From positions 27,873 to 91,872 of the forward strand of contig CAMPDV010002068.1 in assembly GCA_946699065.1 (NCBI GenBank): a stretch of 64,000 bases of DNA, given 5' to 3'. The position numbers were made by a program, and so were the translations under genes. This DNA is from Loxodes magnus. Its lineage: Eukaryota > Ciliophora > Karyorelictea > Loxodida > Loxodidae. The notes beneath the pieces are model-generated. The model did not search any database, had not been told where the DNA came from, and worked only from the letters and a program-made list of their open reading frames with translations. Shown here in pieces: positions 1 to 64,000 of this stretch. How positions within the stretch are numbered: position 1 is the stretch's first letter; each line of letters opens with the position of its first letter.

Positions 1-239
1 TATAATTAATGAGAACAGTTATATTACATTAGCAGCTAATTCGTGGCAAATCTATTAATGCTGATGTTATGTAAATTAATTAATTTTTTTATTAAAGAAA
101 CCTATTTTACCTCTTTTTTCTTATTTTCTTAATAATTTTTTTATTTTTATTTGACTAAGCCATTTCTTTCTCCTCCCTTAAATATTTAATATAATTACAG
201 CTGATTAAAATTAAGAAATCTACTTATAGGAAAGAACTT

Positions 240-3090
240 TGTTTATAAGCAAAACTAATGAGAAAATAAAATTGCATGCAGCAATTGATTGGTAAATTAT
301 ATGGAATATGTATAATATAAAGATTAAAAAGATAAAAGAATAGCTATAAATAAGTAAGTTTATAAACTTTCATAATATATATGTAATTTATAAAGTTATT
401 CTCTTTAGTTAAAATAGCTTATTAATCTTTTCTTTTCAATTCAAAGTTATCACTATACCAACCTGATAATTTCCTACTCCTTTATTTTTACATGATGTTT
501 CTCTATTTAATATTATATATTCTATCAGAAACTAAAAAGAAAACAGATATAAGATTAATTCAAGAAATTAGCAGGTTAAATGGGATTTAAAACATATAAA
601 TGAAGACTATTATAATACATGAAAGAAAATAGTATAGGAAGGAGTGGAGACCATATGTGGATACACAAGTCAATAATAAAGAAAATAAAATTACTCTGAG
701 GAAATAAAAAAGCTAAGAAGAGAATTTTAAAATTAAGCAAAAATAAGTTAAAAATCTTATAAGATAAGGAAAAAGGGACATTGCACTCAACATAAAAATG
801 AAACAAGAAGCCAGAAGTAGATTAGAAAACAAGAAAGAAAAGATTAAAGAAACTAATTCAATAGCTGTCTGGGAAAGATTAATCAGGGAAATATGAATAA
901 TATTTGGAAAGGAATTTAAAAGTACACTAGACAAAAGAAGTTTACTACTTGAACATTGATAAACTAGGACCAGATAAATGCTAAATAGGAGTAATAAAAG
1001 CCGGAGGAGAGAATTTAATAAATATAACTCAAAATTAATTTAAAATATAATTTAATCGGGTAAAATACCTAAACAGATTAAAGAATCCTACATTATATTG
1101 CTACACAAAAAAGGAAACACAGATGACCCTATGAACCACCATTCAATATCACTTATAAATAACCTTTTGAAAATCATAGATCTCTAACTATTCGAGTAAT
1201 TAAATCCTTATTTGTAAAGATGAGATGATGAATTATAGTACGGATTTAAAGCAGGTAAATCATGCTCTCAATAAACATTCAATTTAAGAACAATACAAGA
1301 ATGATTATATTATAACAATTATGAGGCTATCATCATTTTTATTGATATCAAAAAGCATTTGATTCAGTAATCAGATAAGATATATGAAAAATACGGAATG
1401 TGATCGAAGTACCTGAAGGAGTAATAAGACTCCTAGCAGGCATATATAAAGAGGAGAGCAAAGATTAAGAATAAAGAACTAGTCTCTGAAGAATTTGAAA
1501 CTTAAAAAGGAGTAAACTAAGGATGTGCCTGCTCCCCGAGATTATTCAATATAATAATAAATTATTTACTGAATGAACTAAAGGAAAAAAAGTTGGGATT
1601 ACAATACAAATTGAAACGGAACAGGGAACAGAAGTAAGATATGTAGGGAACAGAAGTAAGATAAGTAGGTGCCCTAGCATATGCTGATGATATTGTAGCA
1701 TTATTTCATCGAGATTAACTAGAAGATATGACTGATATACTATAATAATGATCATAGCGATATAATTTATAAATTGCGGACAAAACAAAATGAATGGTAT
1801 GAAATGGTAATGCAAGACAAAATTAAGAGATAATCGCAATAAATGGAATATTAATAGAGAAAGTGAAGGAGTTTAAGTATTTGGGCCATTGAAATAAGAA
1901 AACATTTCATATTAAAAACACCTGGAATCAAGAATCTAAGAATACCAGAAAACCCAAGCATGAATATAAAGTAAATTAACAATTCAGAAAGGAATTATTC
2001 CATATAATGCATCTATAATAATAAAATCCTTTATAAATCAAATATTTGGTTATGGAAGCGATTGTATTTCATTCATAGAGGAAGTTATAGGAAACAATTC
2101 TTTAAATAAATTGTAGATCACGAAGCGTAGATCATTAAGAGCTGCAATAGATGTTCCTTTTCGCATAAAACGAAATCCTGGAGAATGAATTGCAATTCTT
2201 TAAACTACAATACTATATGTGATAATGTATGTTAATGTTCAATAGAAAATTGCTCCTAAACTAAGAATCAACATTAGATGGATAATTATGTCAATTAGCA
2301 AAGAGGAATAACTATATATTTGAAAACTACACAAGGAAGGTTATGGAGATACTTCAGTTCAATGACAAAATAACAATACAGGATAACTGAAAAGGAACAA
2401 ATGGAAAAATATTGATAAAAAAATGATAAAATTCCATAATGATGTAAATTCCACTACACAAATGTAGATTATGATAACCTGCTAAAAATATCGAAGTGAA
2501 TGAATGAAAAAATTCATACAAGGAATGCTAAACTATCTAAGATTCAACAAACAAAGAAAACATGAAATATGGTACTTGTTTAGGATAATGGCCAAATTGT
2601 AATGGAGCAGCATAAACGATGAAAGAACTAAATCTAATGGAGAGTGAAGCATGTTAGTTCTTTAATTATAGAATGGAAGATGAGATCATATAATAGAAGA
2701 TTGCAAATAATGCAAAGAGGAAAGAGAATAGTTAATAGAAAATCTCGCGAACGTAAATATCAGTAATAACTAATAAAAATAAGCCTTCCTTAACCTCAGA
2801 TTGAAAAAATAGTGTGAGGAAATTACAAATTCGAAATTTTGATACGAGTCCTATAAGCAATAAAAAGAAAAGAAATAGGTTGTCACATTAAAAATTTTCT
2901 GAAAGATATATTAGAGAAAAGAAAACGAGGCTATATTTAAAAAATTTTATCTTATTAGAAAACAATTGGTAAAAACTACAGAACATGATCCAACTAGCAT
3001 ACTTGAATTTATAATAGTTTATCATGAGGACGAAAATAAAAACTTGATTTAACAGCTTTATAAAAATTAAAAAAAAATGTGGAAAGAAAC
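240..3090 (+). pseudogene. Non-LTR (LINE) retrotransposon ORF2: reverse transcriptase, frameshifted relic
   Basis: Read with TAA/TAG=Gln and TGA=Trp, RT motifs appear in canonical order: KLGPDK (961-978), IPKQIKES then KKGNTDDP...ISLIN (1,065-1,160), YGFKAGKS (1,239-1,262), FIDIKK (1,338-1,355), DSVIRQDIW (from 1,361), GVNQGCACSPRLFN (1,509-1,550), catalytic YADD (1,680-1,691) and EFKYLG (1,869-1,886). A C-terminal C...HIIEDC zinc-binding tail lies at 2,652-2,704. The order and the YLG and HxxxxC elements resemble RTE/R4/Dong-like LINEs; the exact clade is not determined. A working enzyme would do target-primed reverse transcription. Frame breaks: one base missing between FIDIKK and DSV (expected DIKKAFDSV), an extra base in GAGGAGAGC near 1,455, a 22-bp duplication just before YADD, and a shift inside the tail. 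An SYH at about 450 may be a decayed endonuclease SDH. Confidence 0.85.
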
Positions 3091-3141
3091 TTGTGATGCG
3101 ATAGGAAAAGACTAACAGATATTTTTACTATCTAAAGACAA

Positions 3142-3790
3142 ATGAAAGAGTTAGAAAAGTAACAGATAGAGAACAGAATTCTACTTTTAAAAAAAAACCT
3201 AATGATTGAGATTGACTCTAACTATTCAGATCAGGATATAATGAATCTATTGGAAGAAGAATTAGAATAATGGAAGAAAATGAGCAGATTCTGGTCAGAT
3301 AAGATAATTTCCAAGAATATTCTTGCTTTTGATTCTCTCTTAATTTGTGGTCAACCTATCAATAGTGAAACCACGTAAATTAATTAATTCATATATTAAA
3401 AAATATCACCTAAGAAATAGCAGGCTTTTCCAACAAAACCTAATAATTAACCAGACCTTACTAATGACTCCACTTCTTACAATTGGATAAGAAGCTAACA
3501 AAAGAAGTTTAAGACCTTAAATAAATAGCCTAATCTTTTAAGCTAGTAATTAATAAACTGATAAATGAATAGAGACCTAAGCAAAAATTAAAATAATAAA
3601 CATTTCTAAAGAGATAGAATGATAGGTTACTTAAATCGAAAGGAATTTTAGATAAAAATTTGACCAGAGGATTAGTTAACTGGAGCAAATCAAACTTAAC
3701 TAACAATCTGATTCAGAATCAAGAAGATAAAAAGAATTCTTCCTTTAACTTCTGCTATTAGAAAATAGAAAAAAAGATATTGATACTGAT
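3142..3790 (+). pseudogene. ORF1-like coiled-coil pieces (A0), related to module C
   Basis: Two coiled-coil stretches lie between the RT relic and module A. At 3,142-3,295 MKELEKQQIENR leads into an acidic IEIDSNYSDQDI, resembling the C-terminal tail of module C (FEIDSDEDMYS). At about 3,440-3,750 another frame gives DKKLTKEVQDLKQ and a long Gln/Lys/Leu-rich helix, resembling module C's N-terminal coil (KKLEEPHEQDII). Gln is often TAA. The simplest reading is two degraded copies of a C-type ORF1, tail then head. No zinc knuckle survives. The function of the live form would be RNA binding and multimerisation, by family analogy only. Confidence 0.5.
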
Positions 3791-3796
3791 AAAAAA

Positions 3797-4745
3797 ATGG
3801 TGGAAAGTTTCTAGAAAGGATTCTATACCTCCTCTTCTAAGCCAAAAAGGAGGGAGGAAGCAGGAAACCACTTCTTGGCAATCATCTTCTTCGCAAATTT
3901 AGCCTTTTCTTAATATTAACAACCTTAAAAATCTGGAATTTAACAAGAGTAACGGAAGAAGGTTCAAAAAGCAAGCATACTGAAACACCGACTTCACTAG
4001 AGGACCCCAGAAAACAGGCAAAGTCTGCTTTACACCAGGAGGTGTCGGAATTTAATCCTTCTGGTAGATGAGCAAGGAAAAGCTCATCCAAGTTGAAATA
4101 AACCTTCAGGAAGAGGTCAAGAGACTAAAGAAGGACAACGATAAGCTAATGGAGAATCTGACCAAGCAAGAGAAATCTAGTCAAGATTTATGTCCTAAGA
4201 AAGGAAATTAAGTGCATTTTGGAACATATCACAGAGTCAGAACTGATAATCTTAAAATTAGCAAGAGAAACAGACGGAGTTGGGCAACAAGCTTGGAGAA
4301 ATAGAAGAGAAATAGAAGAGAAACTGCAACGGCAAATGAAACTTAATGAGCAAAGAGGTGATCCAATGCTGATAGAGGTAATTGACAGGAAGAAGAAGGT
4401 TAAGCCAATCAAATTAGTTAAAAGATGCTTCTATTGTAATTCAGAGAAATATCTATGAAGAAGATGTGAGTAATTCCTAAATTTAAGAACCAGTATTGGA
4501 GAAAATAAAGGAAATAGCAAGCGTAGCAAAAGAAAAAGAGATAACTATAACAAAGGAAAATTAGAGAGAGACTATTCATGAACTAGCTTGCAATATTTAT
4601 AGAAAAAAACCTTTGCTGAACGGAAGCATAGTTAGAGACAACAAGAACAAGTAGGTGGGAGAGGAGTAGAGACTTATAAACTTTTTTTTTAATCTCGGAG
4701 CAATCTGGAACCGGCATGAAGAGGTGAAAATCCTCGAAAATTGCC
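3797..4745 (+). pseudogene. ORF1-like protein A: coiled coil plus CCHC-type zinc knuckle, frameshifted
   Basis: ATG at 3,797 (MVESFQKGFYTSSSK) matches the start of module D (MEKFKRAIFTTSKK). The central coil from 4,068 (MSKEKLIQVEINLQEE, then KRLKKDNDKLMENL) aligns with D and with E on the other strand. The knuckle at 4,426-4,467 reads CFYCNSEKYLWRRC, spaced as CX2CX4(H)X4C with Tyr in place of His and TGA for Trp. After it come WTSLQYLQKK and NLGAIW (4,691-4,708), which align with D's WTLLEYIQEK and GSGAIS. The three segments sit in three frames, so it is degenerate, but 4,219-~4,530 is one frame through the knuckle, kept open here by an 11-bp insertion near 4,305-4,325 that the other units lack. 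Likely role of the live form: nucleic-acid-binding ORF1/Gag-like protein. Confidence 0.65.
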
Positions 4746-4800
4746 AAACTTAACTATTTTATTAATAATAATAAGATATTGATATTGTAAAAATATGGAT

Positions 4801-5165
4801 ATAAGGAAAACAAATGTTATAGGTTTAAGGGAAAATAATATTAAGAAACGGAAAGGAGAATTTAAAGCCTATTTAAGATTTATTGCACACTAAACGGAAA
4901 TATGTATTAGAACAAAAATTTTAACCTTACTTAGAAGCTCCAAAGATTACTGATGCACTGAGATGATTCGAGACATGAATGATAGGATTTGTTTTCCAAA
5001 CATTAGCAAGAAGAGAAAAAGCAATTTATAATGATTTACGACCTGGAAAAGTCAGATGAATACGATATAAAAGATTTCTGATAAGAAAAGAATTCTACAA
5101 AATCTAATATGTGGTTAACCAAATAAAGGTGACACCACAATAACAAAATAAGTTATGCTATGTAA
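4801..5165 (+). pseudogene. Possible start of a LINE ORF2 (AP-endonuclease-like N-terminus), truncated
   Basis: One frame from 4,801 reads IRKTNVIGLRENNIKKR, then EFKAYLRFIAHQTEICIRTK. AP-endonuclease domains of LINEs commonly begin with an N-x-GL box followed by a helix and a hydrophobic strand ending in an acidic residue, which this resembles, although the catalytic Glu is not clear. A later LICGQPNKGDT at about 5,107 could be a decayed GGDFN box, but the Asp is absent; a similar LICGQPINSET lies at about 3,334. Its place just after ORF1-like A fits an ORF1-ORF2 order. No RT motifs follow; the motif/iteron block begins at 5,394. Confidence 0.3.
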
Positions 5166-5393
5166 AAAAATGAAAATAAGTAATGAAAATCTTAATTATA
5201 TTATGGAATAATAAAAACTATAAATTGAAACAATAATAAATAATCAGTATTTCTTGTACTTTGAAAATATGGAAATAAGAGAAAACACGAAAAGGTGATT
5301 TAAGAAAGGTTTATATAATATGGGCAATGTAAAGAAAAATGAATTTTAATATTAAAAAAGAAAATTGATAAATAAATAAATAAATTTGATTAC

Positions 5394-5427
5394 AGAGTGC
5401 GTAGCACTCTCGTTGGTGCGCAGCTCT
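5394..5427. repeat. 34-base hairpin motif, copy a (unit 1)
   Basis: Contains a perfect inverted repeat, AGAGTGC (5,394-5,400), loop GTA, GCACTCT (5,404-5,410), then TGCGCAGCTCT. The same motif recurs at 9,636-9,668 (same orientation) and 16,655-16,687 (opposite orientation). It sits at the downstream end of the A/ORF2-like region and directly before the 19-bp repeats. Confidence 0.75.
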
Positions 5428-5438
5428 TTAAAAAATGT

Positions 5439-5552
5439 TTCATACTGACAAGAATGTTTGTTACTGATAAAATTATCAGATACTGGTAGACCTTGTTCAA
5501 TACTGGTATAATTATTCAGTACTGATAAAAATGTTCAATGCTGATATAATTT
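5439..5552. repeat. 19-bp direct repeats, six copies (unit 1)
   Basis: Six imperfect tandem copies of a 18-20 bp unit of the form TTCARTACTGRTAWAATK start near 5,439, 5,457, 5,476, 5,496, 5,515 and 5,534. The ACTG core is the constant part. Such iteron-like arrays can bind a protein or form part of a UTR; nothing in the sequence decides which. Confidence 0.75.
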
Positions 5553-5584
5553 TAGAATACTCGTAATCTTTAATATTTGTTGGA

Positions 5585-5860
5585 GGTCCAAGGACATGGC
5601 AGGATTGTGTCTCATTGCATCACCAAAGCAGAGGACGATATGTGTCAATTATGGGTACTTAAATTCTCTTCCTCTGATGAAGCTCGCAATATTATTTCTT
5701 TTTCGTTCCAGAATTAAATCTAAACTAAGCCAATGCCGAAGGTCTAAGAATCTTATGTCTCGAGGCCAAACCAAAGCAGAGGAAGACATAAATTCGATTA
5801 TGGGTACTTAACTTCCCCAACCTCTGATGAAGATGACCTTGTTGCTCACCTTCGAACAAT
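5585..5860. repeat. GC-richer block with an internal ~63-bp duplication (unit 1)
   Basis: Two copies of a ~63-bp segment, 5,622-5,684 and 5,770-5,832, share CCAAAGCAGAGGA...TTATGGGTACTTAA...CCTCTGATGAAG. In both copies CAGAGG and CCTCTG can pair as a 6-bp stem around a ~40-base loop. The block is also open on the - strand in the reassigned code (for example KYPQSNLCLPLLWFG), and on the + strand for 71 codons from ATG 5,596. I do not recognise a protein. Composition well above the flanks suggests a functional or recently acquired segment. Confidence 0.55.
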
Positions 5861-7284
5861 GAACAGAGCAATATTAAAAATTATATATGATGATAAATCA
5901 GTTATTTAATCAAAAATTTACAATATAAATAAAGAAAATAAACAATATATAAATAAAGCTAATATAAATTAAGAAGAAAAATAAAAATATTGTTAACATT
6001 AATTTTCTAAATTATATTTATGTATTATTAAATGAAAGATAAAATTACATTTTCCTAAAGGTATTTTATTTTATTTTACTTGCTTTGTTAAGTTTACTCC
6101 TTCATAAAGTATGTGAGTTTAATTTGTATAATTTAAATAAAAAATTAATAAAAATTATCTTACATATGTAAATATAGAAAACCAGTTTTGATATAAAATA
6201 AATTTCAAGCATTTATTAAATAAATATAATTGTATATTTGATTTTTATATTAATATAATAAAATTTAAAGTTACAAAAATATATTTTCCAAAGTAAAATT
6301 ATAATAAAAAATCAATCTTTTATTATTTATTCGTTCCTTCACTATTTAAATAAAAAGATTTACTATATCATTATATTTATTTTTAGCAGTATTTTTATAA
6401 ATAAATAAGTTTTCGACTATAGCTCAGTAAATTATCCAAATGATACAGATGGGCTAAACAGAAAAAAGAGAGATATATATATATATATATATATGCTAAT
6501 ATATTATTTATATATTATTTATATATTATTTATATGTCATACTGTAAGTTATTATAAATTTAAAAAATTCGAATTCCATTTTCTCATTTCAGTCTTAACA
6601 TAAACTCGAAAAGTGGTCCTTATAAATAAAAGGACAAATCTCCTTTAGGAATATTTTTAGCTTCATATACCCTAAGAGTATAACCATTCTAAGAAACCTA
6701 AGATTAAAATTCATTTTGTTTTCCACATCATAAACTTCCACTCTAAAAATCGATTTCTAAAACATAAAACTATTCAGCTTCAATTTCTATTTTGGATTTT
6801 TCTCAAAAAAGTTATTAATAATATTTCTTATTAAAAACATTAACACTTGAATTATAGTTATTTTTTCAAATGACATCTTAATTTTAATAAGTTGCTTGAT
6901 TTCCTTTTATTATTCTAATAGTTGATATATAAGCCATTTATTATTAAGAAACCGAAGGATAAATAGATATTTCATAAAATTAGCAATCTTTATTCATTTT
7001 AAAACATAAATATCCCTTCTTTCCTCCTACCTCTCAAAATATATTATCATCAACATTTTTATTTAAAACAAAATCAGTTATATTTGATGAAAATATTCTA
7101 TTTTACTTTTGTTCAATATCTAAAAGTATTTTATTTTGCTCTGCCTCTTCTGATTCTCAAATGCTCAATAAATAAAGTTAAATTAAAGATAATAAATTTT
7201 CTTAGTGATAATCTAAATCATTTTATCTCTCTATTAAATCTTATTTTAAAACTAAAAGATCTAAAATTTCTAAGTCATCTAAGT
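5861..7284. other. AT-rich spacer with a short minisatellite (unit 1)
   Basis: No motif-bearing frame seen. It holds homopolymer runs and, at 6,472-6,535, a TA run followed by about three copies of the 11-bp ATATTATTTAT repeat that is hugely expanded in unit 3. ATG-initiated frames here (for example from 7,084) are Leu/Phe/Ile-rich and look like composition artefacts. Confidence 0.6.
6472..6535. repeat. TA run plus 11-bp minisatellite, short allele (unit 1)
   Basis: (TA)n at 6,472-6,494, then ATATTATTTAT about three times, ending in TTATATGTCATACTG, which is the right-hand boundary in all three units. Confidence 0.85.
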
Positions 7285-7664
7285 TATGTTTATAATAATA
7301 CTCTTCTATTGTTAAAACTTATTCTTTTTCATTTTCTTTTTATTAAATTTCTTATTTTTAAATTTCTTATTTTTATTAGTAGACTATCATTTTATTATTG
7401 CCACCTACATTTATAAAAACTCTAAATAAGTTATTCATTTGAATGTCAGAAAATTCTTTTTTCTTTTTATTTTCTTCTTTCATTATTTTAGTTTCTTTAT
7501 ATGAAGTACGTAAGATTTACTTATACTAAGTTCAGAATTAAAAGATTTCCTTTTAGTTATAACTTTAAGTAAGTTGTGATTTAAAAAAGTTAATTTTTTA
7601 TAGAGTTAAGTAATGCTAGTTTTAATATTATTGTAGTTGTTCTGTTTATTATTTAGATTTAAGT
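7285..7664. repeat. Inverted repeat, left arm (unit 1)
   Basis: Reverse-complement match to 10,125-10,476: for example GTAGACTATCATTTTA and GCCACCTACATTTATAAA in this arm, and ATTTGAGTTTC-like flanks diverging outside. This arm has a ~40-bp insertion of TTTCTTATTTTTAAA repeats near 7,340-7,375. A further short match (8,018-8,080 to 10,105-10,040) suggests the pair was once longer. It may be the terminal inverted repeats of a mobile element enclosing module E, or a simple inverted duplication. Confidence 0.75.
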
Positions 7665-8450
7665 GTTATACTCTACTATTTTAGTTAGTTTATTTAAAGA
7701 TTTAGTTTTTATTAGATTTCTTAAATTTATTGAATCACTTTAGTTTTGTTTGTATTTCATAGTTACATCTAATCTATAGAGTTTTATAAGTTGAGAGAGA
7801 GTTGTTTAAAGTTGTATTATAATAGATTTTATTGTTCTTAGTTTCTTTATTTTTGATATAACTGTTCTAAAATACTTTAATCATTATTTAACTAGATGAC
7901 AGGAGTAAGAGACATTTTATAATCGAAGGGACACATAAACTATTAAATAAAGAAGTAATTTTAGCAACAGTTAAGGCAGATATTTTTTCCACAGTCTAAG
8001 AGTTTAGGAAGATTATCGGTTAGATTATAAGATTTAGAGCAAAGAGAGCAATGGAATGGAAGACTTAGTTAAGTTTTTTCCATTTTATAATTTATCAGTT
8101 TAAAACAGTTAAAATGATGATTTGATAATTAAAATAAAAGTATTAAAAATATTTAATAATTAGATGTATTTAAGTTAATAAAAAAATTTTAAACTTAGAA
8201 ATAAATTTATTGGATATGAATAGTTAAATATTTAATACTTAATAATGTTTATATTCTTTTTATTTTCACTGAATTATTAAACAGTTAAATAATTTTTTTA
8301 TTTTAAGGTTATTATTAATAAAGATATTTTATAAAAAGTGAATAAGACAAATATTATCGCGAATTTTTATTTATTTTCTTTTTATAATTTATTAACAAAA
8401 AAATTATTTAAAATTATTTCCTTTTAAATATTTTAAAACTGGTAATTTTT
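7665..8450. other. Left part of the inverted-repeat interior (unit 1)
   Basis: Mostly AT-rich. At 7,890-8,080 the + strand is open in the reassigned code and less biased in composition (DDRSKRHFIIEGTHKLLNK, then VKADIFSTVQEFRK). I recognise no family. In unit 2 one change here is synonymous (AAT/AAC) and one is not (ATT/AGT); unit 3 has a frameshifting extra T. This may be a decayed exon or chance. Confidence 0.3.
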
Positions 8451-9318
8451 CAGAGATTGAGATTTTTAAATTTACTTTTTATATTATAATATTCTTACTA
8501 AAACTCCTCATTTTCTAATTTATTTCTCTCTGTGATCTATCATCTGTTTTACCATTCTTTATTTCTTGTTAATTGGTTCCAAATTTTATTGCATTTTTAG
8601 TATATCCTTCCTTGAAAAAATTCAGTATATTTTCCTAAATTAATATATTCTCTTTCTTTCTCTTTAGTATCTATTTTTTTTAATATGCTTTTTTTTCTTT
8701 TCTAGATAAATTAGCAAATCACTTAAGGTATTTTTCCCGTCTATATAAATTGTATTTCTTCAAAATTAGTTTAGCATGTTTCTCCAATCATATAAAAATA
8801 GAATTTTTTCTATAAATCCATTTTATCTCCAATTTGCAAGTTGATTTTGCGTTCTTAGTTCCTTTGATGTTGAATTTTGATTATTTTCTTCAATATTTTC
8901 AACCAGTCCTATCTACTTCTATTCTAGTTTTAGTTTGACTGATATCATCTTGAGATATATTTCAAAATATGTTTAGTTCTCTTTCTAAGATCATACGTCT
9001 TGATTCTATGTCTCTACTATTTCAAGTTTTTCAAATAAGCTACTTATTATGCTTCTTTAGCTTCTTGATCTCTTCCTAAAGGTCCAACACCATTTAATCA
9101 GATGGCCATAGCTTACTTGTTACTCAGTAGATAAATCCGAGATTTTCGAGTTAAAGAAATTTTTGACCTATTTCTTAGTTTTCTCATCAGAGGTGAGAGT
9201 TTAAATTTAAAAAGCACCACTTTTAATGGATTTTCCTTTTTCCTTGAAATTCTAGAATTATAATTACTTCTACTTATTGGGAGCAAGAAACTTTTCTAAT
9301 TCTTTGCATCTTTTCCAT
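8450..9318 (-). pseudogene. ORF1-like protein E on the minus strand, frameshifted
   Basis: ATG at 9,318-9,316 begins MEKMQRIRKVSCS, like D's MEKFKRAIFTTS. In the same frame comes MVLDLQEEIKKLKKHNKQLI (9,093-9,034), which aligns with A (INLQEEVKRLKKDNDKL) and D (QNLQEVRKLQKDNEKL). The Gln of LQEE is TAG here (9,078-9,076) but CAG in A (4,107-4,109) and D (19,275-19,277). A frame change near 9,045 then gives LFEKLEIVETQNQDVW and, to ~8,700, WRQNGFIEKILFLYDW. Past a poly-A run in the coding strand the sense is lost again. No zinc knuckle found. It lies inside the inverted repeat and opposes A, B, C and D. Confidence 0.6.
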
Positions 9319-9635
9319 TTTTAATTTTATATAGTGAAATAATAAATTTAATCTATCTTTATCTTATTTGTTATGATCATAAATATTAAAATTTTAGTTA
9401 TTATTATATCATTATATTTTATCGTTATCTTTAGAGAATTCGCAATCAATCAAATTCTTTATTGAGAATACTGTATACATTTTTATTAAATGTTCTTAAA
9501 CGGGTAATTAAAGCCTGTTTGAAAAAGCTTTATCAATTTAATATGTAGATCAACCATTTTCTTGAATTATTCAACTAGTTATAAGTTTTAGTTTTAATTT
9601 AAACTCATTTTCACTAATATAAGATCTCAGATCAT

Positions 9636-9668
9636 AGAGTATGTAGCACCTCAATGATTTGCAGCTCT
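9636..9668. repeat. 34-base hairpin motif, copy b (unit 1)
   Basis: AGAGTATGTAGCACCTCAAT...GCAGCTCT, same orientation as copy a. It lies ~320 bases upstream of the start of minus-strand module E, so relative to E it is 5', as copy c is 3' of the head element on the + strand. Confidence 0.7.
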
Positions 9669-10124
9669 TTTGATAAAGTTTTTTAAGGTTTATAAAGTTG
9701 AAATCTTTCCATGTACTATCATTCTCTTAAAGTCTTGTCTTTTATAGAGCGGTAATCGGATTGCTTCTCTAAGAGACTTTAGTAATTGTCATCTTTCATC
9801 AAAGCACGTTATATTTGATGCCTCCAGTTCTGTCTCTTTTAGCTCCTGTCAAGATTCTTGATCGGTTTTTCGTCTATAGGATAATTTGTGACACCAGAAG
9901 TTAGTAAATCTCAGTTGGAGGAGTGATCCTGCATATTTAAATTATAAGTAAAATGAAGTGAAATAATAAATTGATGAACTATTAAATAATAATTTAAAAA
10001 TAAATCTACACTTAAAATAAATTAAACTACTTTCCTTAATAACTAACTTTCATTTATATCATTTTAATTATTTCTTGCTCTAAATCTTATAGTCTAATTG
10101 ACAATCCTCCTAAAAAATATATCC
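9669..10124. other. Spacer between motif b and the right inverted-repeat arm (unit 1)
   Basis: The part 9,690-9,930 is less AT-rich than its surroundings (AGAGCGGTAATCGGATTGC, GATGCCTCCAGTTCTGTC). Read on the - strand it precedes motif b and E, the position a head/leader element would hold, but I could not align it convincingly with the heads at 16,287 or 20,831. The rest is AT-rich with nothing recognised. Confidence 0.35.
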
Positions 10125-10476
10125 CTTAAATCTAAATAATAAACAGAACAACTACAATAATATTAAAACTACCATTACTTAACTCTATAAAAAATTAACT
10201 TTCTTAAATCATAATTTACTTAAAGTTATAACTAACATGCAATATTTTAAATTTTAACTTAGTATAAGCTAATTCTTCATATCTCATATAAAGAAACTAA
10301 AATAATGAAAGAAGAAAATAAAATATAAAAAGAGTTTTCTGACAATAAAATGAATAACTTATTTAGAGTTTTTATAAATGTAGGTGGCAATAGTAAAATG
10401 ATAGTCTACTAATAAAAATAAGAAAATGAAAAAGAATAAGTTTTAACAATAGAAGAGTATTATTATAAACATAATT
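10125..10476. repeat. Inverted repeat, right arm (unit 1)
   Basis: Pairs with 7,285-7,664 around a ~2.46-kb centre that contains ORF1-like E on the - strand and hairpin motif copy b. No transposase frame was recognised in the centre. Confidence 0.75.
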
Positions 10477-11030
10477 AAGAAGATTTGGAAATTTTATAAA
10501 ATTTAGCTTAATATTAATCATATTTTTTACTTATGATAATAGAATAATTTATTTAGCATATATGTAAATTTATCATAGAGAATTTAAACATTAATCATTA
10601 TAAAAAAGAATTAAAAATATTAAACTTTAAATGAAATGATAGAGAAAAAACTGAAAGTTACTTACTCATCCTTAAAAAATAATCTAAAATTTTGCTTAAA
10701 AATTTAAAAACCTAATAGCAGATTAAACTATTTTAATTACTTTAAGAAAATACCACGAACTTTTTATATTTAAAAAAATAATATAAAGTATAATAAAACA
10801 TCTTATACTCTTTCTTATGTAATTACCAAATCTGTTCTCAAATATTAACTTTTTTGAGAAATCAGAAAAATGTTTTCATTTAGAATGCACTCTTACTTAT
10901 CATAAAAATTATAAGATTTTATACTTACACACTTCTCTAGTTATAAATAAACATTCGCTTAATTGATCATAATTAAATTAAATTAATAAGTAAACATCAT
11001 TTTAATTAATTTCAACTATAAAATTTATTG
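10477..11030. other. AT-rich spacer before the GC-rich modules (unit 1)
   Basis: I see no gene. The last ~40 bases (TTTTAATTAATTTCAACT) also occur, inverted, beyond the inverted GC-rich module at about 17,355-17,375, so the inverted duplication extends a little into this spacer. Confidence 0.5.
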
Positions 11031-11310
11031 GAAACTCCTTTCCGATTGCACGACCCGACGCTCTCTTTTTAAGGAATAACGGGGATATCCTGTTATGCTC
11101 CAGGCACAGCTGTTAAGGAGCTCCATCGCTATGAGCAGCCAGGCTTCAAGCCCCTACCAAGAGCGGATAATCTCAAAGACAGCGTTCCCTTCAGAAAATG
11201 ACTCTGACCAGGGACTTTCTCAGCGACAGGAAAGGAACTTGTTCCTAGTCATAAAACCAGAAAGTTTAGTCACGAAGGTCAATCTCAGCTCCCACCATCT
11301 TTTCAATTAT
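11031..11310 (+). other. GC-rich coding-like module, tandem copy 1 (unit 1)
   Basis: An island of roughly 48% G+C in ~22% G+C surroundings. The + frame from ATG 11,095 reads MLQAQLLRSSIAMSSQASSP, then SENDSDQGLSQRQERNLF and VIKPESLVTKVNLSSHH; with TAA=Gln it extends upstream (RRSLFKEQRGYPV). Differences between the module copies are biased to silent or mild changes in this frame (GAC/GAT, CAG/CAA, CCT/CCA, ATC/ATT, TTA/CTA), arguing for past coding. The opposite strand is also open and several of the same changes are silent there, so strand choice is moderate. No domain is recognised. It could be an exon of a captured host gene or of a mobile element. Confidence 0.5.
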
Positions 11311-11480
11311 TTCATTTTATCCAAGTTAAATTTTTTTTATCTATTACTTCATTCATTAATCATATGAAAAGATAAAGAATCTAAAAATAATTTTTAAAAT
11401 ATTTTTTATTTTGATTTAATTTAATTTAATTTAATTTAATTTTAAACTTAAAGAATTTTGGACTGCAACTTCTTGTAGTT

Positions 11481-11740
11481 TAACGACCCCAACACTCCCT
11501 TCATTGGATAAAGGGGATATCCTGTTGTGCTCCAGGCACAGCTGTTAGGGAGACCCATCGCTATGAGCAGCCAGACTTCAAGCCCCTACCAAGAGCGGAT
11601 AATCTCAAAGACAGCGTTCCCTTCAGAAAATGATTCTGATCAAGGACTTTCTCAGCGACAGGAAAGGAACTTGTTCCTAGCCATAAAACCAGAAAGTTTA
11701 GTCACGAAGGTAATTCTAAGCTCCCACCATCTTTTCAATT
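11481..11740 (+). other. GC-rich coding-like module, tandem copy 2 (unit 1)
   Basis: Repeats copy 1 at a spacing of 432 bases; its left flank differs (AACTTCTTGTAGTTTAACGACC) and is shared with copy 3. It carries GATTCTGATCAAGG for GACTCTGACCAGG (three silent changes) and GTAATTCTAAG for GTCAATCTCAG at the 3' end. The interval to copy 1 contains (TTTAA)n repeats. Confidence 0.5.
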
Positions 11741-11904
11741 ATTTCATTTTATCCAAGTTAAATTTTTTTTTATCTATTACGTCATTCATTAATCATATGA
11801 AAAGATAAAGAATCTAAAAATAATTTTTAAAATATTTTTTATTTTGATTTAATTTAATTTAATTTTAAACTTAAAGAATTTTGGACTGCAACTTCTTGTA
11901 GTTT

Positions 11905-12170
11905 AACGACCCCAACACTCCCTTCATGGGATAAAGGGGATATCCTGTTATGCTCCAGGCACAGCTGCTAGGGAGACCCATCGCTATGAGCAGCCAGGCT
12001 TCAAGCCCCTACCAAGAGCGGATAATTTCAAAGACAGCGTTCCCATCAGAAAATGACTCTGACCAGGGACTTTCTCAGCGACAGGAAAGGAACTTGTTCC
12101 AAGCCATAAAACCAGAAAGTATGATTCAGAAGGTCAATCTCAGTTCCCACCATCTTTTCAATTATCTTTT
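11905..12170 (+). other. GC-rich coding-like module, tandem copy 3 (unit 1)
   Basis: Spacing of 423 bases from copy 2. It differs in protein at PESMIQKV (PESLVTKV in copies 1 and 2) and NLFQAIK (NLFLVIK), while TTCCCATCA and ATAATTTCA are silent changes. Its right flank, TTTTTATTTTGATTAAATC, marks the last module in all three units. Confidence 0.5.
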
Positions 12171-12237
12171 TATTTTGATTAAATCTTACTTTAATTATCA
12201 GAACTATAATCTTTTAATTTACAATTTTTCATTTTAA

Positions 12238-13650
12238 AAAATATAATTTGACTATTTTTTATTGAATATGGTTGTTTTTATTGTTAAATGAAATAAAATA
12301 ATTTTAATTTATTTAATAAATAATATGCAATTATAAAAAATTAAAATTGAAATATTTATTTAACTTTTTTATCTTTATCACATTTTTTAATTTCAACAAC
12401 TTATTTATTTTATAAAATTTAGCTATTATTAATAAGATTTTCTTCTTATTTATGTATTTTAATTATATTTCATTCATTATTAATTTAATGTATCTTAATA
12501 ATTTATATTTCTCATTCTAATTGTGATCATTTTCTATTCTGTATCTATCATTTTCTTATTTTTCGATATTCTTATCTTTTTCAATATCCTATCATATTTA
12601 ATTTTTTTATAGCTTGCTTTATTTTTTAAGTTGCTATAAACATTTTTTTTTCAAACTCTAAGCTTAAAAATAAAAAAATAGTGAAAATTTAGATATGAAG
12701 TGTAAAAATTAACTGAAGCAATAAAGCAAATAAATAGTGACATCTGTCTATAGAATACAATAATAAAAGTATGGAAGCTTGGAAATATTAGATGTTGAGA
12801 ATGAAGTTAATATTAAATTTAAATATTCATTAATAATTTTTAAATTAATTTTGAGCAAATTACTTTAAAATTTATGAAGCTTTACTTTTAATTAAAAAAG
12901 ATTATCTTCTTAAGACTTTTATTTTCAAATAAAATAGAATCATAATAGTTAATAGCAATAGCTTATCTTAGTTTAGAATAAATATTCTTTTTAATATAAA
13001 AAGATGTGAAATAATAAATTAAATGAATTTAATCTTAAAATAAAACAAATATTTTTATATTTCATTTTGAATGAGAATATATACTTTGTAAATTATAAAA
13101 TAATAAAAAATCTTACCATTTAAGTTTAAATAAATGGAAGTTAAATCGAATGTTAAGAGAAATTTATAATTGTTTCTTATGATTAATTAATATTTTTTAT
13201 AAATATTTTCAAACTGCTGAAACAAACACGAAAGAAATTTGAATTTATAAAGAAAATTAAAAAAATTGATAATATTACAGTAGAATAAATTATATTAGTG
13301 TTTATATTTTATTTTTTTATTATTTTTTAATTAAATATAAAAATCAAATAAACTTTCAAAAATAAAGCTACTAATAACTATTTATTAATTTTAATTGGAT
13401 TAAAATCTAATAATTTTACACAAATATCTTAAATATATTTTTATATATAGCATTTAAAAAGTAAACACTAGATTTTAAAAAAAAGTTAGTTAATTATATT
13501 AAATTACTTTTTTTAATATTTTAATTGTAAGAAATAATTAATTTTATGTTAAGTTATAAAAATAGTATAATTTAAATAAGTAATTTATCTATATTTAAAA
13601 TTTATATAAAAGATTAAATAAACAATAATAAAAAAAGGGAATAATCTGTC
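12238..13650. other. AT-rich spacer between GC-rich modules and ORF1-like B (unit 1)
   Basis: About 1.4 kb of ~85% A+T. One segment (12,660-12,830) is less biased and open in the + frame (YGSLEILDVENEVN), but no motif is recognisable. Otherwise I see nothing. Confidence 0.5.
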
Positions 13651-14640
13651 CATCTCTTAAAGAATTACTTAGAAACTTAAGAAGAAAAGCAGCAAAATAA
13701 ATAGAGAAAAAGCATCAACAACAAGAGGAATCGAGTTCCTCATCAGAAGGTAAAGTTATGACCGGAACTTCAAAGATAGAAAAACCTTAAAATTAAATTG
13801 ACCAAAAATTATAAAATAAATACGACCAAATTAAAAAATTTATCTAAAAGTACGAAGAAACAATCTACAATTAAGGGAAAAATCAGAGAATTAATGAAAA
13901 ATAATGACGACTAAAATAACGAGGTATTAATACTATGCGTCAGTTATCTAAAAAGTTTATAATAGAGAAATAACTTTATGAATAATCACAATCGATAGTT
14001 ATTTCATAAAAATCATGATTATAGAAAAATTCTTAACTAAATTAATTTATTAAGAAAAATAATAAGAAGAAAAACTGAAAAATTTACAAAATCGAATAGA
14101 GAAATTGAAAAAAAAATTTAAGAAGCAAAATCAGAAAAAACCAACCAAAAACTGTTACTACTGCAATTCAGCCTACCATATTTTACTACAATGTTGAATA
14201 TGAAAACAACTAAGGATAAAAGAAGAACGAAGAATCGGAAGAAGTCTAAATAAATTCTGAATAAACTCTGAATAACGGAAAATGGAATCTTCTAGTAGAA
14301 ACCTTTATCAAAAATGAAATTATCTATTATTGGTAGTTTACTACATATAAAAAAGATTGTGGCATTCATCCACGTAAAAAAAATGGCAGTAAGTATCTGG
14401 TTGAAAGCCAAGGGAAAGCTAAAACTCTCAAAATTTAAGTATATTATTATTATAAGAAAAAATGTATTGAAATAAAAAATTTAATTTTGATTAAGATTAA
14501 CTTAAAAGTTAGTCTCAAGGAACTAAAATATTTCTTTTAAACCTTAAGTAATAAAAGCAATAAGAATTAGAAAATTAGAACAATAATTACATACTAAGTT
14601 GTAATTCTCAGCTATAATTAAACCTTAAAAGCATCTTAAG
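13650..14640 (+). pseudogene. ORF1-like protein B with canonical CCHC zinc knuckle, one frame break
   Basis: From 13,656 one frame gives LKELLRNLRRKAAKQIEKKH, a Gln- and Ser-rich stretch (QQQEESSSSSEGK, 13,710-13,745), then a helical IDQKLQNKYDQIKKF. After a frame change in 14,050-14,110 comes EEKLKNLQNRIEKLKKK and the knuckle CYYCNSAYHILLQC at 14,153-14,194, an exact CX2CX4HX4C with the His kept. Gln before the last Cys is CAA (14,189-14,191), against TAA at the same place in C. A later MAVSIWLKAKGKLKL (~14,380) sits where A and D have the GAIW/GAIS segment. The live form would be an RNA-binding ORF1/Gag-like protein. Confidence 0.6.
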
Positions 14641-14849
14641 TCGATGTTACACTTGAGATTTCTTTGATTTTTTTAACTGAATAAATTAATATGCAACATG
14701 CTTTTTAACCAGATCTTTAATTTTAAGCATTAATAAAATTAAAAGCAAATCAATGATAAAAAGAGAATATAAAATTAAGTAGAAGAAATTTGGATTTATA
14801 TCGTAAGAAAGAGATTCATATCTCTTCCAAAGGATATACTATGAACAAA

Positions 14850-15320
14850 ATTGCTGAATTATTTACAATTACTCCTTAATATTTAACTAATTGATTATTT
14901 TTTTTGCATTAATCATTTAACTCTTTAAAGTTTATTTATATAATTTTTTCATAGATTTCATTATTTTGTTGATTAAAAGTCCTTTCAGTAGAAATTTTAA
15001 ATATTATTGATTCTTCTTCATTTTCATATTTTAATGTTATCCAGCTCAGTTATTTCAAGTATAAATTGTTCGTGCTTTTCATTTGTGTCTATCTCTATTT
15101 ATAGTAATTTGTGGCTTTAAACTTCTTTCCAATTATTTGCAGTCGAACAATAAAATGTATATAAGTTTGACCTGCTTTTCTTCTTTAATTTTATTTTGAA
15201 AAATCTACTATTTCCTACTAAATGTTTTAATTTCTTCAGCCTATCATCTCTTTATTACTCTTCGTCCTTTAATATCCATTTAGATTTTAGGTTTGATATT
15301 AAAGAACTACTATGAGTATT
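14850..15320 (-). pseudogene. Possible ORF1-like protein F on the minus strand, degenerate
   Basis: Reading from ~15,320 downward in the reassigned code gives SKWILKDEEQQRDDRLKKL, then FYCSTANNWKEV, then EIDTNEKHEQFILEITELD, and after a frame change NEIYEKIIQINFKELNDQCK and KNNQLVKY. The last part resembles the LQEE..KKLKKHNKQL coil of E; CSTANNWKEV may be a decayed knuckle (compare CGSNEHLWRKC). Resemblance is partial, and this could be chance in a stop-poor code. It converges on B. Confidence 0.35.
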
Positions 15321-16286
15321 AGAAAGTTGAAAGTACTAATTTACATTCCTTGGAGTTTTTATCATACTAGTGATCAGGTAAGAGATTCCTCTTTTATATC
15401 TTAACTTTAATTAGTAAATTCTTATTTTTCTTGCTTTATTATGAATTCTCAGTTTGCGTTCAGTGAAGTTAACTTAAATACGCTTATTAATAGATTGACT
15501 GATACCTAAAAAGATAGTATGATATATAATTATCTAATTAATAGGCTATAAGGAATTGCTAAACTATATCAAACTTGATGATACAGATTTATTTAAATAT
15601 CAACCAGTATAAATGGAATTTTGGACTAACATTATCAGAACTTAGTATTTTTAAATTAATAATGGTAAATTATTGATTTAATGTAAGAGTTTTGCTTTAA
15701 ATCTCAAACTATCATTTTTCTGGAATACATCAGTATAATCTCTGAATGTCTCTTTTTCGAAACATAGATATCTTAAAAGCTCTACAACTAATTAAAATTT
15801 TATGAAATCTATTGAGAATTAATAAAAATAAAGAAACTATAAAAATAATAATCAATTTATTTGAAATTCTAGATATATCTAAAATATCTTAAATACAAAG
15901 TTTAGTAAACAGATATTACTCCTAATTTTCACAGGAGATACTAGCAAGTCTAAAGTATATTTATATTAAAAATGATAATTAAAACAATTATTAAATATAA
16001 ATAAAATAATTATATTAAGTATCTAGAAATTACTCATTTTTAATATAAAAGTATTTATATTCAACTTATCAAAAATATTTTTATTAAATCTAAAATAGTA
16101 AATCAATTATTGATAAAAAATGCTTTATAATTTATAATTAACTGTTTATATCAAAAGATTATTAAAGTCAATTATAAATTATATTTAAATTATATACTTT
16201 TGTAACTAAGTTTAAGTAACTATTAATATAGAAATTTCTTTGCAAGCTTTGATGGATATAGAACTAGTTATTATATATATATAAAA
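15321..16286. other. AT-rich spacer before head element 1 (unit 1)
   Basis: No gene recognised. It ends in a TATA-like run (TTATATATATATAAAATGG, 16,270-16,289) directly before head element 1, a plausible place for a promoter. A short inverted repeat, ACTCCTAATTTTCACAGGAGA, lies near 15,919-15,939. Confidence 0.4.
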
Positions 16287-16640
16287 TGGATATCGGCTGC
16301 GGTCGGGAGACCTAGTAGACAAGCTGGTGCATTGTATACTGCATTGCGAATATTTAGGACTAGATGCCACCACAAGTAAGAGTGGATAAGCTCGGAAGAG
16401 ACAAACCTAACTTGTCTGAGGGTTCTCGCTATCAATATGAAAGTTTGATTGGCGGGCCTTCTATTTAAGGACTTAATAATTAATTCTTATTTGGAACTTA
16501 TTCAAGAAGATTGGAGCATTTGATTCTAGATTCGAGAATAATGTTTAATAAGTAGATTCTCCGATTGGAGAAGCTGACATGACTCATTGGACTTCTATAA
16601 ATTTAACAAGAAGCATGAGAACATTTTTCATAATAATTAA
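16287..16640 (+). repeat. Head element 1: GC-richer leader able to form a hairpin chain (unit 1)
   Basis: Successive short stems can form: GGTC-GGGA-GACC (16,301-16,312, a GNRA-type loop), GCATT/ACTGC (16,329-16,342, one mismatch here, perfect in units 2 and 3), CCAC/GTGG (16,367-16,385), GACAA/TTGTC (16,400-16,416), ATCAA/TTGAT (16,431-16,449), ATTCT/AGAAT (16,523-16,539) and TTCTCC-GATT-GGAGAA (16,557-16,572). Hairpin motif c follows. A diverged but collinear copy lies at 20,831-21,124. Possible roles are a 5' leader/internal promoter of a retroelement or a structured non-coding RNA. No protein motif was seen. Confidence 0.6.
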
Positions 16641-16654
16641 ATATTAATATTGAA

Positions 16655-16687
16655 AGAGCTGCGCTTCAATGAGGTGCTACACGCTCT
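16655..16687. repeat. 34-base hairpin motif, copy c (unit 1, inverted)
   Basis: AGAGCTGCGCTTCAATGAGGTGCTACACGCTCT, the reverse complement form of copies a and b, with a terminal AGAGC/GCTCT stem. It lies 15 bases after head element 1. Confidence 0.7.
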
Positions 16688-17065
16688 ATAATAAAATTTA
16701 TTTATTTTAATTTATTTATTATTAAAAAATATAATAATAAATAAAATTATTTTAAATTATTAAAAATAAAAGTATTTTTGGATTAAGATACAGTTAAAAT
16801 AAGAAATCTATATTAATGAAGAAAATAAAACCTTTATATAAATTATTGTTTAAGGTAAAATATTTACTCTTATAATTTAAAATTTTTCTGTAATAATCTC
16901 ATCTATAATAATCTTAAAAGGAAGAAAAATAAACTTCTAAATTATAATATTTATTTAAAGTAGCATTTACCTTTTTATAAATAGATAATTATAAAAGATA
17001 AACTAAAAATATTAAATATTTATAGATTTATTAATTAATATATTTAAAATTATTATACAATAATT
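16688..17065. other. AT-rich spacer between motif c and the inverted GC-rich module (unit 1)
   Basis: Dominated by TTATT/AATAA words, including a self-complementary stretch at about 16,700-16,745 (TTTATTTATTATTAA / AATAATAATAAATAA). I see no gene. Confidence 0.5.
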
Positions 17066-17345
17066 GAAAAGATGGTGGGAGCTGAGAATTACCTTCGTGA
17101 CTAAACTTTCTGGTTTTATGACTAGGAACAAGTTCCTTTCCTGTCTCCGAGAAAGTCCTTGATCAGAATCATTTTCTGAAGGGAGCGCTGTCTTTGAGAT
17201 TATCCGCTCTTGGTAGGGGCTTGAAGCCTGGCTGCTCATAGCGATGGAGCTCCCTAGCAGTTGTGCCTGGAGAACAACAGGATATCCCCGTTATTCCATA
17301 AAAAGAGAGCGTCGGATCTTATAATCGGAAAGGAGTTTCTTATCC
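17066..17345 (-). other. GC-rich module, inverted copy (unit 1)
   Basis: On the - strand it reads like the + modules: MSSQASSPYQERIISK from ATG 17,239-17,237, ending VTKVILSSHH. It differs by R for Q (LSRRQER) and L for F (KTALPS). Its 5' flank (RC of 17,330-17,375) matches the left flank of copy 1 (AAACTCCTTTCCGATT), so at least ~330 bp are duplicated in inverse. Together with 11,031 onward it brackets modules B and F and head element 1. Confidence 0.55.
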
Positions 17346-17924
17346 CAAAAACTCTTTTAGTTGAAATTAATTAAAATATTTCTATTATATAAAATAGTAT
17401 ATATAAAAGTATTTATTATAAAATCTCTAAAGCCATATTATTTTTGCAGCAATATGAAATAGAAAGATTTTAATCCTTTCAATTTTATAAACTACTTAAA
17501 ATTTGGTTATAATTTAAAATTAAATGAAAATATAAATAAATTATAATATGTTGATTTTATAATTAATAACTTAAACTTTATTATTTGATTATTATTTTTA
17601 TTTCATTTTTTAATTTATTTTTATCTATTAAATTTACTAATAACTTTCCATTTTTAATTAATTTATAATTTTTATTCTTTTAGTTTTTGGTTAATATTAG
17701 TATTCATCTTATTAAAATTTAAATCAATTAGCATTGTGATTAAGGTAAAATTATCTAATTTAATTATTGATATTTTATAGATTTTATCTCTCTAATTAAT
17801 TAATAATAAGCTTTATGATAAATAATAATTAAATCTTATAAAATTAATTTTTTTATACTTCATATAATATCTCTAATAGCTTTTATATTAATCCTACCAA
17901 TATTTTTAAAAGTCTTTTTTTTAA
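17346..17924. other. AT-rich leader before ORF1-like C (unit 1)
   Basis: No gene seen. It ends in a T8 run directly before ATG 17,925. It could contain the promoter or 5' UTR of C; no element is recognisable. Confidence 0.45.
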
Positions 17925-18754
17925 ATGAAAAAAACCCGGGAATCTAAACCTTAACGTTTAGTCTTAAAGATTAATCTTAAGTCTCAGTTAACTAAGAAGA
18001 ACAAAGGATTCAAAAAAGATAAATCTACTCCTGTTAAGGATTGGGAAATACTGAATTTCCTAGCAAACTGAAAAAGCTTGAGGAACCCCATGAGCAAGAC
18101 ATTATTTAGCTTTATTCATTAATTGAGAAAATGAATACCGAAATATAGATCCTAAAGGCGGAAAGCTTGAATCTTCGGCTTCTTTTGTTAGATAGAAAAA
18201 AGGAAGATCAAAACTCAGAAAGTAAATTTTAGTTTTAAATTGAAGCCTTAGCTTCCTAATTTGAACTATTTTAAAAAAACCTAGAAGCAAATCAATAGAA
18301 AATTAAAGAAGAAATTCGATTGTCAATCAAAAAAAAACTAACCTCAATCAGATAAAATGGATAAAAATTTTAATTCAAGACCTCAATAAAACGTTGTTAT
18401 TGTTGTCAAAAGGTTGGAAATTTTTGGAGATAATGTCCGAATTGAAGAAGAGTGCTTGAGCAGCACCATAAAGAATCTGGAACATCGAGGAGACTTTATT
18501 GTAACTACTTTGGAGGTATTTACAGAAAGAAGCTGATATTAGATGATCTAAGTGTAACACTAATCAAACAAGATCTTAGTAATTAATAGTAACAGAATTA
18601 ATAGCTTTAAAAGGACAGCAATGACCTTAGAATTTGTTTAGAGAAGCTGGAGAAAAATTACAAGAAGATGGAAGAACAATTCTATGAACTTATTGAAGAG
18701 AAAGAAGAATTATCTCAGTTTGAAATTGATTCAGATGAAGACATGTATAGTTGA
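17925..18754 (+). CDS. ORF1-like protein C: coiled coils and CCHC-type zinc knuckle, best preserved gene
   Basis: From 18,068 to TGA 18,752-18,754 a single frame of 229 codons runs through all features: a coiled coil (KKLEEPHEQDIIQLYSLIEK onward, to ~18,340), a knuckle CYCCQKVGNFWRQC (18,395-18,436; CX2CX4(H)X4C with Asn for His), a second knuckle-like CNYFGGIYRKKL (~18,500-18,535) lacking the Cys/His, a second coil (CLEKLEKNYKKMEEQF) and an acidic end FEIDSDEDMYS. The Trp of FWRQC is TGG where A and D have TGA. A basic N-terminus from ATG 17,925 (MKKTRESKPQRLVLKINLK) is in another frame; a 44-nt GT-AG intron (18,033-18,076) would join them, or it is a frameshift. Likely role: multimeric nucleic-acid-binding ORF1 protein of a LINE. 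D follows 240 bases downstream. Confidence 0.6.
18033..18076 (+). other. Candidate 44-nt GT-AG intron in ORF1-like C
   Basis: The N-terminal frame from ATG 17,925 reaches 18,032 in phase 0 and the coil frame resumes at 18,077. The interval begins GTTAAGG and ends TGAAAAAG. Removing it would join KKDKSTP to LEEPHEQD without a frame change. The boundaries are conserved in unit 2; in unit 3 the 3' end reads AAAAGTTTTGAGG. Short introns are common in ciliates, but this could equally be a frameshift. Confidence 0.3.
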
Positions 18755-18782
18755 GTATTGAATATAAAAACTTTAATTGTCT

Positions 18783-18812
18783 TTAATTTGAGGAAACATT
18801 TCCTCTAATTAA
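18783..18812. other. 14-bp hairpin after ORF1-like C (unit 1)
   Basis: TTAATTTGAGGAAA pairs with TTTCCTCTAATTAA around a two-base CA turn, with one mismatch. It starts 28 bases after the C stop codon and lies before D. Possible 3'-end or RNA stability signal. Confidence 0.6.
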
Positions 18813-18993
18813 AGATGACCCTAACCCTTATAGTTAAAATTTATTAATTAAAAGTCTTTTTAAGGATTAAATATAATATAAACATTGATTTAAAACTGCT
18901 TTAATTACTATTAATGCCTTTATTTTATGTAAATAATAATAATTTCTGAAATAAAATTATTATTTTTAAAAATGTTTTAATAGTAAAAATAAA

Positions 18994-19940
18994 ATGGAAA
19001 AATTCAAAAGAGCTATTTTTACCACCTCAAAGAAGCTAGAGAGGAAACTTGAATCCTATCTTGGATAGTTTTTTCCCTCAACCATAACTTTTTTCTTAAT
19101 CCTAATAACTAGGAGAGGAACAAAAACGAGCTCAGAAGACAACACATGCGAATACTTCAACCTCATAAGAGAAACCAAGGAAGGAGATGAAGTTTGTTCT
19201 TCACTAGGCGGCTTGGAGTTCAATCCTTCTACCAGATGAGTATGGAATAGCTCATAAAAGTGGTTCAGAACCTCCAGGAGGTTAGAAAGCTGTAAAAGGA
19301 CAATGAAAAATTAATGGAGAATCTGAACAAGCAAGAAGAATTAAAATCAAGACTCATATCTTAGGAGAGAGATCTAAGAGCTTTCTGGAACATATTTCAG
19401 AGTCCGAACAGCTAATCCAATAATCAAGATTAAAAATGCAGAGAAATTAACGGATAATAAACACAACTAGTAGAAAATCAGCAAAAATTTCAAAGGTAAA
19501 TTGAATCAAGGGATAAGAAATAAGACAATACGGAGGTCGAAGAAATTAAAGTTGGCAAACCTTTATACAAGTGAGAAGTTAAATCCTACTAATGTCTATT
19601 AATGTGGCTCAAATGAACATTTATGAAGGAAGTGTAGGAAATTCCTAAATTTCAAAAAGAGTTACTGGCAAAACCTAAGATAACAGAAGGAAAAAAGGAA
19701 GAGGTATCAACAGCTCGAACTAAGAAGGAGTAGAAAACAGTTATGGATGAACGCTCTTGGAATATATACAAGAAAAAAGGCAACTAGTGATGGAAGAGAA
19801 ACTAGAGACTATAAGAGCAAGCAAGATAGGATAGTAGGCGGAATACGAACATTTAATTTTAGGCTCCGGAGCAATCTCGAGGAAAGATAGAAATAGGTTG
19901 AAATACATAAATGAAGGTAAAACACTTTTAATCATAAACT
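18994..19940 (+). pseudogene. ORF1-like protein D: paralogue of A with CCHC knuckle, frameshifted
   Basis: ATG 18,994 opens MEKFKRAIFTTSKKLERKL and runs to a conserved SLGGLEFNPSTR. In a second frame from 19,236, MSMEQLIKVVQNLQE and RKLQKDNEKLMENLNKQE align with A. The knuckle, CGSNEHLWRKC at 19,603-19,635, keeps the His and uses TGA (19,624-19,626) for Trp; the first Cys of the pair is lost (VYQC). Then WTLLEYIQEKRQL and EHLILGSGAISRKDRN (19,847-19,895), the latter resembling the LxDSGA box of aspartic proteases but with Gly for the catalytic Asp in every copy. Segments lie in at least three frames. The C-then-D order mirrors A0-then-A. Confidence 0.6.
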
Positions 19941-20830
19941 AACATTACATAAGAAAACTAAAAAAGAGAAAATATACAGGACACTAATAAACTGACCAAA
20001 ATTTTTGAAATATAGTAAAATATATCAAAAAGTTTCATGGTCTCAAAATATTCTCATATTACTAAATTAATTAGAATCTATATAATTGGATGAAAATAAA
20101 GCCAGATTAAATTTAAGTTAACTTTAAATTTTATAAGGAAGCTCTCAAATTTAATTATTGTATCCATAATATAAGAATGAATCATATAATTATACAAATT
20201 ATAATTTTAATATTTTTATCTAGTTTATATGAATAAATTAAACTTATCTTAACATCTTATTATTTTAAGATGAAACAGAAATATAAATTTAGCACTCTCT
20301 TTAATTCTATTAGAATTAGATAAAAAATGTAGTTATATAACTCAAGCTATTTAGTTCAAAGGAATGAACTTTAAATTAATTAGATAACTATTAAAAATTA
20401 TTATTTCATTCAAATTTAAGAGATTTTTCTAATCAACTGGTTCTTATTAACTCGAAAAATATAAATATGCATCTAATAATTAATTTCTTACCTTCAATCA
20501 AATTATCATTATAAATGAGACAATCTTTAATTTATTAATCAACATCTAGCATATAAGAAATATCATTAAACTTGCTTTTATTTAATTTTTTGAATTTTTA
20601 AAAATAAAGATAATTAAATTCTATTAGACAAAGATATTAATTTCTTTATGTATGCAAAGTTAATTACTCTATCTTTATAAATATTTAATTTAATCATTTG
20701 ATAGGTTTGCTAACTTATTTACAAGAGTATCATTATTATTTAATTCAATATTAAATAGCTTTTATATTCTTTTTTCTTAGTTATATTTGCTTTTTATTTT
20801 TTCTTATATTTTATTCATAATTTTTAAATA
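19941..20830. other. AT-rich spacer between ORF1-like D and head element 2 (unit 1)
   Basis: No gene recognised. A short inverted repeat TCTAATAGAATT-type sequence (AATTCTATTAGAATT, 20,301-20,315) is present and conserved in the other units. Confidence 0.45.
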
Positions 20831-21124
20831 TGACCGTCAGATTAAAGTTGAGAGAACTAGGTAATCTGGTACAGTGTATACTGCATTGCCGATCATCTCA
20901 CATTAGATGCCTGATAAGAATGGAAAAATTCGGATAAGACACACCTAACTTACCTAAGAGTTATAACTAGAAGAATAAAAATGTGACTGAGGAGCTATTT
21001 ATTATATTTAATTCTTATTGGATATTATTTTAGAAGACTGGAACATTTAATAAAAAAAATGTTAATAAGAAGATTCCCCATTTAGAAAGCTGACGTGACT
21101 CATAGGATGACTAGATTAAGATAG
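20831..21124 (+). repeat. Head element 2, diverged copy of head element 1 (unit 1)
   Basis: Collinear with 16,300-16,620: shared blocks include GTGTATACTGCATTGC, TAGATGCC, GGATAAG, ACACCTAACTT and AGCTGACGTGACTCATAGGA (head 1: AGCTGACATGACTCATTGGA). The CAGT/ACTG stem is kept but the GNRA-looped stem is lost. It immediately precedes the RT relic of the next unit, as a 5' leader would. Confidence 0.6.
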
Positions 21125-21363
21125 TATAATTAATGAGAACAGTTATATTACATTAGCAGCTAATTCGTGGCAAATCTATTAATGCTGATGTTATGTAAAT
21201 TAATTAATTTTTTTATTAAAGAAACCTATTTTACCTCTTTTTTCTTATTTTCTTAATAATTTTTTTATTTTTATTTGACTAAGCCATTTCTTTCTCCTCC
21301 CTTAAATATTTAATATAATTACAGCTGATTAAAATTAAGAAATCTACTTATAGGAAAGAACTT

Positions 21364-24210
21364 TGTTTATAAGCAAAACTAATGAGAAAATAAAATTGCA
21401 TGCAGCAATTGATTGGTAAATTATATGGAATATGTATAATATAAAGATTAAAAAGATAAAAGAATAGCTATAAATAAGTAAGTTTATAAACTTTCATAAT
21501 ATATATGTAATTTATAAAGTTATTCTCTTTAGTTAAAATAGCTTATTAATCTTTTCTTTTCAATTCAAAGTTATCACTATACCAACCTGATAATTTCCTA
21601 CTCCTTTATTTTTACATGATGTTTCTCTATTTAATATTATATATTCTATCAGAAACTAAAAAGAAAACAGATATAAGATTAATTCAAGAAATTAGCAGGT
21701 TAAATGGGATTTAAAACATATAAATGAAGACTATTATAATACATGAAAGAAAATAGTATAGGAAGGAGTGGAGACCATATGTGGATACACAAGTCAATAA
21801 TAAAGAAAATAAAATTACTCTGAGGAAATAAAAAAGCTAAGAAGAGAATTTTAAAATTAAGCAAAAATAAGTTAAAAATCTTATAAGATAAGGAAAAAGG
21901 GACATTGCACTCAACATAAAAATGAAACAAGAAGCCAGAAGTAGATTAGAAAACAAGAAAGAAAAGATTAAAGAAACTAATTCAATAGCTGTCTGGGAAA
22001 GATTAATCAGGGAAATATGAATAATATTTGGAAAGGAATTTAAAAGTACACTAGACAAAAGAAGTTTACTACTTGAACATTGATAAACTAGGACCAGATA
22101 AATGCTAAATAGGAGTAATAAAAGCCGGAGGAGAGAATTTAATAAATATAACTCAAAATTAATTTAAAATATAATTTAATCGGGTAAAATACCTAAGCAG
22201 ATTAAAGAATCCTACATTATATTGCTACACAAAAAAGGAAACACAGATGACCCTATGAACCACAATTCAATATCACTTATAAATAACCTTTTTAAAATCA
22301 TAGATCTCTAACTATTCGAGTAATTAAATCCTTATTTGTAAAGATGAGATGATGAATTATAGTACGGATTTAAAGCAGGTAAATCATGCTCTCAATAAAC
22401 ATTCAATTTAAGAACAATACAAGAATGATTATATTATAACAATTATGAGACTATCATCATTTTTATTGATATCAAAAAGCATTTGATTCAGTAATCAGAT
22501 AAGATATATGAAAAATACTGAATGTGATCGAAGTACCTGAAGGAATAATAAGACTCCTAGCAGGCATATATAAAGAGGAGAGCAAAGATTAAGAATAAAG
22601 AACTAGTCTCTGAAGAATTTGAAACTTAAAAAGGAGTAAAATAAGGATGTGCCTGCTCCCCGAGATTATTCAATATAATAATAAATTATTTACTGAATGA
22701 ACTAAAGGAAAAAAGTTGGGATTACAATACAAATTGAAACGGAACATGGAACAGAAGTAAGATATGTAGGGAACAGAAGTAAGATAAGTAGATGCCCTAG
22801 CATATGCTGATGATATTGTAGCATTATTTCATCGAGATTAACTAGAAGATATGACTGATATACTATAATAATGATCATAGCGATATAATTTATAAATTGC
22901 GGACAAAACAAAATGAATGGTATGAAATGGTAATGCAAGACAAAATTAAGAGATAATCGCAATAAATGGAATATTAATAGAGAAAGTGAAGGAGTTTAAG
23001 TATTTGGGCCATTGAAATAAGAAAACATTTCATATTAAAAACACCTGGAATCAAGAATCTAAGAATACCAGAAAACCCAAGCATGAATATAAAGTAAATT
23101 AACAATTCAGAAAGGAATTATTCCATATAATGCATCTATAATAATAAAATCCTTTATAAATCAAATATTTGGTTATGGAAGCGATTGTATTTCATTCATA
23201 GAGGAAGTTATAGGAAACAATTCTTTAAATAAATTGTAGATCACGAAGCGTAGATCATTAAGAGCTGCAATAGATGTTCCTTTTCGCATAAAACGAAATC
23301 CTGGAGAATGAATTGCAATTCTTTAAACTACAATACTATATGTGATAATGTATGTTAATGTTCAATAGAAAATTGCTCCTAAACTAAGAATCAACATTAG
23401 ATGGATAATTATGTCAATTAGCAAAGAGGAATAACTATATATTTGAAAACTACACAAGGAAGGTTATGGAGATACTTCAGTTCAATGACAAAATAACAAT
23501 ACAGGATAACTGAAAAGGAACAAATGGAAAAATATTGATAAAAAAAATGATAAAATTCCATAATGATGCAAATTCCACTACACAAATGTAGATTATGATA
23601 ACCTGCTAAAAATATCGAAGTGAATGAATGAAAAAATTCATACAAGGAATGCTAAACTATCTAAGATTCAACAAACAAAGAAAACATGAAATATGGTACT
23701 TGTTTAGGATAATGGCCAAATTGTAATGGAGCAGCATAAACGATGAAAGAACTAAATCTAATGGAGAGTGAAGCATGTTAGTTCTTTAATTATAGAATGG
23801 AAGATGAGATCATATAATAGAAGATTGCAAATAATGCAAAGAGAAAATAGAATAGTTAATAGAAAATCTCGCGAACGTAAATATCAGTAATAACTAATAA
23901 AAATAAGCCTTCCTTAACCTCAGATTGAAAAAATAGTGTGAGGAAATTACAAATTCGAAATTTTGATACGAGTCCTATAAGCAATAAAAAGAAAAGAAAT
24001 AGGTTGTCACATTAAAAATTTTCTGAAAGATATATTAGAGAAAAGAAAACGAGGCTATATTTAAAAATTTTATCTTATTAGAAAACAATTGGTAAAAACT
24101 ACAGAACATGATCCAACTAGCATACTTGAATTTATAATAGTTTATCATGAGGACGAAAATAAAAACTTGATTTAACAGCTTTATAAAAATTAAAAAAAGA
24201 AATGTGGAAA
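21364..24210 (+). pseudogene. LINE reverse transcriptase relic, unit 2 copy
   Basis: Same motif series as unit 1, with YADD at 22,803-22,814 and GVKQGC around 22,633-22,650 (Gln again TAA). It shares the missing base after FIDIKK, the extra base in GAGGAGAGC and the 22-bp duplication before YADD. Private changes include one A fewer in the run before the GTTGGG motif (near 22,714), which moves the frame again, and ATACGG changed to ATACTG in the DSV region. It is not translatable as one frame. Confidence 0.85.
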
Positions 24211-24266
24211 GAAACTTGCGATGCGCTAAGAAAAGACTAACAGATATTTTTACTATCTAAAGACAA

Positions 24267-24915
24267 ATGAAAGAGTTAGAAAAGTAACAGATAGAGAATA
24301 GAATTCTACTTTTAAAAAAAAACCTAATGATTGAGATTGACTCTAACTATTCAGATCAGGATATAATGAATCTATTGGAAGAAGAATTAGAATAATGGAA
24401 GAAAATGAGCAGATTCTGGTCAGATAAGATAATTTCCAAGAATATTCTTACTTTTGATTCTCTCTTAATTTGTGGTCAACCTATCAATAGTGAAACCACG
24501 TAAATTAATTAATTCATATATTAAAAAATATCACCTAAGAAATAGCAGGCTTTTCCAACAAAACCTAATAATTAGCCAGACCTTACTAATGACTCCACTT
24601 CTTACAATTGGATAAGAAGCTAACAAAAGAAGTTTAAGACCTTAAATAAATAGCCTAATCTTTTAAGCTAGTAATTAATAAACTGATAAATGAATAGAGA
24701 CCTAAGCAAAAATTAAAATAATAAACATTTCTAAAGAGATAGAATGATAGGTTACTTAAATCGAAAGGAATTTTAGATAAAAATTTGACCAGAGGATTAT
24801 TTAACTGGAGCAAATCAAACTTAACTAACAATCTGATTCAGAATCAAGAAGATAAAAAGAATTCTTCCTTTAACTTCTGCTATTAGAAAATAGAAAAAAA
24901 GATATTGATACTGAT
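24267..24915 (+). pseudogene. ORF1-like coiled-coil pieces (A0), unit 2 copy
   Basis: Near-identical to unit 1, starting at ATG 24,267. Differences are single substitutions, for example ATTAGCC for ATTAACC near 24,573. Both coiled-coil stretches and the frame change between them are kept, so the break predates the amplification. Confidence 0.5.
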
Positions 24916-24921
24916 AAAAAA

Positions 24922-25860
24922 ATGGTGGAAAGTTTCTAGAAAGGATTCTATACCTCCTCTTCTAAGCCAAAAAGGAGGGAGGAAGCAGGAAACCACTTCT
25001 TGGCAATCGTCTTCTTCACAAATTTAGCCTTTTCTTAATATTAACAACCTTAAAAATCTGGAATTTAACAAGAGTAACAGAAGAAGGTTCAAAAAGCAAG
25101 CATACTGAAACACCGACTTCACTAGAGGACCCCAGAAAGCAGGCAAAGTCTGCTTTACACCAGGAGGTGTCGGAATTTAATCCTTCTGGTAGATGAGCAA
25201 GGAAAAGCTCATCCAAGTTGAAATAAACCTTCAGGAAGAGGTCAAGAGACTAAAGAAGGACAACGATAAGCTAATGGAGAATCTGACCAAGCAAGAGAAA
25301 TCTAATCAAGATTTATGTCCTAAGAAAGGAAATTAAGTGCATTTTGGAACATATCACAGAGTCAGAACTGATAATCTTAAAATTAGCAAGAGAAACAGAC
25401 GGAGTTGGGAAACAAGCTTGGAGAAATAGAAGAGAAATTTCAACAGCAAATGAAACTTAATGAGCAAAGAGGTGATCTTATGCTGATAGAGGTAATTGAC
25501 AGGAAGAAGAAGGTTAAGCCAATCAAATTAGTTAAAAGGTGCTTCTATTGTAATTCAGAGAAATATCTATGAAGAAGATGTGAGTAATTCCTAAATTTAA
25601 GAACCAGTATTGGAGAAAATAAAGGAAATAGCAAGCGTAGCAAAAGAAAAAGAGATAACTATAACAAAGTAAAATTAGAGAGAGACTATTCATGAACTAG
25701 CTTGTAATATTTATAGAAAAAAACCTTTGCTGAACGGAAGCATAGTTAGAGACAACAAGAACAAGTAGGTGGGAGAGGAGTAGAGACTTATAAACTTTTT
25801 TTTAATCTCGGAGCAATCTGGAACCGGCATGAAGAGGTGAAAATCCTCGAAAATTGCCAA
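24922..25860 (+). pseudogene. ORF1-like protein A, unit 2 copy
   Basis: Start ATG 24,922; knuckle at 25,540-25,581 with the same His-to-Tyr change. It lacks the 11-bp insertion of unit 1, so the EHITESE segment and the knuckle are in different frames. One Pro codon region (GATCCAATG) is changed to GATCTTATG. Confidence 0.65.
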
Positions 25861-25923
25861 ACTTAACTATTTTATTAATAATAATAAGATATTGATATTG
25901 TAAAAATATGGATATAAGGAAAA

Positions 25924-26285
25924 CAAATGTTATAGGTTTAAGGGAAAATAATATTAAGAAACGGAAAGGAGAATTTAAAGCCTATTTAAGATTTATTGCA
26001 CACTAAACGGAAATATGTATTAGAACAAAAATTTTAACCTTACTTAGAAGCTCCAAAGATTACTGATGCACTGAGATGATTCGAGACATGAATGATAGGA
26101 TTTGTTTTGCAAACATTAGCAAGAAGAGAAAAAGCAATTTATAATGATTTACGACCTGGAAAAGTCAGATGAATACGATATAAAAGATTTCTGATAAGAA
26201 AAGAATTCTACAAAATCTAATATGTGGTTAACCAAATAAAGGTGACACCACAATAACAAAATAAGTTATGCTATGTAAAAAAATG
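25924..26285 (+). pseudogene. Possible ORF2 start after A, unit 2 copy
   Basis: Same NVIGLREN segment and downstream LICGQPNKGDT as in unit 1. The main private change I see is TTTTGCAAAC for TTTTCCAAAC near 26,107. Confidence 0.3.
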
Positions 26286-26506
26286 AAAATAAGTAATGAA
26301 AATCTTAATTATATTATGGAATAATAAAAACTATAAATTGAAACAATAATAAATAATCAGTATTTCTTGTACTTTGAAAATATGGAAATAAGAGAAAACA
26401 CGAAAAGGTGATTTAAGAAAGGTTTATATAATATGGGCAATGTAAAGAAAAATGAATTTTAATATTAAAAAAGAAAATTGATAAATAAATAAATAAATTT
26501 GATTAC

Positions 26507-26540
26507 AGAGTGCGTAGCACTCTCGTTGGTGCGCAGCTCT
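26507..26540. repeat. 34-base hairpin motif, copy a (unit 2)
   Basis: Identical to 5,394-5,427, with the AGAGTGC/GCACTCT stem intact. Confidence 0.75.
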
Positions 26541-26551
26541 TTAAAAAATTT

Positions 26552-26665
26552 TTCATACTGACAAGAATGTTTGTTACTGATAAAATTATCAGATACTGGT
26601 AGACCTTGTTCAATACTGGTATAATTATTCAGTACTGATAAAAATGTTCAATGCTGATATAATTT
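26552..26665. repeat. 19-bp direct repeats, six copies (unit 2)
   Basis: Same six copies as in unit 1, without length change. Confidence 0.75.
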
Positions 26666-26697
26666 TAGAATACTCGTAATCTTTAATATTTGTTGGA

Positions 26698-26980
26698 GGT
26701 CCAAGGACATGGCAGGATTGTGTCTCATTGCATCACCAAAGCAGAGGACGATATGTGTCAATTATGGGTACTTAAATTCCCCACCTCTGATGAAGCTCGC
26801 AATATTATTTCTTTTTCGTTCCAGAATTAAATCTAAACTAAGCCAATGCCGAAGGTCTAAGAATCTTATGTCTCGAGGCCAAACCAAAGCAGAGGAAGAC
26901 ATAAATTCGATTATGGGTACTTAACTTCCCCAACCTCTGATGAAGATGACCTTGTTGCTCACCTTCGAACAATGAACAAA
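26698..26980. repeat. GC-richer block with internal duplication (unit 2)
   Basis: As unit 1, with the two sub-copies kept. AATTCTCTTCCTCTG of unit 1 reads AATTCCCCACCTCTG here, which makes the two sub-copies more alike. Confidence 0.55.
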
Positions 26981-27587
26981 GCAATATTAAAAAATTATAT
27001 ATGATGATAAATCAGTTATTTAATCAAAAATTTACAATATAAATAAAGAAAATAAACAATATATAAATAAAGCTAATATAAATTAAGAAGAAAAATAAAA
27101 ATATTGTTAACATTAATTTTCTAAATTATATTTATGTATTATTAAATGAAAGATAAAATTACATTTTCCTAAAGGTATTTTATTTTATTTTACTTGCTTT
27201 GTTAAGTTTACTCCTTCATAAAGTATGTGAGTTTAATTTGTATAATTTAAATAAAAAATTAATAAAAATTATCTTACATATGTAAATATAGAAAACCAGT
27301 TTTGATATAAAATAAACTTCAAGCATTTATTAAATAAATATAATTGTATATTTGATTTTTATATTAATATAATAAAATTTAAAGTTACAAAAATATATTT
27401 TCCAAAGTAAAATTATAATAAAAAATCAATCTTTTATTATTTATTCGTTCCTTCACTATTTAAATAAAAAGATTTACTATACCATTATATTTATTTTTAG
27501 CAGTATTTTTATAAATAAATAAGTTTTCGACTATAGCTCAGTAAATTATCCAAATGATACAATTGGGCTAAACAGAAAAAAGAGATA

Positions 27588-27635
27588 TATATGTATATAT
27601 ATATGCTAATATATTATTTATATAGTATTTATATG
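27588..27635. repeat. TA run plus 11-bp minisatellite, shortest allele (unit 2)
   Basis: About two copies of the 11-bp repeat, one altered to TATAGTATTTA. Same flanks as in the other units. Confidence 0.85.
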
Positions 27636-28381
27636 TCATACTGTAAGTTATTATAAATTTAAAAAATTCGAATTCCATTTTCTCATTTCAGTCTTAACTT
27701 AAACTCGAAAAGTGGTCCTTATAAATAAAAGGACAAATCTCCTTTAGGAATATTTTTAGCTTCATATACCCTAAGAGTATAACCATTCTAAGAAACCTAA
27801 GATTAAAATTAATTTTGTTTTCCACATCATAAACTTCCACTCTAAAGATCGATTTCTAAAACATAAAACTATTCAGCTTCAATTTCTACTTTGGATTTTC
27901 CTCAAAAAAGTTATTAATAATATTTCTTATTAAAAACATTAACACTTGAATTTTAGTTATTTTTTCAAATGACATCTTAATTTTAATAAGTTGCTTGATT
28001 TCCTTTTATTATTCTAATAGTTGATATATAAGCCATTTATTATTAAGAAACCGAAGGATAAATAGATAATCCATAAAATTAGCAATCTTTATTCATTTTA
28101 AAACATAAATATCCTTTCTTTCCTCCTACCTCTCAAAATATATTATCATCAACACTTTTATTTAAAAACAAAATAATAATATTTGATGGAAATATTCTAT
28201 TTTACTTTTGTTCAATATCTAAAAGTATTTTATTTTGTTCTGCCTCTTCTGATTCTCAAATACTCAATAAATAAAGTTAAATTAAAGACAATAAATTTTC
28301 TTAGTGATAATCTAAATCATTTTATCTCTCTATTAAATCTTATTTTAAAACTAAAAGATCTAAAATTTCTAAGTCATCTAA

Positions 28382-28763
28382 GTTATGTTTATAATAATAC
28401 TCTTCTACTGTTAAAACTTATTCTTTTTCATTTTCTTTTTATTAAATTTCTTATTTTTAAATTTCTTATTTTTATTAGTAGACTATCATTTTATTATTGC
28501 CACCTACATTTATAAAAACTCTAAATAAGTTATTCATTTTATTGTCAGAAAACTCTTTTTATATTTTATTTTCTTCTTTCATTATTTTAGTTTCTTTATA
28601 TGAGGCATGAAGAATTTGCTTATACTAAGTTCAGAATTAAAAGATTTCCTTTTAGTTATAACTTTAAGTAAGTTTTGATTTAAGAAAGTTAATTTTTTAT
28701 AGAGTTAAGTAATGGTAGTTTTAATATTATTGTAGTTGTTCTGTTTATTATTTAGATTTAAGT
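28382..28763. repeat. Inverted repeat, left arm (unit 2)
   Basis: Same arm as 7,285-7,664, but already nearer the right arm at CATTTTATTGTCAGAAAACTC (unit 1: CATTTGAATGTCAGAAAATTC) and in TATGAGGCATGAAGAAT. Confidence 0.75.
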
Positions 28764-29569
28764 GTTATACTCTACTATTTTAGTTAGTTTATTTAAAGAT
28801 TTAGTTTTTATTAGATTTCTTAAATTTATTGAATCACTTTAGTTTTGTTTGTATTTCATAGTTACATCTAATCTATAGAGTTTTATAAGTTGAGAGAGAG
28901 TTGTTTAAAGTTGTATTATAATAGATTTTATTGTTCTTAGTTTCTTTATTTTTGATATAACTGTTCTAAAATACTTTAATCATTATTTAACTAGATGACA
29001 GGAGTAAGAGACATTTTATAATCGAAGGGACACATAAACTATTAAACAAAGAAGTAATTTTAGCAACAGTTAAGGCAGATAGTTTTTCCACAGTCTAAGA
29101 GTTTAGGAAGATTATCGGTTAGATTATAAGATTTAGAGCAAAGAGAGCAATGGAATGGAAGACTTAGTTAAGTTTTTTCCATTTTATAATTTATCAGTTT
29201 AAAACAGTTAAAATGATGATTTGATAATTAAAATAAAAGTATTAAAAATATTTAATAATTAGATGTATTTAAGTTAATAAAAAATTTTTAAACTTAGAAA
29301 TAAATTTATTGGATATGAATAGTTAAATATTTAATACTTAATAATGTTTATATTCTTTTTATTTTCACTGAATTATTAAACAGTTAAATAATTTTTTTAT
29401 TTTAAGGTTATTATTAATAAAGATATTTTATAAAAAGTGAATAAGACAAATATTATCGCGAATTTTTATTTATTTTCTTTTTATAATTTATTAACAAAAA
29501 AATTATTTAAAATTATTTCCTTTTAAATATTTTAAAACTGGTAATTTTTCAGAGATTGAGATTTTTAAA

Positions 29570-30416
29570 TTTGCTTTTTATATTATAATATTCTTACTAA
29601 AACTCCTCATTTTCTAATTTATTTCTCTCTGTGATCTATCATCTTTTTTGCCATTCTTTATTTCTTGTTAATTGGTTCCAAATTTTATTGCATTTTTAGT
29701 ATATCCTTCCTTGAAAAAATTCAGTATATTTTCCTAAATTAATATATTCTCTTTCTTTCTCTTTAGTATCTATTTTTTTAATATGCTTTTTTTTCTTTTC
29801 TAGATAAATTAGCACAATCACTTAAGGTATTTTTCCCGTCTATATAAATTTTATTTCTTCAAAATTAGTTTAGCATGTTTCTCCAATCATATAAAAACGG
29901 AATTTTTTTATAAATCCATTTTATCTCAAATTTGCAAGTTGATTTTGCGTTCTTAGTTCCTTTGATGTTGAATTTTGATTATTTTCTTCAATATTTTCAA
30001 CCAGTCCTATCTACTTCTATTCTAGTTTTAGTTTGACTGATATCATCTTGAGATATATTTCAAAATATGTTTAGTTCTCTTTCTAAGATCGTACGTCTTG
30101 ATTCTATGTCTCTACTATTTCAAGTTTTTCAAATAAGCTACTTATTATGCTTCTTTAGCTTCTTGATCTCTTCCTAAAGGTCCAACATCATTTAATCAGA
30201 TAGCCATAGCTTACTTGTTACTCAGTAGATAAATCCGAGATTTTCGAGTTAAAGAAATTTTTGACCTATTTCTTAGTTTTCTCATCAGAGGTGAGAGTTT
30301 AAATTTAAAAAGCACCACTTTTAATGGATTTTCCTTTTTCCTTGAAATTCTAGAATTATAATTACTTCTACTTATTGGGAGCAAGAAACTTTTCTAATTC
30401 TTTGCATCTTTTCCAT
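29570..30416 (-). pseudogene. ORF1-like protein E, unit 2 copy
   Basis: Start at 30,416-30,414. Same two-frame structure as in unit 1. Private changes include an extra base giving TTAGCACAATC near 29,812, also present in unit 3 but not in unit 1. Confidence 0.6.
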
Positions 30417-30733
30417 TTTTAATTTTATATAGTGAAATAATAAATTTAATCTATCTTTATCTTATTTGTTATGATCATAAATATTAAAATTTTAGTTATT
30501 ATTATATCATTATATTTTATCGTTATCTTTAGAGAATTCGCAATCAATCAAATTCTTTATTGAGAATACTGTATACATTTTTATTAAATGTTCTTAAACG
30601 GGTAATTAAAGCCTGTTTGAAAAAGCTTTATCAATTTAATATGTAGATCAACCATTTTCTTGAATTATTCAACTAGTTATAAGTTTTAGTTTTAATTTAA
30701 ACTCATTTTCACTAATATAAGATCTCAGATCAT

Positions 30734-30766
30734 AGAGTATGTAGCACCTCAATGATTTGCAGCTCT
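30734..30766. repeat. 34-base hairpin motif, copy b (unit 2)
   Basis: Identical to 9,636-9,668. Confidence 0.7.
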
Positions 30767-31222
30767 TTTGATAAAGTTTTTTAAGGTTTATAAAGTTGAA
30801 ATCTTTCCATGTACTATCATTCTCTTAAAGTCTTGTCTTTTATAGAGCGGTAATCGGATTGCTTCTCTAAGAGACTTTAGTAATTGTCATCTTTCATCAA
30901 AGCACGTTATATTTGATGCCTCCAGTTCTGTCTCTTTTAGCTCCTGTCAAGATTCTTGATCGGTTTTTCGTCTATAGGATAATTTGTGACACCAGAAGTT
31001 AGTAAATCTCAGTTGGAGGAGTGATCCTGCATATTTAAATTATAAGTAAAATGAAGTGAAATAATAAATTGATGAACTATTAAATAATAATTTAAAAATA
31101 AATCTACACTTAAAATAAATTAAACTACTTTCCTTAATAACTAACTTTCATTTATATCATTTTAATTATTTCTTGCTCTAAATCTTATAGTCTAATTGAC
31201 AATCCTCCTAAAAAATATATCC

Positions 31223-31574
31223 CTTAAATCTAAATAATAAACAGAACAACTACAATAATATTAAAACTACCATTACTTAACTCTATAAAAAATTAACTTT
31301 CTTAAATCATAATTTACTTAAAGTTATAACTAACATGCAATATTTTAAATTTTAACTTAGTATAAGCTAATTCTTCATATCTCATATAAAGAAACTAAAA
31401 TAATGAAAGAAGAAAATAAAATATAAAAAGAGTTTTCTGACAATAAAATGAATAACTTATTTAGAGTTTTTATAAATGTAGGTGGCAATAGTAAAATGAT
31501 AGTCTACTAATAAAAATAAGAAAATGAAAAAGAATAAGTTTTAACAATAGAAGAGTATTATTATAAACATAATT
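31223..31574. repeat. Inverted repeat, right arm (unit 2)
   Basis: Essentially identical to 10,125-10,476; this arm is more stable between units than the left arm. Confidence 0.75.
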
Positions 31575-32125
31575 AAGAAGATTTGGAAATTTTATAAAAT
31601 TTAGCTTAATATTAATCATATTTTTTACTTATGATAATAGAATAATTTATTTAGCATATATGTAAATTTATCATAGAGAATTTAAACATTAATCATTATA
31701 AAAAAGAATTAAAAATATTAAACTTTAAATGAAATGATAGAGAAAAAACTGAAAGTTACTTACTCATCCTTAAAAAATAATCTAAAATTTTGCTTAAAAA
31801 TTTAAAAACCTAATAGCAGATTAAACTATTTTAATTACTTTAAGAAAATACCACGAACTTTTTATATTTAAAAAAATAATATAAAGTATAATAAAACATC
31901 TTATACTCTTTCTTATGTAATTACCAAATCTGTTCTCAAATATTAACTTTTTTGAGAAATCAGAAAAATTTTTTCATTTAGAATGCACTTTACTTATCAT
32001 AAAAATTATAAGATTTTATACTTACACACTTCTCTAGTTATAAATAAACATTCGCTTAATTGATCATAATTAAATTAAATTAATAAGTAAACATCATTTT
32101 AATTAATTTCAACTATAAAATTTAT

Positions 32126-32400
32126 TGGAAACTCCTTTCCGATTGCACAACCCGACGCTCTCTTTTTATGGAATAACAGGGATATCCTGTTGTTCTCCAG
32201 GCACAGCTGCTAGGGAGATCCATCGCTATGAGCAGCCAGACTTCAAGCCCCTACCAAGAGCGGAGACAGCGTTCCCATCAGAAAATGACTCTGACCAGGG
32301 ACTTTCTCAGCGACAGGAAAGGAACTTGTTCCTAGCCATAAAACCAGAAAGTATGATTCAGAAGGTCAATCTCAGCTCCCACCATCTTTTCAATTATTTC
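32126..32400 (+). other. GC-rich module, tandem copy 1 (unit 2), with 10-bp deletion
   Basis: Left flank like copy 1 of unit 1, but the body carries the MIQKV variant of copy 3, so it looks like a recombinant. GAGCGGAGACAGCG lacks ATAATCTCAA (10 bp), breaking the frame; the 109-codon frame starting at 32,125 is an artefact of that shift. Confidence 0.5.
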
Positions 32401-32559
32401 ATTTTATCCAAGTTAAATTTTTTTTTATCTATTACGTCATTCATAATCATATGAAAAGGAATCTAAAAATAATTTTTAAAATATTTTTTATTTTGATTTA
32501 ATTTAATTTAATTTAATTTATTTTTAAACTTAAAGAATTTTGGACTGCAACTTCTTGTG

Positions 32560-32815
32560 TTTAACGACCCCAACACTCCCTTCATGGGATAAAGGGGATA
32601 TCCTGTTGCTTTCGAAAAGCAGCTGCTAGGGAGATCCATCGCTATGAGCAGCCAGACTTCAAGCCCCTACCAAGAGCGGATAATCTCAAAGACAGCGTTC
32701 CCTTCAGAAAATGACTCTGACCAGGGACTTTCTCAGCGACAGGAAAGGAACTTGTTCCTAGTCATAAAACCAGAAAGTTTAGTCACGAAGGTCAATCTCA
32801 GCTCCCACCATCTTT
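32560..32815 (+). other. GC-rich module, tandem copy 2 (unit 2, last)
   Basis: Frame from ATG 32,644 intact through VTKVNLSSHHLFN. The upstream part is altered (GTTGCTTTCGAAAAGCAGCTG replaces the usual CTCCAGGCACAGCTG). It has the right flank typical of the last module. Confidence 0.5.
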
Positions 32816-34304
32816 TTAATTATCTTTTTTATTTTGATTAAATCTTACTTTAATTATCAGAACTATAATCTTTTAATTTACAATTTTTCATTTTAAAAAA
32901 TATAATTTGACTATTTTTTATTGAATATGGTTGTTTTTATTGTTAAATGAAATAAAATAATTTTAATTTATTTAATAAATAATATGCAATTATAAAAAAT
33001 TAAAATTGAAATATTTATTTAACTTTTTTATCTTTATCACATTTTTTAATTTCAACAACTTATTTATTTTATAAAATTTAGCTATTATTAATAAGATTTT
33101 CTTCTTATTTATGTATTTTAATTATATTTCATTCATTATTAATTTAATGTATCTTAATAATTTATATTTCTCATTCTAATTGTGATCATTTTCTATTTTG
33201 TATCTATCATTTTCTTATTTTTCGATATTCTTATCTTTTTCAATATCCTATCATATTTAATTTTTTTATAGCTTGCTTTATTTTTTAAGTTGCTATAAAC
33301 ATTTTTTTTTCAAACTCTAAGCTTAAAAATAAAAAAATAGTGAAAATTTAGATATGAAGTGTAAAAAATTAACTGAAGCAATAAAGCAAATAAATAGTGA
33401 CATCTGTCTATAGAATACAATAATAAAAGTATGGAAGCTTGGAAATATTAGATGTTGAGAATGAAGTTAATATTAAATTTAAATATTCATTAATAATTTT
33501 TAAATTAATTTTGAGCAAATTACTTTAAAATTTATGAAGCTTTACTTTTAATTAAAAAAGATTATCTTCTTAAGACTTTTATTTTCAAATAAAATAGAAT
33601 CATAATAGTTAATAGCAATAGCTTATCTTAGTTTAGAATAAATATTCTTTTTAATATAAAAAGATGTGAAATAATAAATTAAATTAATTTAATCTTAAAA
33701 TAAAACAAATATTTTTATATTTAATTTTGAATGAGAATATATACTTTGTAAATTATAAAATAATAAAAAATCTTACCATTTAAGTTTAAATAAATGGAAG
33801 TTAAATCGAATGTTAAGAGAAATTTATAATTGTTTCTTATGATTAATTAATATTTTTTATAAATATTTTCAAACTGCTGAAACAAACACGAAAGAAATTT
33901 GAATTTATAAAGAAAATTAAAAAAATTGATAATATTACAGTAGAATAAATTATATTAGTGTTTATATTTTATTTTTTTATTATTTTTTAATTAAATATAA
34001 AAATCAAATAAACTTTCAAAAATAAAGCTACTAATAACTATTTATTAATTTTAATTGGATTAAAATCTAATAATTTTACACAAATATCTTAAATATATTT
34101 TTATATATAGCATTTAAAAAGTAAACACTAGATTTTAAAAAAAAGTTAGTTAATTATATTAAATTACTTTTTTTAATATTTTAATTGTAAGAAATAATTA
34201 ATTTTATGTTAAGTTATAAAAATAGTATAATTTAAATAAGTAATTTATCTATATTTAAAATTTATATAAAAGATTAAATAAACAATAATAAAAAAGGGAA
34301 TAAT

Positions 34305-35290
34305 CTGTCCATCTCTTAAAGAATTACTTAGAAACTTAAGAAGAAAAGCAGCAAAATAAATAGAGAAAAAGCATCAACAACAAGAGGAATCGAGTTCCTC
34401 ATCAGAAGGTAAAGTTATGACCGGAACTTCAAAGATAGAAAAACCTTAAAATTAAATTGACCAAAAATTATAAAATAAATACGACCAAATTAAAAAAGTT
34501 ATCTAAAAGTACGCAGAAATAATCTGCAATTAAGGGAAAAATCAGAGAATTAATGAAAAATAATGACGACTAAAATAACGAGGTATTAATACTATGCGTC
34601 AGTTATCTAAAAAGTTTATAATAGAGAAATAACTTTATGAATAATCACAATCGATAGTTATTTCATAAAAATCATGATTATAGAAAAATTCTTAACTAAA
34701 TTAATTTATTAAGAAAAATAATAAGAAGAAAAACTGAAAAATTTACAAAATCGAATAGAGAAATTGAAAAAAAAATTTAGAAGCAAAGTCAGAAAAAACC
34801 AATCAAAACTGTTACTACTGCAATTCAGCCTACCATATTTTACTACAATGTTGAATCTGAAAACAACTAAGGATAAGAGAAGAACGAAGAATCGAAGAAG
34901 TCTAAATAAATTCTGAATAAACTCTGAATAACGGAAAAATGAATCTACTAGTAGAAACCTTTATAAAAAATGAAATTATCTATTATTGGTAGTTTACTAC
35001 ATATAAAAAAGATTGTGGCATTCATCCACGTAAAAAAAATGGCAGTAAGTATCTGGTTGAAAGCCAAGGGAAGCTAAAACTCTCAAAATTTAAGTATATT
35101 ATTATTATAAGAAAAAAATGTATTGAAATAAAAAATTTAATTTTGATTAAGATTAACTTAAAAGTTAGTCTCAAGGAACTAAAATATTTCTTTTAAACCT
35201 TAAGTAATAAAAGCAATAAGAATTAGAAAATTAGAACAATAATTACATACTAAGTTGTAATTCTCAGCTATAATTAAACCTTAAAAGCAT
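34305..35290 (+). pseudogene. ORF1-like protein B, unit 2 copy
   Basis: Knuckle at 34,810-34,851, intact. Private changes: AAAAAATTTAGAAGC (one A fewer, near 34,778), GAATCGAAGAAG for GAATCGGAAGAAG, and CAAAACTG for CAAAAACTG, so the coil-to-knuckle joint differs from unit 1. Confidence 0.6.
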
Positions 35291-35489
35291 CTTAAGTCGA
35301 TGTTACACTTGAGATTTCTTTGATTTTTTTGGACTGAATAAATTAATATGCAACATGCTTTTTAACCAGATCTTTAATTTTAAGCATTAATAAAATTAAA
35401 AGCAAATCAATGATAAAAAGAGAATATAAAATTAAGTAGAAGAAATTTGGATTTATATCGTAAGAAAGAGATTCATATCTCTTCCAAAG

Positions 35490-35965
35490 GATATACTATG
35501 AACAAAATTGCTGAATTATTTACAATTACTCCTTAATATTTAACTAATTGATTATTTTTTTGCATTAATCATTTAACTCTTTAAAGTTTATTTATATAAT
35601 TTTTTCATAGATTTTCATTATTTTGTTGATTAAAAGTCCTTTCAGTAGAAATTTTAAATATTATTGATTCTTCTTCATTTTCATATTTTAATGTTATCCA
35701 GCTCAGTTATTGCAAGTATAAATTTGTTCGTGCTTTTCATTTGTGTCTATCTCTATTATAGTAATTTGTGGCTTTAAATTTCTTTCCAATTATTTGCAGT
35801 CGAACAATAAAATGTATATAAGTTTGACCTGCTTTCTTCTTAATTTTATTTTGAAAAATCTACTATTTCCTACTAAATGTTTTAATTTCTTCAGCTTATC
35901 ATCTCTTTATTACTCTTCGTCCTTTAATATCCATTTAGATTTTAGGTTTGATATTAAAGAACCAC
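35490..35965 (-). pseudogene. Possible ORF1-like protein F, unit 2 copy
   Basis: Same segments as unit 1 with at least five one-base indels (for example CTATTATAGTAATT near 35,755, AAATTTGTTCG near 35,720), which open an unrelated + strand frame at 35,743-35,970. Confidence 0.3.
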
Positions 35966-36940
35966 TATGAGTATTAGAAAGTTGAAAGTACTCATTTACA
36001 TTCCTTGAGTTTTTATCATACTAGTGATCAGGTAAGAGATTCCTCTTTTATATCTTAACTTTAAATTAGTAATTCTTATTTTTCTTGCTTTATTATGAAT
36101 TCTCAGTTTGCGTTCAGTGAAGTTAACTTAAATACGCTTATTATAGATTGACTGATACCTAAAAAGATAGTATGATATATAATTATCTAATTAATAGGCT
36201 ATAAGGGAATTGCTAAACTATATCAAACTTGATGATACAGATTTATTTAAATATCAACCAGTATAAATGGAATTTTGGACTAACATTATCAGAACTTAGT
36301 ATTTTTAAATTAATAATGGTAAATTATTGATTTAATGTAAGAGTTTTGGTTGAAATCTCAAACTATCATTTTTCTGGAATACATCAGTATAATCTCTGAA
36401 TGTCTCTTTTTCGAAACATAGATATCTTAAAAGCTCTACAACTAATTAAAATTTATGAAATCTATTGAGAATAATAAAAATAAAGAAACTATAAAAAATA
36501 ATAATCAATTTATTTGAAATTCTAGATATATCTAAAATATCTTAAATACAAAGTTTAGTAAACAGATATTACTCCTAATTTTCACAGGAGATACTAGCAA
36601 GTCTAAAGTATATTTATATTAAAAATGATAATTAAAACAATTATTAAATATAAATAAAATAATTATATTAAGTATCTAGAAATTACTCATTTTTAATATA
36701 AAAGTATTTATATTCAACTTATCAAAAATATTTTTATTAAATCTAAAATAGTAAATCAATTATTGATAAAAAATGCTTTATAATTTATAATTAACTGTTT
36801 ATATCAAAAGATTATTAAAGTCAATTATAAATTATATTTAAATTATATACTTTTGTAACTAAGTTTAAGTAACTATTAATATAGAAATTTCTTTGCAAGC
36901 TTTGATGAATATAGAACTAGTTATTATATATATATAAAAT

Positions 36941-37290
36941 GGATATCGGCTGCGGTCGGGAGACCTAGTAGACAAGCTGGTGCAGTGTATACTGCAGTTG
37001 CGAATATTTAGGACTAGATGCCACCCACAAGTAAGGGTGGATAAGCTCGGAAGAGACAAACCTAACTTGTCTGAGGGTTCTCGCTATCAATATGAAAGTT
37101 TGATTGGCGGGCCTTCTATTTAAGGACTTAATAATTAATTCTTATTTGGAACTTATTCAAGAAGATTGGAGCATTTGATTCTAGATTCGAGAATAATGTT
37201 TAATAAGTAGATTCTCCGATTGGAGTAGCTGACATGACTCATTGGACTTCTATAAATTTAACAAGAAACATTAGAACATTTTTCATAATA
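36941..37290 (+). repeat. Head element 1 (unit 2)
   Basis: Stems GGTC/GACC (36,954-36,965), GCAGT/ACTGC (36,982-36,995, perfect) and CCACC/GGTGG (37,021-37,040, one pair longer than in unit 1). The last stem is weakened (GGAGTA for GGAGAA). Confidence 0.6.
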
Positions 37291-37308
37291 TTAAATATTA
37301 ATATTGAA

Positions 37309-37341
37309 AGAGCTGCGCGTCAATGAGGTGCTACACGCTCT
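37309..37341. repeat. 34-base hairpin motif, copy c (unit 2)
   Basis: As 16,655-16,687 with GCGCGTCAAT for GCGCTTCAAT; the terminal stem is kept. Confidence 0.7.
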
Positions 37342-37722
37342 ATAATAAAATTTATTTATTTTAATTTATTTATTATTAAAAAAATATAATAATAAATAAA
37401 ATTATTTTCAATTATTAAAAATAAAAGTATTTTTGGATTAAGATACAGTTAAAATAAGAAATCTATATTAATGAAGAAAATAAAAACTTTATATAAATTA
37501 TTGTTTAAGGTAAAATATTTACTCTTATAATTTAAAATTTTTCTGTAATAATCTCATCTATAATAATCTTAAAAGGAAGAAAAATAAACTTCTAAATTAT
37601 AATATTTATTTAAAGTAGCATTTCCCTTTTTATAATAGATAATTATAAAAGATAAACTAAAAATATTAAATAATTATAGATTTTATTAATTAATATATTA
37701 AAATTATTATACAATAATGAAA

Positions 37723-37985
37723 AGATGGTGGAGCTGAGAATTACCTTCGTGACTAAACTTTCTGGTTTTATGGCTAGGAACAAGTTCTTTCCTGTCGCTG
37801 AGAAAGTCCTGGTCAGAATCATTTTCTGAAGGGAACGCTGTCTTTGAGATTACCGCTCTTGGTAGGGTGCTTGAAGTCTGGCTGCTCATAGCGATGGGTT
37901 CTCCCTAGCAGCTGTGTGCCTGAGAACAACAGGATATCCCCGTTATTCCATAAAAAGAGAGCGTCGGATCTTATAATCGGAAAGG
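37723..37985 (-). other. GC-rich module, inverted copy with many one-base indels (unit 2)
   Basis: Compared with 17,066-17,345 it has at least six one-base indels in ~200 bases (GGTGGAGCTG, AAGTTCTTTCC, GATTACCGC, TAGGGTGCTT, GGGTTCTCC, GTGTGCCTGAG). The clustering is unlike the neighbouring sequence and looks like uncorrected read error or strong local decay. Confidence 0.55.
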
Positions 37986-38577
37986 AGTTTCTTATCCCAA
38001 AAACTCTTTTTAGTTGAAATTAATTAAAATATTTCTATTATATAAAATAGTATATATAAAAGTATTTATTATAAAATCTCTAAAGCCCATATTATTTTTG
38101 CAGCAATATGAAATAGAAAGATTTTAATCCTTTCAATTTTATAAACTACTTAAAATTTGGTTATAATTTAAAATTAAATGAAAATATAAATAAATTATAA
38201 TATGTTGATTTTATAATTAATAACTTAAACTTTATTATTTGATTATTATTTTTATTTCATTTTTTAATTTATTTTTATCTATTAAATTTACTAATAACTT
38301 TCCCTTTTTTAATTAATTTATAATTTTTATTCTTTTAGTTTTTGGTTAATATTAGTATTCATCTTATTAAAATTTAAATCAATTAGCATTGTGATTAAGG
38401 TAAAATTATCTAATTTAATTATTGATATTTATAGATTTTATCTCTCTAATTAATTAATAATAAGCTTTATGATAAATAATAATTAAATCTTATAAAATTA
38501 TTTTTTTATACTTCATATAATATCTCTAATAGCTTTTATATTAATCCTACCAATATTTTTAAAAGTCTTTTTTTTAA

Positions 38578-39411
38578 ATGAAAAAAACCCGGGAATCTAA
38601 ACCTTAACTATCTAGTCTTAAAGATTAATCTTAAGTCTCAGTTAACTAAGAAGAACAAAGGATTCAAAAAAGATAAATCTACTCCTGTTAAGGATTGGGA
38701 AATACTGAATTTCCTAGCAAACTGAAAAAGCTTGAGGAACCCCATGAGCAAGACATTATTTAGCTTTATTCATTAATTGAGAAAATGAATACCGAAATAT
38801 AGATCCTAAAGGCGGAAAGCTTGAATCTTCGGCTTCTTTTGTTAGATAGAAAAAAGGAAGATCAAAACTCGGAAAGTAAATTTTAGTTTTAAATTGAAGC
38901 CTTAGCTTCCTAATTTGAACTATTTTAAAAAAACCTAGAAGCAAATCAATAGAAAATTAAAGAAGAAATTCGATTGTCAATCAAAAAAAACTAACCTCAA
39001 TCAGATAAAATGGATAAAAATTTTAATTCAAGCCCTCAATAAAACGTTGCTATTGTTGTCAAAAGGTTGGAAATTTTTGGAGGTAATGTCCGAACTGAAG
39101 AAGAATGTTTGAGCAGGCACCATAAAGAATTTGGAACATCGAGGAGACTTTATTGTAACTACTTTGGAGGTATTTACAGAAAGTAAGCTGATATGCGATG
39201 ATCTAAGTGTGACACTAATCAAACAAGATCTTAGTAATTAATAGTAACAGAATTAATAGCTTTAAAAGGACAGCAATGACCTTAGAAATTTGTTTAGAGA
39301 AGCTGGAGAAAAATTACAAGAAGATGGAAAGAACAATTCTATGAACTTATTGAAGAGAAAGAAGAATTATCTCAGTTTGAAATTGATTCAGATGAAGACA
39401 TGTATAGTTGA
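38578..39411 (+). pseudogene. ORF1-like protein C, unit 2 copy, broken after the knuckle
   Basis: Knuckle at 39,048-39,089. The spacing ATG-to-knuckle equals unit 1, but knuckle-to-TGA is four bases longer through one-base insertions (GCAGGCACC, GAAAGTAAGC, TAGAAATTTG, GATGGAAAGAAC). The tail is therefore out of frame. Confidence 0.6.
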
Positions 39412-39439
39412 GTATTGAATATAAAAACTTTTATTGTAT

Positions 39440-39469
39440 TTAATTTGAGGAAACAATTCCTCTAATTAA
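39440..39469. other. 13-bp hairpin after ORF1-like C (unit 2)
   Basis: Here GGAAACAATTCC replaces GGAAACATTTCC: one innermost pair is lost and the loop becomes ACAA, while the rest of the stem is unchanged. Confidence 0.6.
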
Positions 39470-39651
39470 AGATGACCCTAACCCTTATAGTTAAAATTTA
39501 TTAATTAAAAGTCTTTTTAAGGATTAAATATAATATAAACATTGATTTAAAACTGCTTTAATTACTATTAATGCCTTTATTTTATGTAAATAATAATAAT
39601 TTCTGAAATAAAATTATTATTTTTAAAAATGTTTTAATAGTAAAAAATAAA

Positions 39652-40598
39652 ATGGAAAAATTCAAAAGAGCTATTTTTACCACCTCAAAGAAGCTAGAGA
39701 GGAAACTTGAATCCTATCTTGGATAGTTTTTTCCCTCAACCATAACTTTTTTCTTAATCCTAATAACTAGGAGAGGAACAAAAACGAGCTCAGAAGACAA
39801 CACATGTGATTCTTCGACCTCATAAGAGAAACCAAGGAAGGAGATGAAGTTTGTTCTTCACTAGGCGGCTTGGAGTTCAATCCTTCTACCAGATGAGTAT
39901 GGAATAGCTCATAAAAGTGGTTCAGAACCTCCAGGAGGTTAGAAAGCTGTAAAAGTACAATGAAAAATTAATGGAGAATCTGAACAAGCAAGAAGAATTA
40001 AAATCAAGACTCATATCTTAGGAGAGAGATCTAAGAGCTTTCTGGAACATATTTCAGAGTCCGAACAGCTAATCCAAGAATCAAGATTAAAAATGCAGAG
40101 AAATTAACGGACAATAAACACAACTAGTAGAACATCAGCAAAAATTTCAAAGGTAAATTGAATCAAGGGATAAGAAATAAGACAATACGGAGGTCGAAGA
40201 AATTAAAGTTGACAAAACTTTATATAAGCGAGAAGTTAAATCCTACTAATGTCTACTAATGTGGCTCAAATGAACATTTATGAAGGAAGTGTAGGAAATT
40301 CCTAAATTTCAAAAAGAGTTACTGGCAAAAGCTAAGATAACAGAAGGAAAAAAAGGAAGAGGTATCAACAGCTCAAACTAAGAAGGAGTAGAAAATAGTT
40401 ATGGATGAACGCTCTTGGAATATATACAAGAAAAAAGGCAACTAGTGATGGAAGAGAAACTAGAGACTATAAGAGCAAGCAAAATAGGATAGTAGGTGGA
40501 ATACGAACATTTAATTTTAGGCTCCGGAGCAATCTCGAGGAAAGATAGAAATAAGTTGAAATACATAAATGAAGGTAAAACACTTTTAATCATAAACT
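39652..40598 (+). pseudogene. ORF1-like protein D, unit 2 copy
   Basis: ATG 39,652. CACATGTGATTCTTCG replaces CACATGCGAATACTTCA near 39,803, a small deletion plus changes in the N-terminal part. AATCCAAGAATC at 40,073 gives Gln-Glu where unit 1 has CAATAATC. Knuckle and GSGAIS segments are kept. Confidence 0.6.
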
Positions 40599-41486
40599 AA
40601 CATTACATAAGAAAACTAAAAAAGAGAAAATATACAGGACACTAATAAACTGACCAAAATTTTTGAAATATAGTAAAATATATCAAAAAGTTTCATGGTC
40701 TCAAAATATTCTCATATTACTAAATTAATTAGAATCTATATAATTGGATGAAAATAAAGCCAGATTAAATTTAAGTTAACTTTAAATTTTATAAGGAAGC
40801 TCTCAAATTTAATTATTGTATCCATAATATAAGAATGAATCATATAATTATACAAATTATAATTTTAATATTTTTATCTAGTTTATATGAATAAATTAAA
40901 CTTATCTTAACATCTTATTATTTTAAGATGAAACAGAAATATAAATTTAGCGCTCTCTTTAATTCTATTAGAATTAGATAAAAAATGTAGTTATATAACT
41001 CAAGCTATTTAGTTCAAAGGAATGAACTTTAATTAATTAGATAACTATTAAAAATTATTATTTCATTCAAATTAAGAGATTTTCTAATCAACTGGTTCTT
41101 ATTAACTCGAAAAATATAAATATGCATCTAATAATTAATTTCTTACCTTCAATCAAATTATCATTATAAATGAGACGATCTTTAATTTATTAATCAACAT
41201 CTAGCATATAAGAAATATTATTAAACTTGCTTTTATTTAATTTTTTGAATTTTTAAAAATAAAGATAATTAAATTCTATTAGACCAAAGATATTAATTTC
41301 TTTATGTATGCAAAGTTAATTACTCTATCTTTATAAATATTTAATTTAATCATTTGATAGGTTTGCTAACTTATTTACAAGAGTATCATTATTATTTAAT
41401 TCAATATTAAATAGCTTTTATATTCTTTTTTCTTAGTTATATTTGCTTTTTATTTTTTCTTATATTTTATTCATAATTTTTAAATA

Positions 41487-41780
41487 TGACCGTCAGATTA
41501 AAGTTGAGAGAACTAGGTAATCTGGTACAGTGTATACTGCATTGCCGATCATCTCACATTAGATGCCTGATAAAAATGGAAAAATTCGGATAAGACACAC
41601 CTAACCTACCTAAGAGTTATAACTAGAAGAATAAAAATGTGACTGAGGAGCTATTTATTATATTTAATTCTTATTGGATATTATTTTAGAAGACTGGAAC
41701 ATTTAATAAAAAAAATGTTAATAAGAAGATTCCCCATTTAGAAAGCTGACGTGACTCATAGGATGACTAGATTAAGATAG
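41487..41780 (+). repeat. Head element 2 (unit 2)
   Basis: Nearly identical to 20,831-21,124; CTAACCTACC for CTAACTTACC and one G-to-A at GATAAAAATGG. Confidence 0.6.
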
Positions 41781-42019
41781 TATAATTAATGAGAACAGTT
41801 ATATTACATTAGCAGCTAATTCGTGGCAAATCTATTAATGCTGATGTTATGTAAATTAATTAATTTTTTTATTAAAGAAACCTATTTTACCTCTTTTTCT
41901 TATTTTCTTAATAATTTTTTTATTTTTATTTGACTAAGCCATTTCTTTCTCCTCCCTTAAATATTTAATATAATTACAGCTGATTAAAATTAAGAAATCT
42001 ACTTATAGGAAAGAACTTT

Positions 42020-44800
42020 GTTTTATAAGCAAAACTAATGAGAAAAATAAAATTGCATGCAGCAATTGATTGGTAAATTATATGGAATATGTATAATATA
42101 AAGATTAAAAAGATAAAAGGAATAGCTATAAATAAGTAAGTTTATAAACTTTCATAATATATATGTAATTTATAAAGTTATTCTCTTTAGTTAAAATAGC
42201 TTATTAATCTTTTCTTTTCAATTCAAAGTTATCACTATACCAACCTGATAATTTCCTACTCCTTTATTTTTACATGATGTTTCTCTATTTAATATTATAT
42301 ATTCTATCAGAAACTAAAAAGAAAACAGATATAAGATTAATTCAAGAATTAGCAGGTTAAATGGGATTTAAAACATATAAATGAAGACTATTATAATACA
42401 TGAAAGAAAATAGTATAGGAAGGAGTGGAGACCATATGTGGATACACAAGTCAATAATAAAGAAAATAAAATTACTCTGAGGAAATAAAAAAGCTAAGAA
42501 GATAATTTTAAAATTAAGCAAAAATAAGTTAAAAATCTTATAGATAAGGAAAAAGGAACATTGCACTCAACATAAAAATGAAACAAGAAGCCAGAAGTAG
42601 ATTTAGAAAACAAGAAAGAAAAGATTAAAGAAACTAATTCAATAGCTGTCTGGGAGAGATTAATCAGGGAAATATGAATAATATTTGGAAAGGAATTTAA
42701 AAGTACACTAGACAAAAGAAGTTTACTACTTGAACATTGATAAACTAGGACCAGATAAATGCTAAATAGGAGTAATAAAAGCCGGAGGAGAGAATTTAAT
42801 AAATATAACTCAAAATTAATTTAAAATATAATTCAATCGGGTAAAATACCTAAACAGATTAAAGAATCCTACATTATATTGCTACACAAAAAAGGAAACA
42901 CAGATGACCCTATGAACCACCATTCAATATCACTTATAAATAACCTTTGAAAATCATAGATCTCTAACTATTCGAGTAATTAAATCCTTATTTGTAAGAT
43001 GAGATGATGAATTATAGTACGGATTTAAAGCAGGTAAATCATGCTCTCAATAAACATTCAATTTAAGAACAATACAAGAATGATTATATTATAACAATTA
43101 TGAGACTATCATCATTTTTATTGATATCAAAAAGCATTTGATTCAGTAATCAGATAAGATATATGAAAAATACGGAATGTGATCGAAGTACCTGAAGGAG
43201 TAATAAGACTCCTAGCAGGCATATATAAAGAGAGAGCAAAGATTAAGAATAAAGAACTAGTCTCTGAAGAATTTGAAACTTAAAAAGGAGTAAAATAAGG
43301 ATGTGCCTGCTCCCCGAGATTATTCAATATAATAATAAATTATTTACTGAATGAACTAAAGGAAAAAAAGTTGTGAATTACAATACAAATTGAAACGGAA
43401 CATGGAACAGAAGTAAGATAAGTAGGTGCCCTAGCATATGCTGATGATATTGTAGCATTATTTCATCGAGATTAACTAGAAGATATGACTGATATACTAT
43501 AATAATGATCATAGCGATATAATTTATAAATTGCGGACAAAACAAAATGAATGGTATGAAATGGTAATGCAAGACAAAATTAAGAGATAATCGCAATAAA
43601 TGGAATATTAATAGAGAAAGTGAAGGAGTTTAAGTATTGGGCCATTGAAATAAGAAAACATTTCATATTAAAAACACCTGGAATCAAGAATCTAAGAATC
43701 CAGAAAACCCAAGCATGAATATAAAGTAAATTAACAATTCAGAAAGGAATTATTCATATAATGCATCTATAATAATAAAATCCTTTATAAATCAAAATAT
43801 TTGGTTATGGAAGCGATTGTATTTCATTCATAGAGGAAGTTATAGGAAACAATTCTTTAAATAAATTGTAGATCACGAAGCGTAGATCATTAAGAGCTGC
43901 AATAGATGTTCCTTTTCGCATAAAACGAAATCCTGGAGAATGAATTGCAATTCTTTAAACTACAATACTATATGTGATAATGTATGTTAATGTTCAATAG
44001 AAAATTGCTCCTAAACTAAGAATCAACATTAGATGGATAATTATGTCAATTAGCAAAGAGGAATAACTATATATTTGAAAACTACACAAGGAAGGTTATG
44101 GAGATACTTCAGTTCAATGACAAAATAACAATACAGGATTACTGAAAAGGAACAAATGGAAAAATATTGATAAAAAAAGAGATAAAATTCCATAATGATG
44201 CAAATTCCATTACACAAATGTAGATTAGGATAACCTGCTAAAAATATCGAAGTGAATGAATGAAAAAATTCATACAAGGAATGCTAAACTATCTAAGATT
44301 CAATAAACAAAGAAAACATGAAATATGGTACTTGTTTAGGATAATGGCCAAATTGTAATGGAGCAGCATAAACGATGAAAGAACTAAATCTAATGGAGAG
44401 TGAAGCATGTTAGTTCTTTAATTATAGAATGGAAGATGAGATCATATAATAGAAGATTGCAGATAATACAAAGAGGAAAGAGAATAGTTAATAGAAAATC
44501 TCGCGAACATAAATATCAGTAATAACTAATAAAATAAGCCTCCTTAACCTCAGATTGAAAAAATAGTGTGAGGAATTACAAATTCGAAATTTTGATACGA
44601 GTCCTATAAGCAATAAAAAGAAAAGAAATAGGTTGTCACATTAAAAATTTTCTGAAAGATATATAGAGAAAAGAAAACGAGGCTATATTAAAAAATTTTA
44701 TCTTATTAGAAACAATTGGTAAAAATTACAGAACAGGATCCAACTAGCATACTTGAATTTATAATAGTTTATCATGAGGACGAAATAAAAACTTGATTTA
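42020..44800 (+). pseudogene. LINE reverse transcriptase relic, unit 3 copy with longest intact core
   Basis: This copy lacks both the 22-bp duplication before YADD and the extra base in GAGGAGAGC. As a result one frame runs from DSVIRQDIW (43,140) through GVKQGCACSPRLFN and YADD (43,437-43,448) to VKEFKY (about 43,637), roughly 166 codons. It then breaks because YLG lost a base (TATTGGGCC instead of TATTTGGGCC). It still carries the deletion after FIDIKK found in all units. Many other one-base indels lie both 5' and 3' of this core, so it is also a relic, though possibly closer to the ancestral RT core. Confidence 0.85.
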
Positions 44801-44890
44801 ACAGCTTTATAAAAATTAAAAAGAAATGTGAAAGAAACTTGCGATGCGCTAAGAAAAGACTAACAGATATTTTTTACTATCTAAAGACAA

Positions 44891-45534
44891 ATGAAAGAGT
44901 TAGAAAAGTAACAGATAGAGAATAGAATTCTACTTTTAAAAAAAACCTAATGATTGAGATTGACTCTAACTATTCAGATCAGGATATAATGAATCTATTG
45001 GAAGAAGAATTAGAATAATGGAAGAAAATGAGTAGATTCTGGTCAGATAAGATAATTTCAAGAATATTCTTACTTTTGATTCTCTCTTAATTTGTGGTCA
45101 ACCTTCAATAGTGAAACCACGTAAATTAATTAATTCATATATTAAAAATATCACCTAAGAAATAGCAGGCTTTTCCAACAAAACCTAATAATTAACCAGA
45201 CCTTACTAATGACTCCACTTCTTACAATTGGATAAGAAGCTAACAAAAGAAGTTTAAGACCTTAAATAAATTGCCTAATCTTTTAAGCTAGTAATTAATA
45301 AACTGATAAATGAATAGAGACCTAAGCAAAAATTAAAATAATAAACATTTCTAAAGAGATAGAATGATAGGTTACTTAAATCGAAAGGAATTTTAGATAA
45401 AAATTTGACCAGAGGATTAGTTAACTGAGCAAATCAAACTTAACTAACAATCTGATTCAGAATCAAGAAGATAAAAAGAATTCTTCCTTTAACTTCTGCT
45501 ATTAGAAAATAGAAAAAAAGATATTGATACTGAT
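44891..45534 (+). pseudogene. ORF1-like coiled-coil pieces (A0), unit 3 copy
   Basis: Starts at ATG 44,891. It has several private one-base losses, such as AATTTCAAG for AATTTCCAAG near 45,055 and ACCTTCAAT for ACCTATCAAT near 45,102, which further fragment both coils. Confidence 0.45.
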
Positions 45535-45540
45535 AAAAAA

Positions 45541-46480
45541 ATGGTGGAAAGTTTCTAGAAAGGATTCTATACCTCCTCTTCTAAGCCAAAAAGGAGGGAG
45601 GAAGCAGGAAACCACTTCTTGGCAATCGTCTCTTCACAAATTTAGCCTTTTCTTAATATTAACAACCTTAAAAATCTGGAATTTAACAAGAGTAACGGAA
45701 GAAGGTTCAAAAAGCAAGCATACTGAAACACCGACTTCACTAGAGGACCCCAGAAAGCAGGCAAAGTCTGCTTTACACCAGGAGGTGTCGGAATTTAATC
45801 CTTCTGGTAGATGAGCAAGGAAAAGCTCATCCAAGTTGAAATAAACCTTCAGGAAGAGGTCAAGAGACTAAAGAAGGACAACGATAAGCTAATGGAGAAT
45901 CTGACCAAGCAAGAGAAATCTAATCAAGATTTATGTCCTAAGAAAGGAAATTAAGTGCATTTTGGAACATATCACAGAGTCAGAACTGATAATCTTAAAA
46001 TTAGCAAGAGAAACAGACGGAGTTGGGAAACAAGCTTGGAGAAATAGAAGAGAAATTGCAACAGCAAATGAAACTTAATGAGCAAAGAGGTGATCCAATG
46101 CTGATAGAGGTAATTGACAGGAAGGAAGAAGGTTAAGCCAATCAAATTAGTTAAAAGGTGCTTCTATTGTAATTCAGAGAAATATCTATGAAGAAGATGT
46201 GAGTAATTCCTAAATTTAAGAACCAGTATTGGAGAAAATAAAGGAAATAACAAGCGTAGCAAAAGAAAAAGAGATAACTATAACAAAGGAAATTTAGAGA
46301 GAGACTATTCATGAACTAGCTTGTAATATTTATAGAAAAAAAACTTTGCTGAACGGAAGCATAGTTAGAGACAACAAGAACAAGTAGGTGGGAGAGGATT
46401 AGAGACTTATAAACTTTTTTTTTAATCTCGGAGCAATCTGGAACCGGCATGAAGAGGTGAAAATCCTCGAAAATTGCCAA
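45541..46480 (+). pseudogene. ORF1-like protein A, unit 3 copy
   Basis: Start ATG 45,541; knuckle at 46,159-46,200. It lacks the 11-bp insertion and has an extra G in GACAGGAAGGAAG near 46,125, just upstream of the knuckle, plus a lost base near 45,630 (ATCGTCTCTTC for ATCGTCTTCTTC). It is fragmented more than the other copies. Confidence 0.6.
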
Positions 46481-46539
46481 ACTTAACTATTTTATTAATA
46501 ATAATAAGATATTGATATTGTAAAAATATGGATATAAGG

Positions 46540-46900
46540 AAAACAAATGTTATAGGTTTAAGGGAAAATAATATTAAGAAACGGAAAGGAGAATTTAAAG
46601 CCTATTTAAGATTTATTGCACACTAAACGGAAATATGTACTAGAACAAAAATTTTAACCTTACTTAGAAGCTCCAAAGATTACTGATGCACTGAGATGAT
46701 TCGAGACATGAATGATAGGATTTGTTTTCCAAACATTAGCAAGAAGAGAAAAAGCAATTTATAATGATTTGCGACCTGGAAAAGTCAGATGAATACGATA
46801 TAAAAGATTTCTGATAAGAAAAGAATTCTACAAAATCTAATATGTGGTTAACCAAATAAAGGTGACACCACAATAACAAAATAAGTTATGCTATGTAAAA
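46540..46900 (+). pseudogene. Possible ORF2 start after A, unit 3 copy
   Basis: Same segment as unit 1 with few substitutions, for example GTACTAG for GTATTAG near 46,640. It is better preserved than the A copy just upstream, which has several indels. Confidence 0.3.
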
Positions 46901-47126
46901 AAATGAAAATAAGTAATGAAAATCTTAATTATATTATGGAATAATAAAAACTATAAATTGAAACAATAATAAATAATCGGTATTTCTTGTACTTTGAAAA
47001 TATGGAAATAAGAGAAAACACGAAAAGGTGATTTAAGAAAGGTTTATATAATATTGGCAATGCAAAGAAAAATGAATTTTAATATTAAAAAAGAAAATTG
47101 ATAAATAAATAAATAAATTTGATTAC

Positions 47127-47160
47127 AGAGTGCGTAGCACTCTCGTTGGTGCGCAGCTCT
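47127..47160. repeat. 34-base hairpin motif, copy a (unit 3)
   Basis: Identical to copy a of unit 1 although the sequences around it carry indels. Confidence 0.75.
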
Positions 47161-47171
47161 TTAAAAAATGT

Positions 47172-47247
47172 TTCATACTGACAAGAATGTTTGTTGCTGA
47201 TAAAATTATCAGATACTGGTAGACCTTGTTCAATGCTGATATAATTT
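47172..47247. repeat. 19-bp direct repeats, four copies (unit 3)
   Basis: Two of the six copies (38 bp) are missing, as expected for slippage or unequal exchange between repeats. One ACTG core has become GCTG. Confidence 0.75.
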
Positions 47248-47274
47248 TAGAATACTCGTAATCTTTAATATTTG

Positions 47275-47560
47275 TTGGAGGTCCAAGGACATGGAAGGAT
47301 TGTGTCTCATTGCATCACCAAAGCAGAGGACGATATGTGTCAATTATGGGTACTTAAATTCCCACCTCTGATGAAGCTCGCAATATTATTTGTTTTTCGT
47401 TCCAGAATTAATCTAAACTAAGCCAATGCCGAAGGTCTAAGAATCTTATGTCTCGAGGCCAAACCAAAGCAGAGGAAGACATAAATTCGATTATGGGTAC
47501 TTAACTTCCCCAACCTCTGATGAAGATGACCTTGTTGCTCACCTTCGAACAATGAACAAA
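47275..47560. repeat. GC-richer block with internal duplication (unit 3)
   Basis: Both sub-copies are present. One-base losses near 47,362 and 47,408 close the + strand frame seen in units 1 and 2, arguing that the + frame is not under selection here. Confidence 0.5.
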
Positions 47561-48162
47561 GCAATATTAAAAAATTATATATGATGATAAATCAGTTATT
47601 TAATCAAAAATTTACAATATAAATAAAGAAAATAAACAATATATAAATAAAGCTAATATAAATTAAGAAGAAAAATAAAAATATTGTTAACATTAATTTT
47701 CTAAATTATATTTATGTATTATTAAATGAAAGATAAAATTACATTTTCCTAAAGGTATTTTATTTTATTTTACTTGCTTTGTTAAGTTTACTCCTTCATA
47801 AAGTATGTGAGTTTAATTTGTATAATTTAAATAAAAAATTAATAAAAACTATCTTACATATGTAAATATAGAAAACCAGTTTTGATATAAAATAAACTTC
47901 AAGCATTTATTAAATAAATATAATTGTATATTTGATTTTTATATTAATATAATAAAATTTAAAGTTACAAAAATATATTTTCCAAAGTAAAATTATAATA
48001 AAAAATCAATCTTTTATTATTTATTCGTTCCTTCACTATTTAAATAAAAAGATTTACTATATCATTATATTTATTTTTAGCAGTATTTTTTATAAATAAA
48101 TAAGTTTTCGACTATAGCTCAGTAAATTATCCAAATGATACAATTGGCTAACAGAAAAAAGA

Positions 48163-49716
48163 GATATATACATATATATGCTAATATATTATTATTTATA
48201 TATTATTTATATATTATTTATATATTATTATATATATTATTTATATATTATTTATATATTATTATATATTATTTATATATTATTTATATATTATTATATA
48301 TTATTTATATATTATTTATATATTATTTATATATTATTTATATATTATTTATATATTATTTATATATTATTTATATATTATTTATATATTATTTATATAT
48401 TATTTATATATTATTTATATATTATTTTATATATTATTTATATATTATTTATATATTATTTATATATTATTTATATATTATTTATATATTATTTATATAT
48501 TATTTATATATTATTTATATTATTATTTATATATTATTTATATATTATTTATATATTATTTATATATTATTTATATATTATTTATATATTATTTATATAT
48601 TATTTATATATTATTTATATATTATTTATATATTATTTATATATTATTTATATATTATTTATATATTATTTAATATTTATTTATATATTAATTTATATAT
48701 TATTTATCTATTATTTATATATTATTTATATATTATTTATATATTATTTATATATTATTTATATATTATTTATATATTATTTATATATTATTTTATATAT
48801 TATTTATATATTATTTATATATTATTTATATATTATTTATATATTATTTATATATTATTATATATATATTTATATATTATTTATATATTATTTATATATT
48901 ATTATATATTATTTATATATTATTTATATATATTATTTATATATTATTTATATATTATTTATATATTATTTATATATTATTTAAATATTATTTATATATT
49001 ATTTTATATATTATTTATATATTATTTATATATTATTTTATATATTATTTATATATTATTTATATTATTTATTTATATATTATTTATATATTATTATATA
49101 TTATTTATATATTATTTATATATTATTTATATATTATTTATATATTATTTATATATTAGTTATATATTATTTATATATTATTTATATATTATATTTATTA
49201 TATATTATTATATATTATTTATATATTATTTATATATTATTTATATATTATTTATATATTATTTATATATTATTTATATATTATTTATATATTATTTATA
49301 TATTATTTATATATTATTTATATATTATTTATATATTATTTATATATTATTTATATATTATTTTATATATTATTTATATATTATTTATATATTATTTATA
49401 TATTATTTATATATTATTTATATATTATTTATATATTATTTAATATATTATTTATATATTATTTATATATTATTTATATATTATTTATATATTATTTATA
49501 TATTATTTATATATTATTTATATATTATTTTATATATTATTTATATATTATTTATATATTATTTATATATTATTTATATATTATTTATATATTATTTATA
49601 TATTATTTATATATTATTTATATATTATTTATATATTATTTATATATTTATATATTATATATAGATTTTTATATATTATTTATATATTATTTATATTATT
49701 TATATATTATTTATAT
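48163..49716. repeat. Expanded 11-bp AT minisatellite (~1.5 kb, unit 3)
   Basis: Roughly 135 tandem copies of ATATTATTTAT with occasional one-base length variants. Flanks (GCTAATATATT on the left, TTATATGTCATACTG on the right) match the 2-3 copy alleles of units 1 and 2. Because 11 is not a multiple of 3, the repeat cycles through frames and gives 509- and 268-codon open frames of Tyr/Ile/Leu/Phe only; these are not genes. Confidence 0.97.
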
Positions 49717-50463
49717 GTCATACTGTAAGTTATTATAAATTTAAAAAATTCGAATTCCATTTTCTCATTTCAGTCTTAACTTAAACTCGAAAAGTGGTCC
49801 TTATAAATAAAAGGACAAATCTCCTTTAGGGATATTTTTAGCTCCATATACCTTAAGAGTATAACCATTCTAAGAAACCTAAGATTAAAATTCATTTTGT
49901 TTTTCCACATCATAAACTTCCACTCTGAAAATCGATTTCTAAAACATAAAACTATTCAGCTTCAATTTCTATTTTGGATTTTTCTCAAAAAAGTTATTAA
50001 TAATATTTCTTATTAAAAACATTAACACTTGAATTATAGTTATTTTTTCAAATGACATCTTAATTTTAATAAGTTGCTTGATTTCTTTTATTATTCTAAT
50101 AGTTGATATATAAGCCATTTATTATTAAGAAACCGAAGGATAAATAGATAATCCATAAAATTAGCAATCTTTATTCATTTTAAAACATAAATATCCTTTC
50201 TTTCCTCCTACCTCTCAAAATATATTATCATCAACACTTTTATTTAAAAACAAAATAATAATATTTGATGAAAATATTCTATTTTACTTTTGTTCAATAT
50301 CTAAAAGTATTTTATTTTGTTCTGCCTCTTCTGAACCTCAATTACTTATTAATCACATTTAGATTAAAGATAATAAATTTTCTTAGTGATAATCTAAATC
50401 ATTTTATCTCTCTATTAAATCTTATTTTAAAACTAAAAGATCTAAAATTTCTAAGTCATCTAA

Positions 50464-50831
50464 GTTATGTTTATAATAATACTCTTCTACTGTTAAAACT
50501 TATACTTTTGCATTTTCTTTTTATCTTTAAATTTCTTATTTTTATTAGTAGACTATCATTTTATTATTGCCACCTACATTTATAAAAACTCTAAATAAGT
50601 TATTCATTTTATTGTCAGAAAACTCTTTTTATATTTTATTTTCTTCTTTCATTATTTTAGTTTCTTTATATGAGGCATGAAGAATTTGCTTATATTAAGC
50701 TCAGAATTAAATATTGCATGTTAGTTAAAACTTTAAGTAAGTTGTGATTTAAGAAAGTTAATTTTTTATAGAGTTAAGTAATGGTAGTTTTAATATTATT
50801 GTAGTTGTTCTGTTTATTATTTAGATTTAAG
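50464..50831. repeat. Inverted repeat, left arm with conversion-like patch (unit 3)
   Basis: At 50,708-50,725 this arm reads ATTAAATATTGCATGTTAGTT, matching the complement of the right arm (53,395-53,415) and not the AAAAGATTTCCTTTTAGTT of units 1 and 2. It also lacks the TTATTAAATTTC insertion part near 50,520. Confidence 0.75.
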
Positions 50832-51639
50832 TGTTATACTCTACTATTTTAGTTAGTTTATTTAAAGATTTAGTTTTTATTAGATTTCTTAAATTTATTG
50901 AATCACTTTAGTTTTGTTTGTATTTCATAGTTACATCTAATCTATAGAGTTTTATAAGTTGAGAGAGAGTTGTTTAAAGTTGTATTATAATAGATTTTAT
51001 TGTTCTTAGTTTCTTTATTTTTGATATAACTGTTCTAAAATACTTTAATCATTATTTAACTAGATGACAGGAGTAAGAGACATTTTTATAATCGAAGGGA
51101 CACATAAACTATTAATAAAGAAGTAATTTTAGCAACAGTTATGCAGATATTTTTTCCACAGTCTAAGAGTTTAGGAAGATTATCGGTTAGATTATAAGAT
51201 TTAGAGCAAAGAGAGCAATGGATGGAAGACTTAGTTAAGTTTTTTCCATTTTATAATTTATCAGTTTAAAACAGTTAAAATGATGATTTGATAATTAAAA
51301 TAAAAGTATTAAAAATATTTAATAATTAGATGTATTTAAGTTAATAAAAAATTTTTAAACTTAGAAATAAATTTATTGGATATGAATAGTTAAATATTTA
51401 ATACTTAATAATGTTTGTATTCTTTTTATTTTCACTGAATTATTAAACAGTTAAATAATTTTTTTATTTTAAGGTTATTATTAATAAAGATATTTTATAA
51501 AAAGTGAATAAGACAAATATTATCGCGAATTTTTATTTATTTTCTTTTTATAATTTATTAACAAAAAAATTATTTAAAATTATTTCCTTTTAAATATTTT
51601 AAAACTGGTAATTTTTCAGAGATTGAGATTTTTAAATTT

Positions 51640-52484
51640 ACTTTTTATATTATAATATTCTTACTAAAACTCCTCATTTTCTAATTTATTTCTCTCTGTG
51701 ATCTATCATCTTTTTTACCATTCTTTATTTCTTGTTAATTGGTTCCAAATTTTATTGCATTTTTAGTATATCCTTCCTTGAAAAAATTCAGTATATTTTC
51801 CTAAATTAATATATTCTCTTTCTTTCTCTTTAGTATCTATTTTTTTTATTATGCTTTTTTTTCTTTTCTAGATAAATTAGCACAATCACTTAAGGTATTT
51901 TTCCCGTCTATATAAATTTTATTTCTTCAAAATTAGTTTAGCATGTTTCTCCAATCATATAAAAACGGAATTTTTTTATAAATCCATTTTATCTCAAATT
52001 TGCAAGTTGATTTTGCGTTCTTAGTTCCTTTGATGTTGAATTTTGATTATTTTCTTCAATATTTTCAACCAGTCCTATCTACTTCTATTCTAGTTTTAGT
52101 TGACTGATATCATCTTGAGATATATTTCAAAATATGTTTAGTTCTCTTTTCTAAGATCATACGTCTTGATTCTATGTCTCTACTATTTCAAGTTTTTCAA
52201 ATAAGCTACTTATTATGCTTCTTTAGCTTCTTGATCTCTTCCTAAAGGTCCAACACCATTTAATCAGATAGCCATAGCTTACTTGTTACTCAGTAGATAA
52301 ATCCGAGATTTTCGAGTTAAAGAAATTTTTGACCTATTTCTTAGTTTTCTCATCAGAGGTAAGAGTTTAAATTTAAAAAGCACCACTTTTAATGGATTTT
52401 CCTTTTTCCTTGAAATTCTAGAATTATAATTACTTCTACTTATTGGGAGCAAGAAACTTTTCTAATTCTTTGCATCTTTTCCAT
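51640..52484 (-). pseudogene. ORF1-like protein E, unit 3 copy
   Basis: Start at 52,484-52,482. It carries private one-base changes (TTTTAGTTGACTG near 52,097; an extra T in CTCTTTTCTAAG near 52,145) on top of the shared frame break. Confidence 0.6.
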
Positions 52485-52800
52485 TTTTAATTTTATATAG
52501 TGAAATAATAAATTTAATCTATCTTTATCTTATTTGTTATGATCATAAATATTAAAATTTTAGTTATTATTATTCATTATATTTTATCGTTATCTTTAGA
52601 GAATTCGCAATCAATCAATTCTTTATTGAGAATACTGTATACATTTTTATTAAATTGTTCTTAAACGGGTAATTAAAGCCTGTTTGAAAAAGCTTTATCA
52701 ATTTAATATGTAGATCAACCATTTTCTTGAATTATTCAACTAGTTATAAGTTTTAGTTTTAATTAAACTCATTTTCACTAATATAAGATCTCAGATCATT

Positions 52801-52834
52801 AGAGTATGTAGCACCTCAATGATTTTGCAGCTCT
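52801..52834. repeat. 34-base hairpin motif, copy b (unit 3)
   Basis: As copy b of unit 1 with one extra T (GATTTTGCAG). Confidence 0.7.
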
Positions 52835-53289
52835 TTTGATAAAGTTTTTTAAGGTTTATAAAGTTGAAATCTTTCCATGTACTATCATTCTCTTAAAGTC
52901 TTGTCTTTTATAGAGCGGTAATCGGATTGCTTCTCTAAGAGACTTTAGTAATTGTCATCTTTCATCAAAGCACGTTATATTTGATGCCTCCAGTTCTGTC
53001 TCTTTTAGCTCTGTCAAGATTCTTGATCGGTTTTTCGTCTATAGGATAATTTGTGACACCAGAAGTTAGTAAATCTCAGTTGGAGGAGTGATCCTGCATA
53101 TTTAAATTATAAGTAAAATGAAGTGAAATAATAAATTGATGAACTATTAAATAATAATTTAAAAATAAATCTACACTTAAAATAAATTAAACTACTTTCC
53201 TTAATAACTAACTTTCATTTATATCATTTTAATTATTTCTTGCTCTAAATCTTATAGTCTAATTGACAATCCTCCTAAAAAATATATCC

Positions 53290-53642
53290 CTTAAATCTAA
53301 ATAATAAACAGAACAACTACAATAATATTAAAACTACCATTACTTAACTCTATAAAAAAATTAACTTTCTTACATCATAATTTACTTAAAGTTATAACTA
53401 ACATGCAATATTTTAAATTTTAACTTAGTATAAGCTAATTCTTCATATCTCATATAAAGAAACTAAAATAATGAAAGAAGAAAATAAAATATAAAAAGAG
53501 TTTTCTGACAATAAAAATGAATAACTTATTTAGAGTTTTTATAAATGTAGGTGGCAATAGTAAATGATAGTCTACTAATAAAAATAAGAAAATGAAAAAG
53601 AATAAGTTTTAACAATAGAAGAGTATTATTATAAACATAATT
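53290..53642. repeat. Inverted repeat, right arm (unit 3)
   Basis: Matches the right arms of units 1 and 2 with a few one-base indels (for example GTAAATGATAG for GTAAAATGATAG near 53,563). It is the likely donor of the patch in the unit 3 left arm. Confidence 0.75.
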
Positions 53643-54199
53643 AAGAAGATTTGGAAATTTTATAAAATTTAGCTTAATATTAATCATATTTTTTACTTAT
53701 GATAATAGAATAATTTATTTAGCATATATGTAAATTTATCATAGAGAATTTAAACATTAATCATTATAAAAAAAGAATTAAAAATATTAAACTTTAAATG
53801 AAATGATAGAGAAAAAACTGAAAGTTACTTACTCATCCTTAAAAAATAATCTAAAATTTTGCTTAAAAATTTAAAAACCTAATAGCAGATTAAACTATTT
53901 TAATTACTTTAAGAAAATACCACGAACTTTTTATATTTAAAAAAATAATATAAAGTATAATAAAACATCTTATACTCTTTCTTATGTAATTACCAAATCT
54001 GTTCTCAAATATTAACTTTTTGAGAAATCAGAAAAATTTTTTCATTTAGAATGCACTCTTACTTATCATAAAAATATAAGATTTTATACTTACACACTTC
54101 TCTAGTTATAAATAAACATTCGCTTAATTGATCATAATTAAATTAAATTAATAAGTAAACATCATTTTAATTAATTTCAACTATAAAATTTATTGGAAA

Positions 54200-54470
54200 C
54201 TCCTTTCCGATTGCACAACCCGACGCTCTCTTTTTATGGAATAACGGGGATATCCTGTTGTTCTCCAGGCACAGCTGTTAGGGAGACCCATCGCTATGAG
54301 CAGCCAGACTTCAAGCCCCTACCAAGAGCGGATAATCTCAAAGACAGCGTTCCCTTCAGAAAATGACTCTGACCAGGGACTTTCTCAGCGACAGGAAAGG
54401 AACTTGTTCCTAGTCATAAAACCAGAAGTTTAGTCACGAAGGTCAATCTCAGCTCCCACCATCTTTTTAT
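54200..54470 (+). other. GC-rich module, single copy (unit 3)
   Basis: Left flank of a first module and right flank of a last module, as expected if two copies were lost by recombination. ACCAGAAGTTTAG near 54,422 lacks one A of ACCAGAAAGTTTAG, closing the frame five codons before the VNLSS end. Confidence 0.5.
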
Positions 54471-55939
54471 TTCCTTTTTATTTTGATTAAATCTTACTTA
54501 ATTATCAGAACTATAATCTTTTAATTTACAATTTTTCATTTTAAAAAATATAATTTGACTATTTTTTATTGAATATGGTTGTTTTTATTGTTAAATGAAA
54601 TAAAATAATTTTAATTTATTTAATAAATAATATGCAATTATAAAAAATTAAAATTGAAATATTTATTTAACTTTTTTATCTTTATCACATTTTTTAATTT
54701 CAACAACTTATTTATTTTATAAAATTTAGCTATTATTAATAAGATTTTCTTCTTATTTATGTATTTTAATTATATTTCATTCATTATTAATTTAATGTAT
54801 CTTAATAATTTATATTTCTCATTCTAATTGTGATCATTTTCTATTCTGTATCTATCATTTTCTTATTTTTCGATATTCTTATCTTTTTCAATATCCTATC
54901 ATATTTAATTTTTTTTATAGCTTGCTTTATTTTTTAAGTTGCTATAAACATTTTTTTTTCAAACTCTAAGCTTAAAAATAAAAAAATAGTGAAAATTAGA
55001 TATGAAGTGTAAAAATTAACTGAAGCAATAAAGCAAATAAATAGTGACATCTGTCTATAGAATACAATAATAAAAGTATGGAAGCTTGGAAATATTAGAT
55101 GTTGAGAATGAAGTTAATATTAAATTTAAATATTCATTAATAATTTTTAAATTAATTTTGAGCAAATTACTTTAAAATTTATGAAGCTTACTTTTAATTA
55201 AAAAGATTATCTTCTTAAGACTTTTATTTTCAAATAAAATAGAATCATAATAGTTAATAGCAATAGCTTATCTTAGTTTAGAATAAATATTCTTTTTAAT
55301 ATAAAAAGATGTGAAATAATAAATTAAATTAATTTAATCTTAAAAATAAAACAAATATTTTTATATTTCATTTTGAATGAGAATATATACTTTGTAAATT
55401 ATAAAATAATAAAAAATCTTACCATTTAAGTTTAAATAAATGGAAGTTAAATCGAATGTTAAGAGAAATTTATAATTGTTTCTTATGATTAATTAATATT
55501 TTTTATAAATATTTTCAAACTGCTGAAACAAACACGAAAGAAATTTGAATTTATAAAGAAAATTAAAAAAATGATAATATTACAGTAGAATAAATTATAT
55601 TAGTGTTTATATTTTATTTTTTTATTATTTTTTAATTAAATATAAAAATCAAATAAACTTTCAAAAATAAAGCTACTAATAACTATTTATTAATTTTAAT
55701 GGATTAAAATCTAATAATTTTACACAAATATCTTAAATATATTTTTATATATAGCATTTAAAAAGTAAACACTAGATTTTAAAAAAAAGTTAGTTAATTA
55801 TATTAAATTACTTTTTTTAATATTTTAATTGTAAGAAATAATTAATTTTATGTTAAGTTATAAAAATAGTATAATTTAAATAAGTAATTTATCTATATTT
55901 AAAATTTATATAAAAGATTAAATAAACAATAATAAAAAA

Positions 55940-56930
55940 GGAATAATCTGTCCATCTCTTAAAGAATTACTTAGAAACTTAAGAAGAAAAGCAGCAAAAT
56001 AAATAGAGAAAAAGCAATAACAACAAGAGGAATCGAGTTCCTCATCAGAAGGTAAAGTTATGACCGGAACTTCAAAGATAGAAAAACCTTAAAATTAATT
56101 GACCAAAAATTATAAAATAAATACGACCAAATTAAAAAATTTATCTAAAAGTACGAAGAAACAATCTACAATTAAGGGAAAATCAGAGAATTAATGAAAA
56201 ATAATGACGACTAAATAAACGAGGTATTAATACGATGCGTCAGTTATCTAAAAAGTTTATAATAGAGAAATAACTTTATGAATAATCACAATCGATAGTT
56301 ATTTCATAAAAATCATGATTATAGAAAAAATCTTAACTAAATTAATTTATTAAGAAAAATAATAAGAAGAAAACTGAAAAATTTACAAAATCGAATAGAG
56401 AAATTGAAAAAAAAATTTAAGAAGCAAAATCAGAAAAAACCAACCAAAAACTGTTACTACTGCAATTCAGCCTACCATATTTTACTACAATGTTGAATAT
56501 GAAAACAACTAAGGATAAAAGAAGAACGAAGAATCGGAAGAAGTCTAAATAAATTCTGAATAAACTCTGAAATAACGGAAAATGGAATCTTCTAGTAGAA
56601 ACCTTTATCAAAAATGAAATTATCTATTATTGGTAGTTTACTACATATAAAAAAGATTGTGGCATTCATCCACGTAAAAAAAATGGCAGTAAGTATCTGG
56701 TTGAAAGCCAAGGGAAAGCTAAAACTCTCAAAATTTAAGTATATTATTATTATAAGAAAAAATGTATTGAAATAAAAAATTTAATTTTGATTAAGATTAA
56801 CTTAAAAGTTAGTCTCAAGGAACTAAAATATTCTTTTAAACCTTAAGTAATAAAAGCAATAAGAATTAGAAAATTAGAACAATAATTACATACTAAGTTG
56901 TAATTCTCAGCTATAATTAAACCTTAAAAG
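55940..56930 (+). pseudogene. ORF1-like protein B, unit 3 copy
   Basis: Knuckle at 56,452-56,493, intact. One-base losses near 56,096, 56,180 and 56,371 fragment the N-terminal and middle parts. Confidence 0.6.
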
Positions 56931-57149
56931 CATCTTAAGTCGATGTTACACTTGAGATTTCTTTGATTTTTTTAACTGAATAAATTAATATGCAACATGC
57001 TTTTTAACCAGATCTTTAATTTTAAGCATTAATAAAATTAAAAGCAAATCAATGATAAAAAGAGAATATAAAATTAAGTAGAAGAAATTTGGATTTATAT
57101 CGTAAGAAAGAGATTCATATCTCTTCCAAAGGATATACTATGAACAAAA

Positions 57150-57620
57150 TTGCTGAATTATTTACTATTACTCCTTAATATTTAACTAATTGATTATTTT
57201 TTTTGCATTAATCATTTAACTCTTTAAAGTTTTATTTATATAATTTTTTCATAGATTTCATTATTTTGTTGATTAAAAGTCCTTTCAGTAGAAATTTTAA
57301 ATATTATGATTCTTCTTCATTTTCATATTTTAATGTTATCCAGCTCAGTTATTTCAAGTATAAATTGTTCGTGCTTTTCATTTGTGTCTATCTCTATTTA
57401 TAGTAATTTGTGGCTTTAAACTTCTTTCCATTATTTGCAGTCGAACAATAAAATGTATATAAGTTTGACCTGCTTTTCTTCTTTAATTTTATTTGAAAAA
57501 TCTACTATTTCCTACTAAATGTTTTAATTTCTTCAGCCTATCATCTCTTTATTACTCTTCGTCCTTTAATATCCATTTAGATTTTAGGTTTGATATTAAA
57601 GAACTACTATGAGTATTAGA
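57150..57620 (-). pseudogene. Possible ORF1-like protein F, unit 3 copy
   Basis: Close to unit 1 with one-base losses near 57,308, 57,431 and 57,492. Confidence 0.3.
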
Positions 57621-58576
57621 AAGTTGAAAGTACTCATTTACATTCCTTGGAGTTTTTATCATACTAGTGATCAGGTAAGAGATTCCTCTTTTATATCTTA
57701 ACTTTAATTAGTAATTCTTATTTTTCTTGCTTTATTATGAATTCTCAGTTTGCGTTCAGTGAAGTTAACTTAAATACGCTTATTAATAGATTGACTGATA
57801 CCTAAAAAGATAGTATGATATATAATTATCTAATTAATAGGCTATAAGGAATTGCTAAACTATATCAAACTTGATGATACAGATTTATTTAAATATCAAC
57901 CAGTATAAATGGAATTTTGGACTAACATTATCAGAACTTAGTATTTTTAAATTAATAATGGTAAATTATTGATTTAATGTAAGAGTTTTGCTTTAAATCT
58001 CAAACTATCATTTTTCTGGAATACATCAGTATAATCTCTGAATGTCTCTTTTTCGAAACATAGATATCTTAAAAGCTCTACAACTAATTAAAATTTTATG
58101 AAATCTATTGAGAATTAATAAAAATAAAGAAACTATAAAAATAATAATCAATTTATTTGAAATTCTAGATATATCTAAAATATCTTAAATACAAAGTTTA
58201 GTAAACAGATATTACTCCTAATTTTCACAGGAGATACTAGCAAGTCTAAAGTATATTTATATTAAAAATGATAATTAAAACAATTATTAAATATAAATAA
58301 AATAATTATATTAAGTATCTAGAAATTACTCATTTTTAATATAAAAGTATTTATATTCAACTTATCAAAAATATTTTTATTAAATCTAAAATAGTAAATC
58401 AATTATTGATAAAAAATGCTTTATAATTTATAATTAACTGTTTATATCAAAAGATTATTAAAGTCAATTATAAATTATATTTAAATTATATACTTTTGTA
58501 ACTAAGTTTAAGTAACTATTAATATAGAAATTTCTTTGCAAACTTTGACGAATATAGAACTAGTTATTAATATATA

Positions 58577-58930
58577 TATAAAATGGATATCGGCTGCGGT
58601 CGGGAGACCTAGTAGACAAGCTGGTGCAGTGTATACTGCATTGCGAATATTTAGGACTAGATGCCACCACAAGTAAGGGTGAATAAGCTCGGAAGAGACA
58701 AACCTAACTTGTCTGAGGGTTCTCGCTATCAATATGAAAGTTTGATTGGCGGGCTTTCTATTTAAGGACTTAATAGTTAATCTTATTTGGAACTTATTCA
58801 AGAAGATTGGAGCATTTGATTCTAGATTCGAGAATAATGTTTAATAAGTAGATTCTCCGATTGGAGTAGCTGACATGACTCATTGGACTTCTATAAATTT
58901 AACAAGAAACATTAGAACATTTTTCATAAT
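58577..58930 (+). repeat. Head element 1 (unit 3)
   Basis: GCAGT/ACTGC is intact; CCACC pairs with GGTGA only in part. GGAGTA as in unit 2. Few indels compared with neighbouring sequence. Confidence 0.6.
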
Positions 58931-58950
58931 AATTAAATATTAATATTGAA

Positions 58951-58983
58951 AGAGCTACGCGTCAATGAGGTGCTACACGCTCT
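58951..58983. repeat. 34-base hairpin motif, copy c (unit 3)
   Basis: Carries CTACGCGTCAAT; the terminal AGAGC/GCTCT stem is kept. Confidence 0.7.
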
Positions 58984-59362
58984 ATAATAAAATTTATTTA
59001 TTTTAATTTATTTATTATTAAAAAATATAATAATAAATAAAATTATTTTCAATTATTAAAAATAAAAGTATTTTTGGATTAAGATACAGTTAAAATAAGA
59101 AATCTATATAATGAAGAAAATAAAAACTTTATATAAATTATTGTTTAAGGTAAAATATTTACTCTTATAATTTAAAATTTTTCTGTAATAATCTCATCTA
59201 TAATAATCTTAAAAGGAAGAAAAATAAACTTCTAAATTATAATATTTATTTAAAGTAGCATTTACCTTTTTATAAATAGATAATTATAAAAGATAAACTA
59301 AAAATATTAAATAATTATAGATTTATTAATTAATATATTTAAAATTATTATACAATAATTGA

Positions 59363-59640
59363 AAAGATGGTGGGAGCTGAGAATTACCTTCGTGACTAAA
59401 CTTTCTGGTTTTATGGCTTGGAACAAGTTCCTTTCCTGTCGCTGAGAAAGTCCCTGGTCAGAATCATTTTCTGAAGGGAACGCTGTCTTTGAGATTATCC
59501 GCTCTTGGTAGGGGCTTGAAACCTGGCTGCTCATAGCGATGGGTCTCCCTAGCAGCTGTGCCTGGAGAACAACAGGATATCCCCGTTATTCCATAAAAAG
59601 AGAGCGTCGGATCTTATAATCGGAAAGGAGTTTCTTATCC
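59363..59640 (-). other. GC-rich module, inverted copy (unit 3)
   Basis: Frame from 59,534 intact on the - strand. It reads LSQRQER and KTAFPS, like the + modules and unlike the R/L variants of unit 1, with NLFQAIK as in copy 3 of unit 1. This mixing suggests exchange between inverted and direct copies. Confidence 0.55.
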
Positions 59641-60216
59641 CAAAAACTCTTTTAGTTGAAATTAATTAAAATATTTCTATTATATAAAATAGTATATAAA
59701 AGTATTTATTATAAAATCTCTAAAGCCATATTATTTTTGCAGCAATATGAAATAGAAAGATTTTAATCCTTTCAATTTTATAAACTACTTAAAATTTGGT
59801 TATAATTTAAAATTAAATGAAATATAAATAAATTATAATATGTTGATTTTATAATTAATAACTTAAACTTTATTATTTGATTATTATTTTTATTTCATTT
59901 TTTAATTATTTTTTATCTATTAAATTTACTAATAACTTTCCATTTTAATTAATTTATAATTTTTATTCTTTATGTTTTTGGTTAATATTAGTATTCATCT
60001 TATTAAAATTTAAATCAATTAGCATTGTGATTAAGGTAAAATTATCTAATTTAATTATTGATATTTTATAGATTTTATCTCTCTAATTAATTAATAATAA
60101 GCTTTATGATAAATAATAATTAAATCTTATAAAATTAATTTTTTTATACTTCATATAATATCTCTAATAGCTTTTATATTAATCCTACCAATATTTTTAA
60201 AAGTCTTTTTTTTTAA

Positions 60217-61046
60217 ATGAAAAAAACCCGGGAATCTAACCTTAACGTTTAGTCTTAAAGATTAATCTTAAGTCTCAGTTAACTAAGAAGAAACAAAGGA
60301 TTCAAAAAAGATAAATCTACTCCTGTTAAGGATTGGGAAATACTGAATTTCCTAGCAAACTGAAAAAGTTTTGAGGAACCCCATGAGCAAGACATTATTT
60401 AGCTTTATTCATTAATTGAGAAAATGAATACCGAAATATAGATCCTAAAGGCGGAAAGCTTGAATCTTCGGCTTCTTTTGTTAGATAGAAAAAAGGAAGA
60501 TCAAAACTCAGAAAGTAAATTTTAGTTTTAAATCGAAGCCTTAGCTTCCTAATTTGAACTATTTTAAAAAAACCTAGAAGCAAAATCAATAGAAAATTAA
60601 AGAAGAAATTCGATTGTCAATCAAAAAAAAACTAACCTCAATCAGATAAAATGGATAAAAATTTTAATTCAAGCCCTCAATAAAACGTGCTATTGTTGTC
60701 AAAAGGTTGGAAATTTTTGGAGGTAATGTCCGAACTGAAGAAGAGTGCTTGAGCAGCACCATAAAGAATCTGGAACATCGAGGAGACTTTATTGTAACTA
60801 CTTTGAGGTATTTACAGAAAGAAGCTGATATTAGATGATCTAAGTGTGACACTAATCAAACAAGATCTTAGTAATTAATAGTAACAGAATTAATAGCTTT
60901 AAAAGGACAGCAATGACCTTAGAATTTGTTTAGAGAAGCTGGAGAAAAATTACAAGAAGATGGAAGAACAATTCTATGAACTTATTGAAGAGAAAGAAGA
61001 ATTATCTCAGTTTGAAATTGATTCAGATGAAGACATGTATAGTTGA
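60217..61046 (+). pseudogene. ORF1-like protein C, unit 3 copy, frameshifted
   Basis: Knuckle at 60,688-60,729, directly preceded by a one-base loss (AACGTGC for AACGTTGC). Other one-base changes lie near 60,239, 60,290, 60,368 and 60,583, and CTTTGAGG for CTTTGGAGG near 60,804. The terminal FEIDSDEDMYS and TGA are kept. Confidence 0.6.
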
Positions 61047-61074
61047 GTATTGAATATAAAAACTTTAATTGTCT

Positions 61075-61104
61075 TTAATTTGAGGAAACATTTCCTCTAA
61101 TTAA
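61075..61104. other. 14-bp hairpin after ORF1-like C (unit 3)
   Basis: Identical to unit 1 although the adjacent C copy has several indels. Confidence 0.6.
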
Positions 61105-61286
61105 AGATGACCCTAACCCTTATAGTTAAAATTTATTAATTAAAAGTCTTTTTAAGGATTAAATATAATATAAACATTGATTTAAAACTGCTTTAATTAC
61201 TATTAATGCCTTTATTTTATGTAAATAATAATAATTTCTGAAATAAAATTATTATTTTTAAAAATGTTTTTAATAGTAAAAATAAA

Positions 61287-62226
61287 ATGGAAAAATTCAA
61301 AAGAGCTATTTTTACCACCTCAAAGAAGCTAGAGAGGAAACTTGAATCCTATCTTGGATAGTTTTTTCCCTCAACCATAACTTTTTTCTTAATCCTAATA
61401 ACTAGGAGAGGAACAAAAACGAGCTCAGAAGACAACACATGCGAATACTTCAACCTCATAAGAGAAACCAAGGAAGGAGATGAAGTTTGTTCTTCACTAG
61501 GCGGCTTGGAGTTCAATCCTTCTACCAGATGAGTATGGAATAGCTCATAAAATTAGTTCAGAACCTCCAGGAGGTTAGAAAGCTGTAAAAGTACAATGAA
61601 AAATTAAAGGAGAATCTGAACAAGCAAGAAGAATTAAAATCAAGACTCATATCTTAGGAGAGAGATCTAAGAGCTTTCTGGAACATATTTCAGAGTCCGA
61701 ACAGCTAATCCAAGAATCAAGATTAAAAATGCAGAGAAATTAACGATAATAAACACAACTAGTAGAAAATCAGCAAAAATTTCAAAGGTAAATTGAATCA
61801 AGGGATAAGAAATAAGACAATACGGAGGTCGAAGAAATTAAAGTTGACAAAACTTTATATAAGCGAGAAGTGAAATCCTACTAATGTCTATTAATGTGGC
61901 TCAAATGAACATTTATGAAGGAAGTGTAGGAAATTCCTAAATTTCAAAAAGAGTTACTGGCAAAACCTAAGATAACAGAAGGAAAAAAGGAGAGGTATCA
62001 ACAGCTCAAACTAAGAAGGAGTAGAAAACAGTTATGGATGAACGCTCTTGGAATATATACAAGAAAAAGGCAACTAGTGATGAAGAGAAACTAGAGACTA
62101 TAAGAGCAAGCAAGATAGGATAGTAGGTAGAATACGAAAATTTAATTTTAGCTCCGGAGCAATCTCGAGGAAAGATAGAAATAGGTTGAAATACATAAAT
62201 GAAGTAAAACACCTTTAATCATAAAC
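61287..62226 (+). pseudogene. ORF1-like protein D, unit 3 copy
   Basis: ATG 61,287. AATTAAAGGAG for AATTAATGGAG changes Met to Lys in the coil. One-base losses near 61,745, 61,990, 62,068, 62,082 and 62,150 disrupt the 3' half, including TTTTAGCTCCGG for TTTTAGGCTCCGG at the GSGA box. Confidence 0.55.
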
Positions 62227-63116
62227 TAACATTACATAAGAAAACTAAAAAAGAGAAAATATACAGGGACACTAATAAACTGACCAAAATTTTTGAAATA
62301 TAGTAAAAATATATCAAAAAGTTTCATGGTCTCAAAATATTCTCATATTACTAAATTAATTAGAATCTATATAATTGGATGAAAATAAAGCCAGATTAAA
62401 TTTAAGTTAACTTTAAATTTTATAAGGAAGCTCTCAAATTTAATTATTGTATCCATAATATAAGAATGAATCATATAATTATACAAATTATAATTTTAAT
62501 ATTTTTATCTAGTTTATATGAATAAATTAAACTTATCTTAACATCTTATTATTTTAAGATGAAACAGAAATATAAATTTAGCGCTCTCTTTAATTCTATT
62601 AGAATTAGATAAAAAATGTAGTTATATAACTCAAGCTATTTAGTTCAAAGGAATGAACTTTAAATTAATTAGATAACTATTAAAAATTATTATTTCATTC
62701 AAATTTAAGAGATTTTTCTAATCAACTGGTTCTTATTAACTCGAAAAATATAAATATGCATCTAATAATTAATTTCTTACCTTCAATCAAATTATCATTA
62801 TAAATGAGACGATCTTTAATTTATTAATCAACATCTAGCATATAAGAAATATTATTAAACTTGCTTTTATTTAATTTTTGAATTTTTAAAATAAAGATAA
62901 TTAAATTCTATTAGACAAAGATATTAATTTCTTTATGTATGCAAAGTTAATTACTCTATCTTTATAAATATTTAATTTAATCATTTGATAGGTTTGCTAA
63001 CTTATTTACAAGAGTATCATTATTATTTATTCAATATTAAATAGCTTTTATATTCTTTTTTCCTTAGTTATATTTGCTTTTTATTTTTTCTTATATTTTA
63101 TTCATAATTTTTAAAT

Positions 63117-63411
63117 ATGGACCGTCAGATTAAAGTTGAGAGAACTAGGTAATCTGGTACAGTGTATACTGCTCTGCCGATCATCTCACATTAGATGCCT
63201 GATAAAAATGGAAAAATTTGGATAAGACACACCTAACTTACCTAAGAGTTATAACTAGAAGAATAAAAATGTGACTGAGGAGCTATTTATTATATTTATT
63301 CTTATTGGATATTATTTTAGAAGACTGGAACATTTAATAAAAAAAATGTTAATAAGAAGATTCCCCATTTAGAAAGCTGACGTGACTCATAGGATGACTA
63401 GATTAAGATAG
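63117..63411 (+). repeat. Head element 2 (unit 3)
   Basis: As in unit 2, with ACTGCTCTGCCG for ACTGCATTGCCG and an extra G at its start (ATATGGACCG). Confidence 0.6.
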
Positions 63412-64000
63412 TATAATTAATGAGAACAGTTATATTACATTAGCAGCTAATTCGTGGCAAATCTATTAATGCTGATGTTATGTAAATTAATTAATTTTTT
63501 TATTAAAGAAACCTATTTTACCTCTTTTTTCTTATTTTCTTAATAATTTTTTTATTTTTATTTGACTAAGCCATTTCTTTCTCCTCCCTTAAATATTTAA
63601 TATAATTACAGCTGATTAAAATTAAGAAATCTACTTATAGGAAAGAACTTTGTTTATAAGCAAAACTAATGAGAAAATAAAATTGCATGCAGCAATTGAT
63701 TGGTAAATTATATGGAATATGTATAATATAAAGATTAAAAAGATAAAAGAATAGCTATAAATAAGTAAGTTTATAAACTTTCATAATATATATGTAATTT
63801 ATAAAGTTATTCTCTTTAGTTAAAATAGCTTATTAATCTTTTCTTTTCAATTCAAAGTTATCACTATACCAACCTGATAATTTCCTACTCCTTTATTTTT
63901 ACATGATGTTTCTCTATTTAATATTATATATTCTATCAGAAACTAAAAAGAAAACAGATATAAGATTAATTCAAGAAATTAGCAGGTTTAAATGGGATTT
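63412..64000. repeat. Start of a fourth tandem unit (truncated by window end)
   Basis: Matches positions 1 to about 590 almost base for base, so the array continues past the window. It stops just inside the linker upstream of the reverse-transcriptase motifs, so no RT domain is present. Confidence 0.95.

What the first reader, a model, noticed from the sequence alone, without database searches (positions are those of the whole stretch)
1..64000. Array of ~21-kb composite units made of retroelement pieces
Over three copies of a 20.7-21.6 kb unit follow one another directly, each holding an RT relic, several ORF1-like genes on both strands, inverted repeats and GC-rich modules. A satellite with a unit this long and this complex is unusual. 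It could be a locus that grows by unequal exchange, a micronucleus-limited block, or an assembly of one looping locus.
Basis: seen in the sequence. Interest (0 to 1): 0.75.

Follow-up and report, generated by a model that had tools for sequence, protein, structure and literature searches.

The report
Repeat-bounded tandem array of RING-PHR genes
In a genome that matches the ciliate Loxodes magnus, a stretch of about 21,000 bases has been copied head to tail many times, probably because two copies of a scattered short repeat at its ends recombined; each copy carries a member of a protein-coding gene family, not only retroelement debris.

Summary
The array is real: units of 21,124, 20,656 and 21,631 bp. 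The assembly (705.73 Mb; in-frame TAA/TAG/TGA in actin genes) matches the published Loxodes magnus macronuclear assembly, so 'micronucleus-limited' fails if that inferred identity holds. The array lies on six contigs that read as one locus. Both edges fall at a dispersed ~310-bp element, M. The left-edge M has a 19-bp target-site duplication; all 10 junction M copies read (of 18 listed) resemble the right-edge M at the 5' end and the left-edge M at the 3' end, as unequal exchange between two M copies predicts. The unit is not only retroelement pieces: its minus strand (6584-8083) holds a 499-codon RING/PHR-domain gene. Of 13 gene-length paralogs in the flanks 11 are open, but only 5 of 18 array copies are open throughout. 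Codons 41-120 show 0 of 480 third-position differences from six flanking paralogs, codons 281-499 show 422 of 1314, and site patterns are mosaic: paralogs seem to exchange sequence. Copy number and order are unresolved. The amplification mechanism is known; I found no report of this family in my searches.

The parts
   Evidence: self-BLAST
21125..41780 (.). unit 2
   Evidence: self-BLAST
41781..63411 (.). unit 3; 61 singleton 1-bp deletions and 45 singleton 1-bp insertions in the C2068 unit that covers most of it, mostly in homopolymers where typed (56 of 61 deletions)
63412..64000 (.). start of unit 4, 99.83% identical to 1-588
17034..17392 (+). M element at the unit junction (core 17063-17373); array edges on C200/C2230 and C192/C3248 fall at this element
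37689..38045 (+). M element, next junction
   Evidence: C2068:65561-65917, shifted by 27872
59329..59687 (+). M element, next junction
   Evidence: C2068:87201-87559, shifted by 27872
10983..12165 (-). three M-related copies (10983-11311, 11505-11743, 11923-12165) opposite to the junction M; the last two lack one end of the core; fewer in units 2 and 3
6584..8083 (-). RING-PHR gene of unit 1, 499 codons and TGA (TAA/TAG=Q, internal TGA=W)
27683..29182 (-). RING-PHR gene of unit 2, open; its C-terminal part matches Pfam PHR at 29.8 bits (cut-off 23.6)
49765..51249 (-). RING-PHR gene of unit 3 as assembled, frame broken by 1-bp indels; consensus error likely, true decay not excluded
10118..10443 (+). 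fragment of the RING-PHR gene, inverted against 7345-7670, 90.5% identical
1107..1890 (+). reverse-transcriptase relic (RVT_1) of a dispersed non-LTR family; copies in units 2 and 3
13550..14453 (.). passenger: dispersed ~0.9-kb repeat, 80-83% identical to copies elsewhere
17923..18851 (+). passenger: dispersed ~0.9-kb repeat with a CCHC-like ORF, 87-92% identical to copies elsewhere
48185..49716 (.). 11-bp satellite, about 140 copies, in unit 3 only (5.5 copies at 6474-6535 in unit 1)

Best explanation
This is one long-unit tandem array at one locus of a genome that is most likely Loxodes magnus. Two copies of a dispersed, probably retroposed element M once flanked a single ~20-kb segment carrying a RING-PHR gene. 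Recombination between these direct repeats (unequal exchange between misaligned chromatids or homologs) duplicated the segment, and once two units existed, further exchange between whole units could add or remove copies (inferred; only the edges and junctions are shown). Retroelement pieces, satellite and extra M copies are passengers. The gene belongs to a family duplicated repeatedly at this locus, in older units of about 18 kb on the right side, and most flanking copies are open. Copies exchange sequence: the part for the RING and the start of the long helical region is uniform even at third positions, while the PHR half is diverged and mosaic. What the protein does is not known; the most likely guess, from domains alone, is a ubiquitin-ligase-like adaptor whose PHR half recognises variable targets.
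For: Unit and identity. One locus: in five DNA queries every copy with 96% identity or more over most of the query lies on six contigs (C200, C2230, C2068, C192, C3255, C3248; only the best candidates are scored), with a left exit on C200/C2230 and a right exit on C192/C3248. Edges at M. Junction copies: 24 diagnostic columns inside M; the two 5'-most are right-type and the last nine (one 6-bp deletion plus three single columns) left-type in 10 of 10 copies read (6 distinct cores; 18 junction copies are listed). Left M has an exact 19-bp direct repeat joining the left flank to the unit start; longest exact control match 9 bp in 20 mismatched pairs; two other flank M copies have 14 and 12 bp. 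Gene: gene-spanning pairs have 2, 3 and 1 gaps in about 1.6 kb (lengths 1 and 33; 1, 1 and 12; 3) against 31 gaps in 2.3 kb of adjoining DNA compared with C200:83784-86131; 11 of 13 gene-length flanking copies on C192 and C200 are open; pooled pN/pS 0.55 in the C-terminal part over 21 pairs of 7 copies. Domains: TRIM32 RING E=6.8e-7 with an 11-sequence profile; PHR at 1e-6 in the unit-2 copy. Exchange: 0 of 480 versus 422 of 1314 third-position differences; 215 of 465 informative site pairs fail the four-gamete test in gene bases 451-780, 0 of 120 in 1-450.
Against: Inside M the columns between the two ends are a mixture of both types, so the hybrid is not clean. The right-edge M has no direct repeat above control (7 bp exact, 10 with one mismatch). 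Only 5 of 18 array copies of the gene are open over the whole length; 13 are frame-broken or partial as assembled, which could be decay and not consensus error. Among four distinct open array copies pN/pS is 1.21 in the C-terminal part, and substitutions within the array show no third-position excess in the ORFs tested, so constraint within the array is not shown. Both M edges could also arise if a circle formed at this locus re-entered through M. Incompatible site pairs can also come from repeated mutation (2961 of 8515 in the diverged half). No expression data.
Confidence: 0.75

Rival explanations
1. Assembly artefact: one or two genomic copies were looped by the assembler into an array.
For: The published Loxodes assembly used Falcon with overlaps accepted at 96% identity and only ~20-30x coverage. 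C2068 and C192 begin at the same base, C200 and C3255 have the same M and RT-side coordinates near base 1, and C2230 repeats 10 kb of C200 exactly. Unit 3 is rich in probable consensus errors.
Against: Eight distinct units differ by 0.27-1.06% substitutions and by kb-scale length differences; 441 variable sites, 217 of them not simple singletons; six distinct junction M cores among ten; 12 different scores among 18 copies of the RT segment.
Confidence: 0.1
2. A satellite multiplied by rolling circle: excised circles of one unit are amplified and reinserted, so the unit is a mobile megasatellite.
For: Head-to-tail order and M at both edges are also what recombination of an M-bearing circle into an M copy would give.
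Against: No array copy outside one locus was seen (capped searches). The 19-bp direct repeat at the left M joins the left flank to the unit start, so the unit start is at its native site. Flanks on both sides carry older paralogs of the same gene.
Confidence: 0.1
3. Micronucleus-limited block eliminated from the macronucleus.
For: Ciliate-like genetic code; repeats of this kind are germline-limited in other ciliates.
Against: The assembly holding the window has the published size of the Loxodes magnus macronuclear assembly, and that study found macro- and micronuclear genomes equivalent. The species identity is inferred, not tested by rRNA (one search gave no answer).
Confidence: 0.03
4. The array is only decayed retroelement DNA and the RING-PHR reading frame is a coincidence of a code with few stops.
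For: With TAA, TAG and TGA all read as residues any frame is open; 13 of 18 array copies are frame-broken as assembled.
Against: Few gaps in the gene against 31 in the neighbour; RING and PHR matches; conserved internal TGA=W positions and conservation that ends at the final TGA (by eye); pN/pS 0.55 between flanking paralogs; an intact second subfamily with the same domains on C17.
Confidence: 0.04

Closest known systems
Tandem segmental duplication by homologous recombination between dispersed repeats (as in Alu-mediated duplication; class recalled, listing only)
   Same: Edges inside direct copies of a dispersed element, right/left hybrid copies at junctions, target-site duplication at the outer left copy.
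   Different: Here it has grown to an array of 20-21.6-kb units (18 assembled copies on six overlapping contigs) in a ciliate.
Macrosatellites / large gene-bearing tandem repeats (listing only; examples in animals recalled)
   Same: Long unit, head-to-tail order, high identity, one locus, a coding sequence inside.
   Different: A 20-21.6-kb unit, large for this class as I recall it; older ~18-kb series of the same gene stands beside it.
RING proteins with a C-terminal recognition domain (TRIM family) and PHR-domain proteins (MYCBP2/Highwire; recalled)
   Same: RING closest to TRIM32 by profile, long helix-prone middle (low-confidence model), C-terminal domain; PHR matched by Pfam.
   Different: No B-box match in Pfam; two of the usual eight RING zinc ligands replaced (His by Lys, last Cys by Asp) by alignment to TRIM32; RING plus PHR in a ~500-aa protein was not found in my paper searches.

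Membership tests
Long-unit tandem array (macrosatellite) | head-to-tail units of more than 1 kb with high identity | tested here: met
Long-unit tandem array (macrosatellite) | true multi-copy state in the cell, copy number by depth or long reads | not testable with these tools
   no reads available
Repeat-mediated unequal exchange | both array edges fall in direct copies of one dispersed repeat | tested here: met
Repeat-mediated unequal exchange | junction repeats are hybrids of right- and left-edge copies | tested here: met
   10 of 10 junction copies read (18 listed), at both ends of M; middle columns mixed
Repeat-mediated unequal exchange | edge repeats keep their own target-site duplications | tested here: inconclusive
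   left edge 19 bp exact; right edge not above control
SINE / retroposed element (for M) | dispersed copies with target-site duplications | tested here: met
   15 copies on 14 contigs outside the six array contigs among 41 listed, 2924 first-look candidates of which 40 were scored; direct repeats of 19, 14 and 12 bp in 3 of 5 non-junction copies tested, 8 and 7 bp in the other two
SINE / retroposed element (for M) | pol III promoter or LINE-derived tail | not tested
   only Rfam at gathering threshold was run, no match
TRIM family | RING finger | tested here: met
   TRIM32 E=1e-4 single sequence, 6.8e-7 profile; Pfam RING models below cut-off
TRIM family | B-box | tested here: not met
   no B-box among Pfam matches up to E=1
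TRIM family | coiled coil | tested here: inconclusive
   helical in a model of mean pLDDT 32
PHR-domain protein | PHR domain over Pfam's cut-off | tested here: met
   over the cut-off in 2 of 8 members (window unit 2, C17), below it in 4, none in 2, one of which is the unit-1 copy
Micronucleus-limited DNA | absent from the macronuclear genome | tested here: not met
   lies in an assembly of the published macronuclear size; identity inferred

The most novel reading that the evidence does not exclude
Loxodes, whose macronucleus is hardly amplified, may keep and diversify genes through long-unit tandem segments in the germline; at this locus ectopic exchange would hold a RING module constant while shuffling PHR recognition modules, making a diversity-generating recognition family. 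Similar spacings elsewhere (18.4 kb on C17, 16.8 kb at some actin copies, 18.2 kb at an Rpb1-like gene) hint that segments of this length are common here.
Probability: 0.15. Interest if true: 0.7.

Novelty: new member of a known kind. Interest (0 to 1): 0.45.

Why it matters
It shows step by step, from edges, junctions and a target-site duplication, how a gene-bearing long-unit array can arise from two copies of a dispersed element. It also corrects the reading of such blocks as retroelement debris: under the karyorelict code the unit carries a gene of a RING-PHR family with strongly uneven evolution along its length. If arrays of this size are common in Loxodes, they bear on how a ciliate without strong macronuclear amplification sets gene copy number, which can be tested.

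Tried and rejected
Structure: AlphaFold2 with the two window copies gave mean pLDDT 32 and pTM 0.19; no fold search was made. Rfam and ARAGORN found nothing at their thresholds. Standard-code and table-6 ORF lists were not informative alone. Pfam on six frames of most of unit 1 (1-9902 and 11901-21802) gave only RVT_1 over its cut-off; the RING-PHR gene was missed there and found through paralog gaps. The right-edge M target-site duplication did not exceed control; a first script for this had too narrow a search range. The idea that long arrays serve dosage of highly expressed genes is weakened by the Rpb1-like copies. dN/dS used 11 of 14 gene copies: two were dropped as frame-broken as read (C192:124 kb, C200:80 kb) and one (C200:73 kb) because of my extraction, although one search lists it as open; the pooled figures use seven of the 11. 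The species identity was not tested by rRNA: met a busy machine and one search gave no usable answer.
Full report
Observation. The window is a head-to-tail array. Self-BLAST gives unit starts at 1, 21125, 41781 and 63412, and blocks of 4.8 kb or more are 97.6-98.6% identical. Unit 3 carries a 1.5-kb expansion of an 11-bp satellite, and the number of opposite-strand GC-rich modules falls from three to one across the units.

Source. The window is bases 27873-91872 of a 91,872-base contig (C2068) in an assembly of 705,730,643 bases and 7843 contigs. Actin and tubulin matches read through TAA, TAG and, in some copies, TGA. This fits the karyorelict code and the published Loxodes magnus macronuclear assembly of 706 Mbp (PMC11441545: I saw the outline with the abstract, part 1 of 3 of the Results, the sections on retrotransposons, mobile elements, assembly and repeat annotation, and passages). 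The identity is an inference; an rRNA search did not complete. If it holds, the block is in the macronuclear assembly, and that paper reports equivalent nuclei without classical eliminated sequences. It annotated tandem repeats with Tandem Repeats Finder using a last parameter of 2000, which I take to be the longest period, so a 21-kb unit would not be in that annotation.

One locus. In five DNA queries (1001-3000, 6500-8200, 8200-10900, 12600-15000, 17600-19600) the copies with 96% identity or more over most of the query lie on six contigs: C200, C2230, C2068, C192, C3255 and C3248 (only the best candidates are scored, so these are bounded statements). Exceptions to a wider claim: a 397-base fragment on C200 is 100% identical. 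The RT segment has 18 copies on these contigs and 24 further matches at 84-89% elsewhere. C200 and C2230 exit on the left side, C192 and C3248 on the right. The contigs overlap and share ends: C2230 repeats 10 kb of C200 exactly, and C192 and C2068 share a first unit without substitutions. The published assembly accepted overlaps at 96% identity at ~20-30x coverage. So the 18 assembled copies are not a copy number. Among 9 units read in full there are 8 distinct ones, 0.27-1.06% apart by substitutions, close to the published heterozygosity of 0.6%, so the array, or its homogenisation, is young.

Edges and junctions. M has a core of 311 bp in the left-edge copy. The first look of the genome search gave 2924 candidates, 40 scored and 41 matches listed, of which 15 lie on 14 contigs outside the six. 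Homology between flank and array stops at M on the left, and at M on the right. Inside M 24 columns tell the left-edge copy from the right-edge one. In 10 of 10 junction copies read (18 listed, 6 distinct cores among the 10) the two 5'-most columns are right-type and the last nine, one 6-bp deletion plus three single columns, are left-type; the columns between are mixed. The left M is bracketed by an exact 19-bp direct repeat, one copy in the left flank and one at the unit start; two other flank M copies have 14 and 12 bp; the longest exact match in 20 mismatched pairs was 9 bp. An opposite-strand M in the unit has 8 bp and the right-edge M 7 bp, neither above control; the junction M has 7 bp, as expected for a recombinant. 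Shown: edges at M, end-specific hybrids, left target-site duplication. Inferred: that the exchange was between chromatids or homologs, and that whole-unit exchange then expanded the array.

The gene. Three gene-spanning comparisons with flanking paralogs have 2, 3 and 1 gaps in about 1.6 kb, while adjoining DNA (8664-11004 against C200:83784-86131) has 31 gaps in 2.3 kb, 24 of them of length 1 modulo 3. The gene is 6584-8083 on the minus strand, 499 codons, with TAA/TAG as Q, internal TGA as W and a final TGA after which the copies stop resembling each other. At protein level the genome search gave 91 matches (86 of 557 candidates scored). Of 13 gene-length copies in the flanks on C192 and C200, 11 are open across the match and two (C192:124 kb, C200:80 kb) are broken; six fragments are left out of that count. 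Of 18 array copies, 5 are open over the full length (4 distinct sequences, since two are identical) and 13 are broken or partial as assembled. Part of this may be consensus error: the unit with the most singleton 1-bp indels has 61 deletions and 45 insertions, and the right flank on C192 and C3248 differs by gaps only, 0 mismatches in 2052 columns, while the gene copy there is open on C192 and broken on C3248. True decay of some copies is not excluded.

Domains. The RING matches TRIM32 in the Protein Data Bank (E=1e-4 alone, 6.8e-7 with an 11-sequence profile); Pfam RING models stay below cut-off. In that alignment the His and the last Cys of the RING are replaced by Lys and Asp. PHR is over Pfam's cut-off in 2 of 8 C-terminal stretches (unit 2 of the window, 29.8 bits; C17, 25.2 bits), below it in 4 and absent in 2, including the unit-1 copy. 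No B-box was matched. The model was too poor to use.

Uneven evolution. The unit-1 copy against six flanking paralogs shows 0 of 480 third-position differences in codons 41-120 and 422 of 1314 in codons 281-499. In seven representative copies (21 pairs) pooled pS and pN are 0.054 and 0.036 before codon 220, and 0.346 and 0.191 in the C-terminal part, ratio 0.55. Among four distinct open array copies the ratio is 0.60 in the N-terminal and 1.21 in the rest, so constraint within the array is not shown. In ten sequences, 215 of 465 informative site pairs in bases 451-780 and 2961 of 8515 in 781-1497 fail the four-gamete test, 0 of 120 in 1-450. I read this as gene conversion among paralogs, complete in the 5' part and patchy after it; repeated mutation can add to the counts in the diverged half, and nucleotide-level constraint on the 5' part is not excluded.

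Older history and relatives. On C192 the gene and its neighbour recur with steps of 17,915-17,973 bases in the right flank. A second subfamily, 28-29% identical to the window's protein, has five copies on C17 with steps of 18,387, 18,393, 18,376 and 28,088, the first three 100% identical to the query as printed, and a relative on C7808. Both C17 and our protein show the same replaced RING positions.

Wider pattern, tentative. 43 of 96 actin matches have nearly equal top scores, and some same-strand neighbours lie 16.8 kb apart, though most spacings differ. Tubulin also is in clusters, one with 3,342-bp steps. A meant control, Rpb1-like domains, also has neighbours 18.2 kb apart. So long-unit duplication may be widespread, but it is not limited to highly expressed genes, and my sample is small and not random.

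Literature. Eight searches touched these questions; none of the listings showed this array, a RING-PHR family in ciliates or such arrays in Loxodes. PMC6935857 was seen as outline and abstract only; it reports low transcript diversity in Karyorelictea, which does not favour wide paralog expansion. Other papers were seen in listings only. The library lacks most subscription journals.

Verdict. A genuine long-unit tandem array born of recombination between dispersed elements, with a gene inside: a new member of a known kind, with an unusual gene family. Copy number, expression and function are open.

Noticed in passing
G000 contigs C266, C711, C707, C524, C437, C1162 and others: 43 of 96 actin matches are full-length with nearly equal top scores; on eight contigs tabulated some same-strand neighbours lie 16.8 kb apart, others 7-83 kb.
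   Followed up: partly
G000:C17:409399-494127 and C7808:5549-7033: Second RING-PHR subfamily: five copies on C17, four of them at 18.4-kb steps, plus one on C7808.
   Followed up: partly
G000:C441:147748-175110 and C64:618992-934095: Tubulin clusters: nine copies at exact 3,342-bp steps on C441, 21 listed copies on C64.
   Followed up: no
G000:C169:474852-561267, C2400, C2514: Rpb1-like domains also locally multiplied, two full ones 18,207 bases apart.
   Followed up: no
G000:C200:91965-92361: An isolated 397-base fragment 100% identical to window 7647-8043, the uniform 5' part of the gene, without the rest of it.
   Followed up: no
L014 and L011 (starts of C192 and C2068); C200 and C3255; C200 and C2230: Contigs of the array share ends or long exact stretches, as if cut at graph nodes.
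   Followed up: partly
window 48185-49716: 11-bp satellite expanded from about 5.5 to about 140 copies in one unit; C200 carries a similar expansion in another unit.
   Followed up: no
window 6584-8083 and 17034-17392: The 1-kb bins with most variable sites among units are 7001-8000 (63) and 17001-18000 (48) of 441, that is the gene and M, as exchange with diverged copies would give.
   Followed up: partly
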